Positions 1 through 64,000 of a stretch of 64,000 nucleotides of DNA are shown here, one piece after another (the stretch's first letter is position 1; each line of letters starts with the position of its first letter). The position numbers and the translations under genes are program-made. The notes beneath the pieces are model-generated. The model was not told the DNA's origin, did not search any database, and saw nothing but the letters and a program-made list of their open reading frames with translations. The DNA comes from Pegea sp. RAD2-039. Taxonomy: Eukaryota > Chordata > Thaliacea > Salpida > Salpidae. The stretch is from contig JAQGEQ010000357.1 of the NCBI GenBank assembly GCA_034620365.1, positions 248,001 through 312,000 on the forward strand, in the 5' to 3' direction.

Positions 1-1427
1 TACTTATAGTCAAAGAAGATCTTTGCTCTTTAGCCTCTAACATTATATAGCATTTGTATTATAGTATATATTATCATATAATATAAAGGATTAACAGCCA
101 TTAGACTCAATTACTAATCCACCTTATCAAATAGATCATCAAATTTACTGTTGAAGCAAAATTTTCAAGTGTGTTGGTAAGTCATAAAAGATTTCAGAAT
201 TTAATTTCACCGATTTTGAATTTGTTAAAATAATAGAAACCTAAGGATTTTTCTTAAAGCTCAACAACCGCTGAGATAGAAAAGATTCAAGGCTTCTTTA
301 AGGTTATCAAAAGCTCTTCGAAGTAAAATTTACATAAACTAAGATTTAGGTGAGACCTTGGTTATTAGACCGTACTTATCTTAGTCAACTTAAACTGGTC
401 GATTACACTCAAGTAAAAAACTTAACTACACTTTTTTGGAACTATTCACTTTCGGAACGAGGTTCTGAAAGAGAATTCTTGGAATGTAAATAGTTTAAGC
501 TTTTCCAAATCACTTAAAGAACTTTCATTAAGCCCATCGCTTAAATATTACAAAGCTAATTTATCAAAGTGAAAATAAAGAAGAGAACGACCTTATATGA
601 CTTGGAAGCAATTGAAACAAACATTTGCAAGTAATAAGAAATGGTTCTTTTCTACACCAGTTACAACCAACAAAGTGAAGTTATAAGTTTCAAACTATTT
701 ATTTGGCACAATTTCATCTACCCTTTAAATTCTAACTATTTCTTAGCTTTCTTGTGATTAACTAGCTTCTACTAAAAATCCCTACATTGCCAAATGGACA
801 AACTTCTCGATTACAACATTTATTTATTTTTATTAAAGTTATTTTTTGGAAAAGCGAACAGAGAAATGTAGAAGGTAAAGGACAGACTAGGTTGCATTCT
901 TTACTTGGGTGTAATAAATGCAATTACTGGATGACAACGGAACCCTGATTTTTCTTGCGCTTTCTTCTTTTATTCACAGCGTCGACTTTGCTTGATGAAA
1001 GAATGTTCAAGCTCTGTTGATAGTTCTTTCTCACAATCTAAAACTAATTGATACAAATCAGAATGGATTAAACTTTCTGGAGAAGTGACAGATTGAACGA
1101 CGTGGGTGTGGAGGATGCTTCAGGAGTAGCTTTGACGGAAACAGTTAAGAAGTCGAAAAAGGCGACTGTATAAGACCCAAGATTCAGATACGTATAAAAT
1201 GTTTATTTATTTTTAAACTAAAAATTATAAAAAATATATAAAAGTTGTTTAAACTCAGTTTTATTTCAACCATAAAAACTGAATTTTCAAATCTTTTTCC
1301 AAAAACATATTTCAGTTTTATTTGTTGTATTTTATTTTAAACGCTTTTTATATATTTAAAAAAAAAGTTCACAAATGGCTTAAAAAATTTTCAACAAATA
1401 CAAAATTATAAAAAAACATTAGTTAGA
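1..1427. other. AT-rich flank with one coding-like island
   Basis: Mostly AT-rich sequence with no recognisable gene. Positions about 970-1170 are richer in GC. On the minus strand, 1119-970 is open for 49 codons and ends in TAA, with a codon mix that looks coding (Ser/Glu/Leu-rich). A second minus-strand frame overlaps its upstream part. No family is recognisable, and there is too little room before MCMBP for a whole upstream gene. It may be a terminal exon fragment, a pseudogene remnant or chance. The rest of the interval shows nothing. Confidence 0.3.
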
Positions 1428-2966
1428 TCAACATCCGACTAATCTCATTTTTCTGCACTCTTCCATCTCTAATATCTTCTTCCATAAATTGATGGAGTCC
1501 TTTTCAGTTTGGCTCATAAAGTTTAAAGCCTTCCACATTTTTATATTAGCGCTATGATAATTATCAGTATTGCCATAAACGGTTTGAATAACTTGTTGGT
1601 GGAAGAAAAATTTAAAGTTTTTTACAGCTGTTATAAAAGCACGAAGTAAAGGAATGTTTTTCACAGCAGTAATAGATCTATAATAACTTGAGAAGTTAGT
1701 AGGTATTGGTTTTTGTGGAACAAATGGAATCTGAAAGCAATTGGCTAATTGTGAGGGCGTGTTTGATATAATCAGCACCGAACATTGGCGTGTCCCTGTA
1801 TTGTACATTTGTTGAGACATTATAAAATCACTCAGATAGCAGAATCCTTTTAAAGTTGCACCTTTTAAAATTCCTTTTCTTGCTTCCATATCATCAATAA
1901 ATAAAAGACAATTTTGTCCAACGTTGAAATCATGCAGATGTAATTGCCCATCACTATCATATGTTGCTTGTGTATTTCCTAATCGTTTCAAACCTTCATG
2001 TGATGACTCAATTCTTTTCACTAAAGTTAATATAAATTTGAGAGATTTTAACAAGAATCTAGAATATTCTTTTGAAGATATTCCAGAGATGTTAAAGCAG
2101 AAAGTCTCTTCACCGTCTCCTACTTTATCAAGAAGAAAACAGAGTAGATAATCTGCTAATAATTGATCACCCAGTGTTACAGAGTTAAGAAAATCCTTTA
2201 AAACATTCAGTATTTTGGAAGAGAGCAAACTTTCTGCTGTCTTGACACTTAAAGATTTGCAAGTAGGTAGGTATGGGTTGATATGCTGCAACTTGATAAC
2301 TGTTATACAATGCAAAGTGACTGTTTTAAAAGTTGAGCTTTCTTTACCATCAGTTGTCACATCATCAATTTCAACAATACCAAAGAAATCATATGATAAA
2401 TCAAGTTTAATTTTCCTGTTATCTTCATCATCATATACTTTCAATAAGCAGCAATTTATTCTTTTCTTACATTGACATAAATCTGGACTTTTTACATTTA
2501 CTGGTTCACTATATCTTGAGCAGTCACATGGATAGGTAACAGCTTTAACCCATTTTGTTTGACTAACAATTGATTCACATCTATACATGCATCTTAATGA
2601 CGTTTTATCTGAGTCAAAACTATCATTTAAGCAATCATCAGCTGGTAAGTTTGCTGATTGCTGAAATAAAAAAGGACATTTTGCAACATTTTCACCAGCA
2701 TCAACAGTTGACTCTTCAGTTGGCATCTTGCTAGTAGGCATACCTCTAAAGCACATTATAGTGTTTGGAGTTATAGTCTCAAAACTCACACTATTAATAT
2801 ACTGTACAGATGGAATAGATTCTTCTGTTAGAAGACTTTTTAACCCTTTTAAGCATACTGAAGTACAATCAGTTTTATAACCAGATGTATTATCATGAGC
2901 TTTATAAATAGATTCAACAAATTGTTTAGGATTAGAAAGCCAATCCCCAAAATAACTCATATACAT
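1428..2966 (-). CDS. MCMBP: MCM-binding protein (MCMBP/ETG1)
   Basis: Nuclear protein that binds MCM2-7 helicase subunits and helps assemble or unload the complex during DNA replication. The 512-residue frame matches the family from end to end: an N-terminal GDWLSNP block (animal homologues have GEDWLSHP), the central KLQHINPYLP block, then LGDQLLADYLLCFLL and FCFNISG in the C-terminal AAA-like region. I chose the ATG at 2966 because it places the GDWLS block near the N-terminus. The frame stays open 13 codons further upstream but without an ATG. The family is usually 580-640 residues, so this copy is short, mainly in the central acidic linker. The coding region has no intron and no TGACGTCA, unlike most neighbours. 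Family assignment is firm. Whether the lack of introns reflects intron loss or retroposition is open. Confidence 0.93.
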   Translation of the reverse strand: MYMSYFGDWLSNPKQFVESIYKAHDNTSGYKTDCTSVCLKGLKSLLTEESIPSVQYINSVSFETITPNTIMCFRGMPTSKMPTEESTVDAGENVAKCPFLFQQSANLPADDCLNDSFDSDKTSLRCMYRCESIVSQTKWVKAVTYPCDCSRYSEPVNVKSPDLCQCKKRINCCLLKVYDDEDNRKIKLDLSYDFFGIVEIDDVTTDGKESSTFKTVTLHCITVIKLQHINPYLPTCKSLSVKTAESLLSSKILNVLKDFLNSVTLGDQLLADYLLCFLLDKVGDGEETFCFNISGISSKEYSRFLLKSLKFILTLVKRIESSHEGLKRLGNTQATYDSDGQLHLHDFNVGQNCLLFIDDMEARKGILKGATLKGFCYLSDFIMSQQMYNTGTRQCSVLIISNTPSQLANCFQIPFVPQKPIPTNFSSYYRSITAVKNIPLLRAFITAVKNFKFFFHQQVIQTVYGNTDNYHSANIKMWKALNFMSQTEKDSINLWKKILEMEECRKMRLVGC

Positions 2967-4293
2967 TGTAAAAAATATATTTAGTTTTGGAATAAAGCCA
3001 AACAAATCTGAAAAATTAAAAATGAATGTTACAAAAGTTATCTTTAATTACAAGGAATCTTTAGTTTATAGAAACAAATATATATTAAATCAAAAATACA
3101 TAAGAAAGAAAACGAAATGATAAACATTTAGCAAAATAATTATATAACAACTTGAATAAAACAAACAAAGTATATTTATTTTACATATGGTTACAAATTA
3201 CACAACTTTTATATAAAACACAGAACAATATAACTGCAGAAGAATTAGAAAAAAGTTAAACATAAAAGGGTATAAGTAAGCATATATTCTAGAAATTATA
3301 ACACAAACATAAAAAATTATTTATTAAACATCATTCTGAAACATGATTAGTTTTCTATATAAACTTATAACACTCAAAAGTAACACAAAAATTAGCTTAA
3401 AATTCTGTCTTAAACACCTTTTTAAATTATAAGAATATTTTCATGAAGACAAACTATATAGGTAAAAGAAAAAATATACTTAAAATATATAAAAGTTGCA
3501 AATGTAATCAAATAACTTATGAAATTAGACAGATTAATAATAATAGAAAAATGTTTTATAAGCATTGTCTATTAAAATACTTTTATAAATTTTTAAGCTG
3601 ATAAAATAAATTCTACTTAAAAGTAAATCCCTTAAATAAAATTCTTCTATAAAAAAAAATAGTATTTTTTAAAGAAATCTTGAAAACCTAAAATAATTAA
3701 TTTAAATTATTAAGAATATTTAATAATTATTTGCTAAACTCAGTAATAATCGAAAATATTTTACAGATAGTAATTAAAGAAAAGCCTGCAACTTATGACT
3801 ACTAAGTATAAATGAAAGATTTAAATTGCACACATTGAATAATTGTAATGAATAGTGAGAAACTAAAATAAAAAAGCCCATAATGTCTCACATAAAAACA
3901 TTAAAATATGTTCATAAGCAAAAGTAACATACTGCTTAACACCTATAAATTAGTTAATCACTAGTGATTACTTATTACATGATTCATAGTTGACCGTTTA
4001 TAATGATAATAACACTTTGTAAGAACTTTATTCAATTATAAACTAATAATAACTAATAATTAAGCTTCAGCGGTTCAACATTACGTAAGCTAACCATTAC
4101 CCAATCTTCTGTGTACAAAGTTTTATAAGAATTCTAACTTGCAAAGCGAATCTAGTAAATTTCGTCCCTGAGGTGTTCTTCCACTGGTGTCTATAGTAAT
4201 ATCTTTTCCCCATCTTAGCCCCCCAGACTGTTCCATTATTCTTTTTTTACCATGCTTCAGCCGAGAATGACAATGCGTAATATATTAACATAC

Positions 4294-4525
4294 AAATGCC
4301 AGGGCAGAAACTATAGATATCCAGCTGTTGCCCATGCAGCAGGAATTCGCTTTTCACGCCAACAAGTTTATGCAGAGGAACAGATGGACTAATGCAGCTG
4401 CGTCCAGCTGGCGTCACAAGAGCTGCCAGAACGACACTGAGTACAGTGAAAAACTGCTACGGCGCTCGAGCTACAGCCTTAAGTTCAGAATTTTGCGTCT
4501 CCTAGAAGTGTTATCAGTAATCAGA
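4294..4525 (+). repeat. degenerate dispersed repeat, copy 1
   Basis: This block is clearly homologous to the reverse complement of 55519-55670. Both contain TGCCAGGGCAGAA near one end, GAGCTGCCAGAACG in the middle and TTTTGCGTCTCCTAGAAG near the other. Copy 1 carries about 80 extra bases after GTTGCCCAT. The open frame across it (4328-4630) is not conserved as protein between the copies. Copy 2 lies beside a reverse-transcriptase-like remnant, so this is probably a piece of an inactive retroelement or of a short element that it mobilised. Confidence 0.7.
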
Positions 4526-4569
4526 CTCACATGGCCCATCTACTTGGTTTTTTCTGCGGATTTTTCTTG

Positions 4570-4645
4570 TCGTAAATGTGTATCCAGCTGGGCTCAAACC
4601 CGAAACGTCCCAATTGGTAAGCGGATGTAGTACATCATACAGATG
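4570..4645 (-). repeat. possible tRNA-derived SINE tail
   Basis: Read on the minus strand, the block contains CCGCTTACCAATTGGGA followed by CGGGTTTGAGCCC. This resembles the anticodon arm and T arm (B box) of tRNA-derived SINEs. No intact cloverleaf or A box can be folded by eye, so it is not a functional tRNA gene. It directly follows dispersed repeat copy 1 and may belong to the same composite element. Confidence 0.35.
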
Positions 4646-5686
4646 AACAAGTTTTATTATACCTGCTAACTAATAATCGGCATTTTTCATATTTTCTGTA
4701 TTATGTATATCAAAACAATTTTATAGCAACTTTAATTAGAACTCTAATTGCGCTACGCTCCAATAGTTATTAGTTTTTTTAATTGTTTGAATAGTTAGTT
4801 TAAGTTATACAAACAAAACAACTTCAATAACACACTGAATTCATTTTTCATATATTAATGTTGAAATAGCTGGATATTTCACAATTCATGAAATATACGC
4901 TGAGTTACAGCTGTACCGAAAAATTTATAGTTTAAAGTCATTTGTATATAAGTTTATTTAGTTTTTTACATTACTGTGTGTTATCAGCAACATTTTTTTC
5001 TATTAAAACATTACTTACATTGAAGGTTCTATAGAGCTTACTTACAACTTAAGAATTAACTTAAATCGTTTGTGCCTTGTTAATAAACCCTTAATAACTT
5101 CTTTATAAAATATAGTAAGCAAAAAAACTACATTTAACTCAATTGTAATAAACAGCACTTTATAGTTTTAAAACTTATGTTTATTTATTTGATCTTTATT
5201 AAGTAGTTAAATAGAATGTAAATTGAGATATATTTGGATTTCATCAAGCTGTAATTTTGTGTGAAAGTTGTTACTTAATTTTTAGATAAATTTCTTTTTA
5301 CAATTCATTAAACTTAAACATTTTTTAGATTTTTACCATAATATCACATTAGGGGTTTTTTGTATACACTATAAATGTGTGAGTTAACTTAAAACATATT
5401 TTTAATTAGATTACTTTTAATTTAATTGATGCTAATATTTAAGCTTTATATAATTAAATTTGGCATATATTAAAAAAGGTTTAAGAAGTATTTTTTTATC
5501 ATTGTACAAATTTATTTTTTAACTATATATCCTAAATCACAAGTTTCGATTTAATGTAACTTTATGTCATAAAATAAATGAAAAGATTCAAGCTTTGTAT
5601 ATTTGAATTCCAGTAGCTAACATCAAAATCTGTTTTATTTTTTAGTTTCTCTAAACTTAGAAATAATTTTTTTTAATATTTTGAAT

Positions 5687-7276
5687 ATGAAGCGCTCTTT
5701 GATAAGTTCTTGCTTAATAAAGTCAAACATAGAATGGAAAGTTTTGTCTATGTCAGTAGAATATAAAATATTACAAAGTTTGACTTGTGGACAAGCATTT
5801 CGGTAACTTTTTTGCTGTTTTAACAATTTAATTTTAAGATTATTTGTTTAAAAATTTTAATTTGTTATGATTAGATAAGTTTTATTTTAACTTCTGCTTT
5901 TATATTATTATTTGGAGACTTTTCCAAAGTCTTTTATAAATAGTATCTGCATTATTAAATTGATTAATTTAACTTTAGATTGTTTAATTTGTACAATACA
6001 AATGCTCGTAAATATCTAAATTAATTAATTTTTTTGTAAATTTGTAAATAAATCCACCTTCAGATGGAGAATATTTGAAGATACTTTTTTAGGAGTCTTC
6101 CGTAACAGATTGTGGCAAATAAAGACATCGGGAAATAATTTATTCTACAAAGTACTTGCTTGTCCTCATTGGAAAAGCTCTGTAGCAAGTAAACTTTATA
6201 ATTTCAATAAAGTCTTTGAATTGATTAAATTTTCCAGAAATTCAGAAAATGGAAAACCGGGCTCAAAATAGAAACTGTGGATGTGAAGAAGATGAGAAGA
6301 AGTTGATTGGAGACTACTTTAGAGTCTCTTTTGATGTTAAAAGACTACAGAAGATCTGGATATCAGGGGACCCGTAAGTTGAACACTTTCTTCGAAGCAA
6401 AACAAATTTGAGTTTGATTAAAAGGAAGATTGAAGAAGCTGTGAAGAGTGTGGGTCTTATCTCTCTACTTGATCAGGAACCATTTGAAAATCTCATCACT
6501 TTTGTTTGTACTCAAAACAACAACGTCAGCAGGATCACAAAAATGATTGAAATGATTTGTAGTGAATTCGGAGAAGAAGTAACTCATCTATGAAGATCTT
6601 TACCAATCCTCATCCTTTATTAGCTATTCCAGTTCACTTCGAACGGTCATGACGTCACGTTTCACGACTTTCCTACTCTCAAACGACTTTGTGAAGATGA
6701 CGTCACTGACAAGCTACGTAAACTCGGCTTCGGTTACCGCGCACCTTACATTTGTGAATGCGCCAAAATGGTATTAAAAGTGGTTTTAAAGGATGTTTAA
6801 AAAGTTGGGATCACTTTTAGATCAGCAGCAATGGAGGAGCTGAATGGTTGGAGTCACTTCGTCAGAAGGATTACGAAATCGCTTTTATGGAGCTGCAGAA
6901 TCTTCCTGGAGTCGGAAGAAAGGTTTTCTAATCAGAATTACCTGCCACTAGGGTTTTATTCTCGAGTTTTATTAACAGGTTGCTGATTGTATCTGTTTGA
7001 TGTCTTTGAATAAACTAGAAGCAGTTCCTATTGATACTCACATTAAAAAACTTGCTGTTAGTAAATATGGCTTTACTGTCAAAAATAAATCTCTCACTAA
7101 AAAGACATACAATGAAATAGGTGAGTAGATGAAGATTTAAAGATCGTTTGAGATCAAATCATTTCTTTTTAGGTGATTTTTTTCGTAGTATTTGGGGGAC
7201 AAGCGCTGGATGGGCTCAAGCGATCGTATTTTCGCTGGCTCTTAAACCAAATCTTTCACTTTATCAGTTAAAGTGA
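5687..7276 (+). CDS. OGG1: 8-oxoguanine DNA glycosylase
   Basis: Bifunctional glycosylase/AP lyase that removes 8-oxoG opposite C in base-excision repair, in nucleus and mitochondria. Exons: 5687-5802, 6064-6188, 6238-6373, 6425-6578, 6633-6770, 6821-6922, 6979-7120, 7173-7276. All phases agree and give 338 residues (human 345). Visible family marks are GQAFRW near residue 40, the CTQNNN loop (Asn157-159), the helix-hairpin-helix LPGVGRK with catalytic Lys257, and PIDTH with Asp276, each offset by eight from human OGG1. The C-terminal GDFFRSIWG..AGWAQA block is also present. Exon 4 could begin at 6398, 6413 or 6425, all in frame. I chose 6425 because it aligns without a gap and gives a 51-bp intron like the others. 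Two TGACGTCA octamers lie in exon 5 and are read as Asp-Val-Thr at positions where the human protein has DVT or similar. Confidence 0.95.
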
Positions 7277-8596
7277 AAAATGTAATTCATCTACCTCATC
7301 AAAAATCTTTAATAATTTGAATTTACTGGTTTTGTAATGGACTTGATTTCGTAAACTGTTTTTTTTTATTCATTTTTCATTAGTTTTTAATTAGAAATAT
7401 TTTTTCAATTCTTTTTATGTTTTGTGATCAGCTTAACTTGTTTTCTTAGTTAACAATTTCGTTTTTATACAATTTTTTAGAATTGAAATATTTGTATATT
7501 TTCGAACAGAGTTTTGATTAAAGGATTTTTTCAAAAGCTTAAGAAGATATATTGAATATCTAAATGATAATAATTCAAGCTACTTAAAATATTAACTCTT
7601 TAAATAAAACAAATTATAAAGATGATAACTTTTTTCAGTTTTTAAGTAAATTTCTCAATTTATTTCGCTTTCAAACTATTTGATTATTAGTAGAGGATTT
7701 TATTTCAGTAATTTATTTTAATTTTTTTCCTGTATCTCATATTTTTCCAAAGTTAATTGTAAAAATGTATGAACATTAACTTTATTTCTTCTAGATTATT
7801 TTCGTATAAATTATAATAGTAAAGAAAACTACAATAAACAATTTTATGAAAATATTTAAAATTAAATTCTCTTTTTTACATTGCTTGCAAAAATAACTTA
7901 AGCTTTTAGAGTTCAAAATTTCTTAATAAAAATTTAGAAAAAATTTTCTTGATGAAATGTTGAAAAACAGTTTTTAAACCAATATAAGTTAAAGCTTAAA
8001 TAGTTTTTTACAAAACAGTTTTTCTAAAATTAGTTTAATTTTTATTTACTTCAGTTATATTGATTTTATTTAAGACTAAAGCAAGTTCGATAATTTTTTT
8101 TATTAAATTAGTCTAAGGTTTCTATTTGGAAAGTATTAAAATAGCAAAATGAAAGTATTATATAAAAGTATAATTATTTTGTTTACAAAGTAGATAAACA
8201 AATATTTTTAGTTTAGTTTTTTTAAGTTTTATGAATAATGTTTATGAATATAAAAGTTAAGCAAAAAATGTGTTTACTAAATGTGTCCCAGTATTCTAAT
8301 ATAAAAGAATTTAGTTTGTTGAAGTTAGGGATCAGATATAAATGAATAGGAATGTAATTTATTGTTTCTATCATCAATGTTTTAATTTATTTCTACCAAT
8401 TGTATGTTTGTTTTTTATGTTTCTTTCGGTTATCTATTAAGTAAAATCTGATTTTTAGTTTTAGAAGTTATAAACAAATAGAATGATAAAAAATTTGTAA
8501 ACAAGTTATTTTTATATTGTTATTATACTATATGTAGACATATTTTATTTGTAAGAGCATTCGACTTAGTTAATTAATTTAAAAAGACGCGAGAAG
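7277..8596. other. AT-rich spacer between OGG1 and the protease gene
   Basis: Very AT-rich and without coding signal or repeats. It should hold the 3' UTR of OGG1 and the promoter of the next gene on the same strand, but no specific element stands out. Confidence 0.6.
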
Positions 8597-11016
8597 ATGG
8601 AAGAAATGTCACTAGAAGAACACTTGAGTATTGATTTAAACAGTGATGAAGAAGATGACAATAATTTAAAGTATGAAAATAAGGTACTACTGATATCAAT
8701 ATAAAAACAGACCTGTTAGATTTTGCGTAAAAACTAAATTCGTTTTTATGAAGATTGAAGAAATTCTTAATATTAACAAGAATGAAACGATAATCTCGCA
8801 GTTGGTTCTGGATTCTAAAAGCTTTAATGTCCGTCATTCTTCAATACTAAGTCTAAAACCGTATAGCTGGTTGGAATATCCGGTAAAGTCCAGAATGTAA
8901 TATTACAATTAATAATCAGACTTAGTAGGTGATCGAATATTACTTGAATGCTTGCATTTTAAAAAACAAATTAAGTAAATCATTACTATACATCAGTGGA
9001 GTCACTATCGACGCAATCATGAATGATAATAAAACTTTGCTGAAATATTATTCCTTAGATGAGGTAATATAAAGAGCTTACACCAACTATTTCATCAATA
9101 AATGTCTCTGTAGATTGATACTGATAACTATCAAGGAGCTATTAGCTTTCATAACATGAGTAGTAGACACTGGCAGCTAATTGTAAGTTAGAAAGATTGT
9201 TAGAAGTTTCATTTATAAATTCTAATTTACTATTTTGTTAGTTTATAAATGGTTTGTCTGGAACAATCTATTTCATTGACTCAGTTGAATCTACTAATGA
9301 AAAATGTGAAGCCATAAAACTTGAAAAGCAGCTGAGGTGAGTATAAGAGATATTTAAACTGGTTAAGGACTTTTCTTGACTTAGACGATACTTTAAATTG
9401 AGACATTTAAAATTAAACAACTCTCAGAAGTGGGTTGAGACCAACTGGAAAGTGAATATTATCCCACATGACTTCCAAACAGATAGAAACAGTTGTGGCG
9501 TCTATGTAGCTAAGGTAACATCTTCATCTCATAATTCCCAAAATTTATTAAGTTTGTGTCCTAAAGTTTGCCGAGCAGCTCATACAAATGTTTCCACAAC
9601 TTCCTGATCGTCTTCAGCTGCTAGGAGATGAGAAGTCGATAGAAGAAGTAAGATTACAAATGGCTGAAAACATTTATACATCAGGAGGTTATTATATCTG
9701 ATCTTTATTAACTGTTTTTAAAATTAGATGATTTTCAGAACCAAAAGATTCTTTTTGTGGAATCTGCGGTGATGTTTGTCAAGAAAACTCTTTGGTGAGA
9801 ATTAGAAGTTTTTATTTTGTTTGAATTTCGCGAGGCTTGATTTTAAACTTCTGTGAAATCTTATATTTTTATTTAGCCATTTAAGCTTTATTTTATGATG
9901 CTAGAATCAGACTCAACTACTCAACCATTTCTTACTTGTCGAGGAGTTTTAGAAGTCAAGGTGCTAGATCGTCTCAAGAAGCCTTATCTGACATCATTCT
10001 CGCTAAAATAGGGTTTAAAGGGTCGATAAAGATTAAATTTCGTTTCACTCACAAACGCATTTTAATTGGCTCTTAAAGACAAGGCAGTAAATGGAACAAA
10101 GTTTTCCTACCATCGCATGCGCTTTTATTATAGTGGAGAACAGCGTGGGCTGCACTATTTCCACTCCTTAGATCAACCGAGAGCTAATTACTTGACTCTT
10201 GCCTAGTTGGTGATACACTGTTACTCAGGTTTTATTGTTGTGAGAATTTTCTCGCCATTTTAAGTTTTCTGTTTGGGTAAACCCCCATATCTTTGCTTCT
10301 CTCGAGTATTTACTCATAGTTGGGGAAGGTACTTTCTGCGCTCGATAAGTGATGTTATACAACGCGGTATGTCGTATCCTTGACGATAAGGTCGATTACG
10401 AGTACAAAGCCCAATTAGCAACCAATTGACTTAATTCAGGTCGATTTTGTAGATTGTGTCGATTGTGCATAGTAAATAAAAACTTATCGATCAAAACTTT
10501 AGAAATTTCTACTTGACTTTTATTTTGCTTCTTATTTTAGGAGAAATGTAAATCTTGTGGAACTGGAATTCACCGTGACTGCCTAAAAGCTTATTTTGAA
10601 GGAAATACAAAACAACAAACAACTATTGAAGGCTGCAAACATCTATCTTGCTTACTTTGTATCGAACGAAAGAACGGTAAGTTACTTTCAATGTTTAAAT
10701 TTATGAATGATAATCAAATATATTTTTTTGAAGATAAAAAAGAAAGTGTTAACGAGCAAGGTAGGTTTTTCAAAATGTGTCGTAGATGTTTCTGTATTTG
10801 AAGTCTCATGTCTTCCTAGGAACATCTTTCTTCCTTTGGTTGTTTCTTTATCTACTCGACTCAGTATCGAAAATTGGGCAACCAATCAACTATTTCATAA
10901 AAAACTTTCGAAAAAGTTTTCAAAACTGCCTTGGCTTCTACAAACCAAAGAAGGAAGTAGAAACAAGATATAATTGTTATCATGATCGTGTCTGTATCGA
11001 CATAGCTGGGTACTGA
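8597..11016 (+). CDS. Ulp1/SENP-like C48 cysteine protease with C-terminal PHD-type zinc finger
   Basis: C48 proteases cut SUMO or NEDD8-like proteins from their precursors or conjugates. Exons: 8597-8683, 8754-8882, 8929-9063, 9114-9182, 9242-9336, 9385-9514, 9567-9687, 9739-9794, 10541-10676, 10734-10760, 10820-11016 (393 residues). The active site is complete: His136-Trp137, Asp153 in FIDS, oxyanion Gln203 in HDFQTD, and Cys209 in SCGVYV. A finger follows with Cys262, 265, 277, 280, His285, Cys288, 311 and 314, which is C4HC3 spacing as in PHD domains. The last two exons are uncertain. Without the final 59-bp intron the frame stops at 10801, but the AATAAA at 11063 favours the longer form. 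Intron 8 (9795-10540) is unusually long. The substrate cannot be told from sequence. Comparable proteases occur both as host genes and in transposons. Confidence 0.8.
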
Positions 11017-11062
11017 CCCTCATTTTGTTTTGCTCTTTTTTTATTTCAATGTATTTACAAAA

Positions 11063-11068
11063 AATAAA
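11063..11068 (+). terminator. poly(A) signal of the protease gene
   Basis: AATAAA 47 bases after the proposed stop at 11016 and just before the convergent end of RIPOR. Its position supports an 11-exon model ending at 11016. Confidence 0.5.
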
Positions 11069-11130
11069 AATCAATTCGATAAAAAAGATCTTTTTGTGAT
11101 GTAATTATCAACTGTCATGGATAGATGACG

Positions 11131-14100
11131 TCACAAAGAGGTCCCGATGCGAGCAGGTCTATTCAAGGAGACTTGTTGTGTCATTGTTTGAGTGAGAAAA
11201 GAGCTTTCAGCTTCGTGTAACGCGCGTTCGCCTTCGTCGCCTACAAGTGACTAGCAGATAAGAAGTGATTTGGTTGTGAGTCAGGGAAAGTACCGAAGGA
11301 GAGAAGTACGTGAGATGCCGCTTGACGTACAAATGGATCCTCATCAGTCTGAAGTAGAAACGCGAGCTGAGGGATGAGTTGATGCGCCCCGATGAATCCA
11401 ATCGCGATGCAAGAGCTCTTCCGATCGTCTGCTTCTCGCGATTCAAGTAGCTCAGCAAAAGAATTGATTGCCTGCAACAGAAGGGGAAGTAGAGGAAAAT
11501 CAGCGGGAATTTAAAGCTCACTTTCTCGCGAAGAATTTCTTCTGCGCCGAGATGGCGGATATGAGCAGCAGCAGCGTTGCGGAGTTGTTTGTTGGATGCA
11601 AGAAGTAAGGAGGTAAGAGCTCGTAAATTGCTCACTGTCATCGCCAGCAAAGAGCTGAGCTGCTTGATTGCTCGAAGAACTAATTGAGAGTTGTCGTTCC
11701 GTAGTTCAGAGCTGATAAATACTGAGAAGAAAATCAGAAGAAGATCAGAAGAAGATCAGAAGAAGATCTTATCTCACTACTCACTCTCATATCCGAGCAA
11801 ATCTATCAACTTCCCTAAGTCGGCGGCGTCTCCCGTCTCTAGAGCGTTTGTGACGTAATCATGAAGCTGAAAGACAGTTACAGTCTGCTGATCAACCTCA
11901 GATGAAGAGGACCCTTCTGGAAGTTGCGCGACTCGACGAACAAGTTCCGGAAGAACTTCAAACAAGGAGATTCAGATGAATTACGAAGATGCTTCGCGCC
12001 TACCTCTCGTAGCAACCTCAGCATGCCGGATTCGAGTCTCTGACCCATATCCCATCTCCAACTCCAATCGAAGTATCTTACCGGATGTTGTGAGCGCGAA
12101 ACTTCCGCTACAACACGACTTCCAGAACTCAAGAAGCGCGCGGTTCTTCGTCAACTGCTCGACACCTGAAACCAATCTCTTAAATAATTACCTCATAACA
12201 ACTGATGACGTCACCTTCGTAACCGACGTCGGGCGTCTGTGCGAGCTTGAGAATAGAGCGGATAATGTGTCCTTGCTTACAGAGGCAATCTAACGCGCGA
12301 TCTTCGATGACTCGAAGAGGTCCAAAAACTCCGATTTTCTGAATTTAATTTTAGGTTAAGAGCGCCCTTTTGTGGAAGTACGATTAATAGTTAAGTCTCG
12401 ATTGGCGCCGCTCGAACCTCTAAGCTGTCAATCGCGATTTGTAGATGACGTATCAGAGCTTCATCACAACAGCTTTGACCAGTTGTTGCCATCTGCTCTT
12501 CATTACTGTAAAAAAGCTCGATTCAAATCGCGATCAAGCTCGATTCAACTTACTTCTCGACTTCTTCTGAAATAGGTGAACAGATCATGACGTCATCAGA
12601 GCACTGAGCCTTTTTTTCGATCTGCAGAAGAGTTCAAAGTTGAAAATGATGTAGAAATCGCGCGTATCACCTGTAGCGACTGTTGGAGCTCAAACTCAGA
12701 AAGCTCAAGGACTTTAAGATCTTCATGTCTTCCGCGAAAGTCTTCCAGTATCGCGTTGATTCGAGAAGAGAGGTTTGCTAATTTGCAGCAGTTTTGCCTT
12801 TCAAAATCACTCATTTGGCGGAAGATGTCGGACTTAAAAGAAGATCTTGATAAGGATTTTATAAAGATCTCAAACTTGTAAACAAGTCAAAACATCTTTC
12901 TCCATTCTGGTACTTTTATAAAATTCTTTTCAAATAACTTCTTGTCAACAAGAAACATTTGACAGCAAATTACTTTCAAATAATTTAACTTTCTCCAAAA
13001 ACTTACAACCAAATTATTTCTCGAAGCTTTACGTAATATTAAATTTGCCAATGATGATTCATTATTACAAACACTTAAACAGATCTTTGATTATTACTAA
13101 CCACGTGAATAGTTTTATGATGATGTCTTTTACAATCAAAGTCAATCACATCAACTAGAAAATTTCACAAAAAAAACGATTTTCAAAATGTTTAGAAGTT
13201 ATTACTTGAGTGGTTTGTTTTCTGAATTTTTTCAATATTTTCAAAAGCCAGTTTCATTAAAAACTTTTAACGTAGTCTCTCAAAACAGACTTTTCTGCTT
13301 CAGTTTTTTCACAAAATTCCTCATCATTTATTGATACTTTTAAATTCCCAGTTAAAAATTTACCTTTTGGTTTCTAGTTGAAGCTTGATCTTCCGATAGT
13401 TCGTTTGAATTATTAAAGATTTGAAGATTTCTGTTAAAGAATTCGAAGAAGGCTTCATCAGATGCGGGAGTACTTTGTATAATCGGATATCTCTAAAATG
13501 AGGAAAAAGTAACCAAATGTTAAAACCGCAAGACTTAAACAAAAGCTTTATTTATCAATTCGTCGCCGCGGTTATGACGTCATCATAACTAAGATCTACT
13601 ATTTTTAATCATTTATTTTTAGTTGTTTTTAATGAAAGAAAAAACGAAATTTGGCGATTTACATTCGGAAATATTTCTTCGCTAGAGTCTGAATCTGCTC
13701 GACTAAAGAGTCCACTGGAAATTAATCCGCGCCTTTTAGATCCTCCGCTCCAACTAAACATGATCATAAATATTATTTGTTCTTTAAGATCATCTTTAGT
13801 GAGGTGATAGACTGACCCACTTTTATCTTTTCGCAGAAATATTTATTAAAAGTTATTTCTTTTTCAATTTGTTTAGGAATTTGAGAAATTTATTTTTCTT
13901 AATTGGAAAATATTTTAGGGTTTACTTTCTGTTATTTTGCTAATAACTTTTTTTTTTCAATTTTACTTCATAAGAAATTAATAAAATTAAATTTGGAAAA
14001 GTTTAATTGTAAAATTCACGAAATTTTCTTTTTATAGAAATCTGTTTAAAACAACATTTTAAATTTTATTTATCTTTTTACAATTTTATCATTTCAATCA

Positions 14101-17100
14101 AGTCTTTAAAATATGAAATTTCAGTAAATTATTGAAATCAATAAAAAGATTTTTTCTTCGTATTTCTTTTAAGTATTTTTAACTTCTAAAAACTTAACGT
14201 TTTTCTTAACTTGTTTTATAACAAAAAAGTTTTTAAATTTCTTAAAAACAAAATTTAAAGTTCAAAAAGAATATTAATTTATGTTATTAAAATTATCGAT
14301 ATTAAATAGAATTCGTGATATTTGTTAAAATTATTAGTATTAGTTAAAAATAATTAGTATTAGTTGAAATTATTAATATTAGTTGAAATTATTAATATTA
14401 GTTGAAATTATTAATACTAGTTGAAATTATTAATATTAGTTGAAGTTATTAATATTAGTTGAAGTTATTAATATTAGTTGAAGTTATTAATATTAGTTGA
14501 AATTATTAATATTAGTTGAAGTTATTAATATTAGTTGAAATTTTCGATGAAAAAGAAAAATGAAAATTGTTATTTTATTGAAAGCTACAAAATGAAGAAA
14601 ACAACGAAAAGTTGAAGACAAGTTGCAAGTCACGTGGTCAAAAGCGCGAACTTGAGAATGATGACGTCATATAGTGATGGCAGAGATGTTAGTTGAGGAT
14701 TCAGAAGTGCATCAAATGAAGATGCTAGACTCACGTGAAAAAAGAAGAATTATGATTGGTTGGTGAAGTCATGCGTATCGGACGCAAGCGTTGTGCTACA
14801 GATCCGAGGGAGTGTCGCTGATGGGAGGTGTCCTTGACGCCTATAGCTTGAGCGGAATGAAATTGGATAGGTGTCTCTACTGTCGCTGGACCACTAATAG
14901 TGGCTGGGGACAATGAATTGGTCCGTTCACGAGGCTTCAATGAAAAGTCTTCGAAAGGACTGCAAAGAATAGAATAATTGATGAGGATCAGAAAGTGATG
15001 AAGATCAGGAAGTAATAAGAATCAGAAAGTGATGAAGATCAGCAAGTAGTGAGGATCAGGAAGTGATGAAGATCAGGAAGTGATGAAGATCAGAAAGTGA
15101 TGAAGATCAGAAAGTGATGAAGATCAGAAAGTGATGAAGATCAGCAAGTGATGGGGATCAGCAAGTAGTGAGGATCAGCAAGTGATGAAGATCAGAAAGT
15201 GATGAAGATCAGAAAGTGATGAAGATCAGAAAGTGATGAAGATCAGAAAATGGTGAAGATCAGAATGTGATGAAGATCAGAAAGTGATGAAGATCAAGAA
15301 GTGATGAAGATTAAAAAGTGATGAAGATCAGGAAGTAATAAGGATCAGGATGTGATGGGGATCAGCAAGTAGTGAGGATCAGCAAGTGATGAAGATCAAA
15401 AAGTGATGAAGATTTAAGAAGTGATGAGGATCAGGAATAAATCTAACCTCCACTGAATATCAAGATGGAGTTTAATTGTTGCTGCATCGTTGAGATTAAG
15501 TTGGAAGATCTGCACGAAAGACACAGATCAATGATTTAGAAAAGATGATGCGAAAAATAAAACTGACTGAATCTTGTTCAGTAAAGATCTTCTTCACTTC
15601 AAGACACAACTCCCCAATCGTCGATCGTTTTCCAAACAACTTCATCTCATCGATCTAAGACATACAATAAAGATCTTGAAGATCAACATCCAAAAGATAA
15701 AGACCTTGATGTGGATGTTGTGGGATACAAGAGTCTTCATGACAGTCTCACAATTCTCCCATTTTTGATCAAGTCCTGATGACTTCACTGTTCCTCTACT
15801 TCTCCATTTTTGTGTCCCATGTCTTAACATCATCTCATAGTGATCTCCAGACTTCAATCTCGCATATCCCAACAATCCTGTTTTCATAGCAACACTCATA
15901 AAGTGTGTGATGACGTCATACGTCTGTTTGCTCACCCTTCATTTGGAAATGAAAACATCCTAAGACTTCATCTTCTAACATCTTCTCAATTTGGATCAAC
16001 TCCTTAAAAAACAATAGATGACGTCACATGCGTGACACGTGACCAGCTACAAGCAAATAACGCCGTTATGGGAAAGGATGAGAAAAAGCAGGTAAATAGA
16101 TGACGTCATCAGTGCTCGCGGTTGATGGGAAAACAACTAAAGTTAACAATTGTAAGTTGTTGAATCAGTTAAGAAAACGGCCATTTTTGTCTAACCGCCA
16201 ATTCACCGATTAATGATGTCAGACGAAAATGCTTTTCTCAATACTCATTCATGAGAACTTTTGTGACAATTTGTCGTCAATGACATAAAAGATTAAACGT
16301 CACAAGGGAAGACAGGTTTGTGGATGAAGTGAGGATTTCGAGATTTTATTAGTTGTTGATTAGTTTGAAACAAAAATTTCTCAACAAAAAAAATTAATTG
16401 GAATGACAACAGCTGTAAATAAATTGCACTAATTAAAAGATGACGTCATCACAAGCTGGTCTAGATGACGTCATCACTTGATTGTTAATCAGTAGAAAGT
16501 TAGAAGTTGGTTAGTAGAAAGCCACCTCGCCGTTCAACAAAATGCTGTGTTCAACTCCATTCAGAGAAGAACGTGAACTCACAGTTGCAGATGTGACCGA
16601 AATGGCCGTTTTCAATTTATCCGCGCCTGAAAATTCGCCCAGTTCACTCTTTCGCCCTTTTTTCAACATCTCTACCCCACCTTCCTTATATCTCATTTGC
16701 ATTTTGTATTTATCTTGAAGCTCTTCGAGCTGCGTCAGCTGGAATTCCAACTTTTGTCTCATTCGCTCTAAATGCTTCACTTTCTGCAATTTCCGAAATC
16801 TAAGTCACGTGACAGATGATGACGTCACACCGACCTTATCATGCTCGTAAAGTTGGGCCTGTGAAGCAAATGACAATTAGAATAACAGCTGACCGACAAT
16901 CAACAAGCAATCAACTAACTGCGTTCATCTGTTGTCTCTTCTTCCCCATCGAAGATTGCTCATCTGTTACCATGGTTACGCGCAACCTGTCGTCCTATGA
17001 CGTCACTATCAGTGATCTGAGGAGTCGAGACTTACCTGAGTCCGCGATCAACTGCATCATAGAGCTCGTAGAAGTGATCTGGAAACTTTATTCTAGTTTT

Positions 17101-17929
17101 ATCGCTGGTTTCTACTCTTCTGTTAAAGATGTTGCTGAAGCGACGTCTCCTGTTGCTATTAGTAACCATTAACTGTCGATGAAGCGAAAAAACAAACCTG
17201 GGCGCGGTGCCGATGACGTGTGAAAGCGATGAAGAGCGATGACGTAATTGAGATTCGCTTCTGCAGATTAAAGTTTGATTTATTGTGGGTCATTTTTGAA
17301 AAAAGCCAATTTGTTTTAATATTGACAATTGGCAAAATTATTCTTCAATCACAGCTGCAGAACATTCAAATTGGGAATAGAGATGAAAGACTCACTCGAA
17401 GGAGCCGGAATCAGCAGCTGCTAGCTTATGAGGATTATATTCTAATTGATAATAACTTGAAACTGAAAAGAAAACATTTTTGATTTATCAAATAATCAAT
17501 TTGCAAAAATTTTTTAAAGAACTTATTTGCATATTTGTAATTTCTAAAACTTTATTTTTAACTCCTTTACTCAACTTTAAAAGCTAATCATCAATTAGTT
17601 TCTATTAGATCAAGTGAACATCCTCATGTAACCTTATGAGTATATTCATGAAATTTATTAAATCAGAAATTTCACAAATTTTTGTTCTGAAATCATATTT
17701 TAAATATTTCAAAATATTAATTAAATTATTTGACTTTAAACAGCTGATTTTCGGTGAGTTTTGTTAAAAATGTGTAAAAAATATAAATATGAAAAATAAC
17801 AATTGATAAGAAATTGTTGTTGCTATTTCTACAAAACCAAAGTTTTTATTTTCTTTATTAATCATTATTAATCATAAACAAAATATTGACTAATTACTTA
17901 CCAGGGCGAGCTTTAGGCTTTTCTGACAT
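11131..17929 (-). CDS. RIPOR (FAM65) family Rho-binding regulator
   Basis: Vertebrate RIPOR proteins bind and inhibit RhoA/RhoC and act in cell polarity and migration. Twenty-three exons join in phase to 867 residues. In transcript order they start at 17929, 17462, 17197, 16986, 16858, 16783, 16002, 15877, 15654, 15509, 14959, 13753, 13492, 12832, 12621, 12505, 12338, 12165, 12039, 11955, 11721, 11471 and 11240. Residues about 60-185 form the coiled-coil region (FYELYDAVDRGLR, MRQKLEFQLTQLEEL). Residues 190-320 match the conserved N-terminal domain (LLGYARLKSGDHYEMM, then TIKLHL and WSPFED). The middle is variable. Residues 515-867 are the helical C-terminal part (LLEFWKSCC, TVTVFQLHDYV, ending LLSFGDEGERAL). 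The stop TGA is the first three bases of a TGACGTCA octamer. Introns 10 and 11 are mostly minisatellite. Which vertebrate paralogue is closest cannot be decided here. Confidence 0.93.
14330..14545. repeat. 19-bp AT-rich tandem repeat in RIPOR intron 11
   Basis: About ten head-to-tail copies of TTGAAATTATTAATATTAG, with A/G variation at one position (GAAATT or GAAGTT). The array is wholly within the intron between exons starting at 14959 and 13753. The arrays in introns 10 and 11 of this gene are unrelated to each other in sequence. Confidence 0.9.
14976..15436. repeat. about 17-bp minisatellite filling RIPOR intron 10
   Basis: About 27 imperfect copies of a unit such as GTGATGAAGATCAGAAA. 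The array occupies nearly the whole intron between 15448 and 14959. Copies differ at the AAA/GAA/CAA step and in GATGAA versus GATGAG or AGTGAG, which indicates old and continuing turnover. No coding function. Confidence 0.93.
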
Positions 17930-19974
17930 GGATGTGAATCTGATGAAAAAAAATGATGGAAATTATGAACAAATTAAAAGATGAATAAATAAAAAAACAT
18001 TTGATCGAACTTGACTAACAAGCTGTAATTAAATGCGATGCAAAACAGCGCCTCTAGTGACGGTGTGACAGCGTGTCTCAATATGTCTTTTTACAAAAAA
18101 GAACTTTACTGTTGTTACCTTAATTATTTTATTACATTTTAGTTTACTTACAACAAAAAGTATTTTGTTATTTAGTTTTGAACAATAAATTTTATCAAGC
18201 TTCATTTTTATTATTTAAAAGTAGTTTTTAAAATACAAAACAAAGCAGTTTTAGTTATAAAAGGATTTTTGAAACAATCTACGTAAAACTACATCAAGTA
18301 GATTATGTTAAAAAATTACATCAGCAAAATTAAAAAAGAAATAAAACGCTGAAAATTGTAAAACTTAAAATATTTAGAAAAAAAAATAAAACAGTTTGGA
18401 TAAAATAAAAAAACACTTCTTATGGCTGTGAAAGGAAATATTTGACTTTTAAGCGAGCAACCCTAGCTTTAATATAGAGCTATAGTACAAGATGAAAGTT
18501 TGATTTATTTTCAGGCAAAGCTTAAGGTAACTTAGAAGTTCTTATCATACTAATTGAGAGAATTATCATCAAATTGCTTTTGCTGAGTTTTATATGCTGA
18601 AGAAGTAGATAGAAAAATTGACTTCTTTCTTTCCTGCGCATGCGCATTGATTGATTGATGCGTATGCTGAACTATCCTGATTCTTTAGATCCGCTAGTTG
18701 GTTGCACAACCCAATGATATAGGACAGTGATCTCAAAGTTAAGAAATTACAGATTTTATTACAAATATCCCCTTGCTCTAAATGAATTGCCTACCAGAAC
18801 TAATGAAAGTTTATCTCAATGATCCAGTTCTTATATCTGGATTACTTCTATCTTATATAACTTGAGAATTGTTTTGCTAATGAGCAAGTAGCTTAAATTC
18901 TTCAACAGTTACAAACAATTTAGTCTTGCTAATAACTTTCTTTAATTAATACTTAAAAACTTGCTTAATGCTGTACTCAAAATCTAACAATACATGTTTC
19001 CTGGTTAAACGTTTGTTAGCACATCCTCAAACTTTTTATAATAGAGATTAGTAACAAATTGGTTTATGGAACAGATTAGCTTTTTGAACTAAGAGGTGAC
19101 ATTACCAACGTTCAATTTAGTCTATGATGGTTTTAACGAGTTTTTGGAGTTAAATCAAATTACTTGAAGGAAATTTTAAGACATTTTACTTTCACGAAAA
19201 TGAAGGCTTCAAATTGATGTAAACTATTGAAGGTTTATCGTAAACATTTTTGAAATTGTTGTTTTTTGACAAGAAGCAAAACTCATTAAAAATTGAAGAT
19301 CAGGAAATTATGAATAAGTCTTAAAATTGTATGAGGTTAGAAAACTGATGACTAATTCATTACTTCCACTTTCAAGTCTAACAAATTATTTTCTAAAATT
19401 CTTATTTCAATGAAAATAATTTTTAAATTTACTTTGAAAATTAATTCAGAAACCTTTTTCTAAAAATCTCTAAAAGCTAAATTTGAAAAGTTTAGTTGTA
19501 ATGTTAAGCAACACTTTCAAGAAAGCTAATTAAGCTGCTTGTAAAATCAAGTTTGCAGACATAAAATCTCACAGAAGATATCTCTCGCTACCTCAGTCAG
19601 ATCAGGTCTTCTTCTCTTCCATTAATTAGATTGAAAATTTTAGTTCGTTTATTTTTATGGAAATAGAAGGAATAACTGAAGAGGTAACAACGGTACAAAC
19701 ATAACTTGTCATATGGCGATTTACTACAATCCAAATTTTCTTATTTCTATATCAAAAAAAATGTTCAAATTAGAGACTGGGGTACGCAGCGGGAAGGAAC
19801 CGCTTTCTCTTCAAGTTTATCGACAAGCGGTGCAAAGGAACGGTGGAAAAAGGGGTCCTCCTGCTCGATGAGTAGATGATGTCACATAGATGATTGTTGT
19901 AACGATAAAAAGAAGAAAAAAATGAAAAAAAGGAACAACGAGTCATCACAGTGAGGGTGCAAGGGGTTGAGTCC
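17930..19974. other. intergenic region upstream of RIPOR and downstream of LRIG
   Basis: AT-rich sequence without genes. A dispersed element lies at about 18620-18740. A CTCF-like sequence in reverse orientation, GCGCCTCTAGTGA, lies at 18048-18060, just upstream of the RIPOR start codon. Nothing else stands out. Confidence 0.5.
18620..18740 (+). repeat. dispersed GCGCATGCGC element, copy 1
   Basis: Related to 39275-39395. Both have a CTTCCTGCGCATGCGC-type core, a GATTGATG-like stretch, then ATGCTGAAC and, further on, GGACAGTGA. Similarity is plain but interrupted by small indels. No terminal inverted repeats or coding capacity are visible, so the class is unknown. A third place with CGCATGCGCTTT (about 10115, protease intron 8) shares only that core. 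Confidence 0.6.
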
Positions 19975-22900
19975 TCAAGTCAGTCCCTCACTTGATGGCG
20001 GATCGCACATCGAATGTGACGTCACGACTGATGATGGTTGCTGTGGAGGCAGTGGAGAAGTGTGGCCACCTGGTGGTAGAAGTTGATCTTCTTTATTTTC
20101 ATCTTCATCTTCAGACTTTTTCTGTCGCTTCCGCTTTAACTGATGTGCGCTGGTTGGTTGATTGGCAGTGACGTCATGACAACGTGACGTGGAGGGAAAG
20201 GATGGATGACATCGAGCGGAAGAGAAGAGCGAGTCTCGAGGTGAACACTCGCGAGCACTTAATCGAAGATAATCGCTGAGTGTAAAACCGCCACCAGGAG
20301 GCTCACTTTGCGTATCGCAAGTCGCGATGCAGTCACGTGACGTCACTTCTGTATAAAATCCACCAATGACGTCACGTGAAAAAGTTATGACGTCACAAAC
20401 CTGAGTTGAAATCCGATTGGTGAAATCGTGATGTTTGTGACGTCAGGGGATGATCTTCATCTAAAGAGCTTCTTGGAGTTGATCCTTGATACTCACTCAG
20501 CTCTGATGACGATAGATCAGTTGTGACGTCATCACAACGAGCGCTTTCTCACCTGTATCAGCGGTGAACGCCATCTTCTGATGACGTCGGAGACGACAAA
20601 GGACACAGAGCCAGATGATCGAGACTATGATGATGAAGAAGAGAAGGAGAAACGCGAGTCCTACTCCCTTCTCGAAATCATAGAAGCTCGCCCATGATCC
20701 ACCTTCCAAAAGATCAGCTTCACCTAAATCACATTTGCTCACTTGGTGGCGCCACAACCACATCGCGCTTACTTTCCACAACCACTAATAGCGTTTCGCT
20801 TTGTCGTGATCCTAGTCGATTGGTCGCGTTGCATTTGTACACGCCACCATCTGATGACGTCACAGCAGATATGATCAACAGATGGTCGCTATCGGTGAGG
20901 AAGTGACGTTTACTCATGATGACGTCATGACCATCTTTCGACCACTTGATCGTGGGTGCTGGGAAAGCGTTGACATGACAACGGAGAACTACTTGCAGGC
21001 CCATCACGCAACGAGTCGGTGACGTCATTTTTTTAATCACAGGCGCATCTGTAGAAGCAGCGTTACGATGACGTCATCAAATCGATTGTGACTCACATTG
21101 AACTGTAAGTTGGACTTGGAATGTGTCCTGACCCAGACTACTGACTGCCTTGCATTCATACTGTCCACTATCTTCTGGTTTCAAATCTACGATCATGATG
21201 TCCATGTTACTCTTACCCACTTGCTTTTGTTCTTCTAACTGGACAGCCAGGTCTAATGGGGCCTCGCCCACAAACTGGTTCGTTTTAACTGTTTGTAAAT
21301 TGTCCAGGGTCTTTACACGTTTTGGGTCTTCACGAGCGGCCAGAAAGTCACCATCCTCCTGGATAATAAATGCTGACCACCTTTTTATATAAAAGTCACA
21401 AACTTACTCTGGACCAGGACACTTTAGGAGTAGGACGTCCCGTCGCCCCACATCTTAGGATAACTTGGCCACCTGCCTTGCTAAGAATAGCTTTGTGGGG
21501 CGTCTCAGTGATGGTCGGGTGGGCCACAACTTGTAATCTAGTGGGTCTCGAACGGACGCGACCGAATTGATTTGACACGGTGCAGCTGTGAACGCGATAT
21601 GACGTCATCGTTAATTTGATGACCACGACACCAACCTATAGTGGGCCTCTTCTTCATACTTGATGTTCCGAATCAGAAGTAGGCTGGTGAAGAATATGTG
21701 ACCCGCACTTTCACTCTGCTGGTTACGGATACGAGTTGAAGGTCCGTCAGACAACTGGAAACACAAATCTCGTTTCAAAGCGCTATCGGTTGCTAAGTAA
21801 CTGATTAATCACCTGGATGTTGTCGCGCCACCAAACAACCGACATTTGTATCTTGTCCACGGACTCATCGTCCACCAGCGTTGCTGTGGCGCTACATTCA
21901 AAGGTGATGTTGTCGCCTCGATGCGTTGCTATGGAAGCCGGAGGTTGCTGGCTGAGAAATGGGGTCGGTTGGGCACCTGTAGGTCCGAATAAATAAATGT
22001 GGACACATGAAAGTGGACACTACTGACCACACTTTAACTGTCCAGCAGCCAGACTAGACACAGATTGACCTTTCAACTCGCTTGGATGGAAGCAAGTACC
22101 GTTGACGCTTGCCGACTGATGATGTTTCAACCAACGCGCGAAGTACGCCAGTTTACAGTCACATAACAACGACTTGCTGTGGTAAAAGCAGTGTGACGTC
22201 ATCACTTGTTTATATGACGGTTACTATGACAACCTGTCGAGATGTAGCTGTTGCAGAGCGGGTGGAAAAGTGTTGTTGCCGATTGAGGTGATGTTGTTGC
22301 CACGAAGATCGACTCTTTCGAGACTTGTCGCTCCCGCAAACAGTTCTGGGGATAGCGACCCCAAGCGGTTGTTAGTAAGGATCAGTTGATGGAGGTTCGG
22401 AAGGTTATGGAAAGCGCGCGCGCTATCTTGTTGGTCACATGACAACAAGTTACCCGATAAGTTTCTGCAAATGGAATTGTGAGAAAAATGGTCGTTTTTT
22501 TAGTTGGCACTGACAAAAAGCGAAGCTGGACGAGTTGTTGGAACTGGTTGCTAGGCAACGATGAAATCTGATTGTTGCTCAGATCGAGATGTTTGAGTTG
22601 ATTTAGATGAGTGGAAGAAGATTGGAATACGGAAAGAGATGTGAGATTGTTGTTGCTCAAGTTACTGTGGATGAATATGAGGATGAGAATCAAGATGAGA
22701 ATCCAGTTAAGACTCACATAAATTGTAGTTTATTTGTATGGATAAAAGCGTTATTTAAGATCATTGAGATTCGGTTGTGAGCGAGCGACCTGAAACAACA
22801 TCTGGATCAATAATGACGTCATGATCAAAGCGAAAATAATTTGCCGCAATTTATGCAAATCAACTTTTTTATTCAATTTAATCTTTCTGATCTTAATCAT

Positions 22901-25900
22901 CTACCACGCTGCTTCTACTCATACTGTGATCTCTGCGTCTCTGATGACGTCATAAAGAGACCGCAGTGATAAGGAACACGTGAGAAAAAAACTCGAATGA
23001 TTTGCATATTAATATAATTGAAGGTGGTTGTAGAGTGTGACTGACTGATTCGCGAGTAATAGCTGCAAGGAACAGCGCGCGGCGAATAAAAATGTAAATT
23101 ACAGATTTTGCAGTGGAACATTTTGATTTATAAACAACCAAGCACGTGACAGGTTCTTCATTTGATTGAAGTCAATATTCCTGTAAAAAAACACACAAGT
23201 CACATGACGATTAATCGCGTTGATGACGTCACTTACACGCTGCGCAGCGAGTTTAAATCCCAAAGAAAACCATCGGGAATAAAATGAAGTCTATTGTGAT
23301 GAAGATGAATAATTTCTAGGCGACACATTCCAAGAAAAGGAAGACTTCCAATCTCTGAGATCCGATTGTAGCTAAGGTCACTGTAAAGACTCATGATGAA
23401 GATCAGTTGATGAGAAGGAGGGATGTAGACTGACATAAAACGGAGGTTTTGTAGATCTCCACTACATCCTTGTTTTCTACGATTTGATGCATTGTAACTG
23501 ATGACGAGGTTGTGAAGTTTTGAGATTTTGTTATGCGAGAGGATCAGGGTCCGTAAAGATGTCAAGCCGCGAAAAGGGCGTACGAATAACTTCCTGATTC
23601 GATTGTGCTTCAAGTTTCTAGAGAAGTAACGACGGTTGCCATGACGACAATAAACTCGAAGTTAACGACAAAAAGTTCTTACAAATAGAGAAGATTAGGA
23701 ATTCCTTCAAAACTTCTTGATGTCAATTTACGGATCGAATTGAAGGCGAGGTTGAGGTGCTGCAGCGATGACCACATTCGAGTGAGCGCTGTTATGTCCT
23801 TGATGTTATTGTGCGCGCTGCATAAACGCGATTTTATTAAAAACGGTTGTGACGTCACATCGTGCAGGTGCGTGTTGAGCAGAAAGCAGGTGGAACAACA
23901 CGACACACCTGGCTTCAAACACTAGCGTTAATGGCGTGTGAGGTCACGCGCGTGTATGTGCATAGCGCGTTTACTTGTTGAAACTGGTATGAAGACGATA
24001 GAATAATAGTGACGTCATTAATTACGTGGAACACACAGTGACGTCATCGGTGTGCAAATGGCTGAGAAACAGTTGGAGATAGTAAAAAGGGTTACTGAGG
24101 GCCTAATTAGCGCGAAGAAGCAGACACGCGATTGATCATTAAAATTTAATCCTTTTTATATTAGGACCACCCGGAGTCGAGATGGGGTGGTAAAGATGAA
24201 CAGAAATACAATTTGATGTTGCTACAATAATCACTGGTAATGAGCTGGTGGCGACGATGACGTCATCGAAGCGATTGTAGCGAACTTACAGCGAAAGAAT
24301 TTCGATTGTTGATCTTTCGTAGACGTTTGGGATTGATGAAAGTGAACATCGATCAAATCGACTGAAAAAGATGAAAGATTTGAAAAGTTTGAAGATGAAG
24401 ATCATAAAGATCATACAGAGATCGGAGCTGGGATCCACGTTCAAATGTGAAGTTGATTCGTTTCAATGTATTCTCGCTTACATCACTAAAAAAATAAAAT
24501 TTGATTTGAAATTATCGATGCAGCTTCAAGTAAAGCGCTGTTTACTCGTTACGTCACCCTCAAGTCGCACCGCGATTTAATGAAATGAGTGCGCGTTGGA
24601 GCGAGACCTGCTTGGTGATAATGCAGAATCAGTTAAGATGCTTACTTCGAAGGTTGGATTCGAGTTTGAAGGAAGAAATGCGATGAAGATAGCGTAGAAG
24701 ACATGATGTCATCATGGAATGTTTGAATACAGCAAGGTTGTTGAGAAGAGAGCGCGAATGTAAACAAGAAGAAAAATCGATCGAACGAACGAATTTCACA
24801 CAAATCAACCAGTCAGGAAACCATAGCAACCAGCCAGTTGGTGACCACTAGAGCGTGTTAGAACAAACAAAAACGCGAATTTCTCACCTCATCGAGAAAA
24901 GAGAAGTTAACAAGATGCTAATTCTTGGAAACGTCGAGAAGAAAAGCGAATAATCAATCTTGGTTTTAAAGAAATATTTAGAAATGTTATTAAAAGTCAA
25001 CAAAGTTGATTTTTGCGAAAAGTGATTTTTAATTTCATTTGAAAGAAAAATTATCGTTTTGAAAGTGTGAAAAAGAATTTGTGGAAATAAAATCGAAACT
25101 AGGAGATGGTTGAGGGTTCGAAACATGTTGCTCATTCACAATAGTGTTTACTTCAATGGTACTTAGCATACTTATCTCTATTATTAAAAGTGGAAAATTT
25201 CACGCGAGAATATGGCGTCGTGTAGAAATGGCCCACTAAAAGTGGTTATAAGAGGGTAGTGGTGATAAAAGAAGTAAGAACAGCTAATCAAACAGAAATA
25301 ACAACAATAGCACACACAATAACTTTTCATTTGTGTACACAAGCTAACAATATAATTGATTAATTTGTTTAATTAAAACCACAATAATTCGACTGAAGCC
25401 ATCATATTTCGAAGCTATTTGAAGTAAAAATTTGAAGCATAACACATCTGACAGCGCCATGTCTACAAGCAACCAAATGTAGTTGGAACAAGGTTGAATA
25501 TCGAAGGTTAAAGCACGTGCAGGTGTTTTGGATGAATGATTTTAAAAGCAGATACTTATATTCAATTTATTGAATTAGAAAGAAAAACTTCTTTAGCAGT
25601 GAACAACAAAAGAAGCAAACACTACTACTACAACAAACGTTATAAGCCTTTCATTAACATCTATTCTGTATAACACTGCAGGTGGATTTATTAAAGCTTT
25701 CATTAGAATCAGATAACGATAAAAACCGCGATTTTGTGATGTCATAGCAGCTGGTATATCATTTCAGCCCACCGAAATAGCTATCAACAACTATCAACAA
25801 CCGCTGTTACACTAAATTTCTCGCTTCTGATTATCAGTTGCGGTAGAAACTTTCAATATATTTGGTGATGGGTTACAATAACCAAGTAAGAAAAGCGTTC

Positions 25901-26737
25901 CGTACTTTTATATGAACTTTAAAGAACTGATGATGACATTTTGATTATGATGACGTAATAAATTAACAGCAGATGGCAAAATAAAATAAATTAAGATATT
26001 AAAACGTGACAAACTTACATTTCTTCAATATGAGGTAATTTGGAGAAGGTATTTGAAGGTAAATTTTTTGAAGTAAGCTTGTTGTTCCGTAGAGATCTGC
26101 ATTTTTAAATCAAAATAAACATATTAGATATTTATTCACGCAAAAAAATAGATTGATAGAAAAGAATGAAAATATTTGCTGAAAAATAAGCATCCTTATT
26201 TTCTTGTTTGTTTATCAAACTGGGTATTTATTGATTATATCAAATATATAAAAAGCGCTATGAAAAATTTACCAAAGTTAGAGATTAGAATCTAACAATT
26301 TCCTCTTTTACTTTTAGGATAAAAATGATTAGATCAAATGAAAGGAACTGTTCATTTTAAAATATCCCTAAAATGTAGCTTGTCATATCCAAAAAAAGTC
26401 TTGTACTAATTTAAGAACTAAATTACTATAAACATTTACAACTAAAATAAAAATGAACTTACATATTTACTACTGCGTATGGTAGTGGATATGGTACAAC
26501 TCTTAAACTTCTATTACTACAATTGACCATTTTATTTTGAAGAGCACATGAACATACATCAGGACATACAGAGACTTCTTCATTAGGCTGGTCGCCAAAA
26601 GCAAAGAATATTTGAGTGAATAATACTACGATGGTAATAAGAATAATTTTGAGATGAATTTTGAATGATAAATATCTTGAAGAACCCAGAAAAGAATTCA
26701 ATTGGAAAATATGGCTACATATATTGTTCCAAGCCAT
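19975..26737 (-). CDS. LRIG: LRIG-type receptor (leucine-rich repeats, three Ig domains, one TM)
   Basis: Single-pass surface protein. Vertebrate LRIGs modulate receptor tyrosine kinase and BMP signalling. Nineteen exons join in phase to 1070 residues (human LRIG1 1093), starting at 26737, 26096, 24361, 23817, 23617, 23380, 23180, 22789, 22664, 22464, 22176, 21976, 21754, 21585, 21358, 21048, 20723, 20502 and 20348. Order: hydrophobic signal at residues 30-48, cysteine-rich N-cap (CPDVCSC), about 14 leucine-rich repeats with the LRIG-specific insertion, C-cap 473-522 (LLCDCKLAYF, LKGQSVSSL), Ig domains 523-855 (WSREDGDFLAARED, DSGQYEC, GGVYKC), membrane segment 875-898 (GLAFLLLFFIIIVSIIWLC), then a tail with SEYQGSTPRSSLDE matching the vertebrate juxtamembrane tail. 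The LRR near 23500 carries about a dozen extra residues. The tail contains three octamers read as Thr-Ser and one read as Asp-Val-Thr. Confidence 0.95.
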
Positions 26738-29700
26738 TTTACCCTAGTTTTAAATTTTGTTTTCATTCCATAAACAAAACGTTTGCTAATTAAAAAAGAT
26801 CTGGAAGCAATAAAGAGTTAATTTGATATTGTGGTTTGTAATTAACAAGTGTAAAGTTTAAGCAATTCAACAAATAATTCAGGAAATACTTCAAATAATT
26901 TCTAGCACCTGACTTTCATTAATCATTTTACATAACTTTTATTTCAGCATAATTTAGATATTTTTTAATTTTCTAATCATTGATCAACTTTAAAAAGCTA
27001 TTTTGTTTTGTAACCGTTTTAGTAACTTGTATCAAAGGTAAACAAATGTCAGTCATAAACATAAACAAAATCTATTTAAATAACAAATAAAAACAATAAG
27101 GGGAAGTTATTAGATGTTGTTACTTTCTGGGTAAATATTTAAAGAAATTCTATTTTATATGCTTCATATTTTCAAAAATCATTTATAAATTTTATCATTA
27201 CTAAAATTGTTGTGAGTATTATTCAATTTTTAAGGTAAATTATTTGTAAAAATGTTTTAAAATAACAAAATTTAAAGAGAAAAATTGTTAATTCATATTT
27301 GTAAAAAAATTATTATTATTTATACAAATCCTAAAGAATACAAAATCTTAATACTTTTTATTTTATAAAGTCAAATCTTTATGAAATACTCCAGAATTTT
27401 TTACCATACATTTTAATGTTTTAAATTATTCAATTTGGTTAACAGTAAAATGATTAAAAAAGTAAACTTTCTCATAGTTCTATTAAATAAGCATACCTTA
27501 CATATTAAGCAAACAACAAAAACTTGATAAACAATTCTGATATTTCAAAGAAAGTTTGTGTAATAACTAAAATAATTAAATTTAATAGACTTTAGATTAA
27601 AATATGAATTAACAAGATTTTCTTCAAGCATCTATTACAAGTATAATAACTAGGATTAACTTTATAATAAAAATATCTTAGATTAATTATATTTAAATCT
27701 AATTTAATAGTTCCTACTACATTGAATGTTTACAAAAATTATATTTTATTTATAGAATTAATCTTCAAAAATCTAACGTCAATTAATATATTTAAAAAAA
27801 AAACTACCAACAAAACACAAAAATTAATTCTATAAAAGTCTACATATGTACATCAAAAACTAAAAAAAATCAAAACTTGTCTGAATTATCTGCAAACCAA
27901 CAAAACACTGGTGTAGAACTCACGCTTTCAACCAAGCTCAGACTAGCGTTTTACTGCTACTAATGGTAAATACTATCTTGAATTACTTTCACTCAAACAT
28001 TTTTCTCGTTTCATACATACGTTTACCATAATAATCACTTAGTTTATTTTCATATGAAAAATAATAAATCAAAAAGTACTTTAAAACTAAATGTTTTGTA
28101 AACTTTTTTTTATTCATTACTATTTTATATTTCTATTTATTAATAAAAAGTTCAATTTCCAAACAATTCTTTCGATTTGTAAGATTTAGAATGATTTTTT
28201 AACTTTCTCTAAGTATTTTATTTCTTGTTTGATTGAATTTATAAACAGTATGTACACCAGACTTTAAGTAGAGTATTTAATTATTTAAAATGTTTTGATA
28301 AACCTTAAATATAATTGTTATAAGCCTTCAATAAAGTCATATCACAACTGAAAACTGATTTTTAAAAGAAAATTATTTAAAAATAATTGCCGAAAATTAC
28401 ATTTGATGGTTAGTCAATTTTAAATATAACCTATTGGTCAAGAAGTTGTCAATATATCCATTTTAAAATATTTTAAACAAAGTTAAAATAGTTCTGACAT
28501 TTGCAAATATTATTAATGAATAAACCATAATTATTTATCAGGTGAAAAATAAGGAATTAATTTAAAGATGTTTGTATAAAATATAGATAAAGGTATAAGG
28601 TAATTATTTAAATGAGTTCATACTATATTAGAATGAAAATTAAATCTTGTGTACTCTATTTAGCTTAAATTTAGCATCTGTTGATTTTATCTAATGTATC
28701 ATACTTAAAAAATCTCAAAGACATAAAAATATGATTTTTTCAAGGAATTAATTAAGTTTTTAATATAATGATATCATATGTTATGTTTTTAATAATCATC
28801 TTATTATAATATTAAATAGTTTCTATCACGTTTTCTACAATAGTACTTTGAACAACAGAATTTCTGACATTTTATAACTGACTTATTTTTGTTTCTAAAT
28901 TTTGAATAAATCGTTTCAAAAAAGAAGTAATTATTTTAACTGTAAGCAAAGATAATCCATTTATTTTTGTGTTTTAAGTGACAATATTTATAGATATTCA
29001 CTTTTTGTTCGCCAACTTTAATTTTTTTGAATATCAGCGAAACGAAAGTTATATAGCGAAACTGAATCCAGTAGTTTAAATAAAAGCTATGATATCTTCA
29101 ACTGCATCATTTTCGTTTTAATCCAATTATTTAAACTTAATTTGAAACAAACAAATTTTTTGTAAATTGCGTATCTTGTATTTTATCCAAATATTTCTGT
29201 TCAGTCAAGCATTACAAATAATTAAATCAGACAATTTTATTAATTTTTTTATTGAAAAGTTTGATATTCAGATCAATTATTGTTATTATCTAATCTATTA
29301 ATTTTATTAGTCTGACTATAAATATAATAATGAATAACTTGTTATAAAATAAAGGTATAGAATGTATTAATAGAACAATTTTTATATATAAAATTCTAAT
29401 AAAAAGGTTTTTGTTTCTTTTAAAACGATCATAAACTTTCTAACTTAAGCTACAACCATCAAAATATTTTCTTCTTGACTTTTGACGAAATTAGTTTTTG
29501 CAGAAACTATTTGTCTTCTAAAATCAACTCTAGAAAGCAAGATCTTTAATCTAATTTTTTAATCAGTTTAGAGCATACTTCAAGAAAGTAATTATTTAAT
29601 CACTGTTCTTTAAGGTTTATTGTTGTTCACAAAATACTGAGCTATCTACCATTTGATGAAGGCTCCATTTCAAGTTGTTCTTCGATGACATCAGCAAACA

Positions 29701-30566
29701 TAAAACAAGTTAAGATGGAAAACGATCAGACAAACGTTAATTGATATAAATTCTAATCTTTTATTTCGAATTTACAACAATAATATACTTTTAAATCTAT
29801 CTAGAATTTTATAAATAACTTCATTTAGTTTTTAAAAGTTACTTTTTGGATATCAGAGTTACAAAAAAACATATTTTCACGTTGGATACTGCTTTTTTAC
29901 AAATAGAGTTGACAAATAGATCAGTTGCTGATACAAAAAAGGTTTTATCTTTTACATTAAAACATAAAACAACAAAACTTTGATAACAAAACATATATAA
30001 AACATATAATAACAACCAAAAAGGTTAATTGAAAACTTTAAAAACAAGAAAACTATTTCAACCGCTAGTTAGCAGCAGAGCGAAAACTTTTACGACTTTA
30101 TTCTCAATATTTCATTTTTTCTATTTACAATTCTGCCAATGAAAAATCATCAACAAAATCTTTGATTCTCACAAAGTTTGAGATAAATAATTGCTTCTAT
30201 TTGTATCAAATAATCTGATATTTAAGTGCTAACATTGAAATGATTTGTTTCAAATTCACAAATAAATTTATCACTTGATTTCCACTTTCAACTATCTATC
30301 ACGTGACTTAGCCAATAATCAAACTAAACCGCGCGAACGTTTTCACGCACGAATGATTTTACTGCACAGATCTGTAGTTAGAAAACCTCAATACAGATGC
30401 TGCAGATGACGTCATTAAAGATTCAATGAACAAGAGATCAGATTGAGACGTTTTTAGTACAATTTTGAGATTTTAAAAGCTTCAAGAGGTAGTAAACTAA
30501 CCACTAGAGGGCGTTGAAATTGAGCAGTGAAATTGACGGTAGCGGTTACCAAGGCAACTGATCTAG
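26738..30566. other. gene-free AT-rich interval between LRIG and GRIP
   Basis: About 3.8 kb of AT-rich sequence without convincing ORF, repeat or RNA gene. The first TGACGTCA on the GRIP side is at about 30410, and a CTCF-like site lies at 30501-30514. It should contain the LRIG promoter and the GRIP 3' UTR. Confidence 0.6.
30501..30514 (+). promoter_or_regulatory. CTCF-like motif 3' of GRIP
   Basis: CCACTAGAGGGCGT fits the conserved animal CTCF core CCASYAGRKGGCR at every position. It is in noncoding sequence 53 bases beyond the GRIP stop. Similar strings recur in the window (see findings). Binding is inferred from the motif only. Confidence 0.35.
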
Positions 30567-33500
30567 TTACAAAATTCCTGATTTGTTGAGATGAGATGCA
30601 GAGATGGATGCTGGAGATATGGGGGCAGCGAGAAGAATCTTTTGTCGTTGATGAGAAGATCCTGAAGATTTAGTGATGTAGCTGTTCCCACCTGATCCAT
30701 ATCTTGAGATGAAGAGGATGAGGCGAGGTTGAGTGTGGGAGGATACAAGATAAACAACTAATCGACTATCTGCATCTGAAACTGATCTTCCATTCACCTA
30801 CAACAGATCATCACGTCATAATCTCATCACGTGACTCTTCCTCACCTGTAAGATCCGATCATATGCTAATAAGCCAGCGCGAGACGCAGGACTCGAAGAT
30901 CGGGTTGTGTGGACGTAAACCCCGGGCTCAGACTCACCATCAGCCAGCGAAAATCCGAAATCTTCCCCGAGGTGATCTCTTGTGATGATGATCTGAAAAT
31001 AATTCTTAATCTGATGACGTAATTGATGACGTAGTCGGTGACGTATGACTTGGATGAGCGGTGATGACGTAGTTGATGACGTAGAAACCTCTATTAAAGT
31101 GTAACTTACAATAAATCTAACCTTATGGAACTTGAGAGGAAGGAGCATACAAATCGATGTCTTTGATGAAGAGGTTGGATTTGATCCTGATCTTCTCAAA
31201 CCACGTGATCTAGTTGATGAAGTTGGTAGTTGCAAGTAAGGCCGGCGCTCATAGTGTTGTGACGTCATCGGTGGATCGCTTGTGAAGTTGTTCTGTACGC
31301 GAGAAAATGATGAAGTCAGTGAGTCGAGTTGTGATGACGTCAGTGAGTCGAGTTGTGATGACGTCACCTCTAAATCAGCTAAGTACTGTGATGACTGTCC
31401 AACTGATTGAAGATCATCTAATGCTCGTTGCCAATCAGCCAATGGTAGTGGACTTCTACAACACGTGACGTCATCGTTTAATCACACAGTGACGTCATCA
31501 ACGCTTTTTCACCTTTTCTCTGATGATGATCGAGGATTTCGCGATCGCTGTTGGGATCGGCCTCCCCAAGTTCCGACGTTCGATTCAAGTCTGACGTCAT
31601 CACATGAGTGACGAAGGAAGAAACAAGATGCTATCTACCTCTTCGAGCGTACATCGACACTTCCTGCTGACGTCATCGCTTCCGCTCGCATCCTTTGCTG
31701 ATGACGTGCTCTTCGTTCGGCTCTGGTTTCGACTTTAGCGGTAATTTCTGCCTCTGAAGCCGGCGGAGGATTTTCAAAGAGTCGATCTGCTTTCATATCT
31801 TCTTTCTGATTTTGATCTGTTTGTCATCAGCTGATGACGTCATCAAATCGTGTAATCGCGAGCAAAACCTACTGTTGCTATGACGACGATGATGAAGTTC
31901 AGGACTCGAGCCAATCCACGATTCGACAGCGCTGTCAACACTCGTTGATCCAGTCAGTTGTGACGTCATCTGCTCATTTGTCACCTTAGTGACGTCACTC
32001 GTTGTCTTGGCAATAACAGTGCTAGAATTTTGTGACGTCATTGGTGTGTTGAGACACGTCATTGGTGGAGGTAGAATGTCGTCTTCAGGATCACTGGACT
32101 CATCGCGCGCTGGTGACGTCATCTTTGGCTTTTCTTCAGTCAACGTTAGCGTGTTGTCAGCACTGCTGACAATAGACGGTGTGACGTCATAGGTGACGGG
32201 CGCGCGACGAATTTTGAAGGTGACGATATCTGGGGAGTGACGTAATGCCGCGACTGCTTCATCAAGTGACAAATATCGAAGTCGTGCATCGTTGATAGAT
32301 AAGATTTCATCACCTTCGTGAATCGCACCAGTTCTGTGACGTCATCAACGCGTTATATGACGTCATAGATGAGAAAGTAGGTAACCTGGCAGCTAGACTA
32401 TTCGGAGTAAGATGAGAGATGATGATCGGATCAGAGGGATCTTCTGTTCCTGAGATTGTAATCCCCAAGGGACCTCCTTGTCGCTTCAACTCCACTGTAT
32501 ACGTCACTGCATCTGTGTCTTCCTCTGTTGTCATAGCAACCGATCAACTGAGTGCATGACGTCATCACCCACTCACCTGACTCATCATCAGAGATTTTGT
32601 GCACCTTGAGGCGTACCACATCATCCGCATTGTTCAACAAAGTTCTCGCGTAATCGACGTTCAGACCAAGACCGGAAGCCAACCACCGGAACCCGTCGAT
32701 GGCCAAAATCTGGTCACCAACTGCAAGAGTCCCGGACCGATAGGCCGCTGATCCTTTTATAATTCGTTTGATCATGATTTCCTGTCCTGGTTCATCTCCT
32801 ATCACCATGACAACAACGTCAGTTGTGCGAATCTTCTAGTGACGTCATCACCTGTGAGCTCAATGCCGAGAGGAATTCCTCTTCGAGTTGGAAGTTTGAC
32901 ATGAAACACACCACTTGAGGGAACTACGGAGTCAGCTACATCAAATTCCAACTCAAGGTCCACCTGAGCACATGACGTCATACATATGACGTCACAAACG
33001 CGCAGTGACCAACCTGTCCACTACGATGAGCTTCGACCAGCAACTGATTGACTTCATCCACTGATAACTCTTCACAAATGAATCCGTTCACTGACGTCAA
33101 GCGATCTCCAGCTTGCAATAGTCCGCATCTATTCGTGACGTCATCACATGAGTCGACCAATCAGCAACAAACTCACAGATCAGCTGAACGATCGGGATCA
33201 ATAGCAGCGATCACGGGAGGTGCTCCCAGGACTTCGGTTGTGAAGACTGAGGTAAAGAGCTGGACCCCAAATGTCGCGCCCACATCATTTGCATAAACAT
33301 CTTGTGACGTCAGTCTCACGTGATGTGATTCAGTGTGGGACACTTGTGAAGGTTTTGAATCCGAAAGAGCCAAGGACACTAAAGATAAAATTATTTGAAA
33401 AAAGTTCCCTCAAAACTACAAAAGTTTTTTGATAATTAACATTAGTCTGCAGCTTTATTCAGATTTGCTGACGTCACTAGAAATTGTAAGTTGATGACGT

Positions 33501-36500
33501 CATCGTTAAGATTGACATTTGTGCTTGTTGGTTACGATTGGTTGTTACAAATGGTTTGGAAACGAATAAGTTTCGAATTTTTAAAAAATTCAAAAAACGT
33601 TTCTAATTAAAAAATTTAAAATATTAGAAAAGAAAAATCGGATTAAAAAAAAGTGAAAGAATATTTTGCAGGAAGAAAAATTTGTAGAATTTACAAAGAA
33701 ATTAAAGAAATCAATTAGCAAAAGAAGAAGAAACGCTAAACAAACTTTAAAGACCACAAAAAGAAAGATCTGTTTGGATATGAGATGTTAGAGTTTGATT
33801 AATCTTCTTCTTGTGATGAATAAGATAAAAGAAAACATCAAAAGTTTGATTTAACAAATGACAAAAGAAAAGACAATCAGAGAAATTACCTGCTGATATA
33901 CGAGCGCGAGAGGCGCACAAGAGGTAGGAGCATATGAAGATGAGAAGAAAAAAGAAGCAAGAAACGAGGTAGAGTAGAGATAGTTAGATAGGTGCGAGTT
34001 GACAGTTGAGTAGATAACATTTTGTTAATTTGTTTGTTTATAGTTTTAACTTGAAATGAAATTAGTTCAAAATTTATTCATCTTAATGTTTATCTCTGAC
34101 GTCATGGCAGACAGCTTTCTTGTTTATCTCAGCAGTAATGATGTCATTAACGCGTATCTCTGCAACGTCACTGAAATACCAACAACTGATGACGTCACCA
34201 ATACGACCAGCAACGCAACTTTTGATGACGTCACCAACACGACCAGCAACGCAACACTTGATGACGTCACCAACACGACCAGCAACGCAACTTTTGATGA
34301 CGTCATCAACACGACCGACAACGCAACTTTTGATGACGTCACAATTGTACAACCGTGGTTAAACTTGAGCACATGTGACGTCATCGACAAGCTAAACATC
34401 GGCGCAAATCGCGTGTTCGCGACGTCTAATGTCACTATCAATTGTACAGAATTGAATAAGAATGTCTTGGATCACAATCAAGTCTCGGAGATCTTTGGAG
34501 GACTCTCAGGACTCTTTTACAATTTATCTTTAGTTAATTGTCATCTTCTTCATGAAATGTTGGAAACGGATTTTGAAATTACATCAATTTATGGGGTCAA
34601 GTTAATTCAAATCGTCGAAGGAAGTGACGCGAGCGGCTTCTCACGTGACGTCATCAACGTAGTTCCCGTCAGTCGAAGACACACTGGATTCAGAAGTCTG
34701 ATTCAACTGCACTCTTCTGTTCTTCAGCAGTGGCAAAGAGCAAAAAGTTTTAGCGTCTTCGATTTACCATCACAACAACAAATTGATCACGTGCATCAAC
34801 TCGGTTACCATGACAACCCGATTGATGACACTTGGATGATTACCGTCATCTACACTTGATCAACTTATGATTAATTGATCCTCTTCACTTCATCAAAGAG
34901 CTCTTCCTACTTTTCATCTCATTTTTTTTCTACTTTTTTTTTGTTGCGAAATTTTTGACGCAAATAAAATTTATTTATCATCAATTTTGAGTTTTATCAT
35001 TTCGAGAAGCAACCGCGTCGTTTGTGACGTCATACTCACTCGCGCTTCGATAGTGAGATCGATTTGAAGCAATTTGATGTCTTTGATTCCGATTCCATCT
35101 TTGTTCGGATCTTCCGATGGTTAGATGTCCTCCAGGGAAGAGAGAGCGCGATGATGACGCGATTAAGGAACGCGAACTGCTCACAGATGCTCCATATCGC
35201 TCTATATGCAAATTAGTTGATCACGTGAGAGCAAACACGAGAAGTAGAGACCTGTAAAGGGAGTGTTCGCGATCGCGCGACGCGAAAATGGAAGAATCTC
35301 AATCTTGAGTTGATCTGATGATGACTGAAGCAACTCTGAAGCTTCTCGAAGATTAACTGATTGTTGCGTCATCGAAACGGCATCGATTGAGAGGATTTGA
35401 TCCCCGACATGAAGTGCCCCACATCTATAACGTGATGACGTCATCACTTCGACTGCTGCGTCTAATGACGTCATCACTCACCTATCAGCGATACTAGCAG
35501 GTTTCACGCGATCGATGCAAACAACGATTCGTCCCGCGCGCGTTGACTTCGTCAGCGAGATTCCTAATTCTTCACAAGGAGCTTTAAAGACTTCCACCAT
35601 CAACGCTCCGGAGGACTTTGATACTGAATCTGCAGCAAATCCCTGTGATGTCATTATTTCGCTGATGACGTCATCAACCAACCCATCACAGATACGTCAT
35701 ATTCGATGGTGAAAGTGACGTCATCGTCGCTAATATCTGCAATCTTGTTCAAAGCTTCCTCGAGTGAAGTGTTGATGAACGGAAATGAATCGACCGCGAT
35801 TACGCGATCGCCCGTCTTCATGCTTCCTTCTCTATAGATTGATGACGTCATCACTAGTTTCGATTGTTGTGACGTCACTCACTTTTCGGCTGAGGAGCCC
35901 TCGCGCACATGAGTGACCACTAGAGGGCGAGAGAGACAACGTCGCGCGTTGCTTCCACCTCGAAGTACAAACCCAAACGAGCTTCCGTTATCGCGATCGC
36001 GTCGTAGTGTGACGTCACAAGTCTTTTGCACAATCTTCGAAGTGCTGACCGCTACCAATGACGTCATAATCGCGTGTCACGGATCACTGCACACGACTCA
36101 CCAGTAGGTGGCAGTTGGTACTCGACTTGTAGTGTGACGTCATCGCCGATATTTTTCAGAAGACTGATAATCTCAGCATGTTTGAGTCGAGATGTCCTGA
36201 TCCCGTTCACAGACGTGATCAGATCCTCCGTTTGTAACAAATCGCTTCTATGACGTCATAGCCAGATGACATCACATAACAAGTGATGACGTCACAAGCA
36301 GCTTACTTGGCCGCGATGCCAGTGGACCTCAAATTCGCAACCTTTGGACGCCCTTCACGGTCACTACCTCCCGATACTGTCAACCCCAAGATCTCACCTT
36401 CACGCTTCACAAGATTCACCACACAGCTGCCTCGTTCGTCATCTGATGACGTCATCGTCGTCATGGCAACTAAGATCACGTGACGTCACTCACCTGGAAT

Positions 36501-36747
36501 ATCGTCCTTCTCATTGGTAGGTACCAATTGCAAGTTGTCGTGGAGTTGATTGGTTTGAGGTGCACGCCTCGATTTCAAATCTTCCCGCTCATCTGTGCAT
36601 TCGAGCGGAACAAGTTATTGGTGATGACGTCATCAGAAGTTTCAAAATATATTATTTGGTTTCAAAATAATAATAAAAATTTGAAAATATTGAAAATGAA
36701 CCTTCGTAATCTGGTGATGAAAGACAAGTGGGCCTCTTAAAGGGCAT
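30567..36747 (-). CDS. GRIP: GRIP: glutamate-receptor-interacting protein, seven PDZ domains
   Basis: Cytoplasmic scaffold. In vertebrates it binds AMPA-receptor C-termini, ephrins and liprins. Twenty exons join in phase to 1149 residues (human GRIP1 1128), starting at 36747, 36592, 36442, 36247, 36051, 35831, 35642, 35424, 35201, 33378, 33128, 32963, 32798, 32524, 32333, 31801, 31590, 31455, 30992 and 30797. PDZ1 about 52-137 ([17 protein letters not shown]), PDZ2 150-240 (FGFVLRGG), PDZ3 255-350 (ELGISLTKS), PDZ4 425-525 ([10 protein letters not shown]), PDZ5 537-625 (PLGIEL), PDZ6 635-720 ([13 protein letters not shown]), PDZ7 1020-1105 ([11 protein letters not shown]). SVDSAVESW and the DWQRALDDL block match the vertebrate linkers. 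The first exon rests on one ATG and is the weakest. Sixteen of 19 introns contain TGACGTCA. A 75-nt stretch in exon 18 could also be an in-frame intron. The frame ends at TAA 30569-30567. Confidence 0.95.
34056..34859 (+). CDS. unrecognised secreted protein with Asp-Asp-Val-Thr repeats, nested in GRIP intron 9
   Basis: A 267-residue frame from one exon, antisense to GRIP and wholly inside its 1.66-kb intron 9. Residues 1-18 look like a cleavable signal ([18 protein letters not shown]). Residues 45-92 are four 12-residue repeats of the type [12 protein letters not shown] plus a partial fifth, each with two N-glycosylation sequons (NTT, NAT). The C-terminal 150 residues are non-repetitive with further sequons and a few cysteines. 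I recognise no family. Support for a real gene: a long ATG-to-stop frame, signal peptide, non-repetitive coding-like second half and AATAAA 104 bases after the stop. Minus-strand frames over the repeat are shadows of the palindromic units. Function unknown. A glycosylated extracellular or coat protein is an inference from composition. Confidence 0.65.
   Translation: MKLVQNLFILMFISDVMADSFLVYLSSNDVINAYLCNVTEIPTTDDVTNTTSNATFDDVTNTTSNATLDDVTNTTSNATFDDVINTTDNATFDDVTIVQPWLNLSTCDVIDKLNIGANRVFATSNVTINCTELNKNVLDHNQVSEIFGGLSGLFYNLSLVNCHLLHEMLETDFEITSIYGVKLIQIVEGSDASGFSRDVINVVPVSRRHTGFRSLIQLHSSVLQQWQRAKSFSVFDLPSQQQIDHVHQLGYHDNPIDDTWMITVIYT
34188..34345 (+). repeat. 36-bp coding tandem repeat built on TGACGTCA
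   Basis: Units begin at 34188, 34224, 34260 and 34296, with a partial unit at 34332. Each opens with GATGACGTCA followed by CCAACACGACCAGCAACGCA or a close variant. Units differ by one to three bases and the period of 36 keeps the frame, so the array could expand or contract without breaking the protein. Confidence 0.95.
34963..34968 (+). terminator. poly(A) signal of the nested gene
   Basis: AATAAA downstream of the stop at 34859, preceded by a T-rich stretch. It supports a separate plus-strand transcript inside the GRIP intron. Confidence 0.5.
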
Positions 36748-38935
36748 CTTCTTCACCTGATCGCTATTCTTGCTTCTGATTGGCCAATTCAGAAAGTTTT
36801 TTAATCAAATTTACTTCTCATTATTAGCAATAAAAAAGTGGCAATATTTTGGCATTTGTTGTTAGTCAGTTTTCTTATTTCATAAATAATAAAAGAAGTT
36901 TTTTTTTATTCAGAACTTGTTTTATGAAGTCAGTCTTATCAGTGATTAGTTAATAAAAAGAATTTTTTTTAATTTTGATAAATTTGGTTTTTTTCAATTG
37001 TAAATTGTGATTGAAATTCTTAAATTCAAATTTCAAAAATGGTTTTTTATTTGTAAAAAAAAAAGAAATTTTTGTTTAGAAAATTGATATTTGTCAATCA
37101 GATATTTAAATGAAATTCAAAATATGAATTTAAAGATAGAAAAGCGGAAATGAATTTCAATTTTGATTAAAACATTTATGGAATATTTTTAAGTCGAATT
37201 TTTTTAAAGTTTTTAACAACTTAACTAACTTGATTTATAAAATATAGTTAGTCTAATATTTTAGTCTCCTATCTTATCTTTTATTTAAACAACGAAGATA
37301 TTTGTTAATCTTAAGATGTTTATCAGTTGTTCAGATTTCATTTTGTTTTATATTTAATTTTTTCTTTAAAATTCCATCAAAAAATAGAAAGCGAAATAAA
37401 GAAGATAAATTGAATAAATCTCTTCATAAAATCGATCAACAATTGAAAAGTTATAAATAAATTCTGATCAAATAAAATTGGAAAGATTTTAGAAAACTGT
37501 TCAAATGCAAAATAAGATTTGGAAAATTTATTTTTCTTGTTCAACTAACATCTTTACTCTTCTAATAATCTTTCAGTAAACTTCAAACACGAATATTTCT
37601 TGTCTACTTTGAATATAAATAAATCGTTAAAAATGACATCATCGTCGCTTTCATTGCAAACAGAGATAGCCGGTAACAATTGAAGAATTTTATGACGAAA
37701 CCACAACAGATTACTATCAGAAAAATTGCTCATGTGGAACAAGCTAGTTGAAGTTGTAACTAGAAGATCAGTTAAAAATGGACTTTTTACAAATTGGCAT
37801 TTAAATTTCAGTTAGTTGCTTCATATCTGAATTAAAGTATAATTGATAAATACAAAGATTTTAATTAGGAAGTAATTAGGAAGTAATTTTGTTAAATTGA
37901 AAGAATTGATTTTGTTAAAATTTTGATTCGTATAACTTGGATGAAAAAGTAATCTTGTTAGCGTCGATTTTTTAAACTAAATTAAATTTTTATAACTCAA
38001 CTTTCCAACGTAATTATTTAAAACTTTAGTTTTATTTAAAAAAATTTTGCAAGTGTAAAAAATATTAAACTCAATTTTATAAAACAAATCAATAATTGAT
38101 AGAAAGTATTCGTTTTCAAACCTGAAACTAACTACCATTTACTAGCAAGTGCTTCAAGGTTTCTTTTATAATTAAACCTTTTTGCCAAACAAAGATGAAA
38201 TCTCACATGCTCTTATCTTCAAGTTGAAAATTTATTACTAACAAAAGTTTTCTTTCACATCTTATTCTGATTTGATGAAATATAAGATTACCTAGAGGCT
38301 ATCTGTAACATTTGAAAAAGTCCATAAATTGGAAAGATTTTTTACATAATTCGAAGTGAGAAAACTAATACTCTTTAGCGCCCACTGGAGGTTGTTTTTA
38401 ACAGTTATCTCTATTAGCTCTTTGATGTTCTTAGTTCAAGTTTGATAGTTGTAGTGATTATAAAACATTTAATTAATAAAATTATCTTAACACAGAATAC
38501 CACCAACTGCAGCAAATTTTCAAGATTATGCTAAATGAGCACGTCTCGAGTAATTTGTTGACAAATGATTAGTTCTTTCTACTTATATTACTTTCCTACT
38601 ATATCATACCTTCCATCAACTCTCCTTTGTAACAACCTTTCATTAATCACCTCGTGTTATAGGTTCGTTTTAAGACGAATTTTTTATAATTTATAGCCAT
38701 GTGTATAAATCAAATAAATATTAAAAACTAATTTAAAGAGCTTTTGGTTGCTACCCTAACTGATGATGTAACTTCTAGATCAATAAAGAAGTATTTTAGC
38801 TGACGAAATATGTTGATGACGTCATAACAGCGCAACTAATTTGCATACTGGAAGCTTTCTCATTGTTACTCTTTTTATTTGTAAATAGTTTCGGAAAAGA
38901 TGAATGAAAACGAAAAGAAGAGTTAGAAGATCAAA
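36748..38935. other. intergenic region upstream of GRIP
   Basis: AT-rich, with one octamer at about 38817. On the minus strand 37733-37554 is a 59-codon ATG frame with a slightly coding-like mix, including Asp-Asp-Asp-Val-Ile. It has no recognisable homologue and may be chance or an upstream noncoding exon of GRIP. Nothing else is supported. Confidence 0.4.
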
Positions 38936-40504
38936 TCATGTAAAGAGCATCTCTTTTCGAAGCTCTTTGAGGTCTTGTTCAAAACGTTCTTCAAAATAGA
39001 TGTTCATAAAGAAGACGGATTTCTTAGCAGCATCAACTACTTTTGGTAAATCTTTTTCAATTAATCGATTTCTTCGTTGCTTGTTGAGTCTACAAGATGA
39101 AGAGTTAACATCTCGCTGTTATGACGTCAGCAACTACTTGAAAGTTCCTCCTATAGCAGCAAGCCAGCACATGGGTAAGCTAGTCTGGATTGCTTCGTAA
39201 TACTTCACAGCAACTTCACCTCTCAGATTAGTTGGTTGATCTGAAAGATGAAGATGTAGCTTTTTTAAGCTGACAGACACACTTCCTTCCCGCGCATGCG
39301 CTTTGATGATTGTGGATAGCAGCGCATGCTGAACGACTTGGGACAGTGCCCTGGGACAGTGACTTTAAGATCAATAAACCGTAGATTTCATTTCAGAACT
39401 TCTCTGTCCTAGATGAGATGTCTGCCCAGGGCAGATGAGATGCCTGCCCAGGGCAGATGAGTTGCCTACCCAGGGCGGATGAGTTGCCTACCCAGGGCAG
39501 ATGAGATGTCTACCCAGGGCAGATGAGATGTCTACCCAGGGCAGATGAGTTACCTACCCAGGGCAGATGAAATGCCTGTCCAGGGCAGATTAGTTGCCAG
39601 TCCAGGGCAGATTAGTTGCCTACCCAGGGCAGATTAGTTGCCTACCCAGGGCAGATGAGTTATCTGCCCAGGGCAGATGAGCTGCCTACCCAGGGCAGAT
39701 GAGATGCCTACCCAGGGCAGATGAGTTGCCTACTCAGGGCAGATGAGTTGCCTACTCAGGGCAGATGAGATGCCTACCCAGGGCAGATGACCCATCCACA
39801 ATATTTCTATCTTGTTGTCAGAGAATTTTAAAACAACAAGAAACTGGATTTTATGTCTGGACTGTCCCCGAAACAACTACAAAATAGGGTACTATTCAAT
39901 TAGAGATAGGAAAGATACTTTTCGCTCTTCTTAAATCGTATATCGAGGTACACGATGACTTAGCTAGTAGTAACCTACTTAGCAACTCACCTAGCAACAG
40001 ATGGCAGAAGTCGTGTGTTTCTCGATACCGCTGAAGTACATAAGCAAGTTGAGGGTCTTCGACAAACCTGACTTGACTTCTACTGTCCGGTGTGATATTC
40101 TAATCAACAAACACTTTAACTTCGTGTCCAGACAAACAGTAAATGTCCACTGACATATTTAGACAGCATATTGGAATATTGCTTTCCAAAAGTATTATCA
40201 GGATAAGTAGCAAGTGTTGGTAAGTCGATACTGGTGGAAGTGATACGAGGTTGTTCTTCTAATATTCTTCGGCCAGTTTTGTCAGACACCATTTTGTTGT
40301 ACATATATTTAATCGAGTTACCCGCTGTTGTCTCGGCACTGACCGCTACCATGTCTGGTAAAGATCAAATCAATGACCTGAAATGTTATCAACTCAATTA
40401 CCATGTCTATAAGGATCTTTTAAAGCCATTAAGGAAGATAAAGTTCCAAGAAGAAATCTTTGAAAAGGATTAATCTTGATGTAGTTGATGGTAGAAGTAG
40501 TCAT
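38936..40504 (-). CDS. COQ4: ubiquinone biosynthesis protein COQ4
   Basis: Mitochondrial matrix protein of the coenzyme Q synthome, implicated in C1 decarboxylation/hydroxylation of the quinone head group. Five exons (40402-40504, 40155-40354, 39991-40099, 39138-39240, 38936-39089) join in phase to 222 residues. Clear family blocks: [37 protein letters not shown], the metal motif HDxxHx11E (His130, Asp131, His134, Glu146), [17 protein letters not shown] and [14 protein letters not shown]. Human COQ4 is 265 residues. The shortfall is the N-terminal presequence, which here is brief or begins in an unseen upstream exon. Intron 4 (39241-39990) holds a 17-copy minisatellite and a dispersed element. 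The gene lies head-to-tail with HRI, with 315 bp between them. Confidence 0.95.
39275..39395 (+). repeat. dispersed GCGCATGCGC element, copy 2
   Basis: Counterpart of 18620-18740, lying in COQ4 intron 4 directly before the minisatellite. It shows CTTCCCGCGCATGCGC, a GATGATTG stretch, GCGCATGCTGAAC and a doubled GGACAGTG. Confidence 0.6.
39411..39790. repeat. 22-bp minisatellite in COQ4 intron 4
   Basis: Seventeen consecutive 22-bp units of the type AGATGAGATGCCTACCCAGG plus GC, then a partial unit. Most variation is at GAGATG/GAGTTG, GATTAG and CCTACC/CCTGCC. Exact period, no spacers and no coding frame, so it is a minisatellite and not a CRISPR-like array. Confidence 0.97.
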
Positions 40505-40819
40505 CTTAACAAGAGATCATTAAATGTTTTATTATTTTAAAAAATATTCCTGAAAAACAGAATTGGGCTTTTGTAAAAGTCCAGCAGTTGAAAAAACATG
40601 GATGCATCATTTGAAATAAGATGAGGTCTATAAAAATAGAGGCAGACTCAATTAGCCATGAGAGTAATGATTCATTGATTTTCTTATAGTGTCTCAAACC
40701 AAACTGAATAGAGACATCTTAATTTTCTATCAACAATTTAAAGAAATACAAAACTGAATAACACAACTTAAACTACCACCATTCAACAAAACAAACTACA
40801 AAATCAAACCACATCAGCT

Positions 40820-42574
40820 TTATTTATTCTTCTGACCTTTCAACTTCTCCTTCAACTCAGCAACCATTTGTTTTGCTGATTGTAATTCAGCTCTACAATC
40901 CAGCAGTTGTGAATAATATGAACAACTACAGCTAGTACACCGACAAAAGAGTTTGTTGTTCAGCAAATCACTTGCACTTGGTCTTTCGTCTGGTATTTTA
41001 CTGGTCAATAAAAGCACCACTTGACACATATTTGGCCATATTTCTTTAAACTTAGCTGGCAAAAGTCGGTCGTTTTTTAAGTTGATGATTGTTGAAATTC
41101 TTTCATGTTGTGAATGCATCGGCCATAAAAGCTCAAATAAAATAATTCCAGCTGAATACATATCACTTTTCACACCATAATTAGTACTTCCAAGCTGCTC
41201 AGGTGAAATATATAATGGGGTTCCTAATCCACTGGTCAAATCATCTTCAGTATTCGGATTGAAACCTACTTGGTACAAAAAGTCCCTTTTTTTAGGCAAG
41301 CGAACGCTGGTACTGAGTCCAAAATCACCCAGATAAACTTGAGGTTTATCACCACTGACAAAGATGTTCTTGGTTGCTATATCTCGATGAATTACTCCTT
41401 TTTCATGGATGTATTCCAACGCAGAAAGAAACTGTGAGAAGACTACCTTGCTTCGGATAAAGAAGTCGTTCATGACGTTACGTGAGTATTCGACTTCGCT
41501 ATCAAAGTCGAAGGATTTGCTTCGTTCAATCAACCATGACTGCAAGTTAGATGAACATAACTGCATCTGGATGTAGAGAACCAAAGAGTTCTTCTTGATG
41601 TCCTCTTCCTCTAATTCGCTCATCAGGAAGCTATCAGGGTTCGAGTAGGATTTACTAAAAGCTGAATTTGTGTCAGTATCATCTTTGCGAGAGCTCCAGC
41701 CCACATTAGCTGTTGAGTTATCATCAAAAACGATGTTGAATGAAGATTCAGACTCTGTTTGATCTTCCTGATCACAGATTTGATTCTTCTCAGAGACTTC
41801 AGTGATATAAGCCTCTGTGACAAGCTTATCAGCTTGCTTTTGTATATCCGCCACATGTAAAGGGTCAGGATGCTCCAGCCATGAACTGTAATATCTCACA
41901 ATATTTGGATGATTAAGAACCGAAAACACATCAACTTCACGCTTCAATTCCAAGATACTTTTATGAAAGTTCTTAAGTTTCATTGGCATAGGAATTTTTT
42001 TAATTGCATATTTGATATTATCAAATTTGTTTTCAGCCACATAAACTTGCCCAAAACCACCATGATTAATCAAGCTCAGTTCTATAAAATCACTATTATA
42101 TTTAGCTAAATGTATTGGATGATTTAATTTATTATCTTTCATCAAATCATTAATAGCAGTAGGTACAATAAGACCTTTAGCAGCAGGTAAATGTTTCAAA
42201 GTTTTCATTTCTTTCCAAGTATGATGAATCAAACCAAATAAAGCTCGACGATATTGATATCGGACTTGAAAGAAAACTTCATTTTTTGTTGTTGGATGAA
42301 TAAACATAACACTTGAAAGTTTATTACAGACCAGGTTAAATAATGTATAAGCATCTTCCTTGTTCCCGGAGTACAAAAGGCACATTTGTTCTAAGAATGA
42401 ACCAATTAAAATGTGTGAGTTTATGTCTGATAAATCTTCCAGTCCATATTTGAGGTCATCTATACTGCCTTTTTCTGTCAGGTCACCAACAGGCAGAATT
42501 TCTTTTTTATCTGAAGCTTTATATTCCACATTAGGGATCTCCATTCTAAAGCTAAGATCATCTGTTTTAGACAT
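40820..42574 (-). CDS. EIF2AK1: HRI-type eIF2alpha kinase with atypical catalytic loop
   Basis: HRI phosphorylates eIF2alpha and slows translation under haem shortage or mitochondrial stress. The 584-residue frame has an N-terminal helical domain (1-165), kinase N-lobe with GGFGQVY (172-178) and YAIKKI with Lys192, the long acidic insert typical of eIF2alpha kinases (about 250-330), C-lobe with DFGLS (417-421) and SPEQL, and a C-terminal coiled coil (AELKEKLKG). The catalytic loop reads HRDIATKN: Asp398 is present, but the usual lysine two residues on is Ala400 and a lysine sits at 402, the layout seen in tyrosine kinases (HRDLAARN). The rest looks active. The coding region has no intron or octamer. 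AATAAA overlaps the stop codon. Length fits the family (human 630). Confidence 0.92.
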   Translation of the reverse strand: MSKTDDLSFRMEIPNVEYKASDKKEILPVGDLTEKGSIDDLKYGLEDLSDINSHILIGSFLEQMCLLYSGNKEDAYTLFNLVCNKLSSVMFIHPTTKNEVFFQVRYQYRRALFGLIHHTWKEMKTLKHLPAAKGLIVPTAINDLMKDNKLNHPIHLAKYNSDFIELSLINHGGFGQVYVAENKFDNIKYAIKKIPMPMKLKNFHKSILELKREVDVFSVLNHPNIVRYYSSWLEHPDPLHVADIQKQADKLVTEAYITEVSEKNQICDQEDQTESESSFNIVFDDNSTANVGWSSRKDDTDTNSAFSKSYSNPDSFLMSELEEEDIKKNSLVLYIQMQLCSSNLQSWLIERSKSFDFDSEVEYSRNVMNDFFIRSKVVFSQFLSALEYIHEKGVIHRDIATKNIFVSGDKPQVYLGDFGLSTSVRLPKKRDFLYQVGFNPNTEDDLTSGLGTPLYISPEQLGSTNYGVKSDMYSAGIILFELLWPMHSQHERISTIINLKNDRLLPAKFKEIWPNMCQVVLLLTSKIPDERPSASDLLNNKLFCRCTSCSCSYYSQLLDCRAELQSAKQMVAELKEKLKGQKNK

Positions 42575-45500
42575 ATCAATTTACCTAAATACTAAACCAT
42601 AAAAATAAATTCATTATTCATGAGGTAGAAAATAAGTTTATAAAGTTTACTAAGATTAAATTTCTAATTAAAAAAGTTCTAAAATTTATAAACAAACTCA
42701 AAGAAAAAGTATAACTAAAATCTAGATATAAAGATCATTTTAATAGAGTCATGAAAAAGAAACTTATTTCAAAAAATAATAGATTATCAACAAGATGAAA
42801 AAATAAGAATATTCATTTAATTAATTTTAAACACTTTTAAATCATTTATATTTGTTAACTGTCTTATTGCTTGTATTAGTCTAAAAAATAGTCTTCTTAA
42901 AAATATACATAAAACTGCTTTTAATATGTTAATAAAAAAATTATGAAACTTAAACAAAAATTATTTTAAACTTTCTTATAAGTCTATAAGCTTTTAAATT
43001 CCATCAAGTAAAATGAAAAACTCTGAACTGAAGTAAGTATTTTTTAGTTTAAATATTTGGCTAAAACTTTAACTAAATAAACTTTCCTAAATATCAAAAT
43101 GATTAATTTTTAACATATATTTGGTAAACAAAATAAATATTTTAATAACTTTTAAATAAATAAATAAACCATTTTTTTAAATGTCATTAATTATTTGACC
43201 GACAATTTTTATTATTTTATCTTAGCAAAGAAAATTGAGTTTTAATAAAAAGGAGAATTAATTATAACCACTAATTGATTAAAACAACAAAGCTTTTAAT
43301 ACAATCATTCAGAAGTGGTATAAAATTGTTGAGAACTCAAATAAGTTTTTAAATAGCTTGTAGTTCATGATATAACAATTACAAGTTCATTGTTAGAAAC
43401 TAAACCTAGAAATTGTAATTACTTCTAGAACTTTCACCTTATTTCCAAAATTACTATAAAATAAAAAACAATTCCCTAACATGAAATACTTACATGAGAT
43501 AAAAAAAACAAAACAAATTTACCTGGAAAATAAAGCTGCAGACATAACAATAACAAAGATGACAACGTAAAATTTAATGCTTTTGTATAATTATCTTTAA
43601 AACTTATAATTTGCAAGTTCAAGTTTTGAAATTTAGTTTATATCAATCATATTCATACAGTTTATGTTAAGATATATACATTAGAATATAAAACTAATAT
43701 ACGTTGAAACAAAAGTTTTGCGCAGAAGAACTTATTTTGTTAGCAGCCAAGTAATTTATACTCAATGACAAGTAATGTAAACCTAACTTTCAATAATATG
43801 AAGACGTGCCGGGACAGGTTCACACGTGCATGCATTTGTAGTAAGTCTTTAGATATGTTTTCTACTGGAAAAGTAACCACATTACTTTTTATTAGTAACC
43901 ATTATTTATTTATTTATTTATTTATTACAATAAATGTGAAGGAGGGTGCCTAAAGAGAGCACCTCTCGCTAACACACATTCTCACAAATTAGATCTATTT
44001 GGCGTGTAAACGTAAAAGCATATGACAGTGAAGATTTGCACAGAATCTTCTATTATCTTCAATTATTAGAAGTGTAAGATTTTAAAAGTCCAATGAGGAA
44101 AGCGCAAATGAAAAAATTAATAAATTTTCTCACCGGAACTAAATATCTAATCAAAATTCTTGCTTTTTAAAAACTTGGAAAAGTGAAGAAATTATGACAT
44201 TTACCTATACTCCTTCTTTAAAAAGCATGGAGAAACATATTTGTTTGCATTAAAAAGGTATATAAGATTCTAGTTGATTACAATATGAGTAATTATTCTT
44301 CTTTTTTTAATAAACCAACCCAAAAAACAAACTAATGTAGATTGTATTTTAGCTATTGAACGGATCATAAAATAAAGTTTAAAGTTTATTCAGAAAAGTT
44401 AATCAAATGCAACAAAAAGATAATACAGTAGTAATAAAATACAAGAAATGCTAGCCTTGCTGAAAATAAGTTTTTATGTAAACTAAAGAAAGAAATCGTT
44501 TCATAATTTATCTAAAACTCGATGACTAACAATTTATTTAACTGTTTTTTTTATCTTTTTGAAAAAGTTTTCAAAGCTAAAGAAAACTTTACAACAAACT
44601 GTTATTGGATAAACCTTGTTTGTTTTAAAAGATTAATCTCTACCTCTAGTTGAGTTATTAATTAGAAAAAGATTTCTTTTAATAATCATTACGCAATCTT
44701 ATGAACATAAGCCAGGTATTTTTCTGGGGTTCTAAATTTACTTTTTGGTCTTATCTGAAGTTATCTTTATTTCTAATTATATTGAGCATATAACTCGATA
44801 GAGATCCTGTAAGGCTATACTATTCTGGCCCATAAAACAAGTTCTACTCAGATTAAACTCAATTAATAAGTTAAGTAAAAGTTTAGTATTATGAGAGTTT
44901 ATTTTTTTCTCAGAAATTAAAGAACGTGCCTATACCAAGTTATGTTCTATCATTCGGTTCAGTTGCAATCGTTTGTTTGAGTCTGGTTAAAAGCACATTT
45001 GAAACATACTGTTTGATAAATACTAAGATCAATTTATTCAGATTTTATTAAAGTTTACTCCACAATAGAAGGCTTGTAATAGAAATAAAAGTTGTAATAG
45101 AACTATTATCAAGATCTGGTAGTTCTTAAAAAAATACTTGTATGGATGCTTTTGATAAAGTATTGTATTATTACGCTTTCTAGTTCGTTTAAAATAAAAG
45201 CTTTTGGGAGTGTTCGCTCTAATATAAGTTAAGTGCTTTAGTGGGACTGTAACCTAGCTTTACAACTATTCTGTAACCTACACGGCTGCATTTGATTAAA
45301 ACAATTTTAAAATTCATGAAGAGATGAAACAAAATAATCTAAGAATTAAACAAATTACATTATTCATTGATATCACTAAACTACATTTATTTTCTAGTAA
45401 TAAGTGATTTAATGATCAACCTTCAGAATGAAGATAATTGTAAAAGTCCATTTTAGGTGTATATGTTGAAGCATGTTAAATTTCTCTTTGACTTTGTTAT

Positions 45501-46020
45501 TATTTTAATCTTAAAACATATTTAGTGGCAATTTTATTTATCTTTTATTGTTTCTTATAATATCTAAAATACTTTTTTACCTTGAACCATTTTATGTAAT
45601 TCTTTTTTTAATTAATTGAATTTTTAAAAATTATTGTAGAAAAATATTATTTAAACTTAAATAATAAAAATTATTTGTCTTGAGTTCTATTTAAGAAAAA
45701 ACTTTTAAAATTGTTAAACAACTAAAATTTACTTAAAAATTAAAATAATTAGCTAAATATTTGTATTCTAATTATTTCTAAATTTATTTAAGTTCTTATA
45801 AACTTAAAAATCATTAAATTTTCTTCAATATTAAAATGTTTTTAAACTAAATTAAATTAAAGTTTTTGAAAATCATACATTCTCATAAATAATTTGTTTA
45901 TAAACTTCAAATTTTATCAATTTATTTTGAACAGAGATTATTAAACCATTTTTTTTAGCCTCTTAGTGTATATATCAAATAATTTTAAATTATTTTTGTA
46001 GTTTCATTTAAACCGTCAAC
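42575..46020. other. gene-free interval between HRI and VARS
   Basis: About 3.4 kb of AT-rich sequence. A short TTTA microsatellite lies near 43904-43925. No coding, RNA or repeat feature can be supported. The divergent genes should have their promoters here. Confidence 0.6.
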
Positions 46021-49000
46021 ATGATCACTTCTTTAATAAATCTAAAACATTCAAAACATTTAACTTATTCTCTTATTTATCGAAATATGAGCAAAGAGAA
46101 TAAAAGAAGATATAAAGAGTTGAGAAGAATTGAAAAACAAATCAAAATTAATGAAAGTTTGAAAAAACCACAGGTAAATTTTCATACAAATCTGTTATTT
46201 TGATGAAAGAAATGAATATTTCAGACATTTGCAAATCCTATAAAACCATTAAAGACATATCCATACCCATTAACAATTAAAAAAGGACAAAAAAAAGGTT
46301 AGATGTGAATCAGTAGACATTTGTAATCACGTGATCAACTGATAGATACTTCAATACCAATGCCAGCAAGTTATTGTTCCACTTTTGTTGAACCTTATTG
46401 GTATGATTGGTGGGAAACTAAAAAGATGTTTGAATCAGATGAGAGAAAGTCATCTTCTAGAGTTTTCAGTTTGGTGATTCCCCCTCCTAACATCACTGGT
46501 AAGTTACACATGGGTCATGCCCTGACCACAACAATCGAGGACATATTGGCTAGATGGTTGGTTGATGATTGGTCAGTATCTGCATGATGATTGATCGTTT
46601 CTTCAACAGTCATCGAATGCAAGGCTACGACGTGATGTGGTTGCCAGGTAGCGACCACGCTGGCATAGCAACACAGATGGTTGTCGAGAGGTATCTGGAC
46701 AGTCATTTAGGAGAGACTAGAAGCTCGCTAGGTGGTGAAAAGTTTCGCGAAGCCATCTGGCGGTGGAAGAAAAAGTGAGTGCATTGAAGCGGAACGATGT
46801 GCAGCGAAGCGGAACGAGTGTTTGTTGCAGAAAAGGTGATGAAATTTGGCATCAATTGCGACGGCTAGGAGCTTCTCTAGATTGGAAACGCGCGATCTTT
46901 ACACTTGATACGAATTATTCAGAAGCTGTGGTTGAAGCTTTCATTAAGTAAACTTCATCGCCGGTTGCTTAGCAACGCACTAATTAGAAATCGGTAGATT
47001 GTATGATGATGGCGCGATTTATCGAGCGCAGAAGATGATTAATTGGTCTCCACATCTCGGATCATCCCTTTCGGATGTTGAAGTTGATCTTAGAGACATC
47101 CATGAGCCTGTTGCTATGGCAGTCCCTGGTTACGACAATCATGTACAATTTGGCGTCCTTCACAAATTTGCATACAAGTTGAAAGAACCTTTAAGTGAGT
47201 TGTTGTCCCAGTCTGTTTGAAAGTGACCCACAACTGTGGGTCGTAGGAGAGGTGGATGAAGTGGTGGTGGCCACCTCAAGAATTGAGACAATTTTCGGGG
47301 ACACTGCAGTTGCGGTCCACCCTAATGACCCACGTTACAACCAACTCGTGGGCAGGACTCTTGTCCACCCATTCCTGCCCGACCGTCAACTACAGGTGAT
47401 TGCAGATGAAGCTGTGGACATGGACAAAGGGACAGGTCAGTGGTCGGTCAACTTCTACTTGTAATTGATGAAATTTTATGGACAGGAGCTGTCAAGGTCA
47501 CCCCTGCTCATGACCAGGTCGACTTCGAGATTGGATTACGTCATAATCTGGACTCGATAGAATCCGTGGATGATCTTGGGAGAGTGAAGATCAATGGAAG
47601 ATTACGGAAGATCAGTGGAAGTATTGAAGGCAAAAAACAATTTGAAGCAAAAGAGAAAGTCATTGAGAGGTTGATGGGTCTGGAGTTGTACAGGTAAATA
47701 GATGACCTGCGGGTCAGTGGTCAGTGGTTGATAAGTTTATGGTCAGAGGTGCCATTAATCATCGATGTGTGGTTCGTCTTTGTGGGAAAACTGGTGACGT
47801 CATCGAGCCTCGATTAAAAGATCAGTGGTTTGTGAGGTAAGTGGTCTTGATATGGTGACAATCAGACGACCATAGGACCATTTCAGAGTGGCAGATATGT
47901 GTGATGAAGCTGTCCGGGTCGTAGATGAGGGTCAACTACAATTTATACAAAAGAAGTTCACCACCAGGTGGCGTCGGTGGTTAGAGAGCGCCGAAGACTG
48001 GTGTCTTTCACGAAGTTTACAATGGGGACATCAAATACCCGCCTATAAATGCTCCACGTCATCAAGGTGCCCCTAATCCCTAAACAACCTCCATCTCATA
48101 GTCATCTTCCAGATCTCTATGGATCGTTGCGAGGAATCGCGTCGAAGCTGAAGCTAAAGCGCGTCGTGAGCTGGGCGCCGATGACGTCATCACCATCAAG
48201 CAGGACCCTGATGTACTGGACACGTGGTTTTCGTCCGCTATTTATCCATTTGCAGCATTAGGATGGCCCCATGACAACGATTCCCTTCGCAAGTGAGTCT
48301 TGGGGCACTTATCAATCGTCCCTGACCCACAAACATCTTCAGGTATTACCCATTGGATGTGATGGAGACCGGAGACGATTTGATCCACTTTTGGGTCGCT
48401 CGAATGGTGATGTTGGGGACCAAACTTACTGGACAAGTCCCATTTAAACGAGTCCTCTTTCATCCGATGGTTTGTGACAGTTATGATCGAAAGATGAGCA
48501 AATCACTTGGCAATGTGATTGATCCGATGCATGTAGTCGATGGATCTTCATTTCAGGTAAATGATGACACTAGAGGGCGGTGTTGATGATGTGAGTTGTA
48601 GGAACGGATTGAATCTGTCCGTGAGATGGGATTGACATCAAAAGAGAACAAGTTAGCGATCATAGAGATCAGGAAACAAGGAGAAGAGATGCTGGCGTGT
48701 GGAAGTGACGCCCTTCGCCTCTCATTGGCTCATTTCAGTTTACAAGTGAGTCCCTGATCTTCCCTGAGATGATCTTCATCTTCTTTTTCTAGAGCAACAG
48801 CATCAAATATGATCTTCGTCATCCTTACACTTGTCGGAAATTCCTCAATAAAATTTGGAACTCAGTTCGTCTCTGTCTGATGCTTCTTCGCGATGATGAC
48901 GTCATCAAATCGAAACTGGCGCAAGGTGAAACTTGTGACGTCATCAGTGACGTAGATGTGTGGATCAACAACTGCTTGCTGCGATTGGTGACCAATTGTC

Positions 49001-49979
49001 GACGTCATCAGCGCGATTTCGAACTTTCGCGCGCTCTCGAACAATTACAACATTTTTGGACCAGTAACTTCTGTGACGTGTACCTGGTCGGTCTGTCTGT
49101 CCCACTCTCGACGCGATTTTGTGACGTCATCACCGCTTTTGCAGGAAATCTGCAAATCATCGTTCACCAAAACAGAAGATGGATGGAAAGTAGATGATGA
49201 CGTCACTGCCGCGCGACAGCTAACCCTGGTACGATGTTGTGATGTCTTTTTCCGTCTTCTTGCCCCATTCGCCCCTTTTATCACTGAAGAACTATGGCAA
49301 CGGATTCCATCTCATCTTCTGATGACGTCATCATCTCATCACGACTCTATTCATCAAACACGCTACCCACATCCTGATGACGTCAGTACTCATCAGCTCC
49401 CTCATGCGGTTGCTAATCAGTCATTACGCAGCTGGAACACTTACGCGATGATGACGTGTTTGATGACGTCAGTAATAAGAAGCGATTGATGATGCAATGT
49501 CGCTCACAACGTGATCTCTTCCGCCTACAACGTCATCATCTCACTCTTTTCGGATGCAAAGACACACGAGTGCTTAATGACTTCATCAGCCGTCGCCACG
49601 TCATCACCGCTCTTCTCCGTCAACCCTTCGAGATTGTTCTTCGTGATGACGTCATTGGTTGTGATGACGTCATCGGTAGTGTTGACGAGGGAGATGACGT
49701 CAGTTTGCTATTTCGCGTTCAAGTGAGTTTCTTTGATTGGTAGTGACGTCATCACTTTAATTATTTCTACAGACTGACTATGCAAGTGATGACGTCATCA
49801 GTGCATCACTGACGTCACAGCTGGCAAATCTTCGATCACCAAAGAAATCTAAGAGCGCTCCCCAGCGACAACCAGATGAATCTTCATCTAAAGAAGATTC
49901 AAGGATCAAAATGTTGGAAAAAGTCTTGAATCAGAGAGAAAAGATGAAGATCAATAATCTTAAAGATGAAGATCAATAA
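46021..49979 (+). CDS. VARS2: valyl-tRNA synthetase, mitochondrial (VARS2) type
   Basis: Class I synthetase that charges tRNA-Val and edits misacylated threonine. Seventeen exons join in phase to 1053 residues, starting at 46021, 46225, 46346, 46610, 46831, 46998, 47224, 47486, 47747, 47887, 48113, 48343, 48602, 48793, 49145, 49432 and 49773. HMGH (132-135) and KMSKS (642-646) are intact. [11 protein letters not shown], the editing-domain blocks [10 protein letters not shown] and [23 protein letters not shown] and the anticodon-binding [18 protein letters not shown] are clear. PGSDHAG is closer to VARS2 than to cytosolic VARS1 (PGCDHAG). The N-terminus is short, basic and serine/threonine-bearing, as in mitochondrial presequences. 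A second in-frame ATG at residue 24 could give a cytosolic form. At exon 3/4 the best splice gives Arg-Cys-His where homologues have Arg-Trp-His. Exon 2 uses a weak donor. The last domain is rich in octamers read as Asp-Asp-Val. Confidence 0.93.
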
Positions 49980-50948
49980 TCTGATAGATGAAGATCACAA
50001 ATTGATCAAATCTCAAATTATTGAATCAATTTTTATTATTGGAAATTTTTTTAGAATAAAAATAGAAAAAATCAAAATTTTAAAAAAGAAAAAAAAATTT
50101 TTAAATTTAGAAGAAATTTTGGAAAAAAACAAAAATTAATTGCTAAAGGCACACCTTGATACCAGATTAGATGAAGAATTTTATTAAAAAGTCGATTTTG
50201 ACAGTTTTTACGGTTCACTTAAATATATGCAAGCTGTAATTAGAGATAGAATTACTGAAGCGTCTAGATAAATATTCTAAAAAATATATTTCATTTTTTT
50301 GTCGACATGGAATTGCTTGACTGAAAGTAAAAACCCGGTTTTTGTTGTGAAAAAAAAGGAAAGGGTTCCTTTGTTGTGTTTTTATCAAAATAATAATCAT
50401 TTAAAAACGATTTAAGTTGAACAATTTTTGAAATTAACGAGTTTTCAGCTGATTAATTGATAAAAAAAAATTAATAAAATAAATGAAATAAATTCAAATA
50501 AAAGAAATTAGTGACAGAAAAAAATTGTCAAAATATTTTCTATAAGAAATGATTTCATAATTTGGTTTTAGAATTGTCACAAACCTTTTTCAGAAGAGTA
50601 TTTGTTTACAGTGTTAGTTGGTAATTAATTAGTTTTCTTGAAGCTATTGACATTTTGTTTATATTTTTATGACATCGGTTATTGAGCAGCTAAAACAAAA
50701 ATACAATTTCAATATTCTTCTTATAAGTCTACTCTTTAGTTTAAAAAATTATCCTCATCTTTATCTACCTGACTTTCATTGTCATCTACCTTATTCTCAT
50801 TTGTATACAATTACTCAGATATGACGTCATCATCAGCACAAGTATTTTTAAAAACATGATGACGTCATCAATGCAAAAGTAAAAGTTCAAAACAAAACAA
50901 AAGATGACGTCATCAAAATAAAAGTTCAAAACAGAACAAAAAATGACG
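49980..50948. other. convergent 3' region between VARS and SLC16A
   Basis: AT-rich, with four octamers clustered at 50820-50950 near the SLC16A stop. No gene. A 40-bp duplication at 50877-50957 is listed separately. Confidence 0.5.
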
Positions 50949-50957
50949 TCATAGAGT
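50877..50957. repeat. two-copy 40-bp duplication at the SLC16A 3' end
   Basis: Two adjacent copies of AAAAGTTCAAAACA(A/G)AACAAAA(G/A)ATGACGTCAT, each ending in the octamer. The second copy contains the stop codon of the transporter. The copies differ at a few bases. Confidence 0.75.
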
Positions 50958-52562
50958 GACAGGAGACGACGAAGATTGCTGAATAAAACGCGATCCAACA
51001 AACATAACAACGGTGCCTAGCAACAGTACACCACCAGCGAGAACAAACGAAATTTTAAAGCTCCCAGTGACGTCATAGATCAATCCACCAACAAAGGGAC
51101 CCACTAAACATCCGACCCCATTAAAGATTTCAAGATAACCAAAAGCAGTATCGACGATAACAGCATCTAGACACGTGTAAAAGCTCAATGATGTCAGAAG
51201 TGGTGACGTCATTAACTTACCGAACATTCGTGGAACGTAGATGGGGTAAAGCGACCAACTACCAAATCCTGCACCCAACAGGATACAGAAAAGAAGTTGA
51301 AGCTCGAAACTTGTGACGAAGATACTCGCGATCGTGAGTAGTGACGTCATCAGACGCAGGAAGAGGAAGAAGTTCAGAGGATTGATTTTAAAAAAACTAC
51401 AAGTTGCTCCCCACAAGAATCTGGCCACCATATTGCTGAAACCTATCCCGGATGCAAGCAGCGCACCTACGTCATCGGTAATGACGTCATCTTGTACAGT
51501 TGATGATGACGTCATCACTCACCTTGCTCTGATGTCATGTGGAATTCGAGTTGGCTTCGCAAAGGTGTAAGCCCGATGACAAGCATCATACAGAAAAAGT
51601 TGGTGAAATTGGAAATGATTCCAAGATGGAAATATTTATGGGTAAGCACGCGGCGAGTGAGACTCCAAAAGCCCGCCAATTTTGTTGGTTTTTCCGATCT
51701 TTCAGAATCGATGATAAGCGCGATTTGTTTTTCGCTGTCATCAGAAGAATTGATGAGATTTATCACGTGATCTTGTTTGATGAAGTTTCCGTTGATCTCT
51801 TGTTTGATAGGAAGATCAGGATTAGGAAAAAGAGCCGCGGCGCTGACACACATATTTCCCATGACCCCTGAGAGGATCAATAATGTCCCACGCCATCCAT
51901 AAATACTCTGTAAGATTGCTGATGACGTCATGAAAGCGAAAAAAGCGCGAAACCTCAAGTTTTTCAATGAAGATGGGAAAGACACAGGATCCAACTCCAA
52001 TCCCACAACTCGCAAATCCCATGAAAAGAGCGTATCTCTTTTGGAAGTAATCTTTCATAATCATCACCGCCGGAAGATAACAGACGCCGATACCGAAGCC
52101 TGCGCGCAATTACATCACTGTGACGTCATCACTAGTCAATTGCACCTGCAAAGAATCCGTAGAAGATGAAGATCTGCTGAAGACTGGATGCAAAAGAGCA
52201 AAGAAAGATTCCCAAAGATGCTAAGAATCCACCAATCATATGAGTTGTTCGATGATCGAAACGATTCGAAATAAAACTGGCCACAGGCGCTGTAACATCG
52301 CGTCATCGCTCTCTCATGACGTCATCATGTATATGTACTTACCCAGACCAGATGAAAAACCGGAAGCTGCTGAACCAACTAATGACGTCACACCGGAAGT
52401 GGTTTGAAATTCATCGAGCCATGACGGCGTGAGTACTGAGTAACCAAAATAAACGGTTGCCATGAGAGTATGTGTGACAAATGATGCTATGGCAACTGCA
52501 TAAGCCCAGCCTTCGTCACGTGGGTAGTGACGTTTAGTAGAAGTCTCTTTTGGTTCTTTCAT
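50949..52562 (-). CDS. SLC16A: SLC16 monocarboxylate-transporter family protein
   Basis: Plasma-membrane major-facilitator carrier for lactate, pyruvate or related monocarboxylates; some members carry other substrates. Exons 52343-52562, 52146-52289, 51954-52099, 51523-51907, 51221-51466 and 50949-51166 join in phase to 452 residues, a typical length. The family signature before helix 1 is DEGWAYAV (16-23). The second signature reads DYFQKRYALFMG (138-149). Hydrophobic stretches fit twelve helices with a polar loop at about 215-260 between helices 6 and 7. GGLIYDVTGSF in helix 11 matches the family's AGxIYDxTGS block, with DVT encoded by an octamer. The ATG at 52562 was chosen; the frame extends upstream without an ATG. 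The stop TGA is part of a TGACGTCA. Substrate and exact family member cannot be told. Confidence 0.93.
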
Positions 52563-55518
52563 TTCATTCACTACCTAATTCTACTAAAATTGAATTTTTT
52601 ATTTAGTTATCATGTGACGTCTAGTATTGATGTTGGTAAAAATATGTAAATAACCTTTCAAGTTATTTTGGAATAGAAAATCTGGAGTTGCTAACAAGTA
52701 CGATTGTTTCTAACTTTTCTATTTACTTCTAATTAACTTGAATTATAGTAAAGTCCAAAAGACGTAGATAGAATGAGTCATTTTTAAATTAAAAACATTT
52801 GAAAGTTTTTAAATTTCTCGGTGACTTGGCAAAAGCTATCTTGACTGTTGGGGCCTCTATAACAGTTGAAAAAATTGATGAACAGTTATAAAATCATAAT
52901 AGATATTTGTTGAAATCTTATAAAGGTCATAATAATAAAAATACGCACAAAGAAATGAACCATAAAAGAACTATCATATAACATTTTATATATAGAAATA
53001 CAAACATCAAAAAAATTAATAGTAAAAATCAATTACACCTTTTCAATATTTGAACTTTTAAATAGTTGAGGCTTTTGTAAAAAGATTATAAAAATAAATT
53101 ATACTTTTTATAGATAGCATTATATTTTTTAACATAATTGGAATGAAAACAATTTTTAGTCAGTTTAAAACAAGACGAATGTCTTAAAACCATTTAAAGT
53201 TGTTCAAGATATCTAATTTTAGACTAATTTCTTCCAAAAACAGTTTGATAAAAGTGTGCATGAAAACGTAAACAAAATTGTAAGATCATTAATAAGTAAA
53301 AATATTAAATGTAGACTTATTGTAAAGCTTTTTAAATTAACTATATTTCCGGTTAATTGCTGAATACTACAATTTATGTAAATATTTTTATATGAGCAGT
53401 TGTACAAAAAAAGTGATTGTACCTAGGTTCAATCTTACTCGGATGTTCATTCAGACTTTCAGAAGAAATTGCACCATTAAAAACAAATAATAAATTCGGC
53501 TGATTAAATCTCTATAAGGTTTAAAAACAACTTATTTTTAATTTGATATTAAATCAAGACTTTAGATATTATTCTATTCTAGTTAAGATAATTTTTGTTC
53601 TAAACTTTTTAAGAAAAAAAAGATGCTGACCAACAAAATAATTTGTAAATAAATAGAATTAAGACTAATCTGAGAATTCTTTTTTCAATTAGTATAAATG
53701 TTAGCTAAGAAATTATTCAATTTAGCAATTAGACAAATAATCAACTTTTACTTTAAGAAAATTTTTTTAAATCAAAAGAACACTTTAGAAAACTGCCTGT
53801 AAACATATGAAGAAGAAATAAATAGATATTTAATAAATTGTTTTAGAGTAATACGTCAAATGTACTTTATAACTTTCTAACTTTGTGCGAAGCTAAATAC
53901 TCCATCTAGCGGTTGGTTTTAAAAGGAACAATTTGTTTTGAGAAAAAATATAAAAGTTTGTTGATTTATGTTTTAAATGATATAAGCTGATAAATATTAT
54001 TTGATTACAATTAAGATTGGTTGCTTAGAGCTCGAAGATGCTGTCAACTGGTTGCTAAGAGTCTAAAGTAATAAAATCAATTTTTTCAGCAAATTTAGTG
54101 ATTTGTCCTTCTATATTTGATAAATTTTTCTTTAAAAATTATCTTAAAGCAAAACACATAAAATATTGTGAGAAAACTTAAGATGTTGGTTCTAAAGATA
54201 AAAGTTTATAAGAAAATATTATTCAGTTAATTTAATTGCGAAATTTTTGCTTTTTCTAAAAAAATGTGTTTCTGAAAAACAACTGGTTTTTTACCACAAG
54301 TTTTTAACACTAGCTAACCATTGTTCTAAAATATATTTTAGATTTTAGAAGACTTGGAAAAGTTGTATAAGTGAAACAAGTTGCTTCTACCATCTCATGA
54401 AAGCAAATGAAGTATCTTTTTCAACTAAATTTCTAAATATATTTTAAAATGAAACAAAAAATTAAAGACTATAATCATATTTTGAAGTGAACTTTGGAGA
54501 TGTATGAGAACAATTAATATCGTGAATATCTTTTTGATAAGATGATTGAAATGAAAAGAAGTATCGCAATCGTTTAATTAACAAATAATTTTTGCAAACT
54601 ATATCATACACCTTGCATGACATAATTGTCATTACTAAATAAAGTCAGATGTTATTTTGTTACAGTTTTAATTTAGGAGCCTTTAGTTGGTTGCACTGTC
54701 AACTTTTATAACCAATATTGTTCACTGGTTATTATTATCTTACTAGTTTTTAGCTAATTCAAAATTTATGTATTCTATATCTTTTTAGTTTCTTAGACTT
54801 CTACATATAGCCATGTTTTAATTATCTAGAAATTTGTTGTCAACAGCAATAATTTTTTTCATTTTCTTAGGTTATTGCAACAAATATTTGATAAAAAAGA
54901 CTTTAACAGCTGTTTTTTATAATATCTCTGTTACTATTCATCAAAATTTTTAGAATAACAGATTTCTCTGGTAGGCTCTAGAAAAGATCTCAAGACCCAA
55001 TCCAAGATAAAGATGGAAAATTTGAAGGTTTTTTGAACAACGAATTTATTTGGAAATTAATGAACTGTTATTTCCAAGGATAGTTTTAGATTTCATCAAG
55101 TTATTCTATATCTCATGCTTCCATTTTTCAAGTATTCTCCAAGTTTAGATACAGCTGCTTGAGAATAAAGAAATTCATCTGTTCAATAGGAGCAGAAATT
55201 GAAAAAATCAATTTGAAATTCTTCATCAGTTGATCTTCTTCTACACAGAAGATTACATAGAAGATGATGTATTTACAAATATTCAGTTGTTCTTTTATTC
55301 ATTTTATTCAACGCATGGCTGCAGATGACAAATTATACAGCTCTTATAGCGAATACAGAAAATATGAGCAAAAAGATAATGAAAAGGTCTTAAGTATCAC
55401 TGTTCAATATAGATGATGTAGAAAAACATGAATACTGCAGAGACATAAACAAAAGATTTTGTATTTACAAATATTTATATATAAGTCCATATAAAACCCG
55501 GGTAGAAGGGTCCTGTAA
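52563..55518. other. AT-rich interval upstream of SLC16A
   Basis: No gene, RNA or clear repeat seen. A half CTCF-like string (CCATCTAGCGG) lies near 53901. Octamers are absent from here to the end of the window. Confidence 0.5.
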
Positions 55519-55670
55519 GTCTGGTGATAACACTTCTAGGAGACGCAAAACTCCGAATTTAAAGCCGGAGTTGGAGCTTCGTAGGCAGTTCATCACTGTA
55601 CTCAGTTTCGTTCTGGCAGCTCCTGTGATGGGCAACAGTTGAACATACATAACTTCTGCCCTGGCATATA
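55519..55670 (-). repeat. degenerate dispersed repeat, copy 2
   Basis: Reverse-complement homologue of 4294-4525, without its 80-bp insertion. It follows a reverse-transcriptase-like remnant on the same strand. Confidence 0.7.
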
Positions 55671-55674
55671 TATC

Positions 55675-55962
55675 CTACAAATATATACGCATGATCGTTC
55701 GCGGCTGAAACGGGCAAAAAAACATTATCTGCTGAGGAGCAAACAACTGGTGGAGACAAGAGATTAGCTGATCACCAGAAGATCTTTGAGGAAGGAACCT
55801 GAATTGATATTCAAAAAGTAAATTTTTGTGAAGAAGAATGTTTTTGGAGGATTTGTTTTCTATATAATCCTTGAGAAATTGATCTAAAAAGCTTAGTGGC
55901 TTATTTCTATCTTCCTTTAGATGGACTAGTATTAGAAATCTTCTATTGTGGATGCTGAACAA
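55675..55962 (-). pseudogene. fragment of a non-LTR-type reverse transcriptase
   Basis: A 95-codon minus-strand frame containing LLFEYQFRFLPQRSSGDQLI. This resembles the conserved finger region of LINE-type reverse transcriptases (typically YQFGFRPGRSTTDQL). The preceding residues (FLDQFLKDYIENK) fit the helix before it. The catalytic FADD region and everything downstream are missing or broken by frame changes, so this is a dead fragment. Identification rests on one motif. Confidence 0.45.
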
Positions 55963-56570
55963 TGATGAAGGTTTAAAGACATGAAGTAAAGGTTCTATAA
56001 TAAAATAATTAAATCACTAAATAAAATAAAAAGAAATTTGTTTATTGCGTTGAGTTAGTTTAACTTTAATGTTGTTGATGACAGTGAAAATACCAAAATC
56101 AGTAATAACAAAACCATGTACAAGATTTTTATGATAGTTTATATATTTGTTTAATCGTTTTCTTTGGTGAAGACCCTTTGAAAGTTTAAGTTATAAAGTC
56201 AAGATTCTTCAAGATTACTGAGACATAAATTTGTTTTAAACAAAAGAGATATGAGTAAGCGGAAATATAATTTAGATTTAACAAATTTATGAAAATTACG
56301 TGATGAGCCACTGTCATAGATTTTACTTTCTCTATAGTCGTGTCACTTATTAATTTAAATTTCTTATACCTTACTCTTAATCTTGTAGTTTGCTTTGTAT
56401 GAGTTTTCGACTTTCGATTTTTTGTACAAGAGATGCTTTTTATTGAACAAATGTTTAATGTAAAGTTGACTTTTAATAAGATTGGGAGACAGTTCTTAGT
56501 GAAAGAAACCATTGAATAGAATTAACCATGATTAAAATAAGATTATCATAAAAAGACTGTAAAGATAGAT

Positions 56571-56631
56571 ATTAATCAAGTATTTTCAGTTAGAAAAGAA
56601 AGATATTATTAATCAAGTATTTTCAGTTAGA
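56571..56631. repeat. 24-bp direct duplication
   Basis: ATTAATCAAGTATTTTCAGT plus TAGA occurs at 56571-56594 and again at 56608-56631, separated by 13 bases. Probably a simple local duplication. Confidence 0.8.
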
Positions 56632-56877
56632 GGAAGATAGATAGGTGTTAATCTTTTCAAAGTTACTTTTATAAAAGTTAAGAATGACCATATCATCATT
56701 AGGAGCATTTACAGATGGATTAAGTTAAACTATAAAGAAAAACAAAGTGGTCGTCGATGAAAAAAGAAGAACTGACTGAAAAGAGTAGCTCCCAGTTTAT
56801 TAAGTAGTTAATTAAGGGTTCAGAATTCTGGTAATAATCCTAAAAATTGTTTGTGCTTTTTTGCTCCTCAGAATTTA

Positions 56878-57258
56878 ACTGCAACAGACCAAAAGATGAA
56901 TTACTTTGTGAGTTTCTGCGAAAAAAAGAAACAACGGATTGTTCGAAAGGAGATGCAGGATCTGCTGTAGCAAGATCTGAAAGCTGGATGCCTTCACAGA
57001 CTCCTTTATTGACTGATAACTTAAACGGTTCAATGACTTTCCAAGAAATAACTGAAACTGAAAATGAAGCTTATAACGTATCTTTAACTCGACCAACTAA
57101 TGAACAAATGGAAAAAGAATCTTCTTTTTAAAGCTTCAATTTGCTTTGGTTCTGTAAAAACTTTTAAAACATTTATTAAAGAAGAAATTGATGACTTGTG
57201 TGAATTAATAAATGATGATAGCTTAAGTGGTTCCATACCTTTAAATTCAATGAATTGA
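56878..57258 (+). pseudogene. coding-like island in two frames, unknown family
   Basis: A strong splice acceptor (TTTTTTGCTCCTCAG near 56870) is followed by an 84-codon acidic frame to TAA at 57131 with coding-like composition (PSQTPLLTDNLNGSMTFQ). Immediately after, in another frame, a further 45 codons to TGA near 57256 look equally coding (KEEIDDLCELINDDSLSGSI). The change of frame at a run of T suggests a broken gene or a sequence error. No other exons of such a gene are visible upstream, and no homologue is recognised. Confidence 0.35.
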
Positions 57259-60200
57259 CGTTCAATATTTCAAATTCTATCAAACCAGTTTAAAAAGATT
57301 CAATCAAATACTCAAAGTCACAACATCTTTGTTTGATAATAAATAGTTTTAAATTGAAATGTTTAATTAAAAAGATAATTTTTCGAATCGATGAGTTTGA
57401 ATATTTGGTTTAAAACTAATTCAAATCAAACTCGGGCTACTATTGCAGCCAAAAAAAGTTTGATTTTTACTCAAAAACTTTCTAAAAATAAAATAAATGT
57501 AGAAAAGATTTAGTTCAATGTGAAGTTTGTTTTATATTTCTTATTAGAAGTAGAAATATGATCAGATATTTATAAAAATTATAAACTGGCATAAAACTTA
57601 TAAAAAATTTAATAAAAACCAATAAAACAAACATTCAAACTTGACTTGCTGTTATAAGCAGTGATACCAATTTCATTTCTTCTAAACAGCTATAAGAATA
57701 TTTTAGAATGACTAAAAAGTGCTCATAATAAAAATAGTAATAACAATTAAAGATGTTTTTACATAAAAAGTATAAATATTAAGGTTTGATGAGGATCGAT
57801 TGTAAATACTGTTAAAATTATAATTTCTAGTTTGGCAACATAAGTTTAGTTAATGATATCAAGGCCCTGGTACTTACATCATTCATAACAAGAAGACTTG
57901 CAGCCGTGTTTTACTGAAAGTAAGCTTGACCTTTGAACTGTTGTTAACTGAAAAAAAATGAATTTATTGATTACAAATTAAGTTTAATAAAAGCTTTGTT
58001 CAATCAAACATTTTCAAGATTTAAGTAATTTCGAATTAATAATTTGAAAATATTGGAATGATTTATCAAAATAGATAAACAAAAATTACTCGACAAAAAG
58101 ACTGTAATCCAAAGTAATTTTGAAATATCAACTTAGCATTTATTAAACTGAAAAACTTTTTTGTTTTGCTAGCGACACGAAAAACATGAATCCTTTGTTT
58201 TTACTGTTAAGAATCAACTGAAGCAACAAAATATGTTTCAAATCTTAGCTGAAAATAAAATTAAAACTCAAATTTTTATCATATTTCTGCTCATGGTTCA
58301 AAGATACTTTGTTTTTTTCAAACACTAAAGTAGAAAATAACATGAACCGAATAAACCCTAAAATATTTTAATAAATGCTAGAAAATCGATTTTAATCTTT
58401 TAAACATTTACTGTTTGGTCTGCCAAAATTTAATAGCCAAAAAACCTTTTGAGATTTCAGCTTTGTTTAAGAAATTTTTGGTGGAATTTAATTTTAAATT
58501 TATTTGCCATTAATATTGAAGAACTTATCAAAATATTTTTTTAAATCTGCAATTTTTAATATAAGATTACAAATTTAGAAATTGTTTGAGTTTATTGATA
58601 AGTAAATCAACTTTATAAATACTTGATACTATAAGATGGCCAAGAAATTATGTAACTGACTTTTTCCATTTTAAAAACCTTATTTAAAAAGATGTTTATT
58701 CTAATTATTTGCTCAAAAATTTTTATTTTGTAACTTACACCAATTCTTCAAAATCAGATATGAAATAATTTTTTTAAAACTACAGATTTCATTTCCTAGA
58801 AAATAGGAACATTTAATTATTAAAATAACCCCTAAAGATATATCTATCAACGAAAATTAGTTGGAAGTCTTTCCACAGAATTATTATTAAGACCTTTTGA
58901 TTAAAAACAGTTTTTTTATTTGCCAATTAGACTGTATTAAAAGTCAATGTCTAAAAACTGTCTTATTATATTTGCATAAGTGAATATATTGCTTTCAAAA
59001 CTAGTTTAAGATAAAAGATGTAAAGCAAGAACGTTTCAATCTCAAAATACATCTTACTTCAACAAAAGATTTGCTAAAAAAATCCAAATTTTCATTAATA
59101 AAAAATTTGAGAAATTTATATAAAAATTCAGATGTACGATTTAATAAGGAAAATGAATAACTGCAGGTATGTTAATTTGAATTTAAGATGATGTGATAAA
59201 GACGAAAAGTAAAAAAAATAAAGATAGACAAGAAAAATCCTAATTAAAGTAAGTTTAAACATTTAAATAGGAACTATTTAGTAGAATATATTTCCATTTT
59301 CACCAATTTCTTAAAACTTAGCTCATTTTACAAAATTAGTTCATTCATAAAAACTAAGTTTAATATCTCATTTAGTTGATTATAATTTTATTCTTATTTT
59401 TTTGTTGTAATTAATAAATCTGTTAAAAAATTACAACTTAAAAATATATAATTTTTATTGAACTCATTTAGGTTTAGTTTTAGTCTAGAGTTTAAAGAAA
59501 AAAACTTTAATTTATAAAATTTTAGTATAGGCAAATAATGAATTGTTTATTGTATAGATAAATAAAAAACTGTAAAAGAATTAAGACCTTGTTTTAAAAA
59601 GAATAAGTTGATTTTCTTTTAAAAAATTTTAAGGGATTGTTTAAAATGATTAATTTTTGTTTATTTTAAAGTAAATAACTTTCGTAGTAGTTACTTTGTT
59701 TCAAAGTATTTTATTTAAAACAGTATTCTAAATTATCTAAATGTTAGATTTATCTGTATAAAAATTGTCTGGTAGAAAGAAAGTATTTTTAATTGTTCTA
59801 AACAAAGAATAAATGTGTTTGAACAAATTTGTGGTAACAAACTTTTGTATTAATTTAACCAAAAGTAATTAGCTTTTGTTGTTAAAACACGCATGTTTTA
59901 GAACTTTTTGAGAGAGGTTTTGACCTTATTTGTTTTAAATAGCAACAAAAAATTATTACATAACTTGTTTTGCAACTTTAATCTTTTATAATGTCTAATT
60001 TTGTTATAGTTTCTACACAAATAAAAAAAGCTGTCAAAAATAAAAGCAACGTTTTTTCAATATTTATAAAATGTTTAACTATTAAGTATTTAATCAAATT
60101 AAAGATTATTTATAGAGGGAACAGAAAACTTTTAAATCAAAATGTTTGGCGTTAATTAAAAATCAGCTGGTCTTCTTATTGCTTTACGCTGTATGGTTTT

Positions 60201-63200
60201 TATAATTGAATTATCAAAATAAACGAAAAAACTTTTAACTTAGACGACAGAAATAATAATTATAAAAATAAAATACATTAAAACAATTTTATTAAGCATG
60301 AACATTTTTAATAATTTGCAATAAAATGCCTAAAGCAAATTACTTTGCCGGTAAAGTTAATATATATTTTGTATGAAATTATGGCTTTAAAGAATTTTGT
60401 AATCAAAAATTTTTCATAATCGAATTAAATTAAAGATGGTAGCCTTTTAAACTTATTTTTATAAAACAACTTTCCATAAAAAAGTAAAAAAAAAACTACA
60501 TATTACTTCAATAGTTTATTTTATATTTCTCGAATATTTTGTTTATTGTTTAAAACTATTTAGTAAATTTATTTTAAGTTTGAAATATGATTACAATTGT
60601 TTTATTTTCACTTTTTTCACCCGTAAAAACCATGATATTATGCAATAGCTTTTAAAACTTTCTTTAAAATATTTCTTTAATTTACATATTTAATTATTTC
60701 TTAAGCAATGCTTGAAGCGGTTTGCTAAAATTTTTTTTTGCATTTTCAATCATCAAAGGTAAGATTTATTTGAAATCACATATTTTTGTCTGTTTCTTCT
60801 AACAGAGGAGCTTTTTCATTGCAGGGTGCTACATCAGTGCAATTTATGTCTAATAAATAGTTTTTATTGATACTTGAACAACTTGTAACTTATATATTAC
60901 AATATCAAAAAGTTTTATCAAAACTTTTTCCATTTAAAATAGAAATGCAATTAGTTATTTTGCTGTATAATTTTTATTACGTTTTGTTGCAATGACCAAA
61001 ACAAGTAAATTTCCTGCAATACACCAGCCACTGATATTAGACTCAACACAATATAAAAGAATGAGCTTATAAACTAGCTGGCTACAAAAAAATACTTTTT
61101 TTGACCTTTTAATCGAGCCAGTAAAGTCAAAATGCTCGTTTTTTGAATAAGCCACGTTTTCGTGAGTAGCATTTTTGGATCATAAAAATATTTTCAGAGC
61201 TAAAATTTAAAACCATTTGATAAATAAGAACTTTCTGTAACTCTTATTGTTTTACCAAGAATTAATTTCAAAAATGAGATGTTGTAGAAACTAATACTTT
61301 ATTTATTAAATATTCAATTTTTCTAAATCTAGAATTGAAAATAGTAAAATGCAATTTGGTTTGCTGAGTTCAACTTTAGTTCATGTTCAAACTGTTGTTG
61401 ACTTTTCACTAGATGTCATTTGTAATGAAATTTGTCAACAGTGACTCTTTGCATGATATCTCAGCTTGTCTATACACGTATAGACTTTCAAAGTTTTATT
61501 GAAAACTTCTAATAATAAACATTATTAGAGTTTTAAATTCAGATGATGATATAAACAATTTGTTTTTATAAAATGCCTGAAGACTACAATAGAAATTTTG
61601 AAATTATGAGTCAAATCTTTCCATCAGTAATTAAAAAATTTATTGTTATTAAAGTTCAATGTAATCATCAGATAAATAAATTTTAAATCTAATCTGTTTG
61701 AATACGATTTCTTTGATCTTGAATTTAATTTGTCTGTTTTATTAATTATACGAGATACGAAAGTAAAACTTCTCTATTTTGAAACAACTTTTAGCAATCA
61801 AGAGTAAGTAATTATAGATAGATGTACAGATTAAAGTACTTACCTTACAACTATTTTTAAGTTTTAAAACGCTATCAATCAATATACATCTACTATTTCA
61901 AGCAATCGTGTTTAATTAAATATAAATTAAAATTGATGTTTAATTGAAAAGTACTTAAAACAGTTAATTAGTCGAAAATAATAAAGTCAAAACGTAATTG
62001 ATGTTTTAGTAATTTTTTAATCAGTATATATTATTATGAATTATTTAAATATATATTAGTCTTAAAAAGTCTTTAACTCGAGGATTCTATTTCAACCAAA
62101 AGTATCCTCAGTTAAAGACTTTTCAAGTCAATCTTAGTATGAAAAAGTTAAAACTAATTTTACAATTTTGTAATTTTAAACAACTTTGTTTCTGTGCTTA
62201 AAATCTACAAAAACTAAATAGCCAACTTTTGGTTTACTGTTTTATCAGATATATAAAACTTTTTTGTAAGATTTAATTGAAATATTTTGAGTATTTGATA
62301 TGAAAATAAAAACTGGTTTGTTGCAAACAACTCTTAAAAAATCTTCTATTTACAAAGATCATACAGATTAAATTTACTGTTTGAAAACTTATTTGAAAAT
62401 AAATAATTGAGGATAAGAATTTAAAATGTTTTTAAAATTACTAAGCAGTAAAAAAAACTTTATTTTTAATGTTTTGTAAAATACAATTTCAAAACAATTT
62501 TCTTTACAATCTAAATTCATCATATTGATATTAGGTTGTTACAATTTTGTAGTTTTTGCATTTATTTCACTGATACATAGAATATTTTAGCCTAACATCT
62601 ATTCGATCATAAATTAAGAAAGATTATTCTGTATAAAATTTGAATTCTAAATACCTATCATGAAAATTTGGGTTTAGAAGTTTCTGATTTAATTCCAAAG
62701 TTATTTAATTAATTTGCAAGTTTGCAGTTTCTGAAACTTTTAAGATTCATTAGACGTAGATACTGAATGATGAGATTAAATCTTACTTAGAACTCTTTTT
62801 TAGTCTTATATAAGTAAATATTTTTCTATATGAAGTAAATAACAAATTGAGATTTGATTAAAAATTGTGAAAAGTAGGTGACCACTTTAAAAGATTTATT
62901 TGAAAACAATTATTTGATTGGAAATACCCCTTTAGTTAAATCAACTTGCCAACATCTTAAAATACAATTTTGGCTGATTTTGAACTAATGTAATGGTGAT
63001 AAGCCAAGAAATTAGCGGAAACAATATTAACGTATATTGCAGGCGACGATTTTTCTTATTAAAACGTTTGTTATCACTTAGTTAGTAATTAACTTCCTTT
63101 TTTAAAACACTTTTTTAACATATTTTGAATTCATAAATTTCAACTCATTTTAAAATAAATCTTATTAAATGTCAATATTAAATTATTACGCAGTTTATTT

Positions 63201-64000
63201 TAACTAAATTAGATTATTTAAGCAAGAAAGTTCTATTTTAAATAAAATATAAATTATGTTAAAACTTACAAACTAATTTTAGAAATAAATAAATCAATAT
63301 TTTTAAAATAAATTTTAGAAATGTCTATATCTCATTTTAAAAAATTGTTTTGAAGAAACTTTTTGTTTATTACAAGTTTGAGACTTGTAAGCAAAACTTA
63401 AAATCGTAATAAACTAGTAATTAACAAGTAAGAAACCTTTTCATATTACTATTTTATGTAAAGAAATTAAGTAATAATTACTTGTAGCATTTGTACTATC
63501 TGCTAATATTCCAAGAAATGCTTGCAAAACTAAAACTTCATTACTAGCTTGCTAACATAGGTCATAACATGATTTTGAAATGTTGCCAAAAATGTGTGGT
63601 ATATAAACGAGCACCGCATAACGTGGCTAAGGTTTATGAGCTAATATTTAACTGAAGTTTTGAAGAACCATAGTATAACTATGATTAGTTTTATGCAATA
63701 AAGTTAAATTTTATCAATCTTAGAAAATATCAAGTATAATTTTTCTACCAAATTTGTTTGCAGGTTAATTGATCTATGGGATAATTTGTTTTATTGATAA
63801 ACTAAAATGATTGATTAATTATTTGGATAATATATCATTAAGTAACTCGTTTAGTAAATATATTAAAATTAGAAGTTTTTCTGCAATTTTATTTGTGAGT
63901 GTCGAGAAGCTTACAAGTAACAATAAAATGACTCTTATAATAACTCTAATATTTTATATTACTGATAAAGAATAGAATTTCACATATTGGCAATTAAAAA
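57259..64000. other. AT-rich right end without genes
   Basis: About 6.7 kb in which I can support no gene. Two small signals are reported as findings: a hairpin at 62065-62123 and a minus-strand frame at 61155-60955 whose end resembles the first membrane helix of a G-protein-coupled receptor. Confidence 0.55.
62065..62123. other. 20-bp perfect-stem hairpin
   Basis: Left arm 62065-62085 begins AAAAGTCTTTAACT. Right arm 62104-62123 is its reverse complement except for one extra base. The loop is 18 nt, with looser pairing continuing outside. It may be a small RNA precursor, a mobile-element end or chance. Confidence 0.5.

Follow-up and report, generated by a model that had tools for sequence, protein, structure and literature searches.

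Why does a 64,000-nt window of the Pegea sp. genome (the whole stretch of DNA analysed here) carry the palindromic octamer TGACGTCA more often than any other octamer of any kind, and what process places and keeps it there? We counted 112 exact sites, with start positions from 6650 to 52383, where a dinucleotide model predicts 0.71; a maximum-order Markov model carries no information here, since it conditions on parts of the word itself. The initial annotation, made by eye, had given about 110 sites between 6.6 and 52.4 kb and about 0.6 expected by chance in 64 kb; both figures hold, and each of the five stretches that it named as empty contains 0 sites. The whole genome (105.7 Mb) contains 27,792 copies of TGACGTCA versus 969 of the reversed word, and 3,824 of GATGACGTCATC versus 4 of its reverse. 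Similarly, a 130-kb sample taken at round coordinates (13 loci, L009–L022 without L014) contains 24 sites versus 0.75 expected, 10 of them in copies of a tandem family at L021, and TGACGTCA has the highest (obs − exp)/sqrt(exp) among all octamers in it. The GC of this sample is 0.29; tunicate genomes are known for low GC (PMC8704543). The density in the window (1.75 per kb) exceeds the mean of the genome (0.26 per kb) about 6.7-fold, the four adjoining 10-kb stretches (L005–L008) hold 1, 2, 0 and 0 sites, and three loci chosen as dense because sites had already been seen in them (L014, L023 and L024) hold 64 versus 0.42 expected. The enrichment is genome-wide but strongly patchy.

Within the window, the pattern is linked to genes, as the annotation had proposed: the sites sit in islands over RIPOR-like, LRIG-like, GRIP-like, ValRS and SLC16A-like genes (Table 1). 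Much of the site-free DNA is AT-rich intergenic or repeat sequence, together with the CpG-depleted MCMBP and HRI genes. Among bins with a GC of at least 0.32, the median CpG o/e is 1.03 in those with at least two sites (n = 32) and 0.64 in those with none (n = 40), although one bin with four sites (6001 of L021) is at 0.59. The sites favour CpG-rich genic DNA, and CpG o/e suggests that the site-rich domains are probably unmethylated. Elsewhere, the genome has TTAGGG telomeres and three clustered let-7-like matches, all under the family cut-off; Ciona has a comparable let-7 cluster. Together with the small, AT-rich genome and its mosaic CpG o/e, these features make a tunicate probable. Searches for mitochondrial COX1 and for the tunicate-specific mir-1497 returned no match, which for mir-1497 does not imply absence.

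Table 1 Features of the window and their positions.
Feature	Position	Strand	Remarks
MCM-binding protein (MCMBP) gene, site-free contrast	1428..3047	-	CpG o/e 0.08 (bin 2001-3000)
Small cluster, 2 TGACGTCA	6650..6705		
Island 1, 12 sites, RIPOR-like gene on - strand	11126..17005		FAM65 segment slightly below the model's cut-off, plus HEAT segment; GC 0.27-0.45 in masked 1-kb bins
Island 2, 20 sites, 3' part of LRIG-like Ig-domain gene on - strand	20017..24265		GC 0.445, CpG o/e 1.09; leucine-rich-repeat-like open frames upstream of Ig part, judged by eye
Ig-domain exon, sites 20855, 20920 and 21020, encoding VTSS, HDVI and KMTS	20729..21073	-	
Island 3, 48 sites, GRIP-like multi-PDZ gene on - strand	30407..36632		GC 0.431, CpG o/e 1.19
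Degenerate 12-bp array of TGATGACGTAGT	31012..31084		Matches 12-bp minisatellite arrays scattered through other parts of the genome
36-bp tandem array of 5 units, the final one partial, with TGACGTCA intact throughout	34187..34342	+	Encodes 12 protein letters within ORF 34050-34859
Small cluster, 2 TGACGTCA sites	38817..39129		
HRI-type eIF2-alpha kinase gene, site-free contrast	40820..42580	-	CpG o/e 0.50 and 0.63 (bins 40001-42000)
Island 4, 28 sites, ValRS 3' half (+) tail-to-tail with SLC16A-like gene (-)	47795..52390		GC 0.408, CpG o/e 1.04
Late ValRS open frames, in-frame sites 48897, 48936, 49198, 49323 and 49378	48793..49489	+	Sites within homology-supported sequence; solved synthetases matched at E 0.4 to 7e-5
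SLC16A-like open frames, in-frame sites 51068, 51204, 51342 and 51923	50949..52109	-	Sites within homology-supported sequence; weak matches, E 2e-5 to 0.04; MFS_1 match below its cut-off

The sites are as dense in coding sequence as in the islands at large. Homology-supported coding sequence of the site-bearing genes holds 13 sites in 2,592 nt (1 per 199, some of the ranges resting on weak matches with E up to 0.4), and the four main islands overall hold 1 per 194, in line with the annotation's remark that exons and introns are occupied alike. The coding sequence of MCMBP and HRI contains 0 sites in 2,364 nt. Each of the three sites in the Ig-domain exon is gap-free in at least one alignment to solved Ig domains of titin or contactin, which indicates that at least these sites arose by substitution and not as inserted elements; an insertion of 12–14-mers into exons finds no support in these alignments. 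The ValRS linker at site 48897 shows gaps in its alignment, a one-residue gap lies close to site 51342 in the SLC16A-like transporter alignment, and sites 35436 and 35466 fall just beyond the aligned PDZ range.

The form of the sites points to a protein-binding word. Across 224 half-sites in the window, position −1 is A in 64%, G in 30%, C in 6% and T in 0.4%, position −2 is G in 50% and position −3 is T in 57%, while every position from −4 to −20 carries at most 0.08 bits. The conserved flanks described in the annotation are therefore real, with a symmetric R/Y profile from which T at −1 is almost missing, and the sites share no flank homology past TGRTGACGTCAYCA (±3). The annotation's reading would have failed had the density been confined to the window or explained by a single satellite family; the enrichment is instead genome-wide and the flanks are unrelated. 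The core is identical to the CRE bound by CREB/ATF, including its central CpG, and carries R at −1 and Y at +1, the flank preference of bZIP proteins. The genome encodes CREB1-like and Jun-like bZIP segments (12 bZIP_1 matches among 42 candidates scored, with no bZIP gene expansion evident), and a bZIP protein probably reads the site. The position of the sites is not that of a vertebrate-type promoter CRE just upstream of the transcription start site (TSS), in agreement with the annotation's doubt about ordinary promoter use: as judged from gene position, 13 sites are coding, and the LRIG-like and ValRS genes are rich in sites in their 3' parts. In vertebrates, CREs are concentrated in the 150 bp upstream of the TSS and are depleted genome-wide, to 25% of expected in human (PMC1796609), whereas exons and introns are filled here. 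C to T at the central CpG is among the commonest decay products here, like the TG-variant described in the same source. Single-mismatch forms, counted genome-wide in the 12-mer frame at positions 4/5, 2/7 and 3/6 with positions 1/8 left out, number 772, 373 and 98 versus 34, 11 and 11 for controls; this excess of 9 to 34 times is incompatible with a simple equilibrium under all-or-none selection.

The annotation named HIP1 of cyanobacteria, which occurs in coding and non-coding DNA alike, as the closest analogue. The likeness is well founded, as TGACGTCA is one palindromic octamer hugely over-represented genome-wide (27,792 versus 969) and occurs as single dispersed sites with unrelated flanks in both kinds of DNA. 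HIP1 and the alternate HIPs (GCGATCGC) are likewise single palindromic octamers far above chance with common single-mismatch forms, and a mutation-and-repair model has been proposed for the creation of HIP1 (PMC4390886, available in part). The present case differs in its animal host, its strong patchiness and flanks conserved to 14 bp, and, unlike HIP1, the word is a bZIP site and no known methyltransferase site. The one-off forms also differ: here they are commonest at the centre (4/5 > 2/7 > 3/6, positions 1/8 left out), whereas those of HIP1 spare the centre and concentrate at the two end positions (PMC4390886, same part). A literature search of titles and abstract openings, in which subscription papers are thinly covered, returned no genome-wide TGACGTCA enrichment in any animal among the matches listed. 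That the palindrome is present in tens of thousands of copies, coding and non-coding, suggests that it is continually created and retained.

To assess gain and loss, we compared copies of the same sequence. Only one aligned paralogue pair has sites that are not shared; its four one-copy sites differ from the other copy by single core substitutions. Tandem arrays (11 rows, overlapping rows for one array having been merged or dropped beforehand, with L031, L033 and L034 dropped as overlapping the window or L032) differed in 3 of 128 motif comparisons versus 49 of 313 outside the motif after explicit registration (p 3e-5), and in 3/112 versus 30/273 without two doubtful arrays (p 0.008). Before explicit registration, with one array mis-registered, the figures were 14/139 versus 45/324 (p 0.29). 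The test is biased toward retention because the arrays were picked for containing the motif. The 36-bp array of the window shows 0/32 differences in the motif and 9/88 outside it, while the array at window position 31308 runs the opposite way (1/16 versus 0/19). The C50 tandem family, whose 22 copies form the only large paralogue set, exhibited no retention (motif 21/32 = 0.66 versus 0.68 per column elsewhere). Retention is thus regional, present in tandem arrays of site-rich loci and absent in C50. Assuming uniform rates, mutational gain is ~14 times slower than neutral loss from 27,792 sites, so either gain must be raised or loss reduced. The annotation had suggested sequence-specific spreading or retention; its retention survives regionally and its spreading gives way to substitution at the Ig-exon sites, while the enrichment, gene linkage, exon and intron indifference, HIP1 likeness and non-promoter use that it described all stand.

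We tentatively favour, at somewhat short of an even chance, an animal highly iterated palindrome with CREB/ATF/Jun bZIP specificity that is upheld by a regional fixation bias. TGRTGACGTCAYCA would be the double-stranded DNA site of this bZIP class, and new sites would come from ordinary point mutations, in exons as well. Where genic domains are unmethylated and CpG-rich, an intact site that a bZIP protein can bind would be favoured, and hence fixed and kept above chance; elsewhere, in AT-rich DNA, CpG-depleted gene bodies and families released from the bias such as C50, sites would be lost at the neutral rate, with the quickest changes at the central CpG and the G/C of TGA/TCA. As the main source of this bias we would put weak selection for occupancy first, ahead of conversion or repair. 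The enrichment, the flank profile, the encoded bZIP segments, the coding sites, the gap-free Ig exon, the paralogue pair, the arrays, CpG o/e and the flux estimate support an iterated palindrome under regional bias; the neutral loss in C50, the excess of single-mismatch forms, the choice of arrays, the array at 31308 and bin 6001 of L021 speak against it. So do findings in Ciona (PMC11001920, in part): the CREB-like site of the Lmx1-r enhancer is dispensable and most copies of TRTGACGTCA fall outside minimal enhancers, although in Cnot11 the motif overlaps a required TGAC core. TRTGACGTCA has the same core and a purine at −1; it is described there for a few notochord enhancers, one 1.8-kb fragment carrying it 10 times.

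A second reading, which we consider unlikely, is that the bias comes from binding-linked gene conversion or repair: chromatin at the site would be opened by a germ-line bZIP complex, breaks would form next to it and repair would favour the allele with the intact site. Such a molecular drive would need no advantage for the animal, and GC close to sites would rise with it. GC is indeed 0.43 within 20 bp of sites and falls to 0.28 past 800 bp, but this profile is confounded by exons and CpG-rich genes, which are GC-rich anyway, and a single isolated site was usable for an isolated-site profile. The sites ignore coding sense, and minisatellites are built on the half-site TGATGAYGTAG, one of the three inspected lying next to L035, a site-rich stretch that has 7 sites in 3 kb. 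At ordinary hotspots, however, conversion removes the initiating allele, so the direction would be wrong. A precedent is the meiotic hotspot ade6-M26 of fission yeast, where the CRE-like ATGACGT, a site for the ATF/CREB heterodimer Atf1-Pcr1 within a coding region as here, has breaks to either side of it, while some 70 bp surrounding it show no visible breaks (PMC9775316). That review names two canonical S. pombe CREs as non-hotspots and states that CREs are not all hotspots; the part available does not mention mass enrichment of the octamer as found here. In its widest form, to which we give the same low likelihood, a chordate germ-line bZIP complex would cause preferential fixation of its own palindrome at tens of thousands of sites through biased conversion or repair and would thereby alter coding sequence (DDVI and MTSS peptides), the word would mark or create unmethylated gene domains, and the process would be common to tunicates.

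It is rather improbable that the sites are the relic of one past spreading episode now in neutral decay, slowed in islands by unmethylated CpGs. C50 decays neutrally, the three classes of single-mismatch form (positions 1/8 left out) amount to about one-third of the 3,824 intact copies, and the ratio of position 2 to position 3 forms is near 4 genome-wide versus 5 in C50. Position 4 forms, however, are twice as common as position 2 forms genome-wide but 8 to 10 times in C50; arrays in site-rich loci hold the motif while the remainder diverges; slow CpG decay leaves the 150-fold enrichment of one octamer unexplained; and the same word is clustered in Ciona (PMC11001920, in part), which is unexpected of a recent species-specific burst. 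More doubtful still, in our view, is a regulatory reading in which each island is a dense group of functional CREs serving as an intragenic enhancer. Perfect bZIP-type sites in a CpG-rich gene context would fit, and one Ciona copy overlaps a required TGAC core in the Cnot11 enhancer (PMC11001920, in part), but a crowding of 48 sites into 6.2 kb, a density as high in conserved coding sequence, the placement in the 3' parts of two genes, 27,792 copies genome-wide and, in the available part of PMC1796609, canonical C. intestinalis CREs without positional bias toward the TSS all argue otherwise. Dispersal of a repeat, satellite or transposon footprint carrying the octamer can be dismissed as very improbable: a few sites do belong to short tandem arrays, and some are multiplied within the C50 cluster, but no homology beyond the word joins the copies, flank homology ending at ±3, aligned paralogues differ at sites by substitutions and not insertions, and a search with the densest island found, among the best candidates scored in the genome, no further copy except one 12-bp-period stretch, and no second haplotig copy.

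If the octamer can attain tens of thousands of copies and enter conserved exons without being a repeat, some process in this animal acts on DNA words regardless of their coding sense. An iterated palindrome under regional fixation bias would then be an animal counterpart to HIP1, itself explained by models only. It would also be a warning that CRE clusters in tunicate enhancers may be genome-wide background and not regulation. Tunicates offer related genomes and methylation and chromatin assays that could separate selection from molecular drive.

The octamer TGACGTCA, a palindrome with a CRE/ATF bZIP-type core, occurs 112 times in the window between positions 6650 and 52390, against 0.71 expected under a dinucleotide model. 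It ranks first in abundance among all octamers of the window and contains 112 of the 119 GACGTC words. Across the 105.7-Mb genome (387 contigs), TGACGTCA was found 27,792 times versus 969 for the reversed word, and the 12-mer form with its own flanks, GATGACGTCATC, 3,824 times versus 4. Thirteen 10-kb loci at round coordinates held 24 sites (0 to 11 per locus; 0.75 expected), 10 of them from copies of one tandem family in locus L021, leaving 14 without these copies, and the octamer topped every other by (obs-exp)/sqrt(exp) in this 130-kb sample. The runner-up palindrome by the same measure, TCACGTGA (9 versus 0.75), which is of the bHLH type, is enriched in the window as well (12 versus 0.71). 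The density of TGACGTCA is patchy, with any site in just 13 of 130 1-kb bins of the sample and a variance exceeding the mean; the window lies ~6.7-fold above the genome mean.

Sites are scarce in AT-rich DNA and absent from two CpG-depleted genes of the window, MCMBP (CpG observed/expected, o/e, 0.08) and HRI (0.50–0.63). In bins with a GC fraction of at least 0.32, the median CpG o/e, computed with site letters masked, was 1.03 where two or more sites were present (n = 32) versus 0.64 where there were none (n = 40). This contrast was observed both in the window bins alone (p = 0.002) and when only the random loci and those next to the window were used (p = 0.04; 29 and 5 bins); there, one four-site bin at 0.59 forms an exception. 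The pattern would be compatible with fractional methylation of the genome, which PMC1796609 describes for Ciona.

Genes in the islands of dense sites, where coding and non-coding sequence alike carry the octamer, are a GRIP-like gene, ValRS, an SLC16A-like transporter, a RIPOR-like gene whose FAM65 match falls just short of the model's cut-off, and an LRIG-like gene assigned by alignment in its Ig part and by visual judgement in its LRR part. Their homology-supported coding sequence, part of which is based on weak matches, carries 13 sites in 2,592 nt (1 per 199), which is about the overall density of the four main islands (108 sites in 20,951 bp, 1 per 194), while that of MCMBP and HRI carries none in 2,364 nt; open frames by construction leave out the octamer phase with an in-frame stop. 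In one Ig exon, every one of three sites falls within an ungapped stretch of some alignment to an Ig domain of titin or contactin, indicating that residues were replaced, not inserted. Gaps do occur in homologue alignments near the ValRS linker site and near one transporter site. Opposite the GRIP-like gene runs a 269-aa open frame with a signal-like start and 12-residue repeats rich in N-glycosylation sequons, for which Pfam gave no match.

Symmetrised flanks (224 half-sites) showed T at −3 in 57%, G at −2 in 50% and A/G at −1 in 94%, with T at −1 in a single half-site and at most 0.08 bits per position from −4 to −20. The resulting extended preference, TGRTGACGTCAYCA, is that of an ATF/CREB-type site. 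The flanks are mutually unrelated across the 112 window sites, and a genome search with the densest island (window 30600–36700) returned, among the best candidates scored with simple repeats skipped, no copy beyond the island itself and matches to one 12-bp-period stretch of it; together these results rule out the octamer as a repeat. The 12-bp-period stretch resembles dispersed minisatellites, (TTGATGAYGTAG)n, and in three such array loci the arrays have the CRE half-site, not the octamer, in common. These arrays, built on the CRE half-site and reading (TTSS)n in one frame of the opposite strand, lie on many contigs and exceed 2.6 kb in locus L032. A second minisatellite vocabulary, on several contigs, uses 11-, 14- and 17-bp units. 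AT-rich dispersed repeats of the window recur in 7 of the 13 random loci (L013, L016, L018–L022), and none of their aligned copies contains TGACGTCA.

Coordinates of features (window positions unless a contig, C, or a locus sampled elsewhere in the genome, L, is named)
Feature	Position	Remark
Four main islands	11126–17005; 20017–24265; 30407–36632; 47795–52390	
Ig-exon sites	21020; 20920; 20855	KMTS; HDVI; VTSS
269-aa open frame	34050–34859	+ strand
12-bp-period stretch and (TTGATGAYGTAG)n arrays	31012–31084; L032, L035, L036	
GAAGATC(A) minisatellites	11725–11768; 14979–15434; L023 7001–7077; L035 1–390; L036 1–140	
22-bp tandem array (AGATGAGTTGCCTACCCAGGGC)	39411–39790	17 copies; no relation to octamer
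AT-rich dispersed repeats	43905–44000; 4300–4600	
C50 tandem family	C50, 75–326 kb (L021, L037–L056)	45 matches, 75–100% identity
let-7-like hairpin matches	C42, 53785–54357	

Decay products of the octamer are plentiful genome-wide: alongside the intact 12-mers, single-mismatch variants numbered 772 at position 4 (control 34), 373 at position 2 (control 11) and 98 at position 3 (control 11). In 22 aligned copies of the C50 tandem family, the 32 motif columns accumulated 21 changes (0.66 per column) versus 0.68 per column elsewhere, and sites therefore decay neutrally there; all four sites are lost from one clade. Tandem arrays from site-rich loci tip the balance the other way: across nine arrays or pairs of arrays, all chosen for containing the motif and one running against the rest, 3 of 128 motif comparisons differed versus 49 of 313 outside (p = 3e-5), and 3 of 112 versus 30 of 273 (p = 0.008) when two doubtful arrays were dropped. 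Near-misses in the window islands numbered 8 at non-CpG positions, against about 7.9 expected from background, and 16 at CpG, against 4.6. When R/Y flanks were required, the whole window held 20 near-misses versus 3 for control words, alongside 99 intact sites. A rough flux estimate, based on the 59 near-misses of the 130-kb sample and assuming uniform mutation rates, has neutral loss exceeding mutational gain about 14-fold. Accounting for the octamer count therefore takes a higher gain, a lower loss or an earlier burst. The bias must differ between regions or times.

The simplest reading of the octamer is as double-stranded DNA, since it is palindromic, has symmetric and graded flanks and ignores coding sense. 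Dimers of bZIP proteins would be its natural readers, and the genome encodes CREB1-like and Jun-like segments. Our tentative preference is for weak selection, acting regionally, for occupied sites, with decay eroding sites elsewhere. Biased conversion linked to binding, the main rival, has a partial precedent in M26 of fission yeast and a confounded hint in the GC rise near sites, and appears rather unlikely. A decaying relic of a burst, one of the sources allowed by the flux imbalance, is improbable.

The octamer behaves like a highly iterated palindrome, but it is not a member of the class of HIP1, the cyanobacterial example, from which its pattern of one-off forms differs when positions other than 1/8 are compared. 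Our search of the literature on the octamer, HIP and palindromes turned up no animal genome for which a word of this kind is reported.

The genome is compact and AT-rich, with TTAGGG telomeres. Three let-7-like hairpin matches within 600 bp on contig C42, all below the family cut-off, are suggestive of a tunicate-type let-7 cluster. Taken together, these features indicate that the organism is probably a tunicate; the genome search gave no match to the tunicate-specific mir-1497, a result that would not establish its absence.

The nearest published case comes from Ciona (PMC11001920). MEME analysis of notochord enhancer regions there yielded one significant motif, TRTGACGTCA. The 1.8-kb fragment of Spalt-like contains it ten times, and most of the copies lie outside the minimal enhancers. 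The Lmx1-r enhancer can do without a CREB-like site, while the motif in Cnot11 overlaps with a TGAC core that is required (PMC11001920). Should the organism indeed be a tunicate, the octamer trait may be old and shared.
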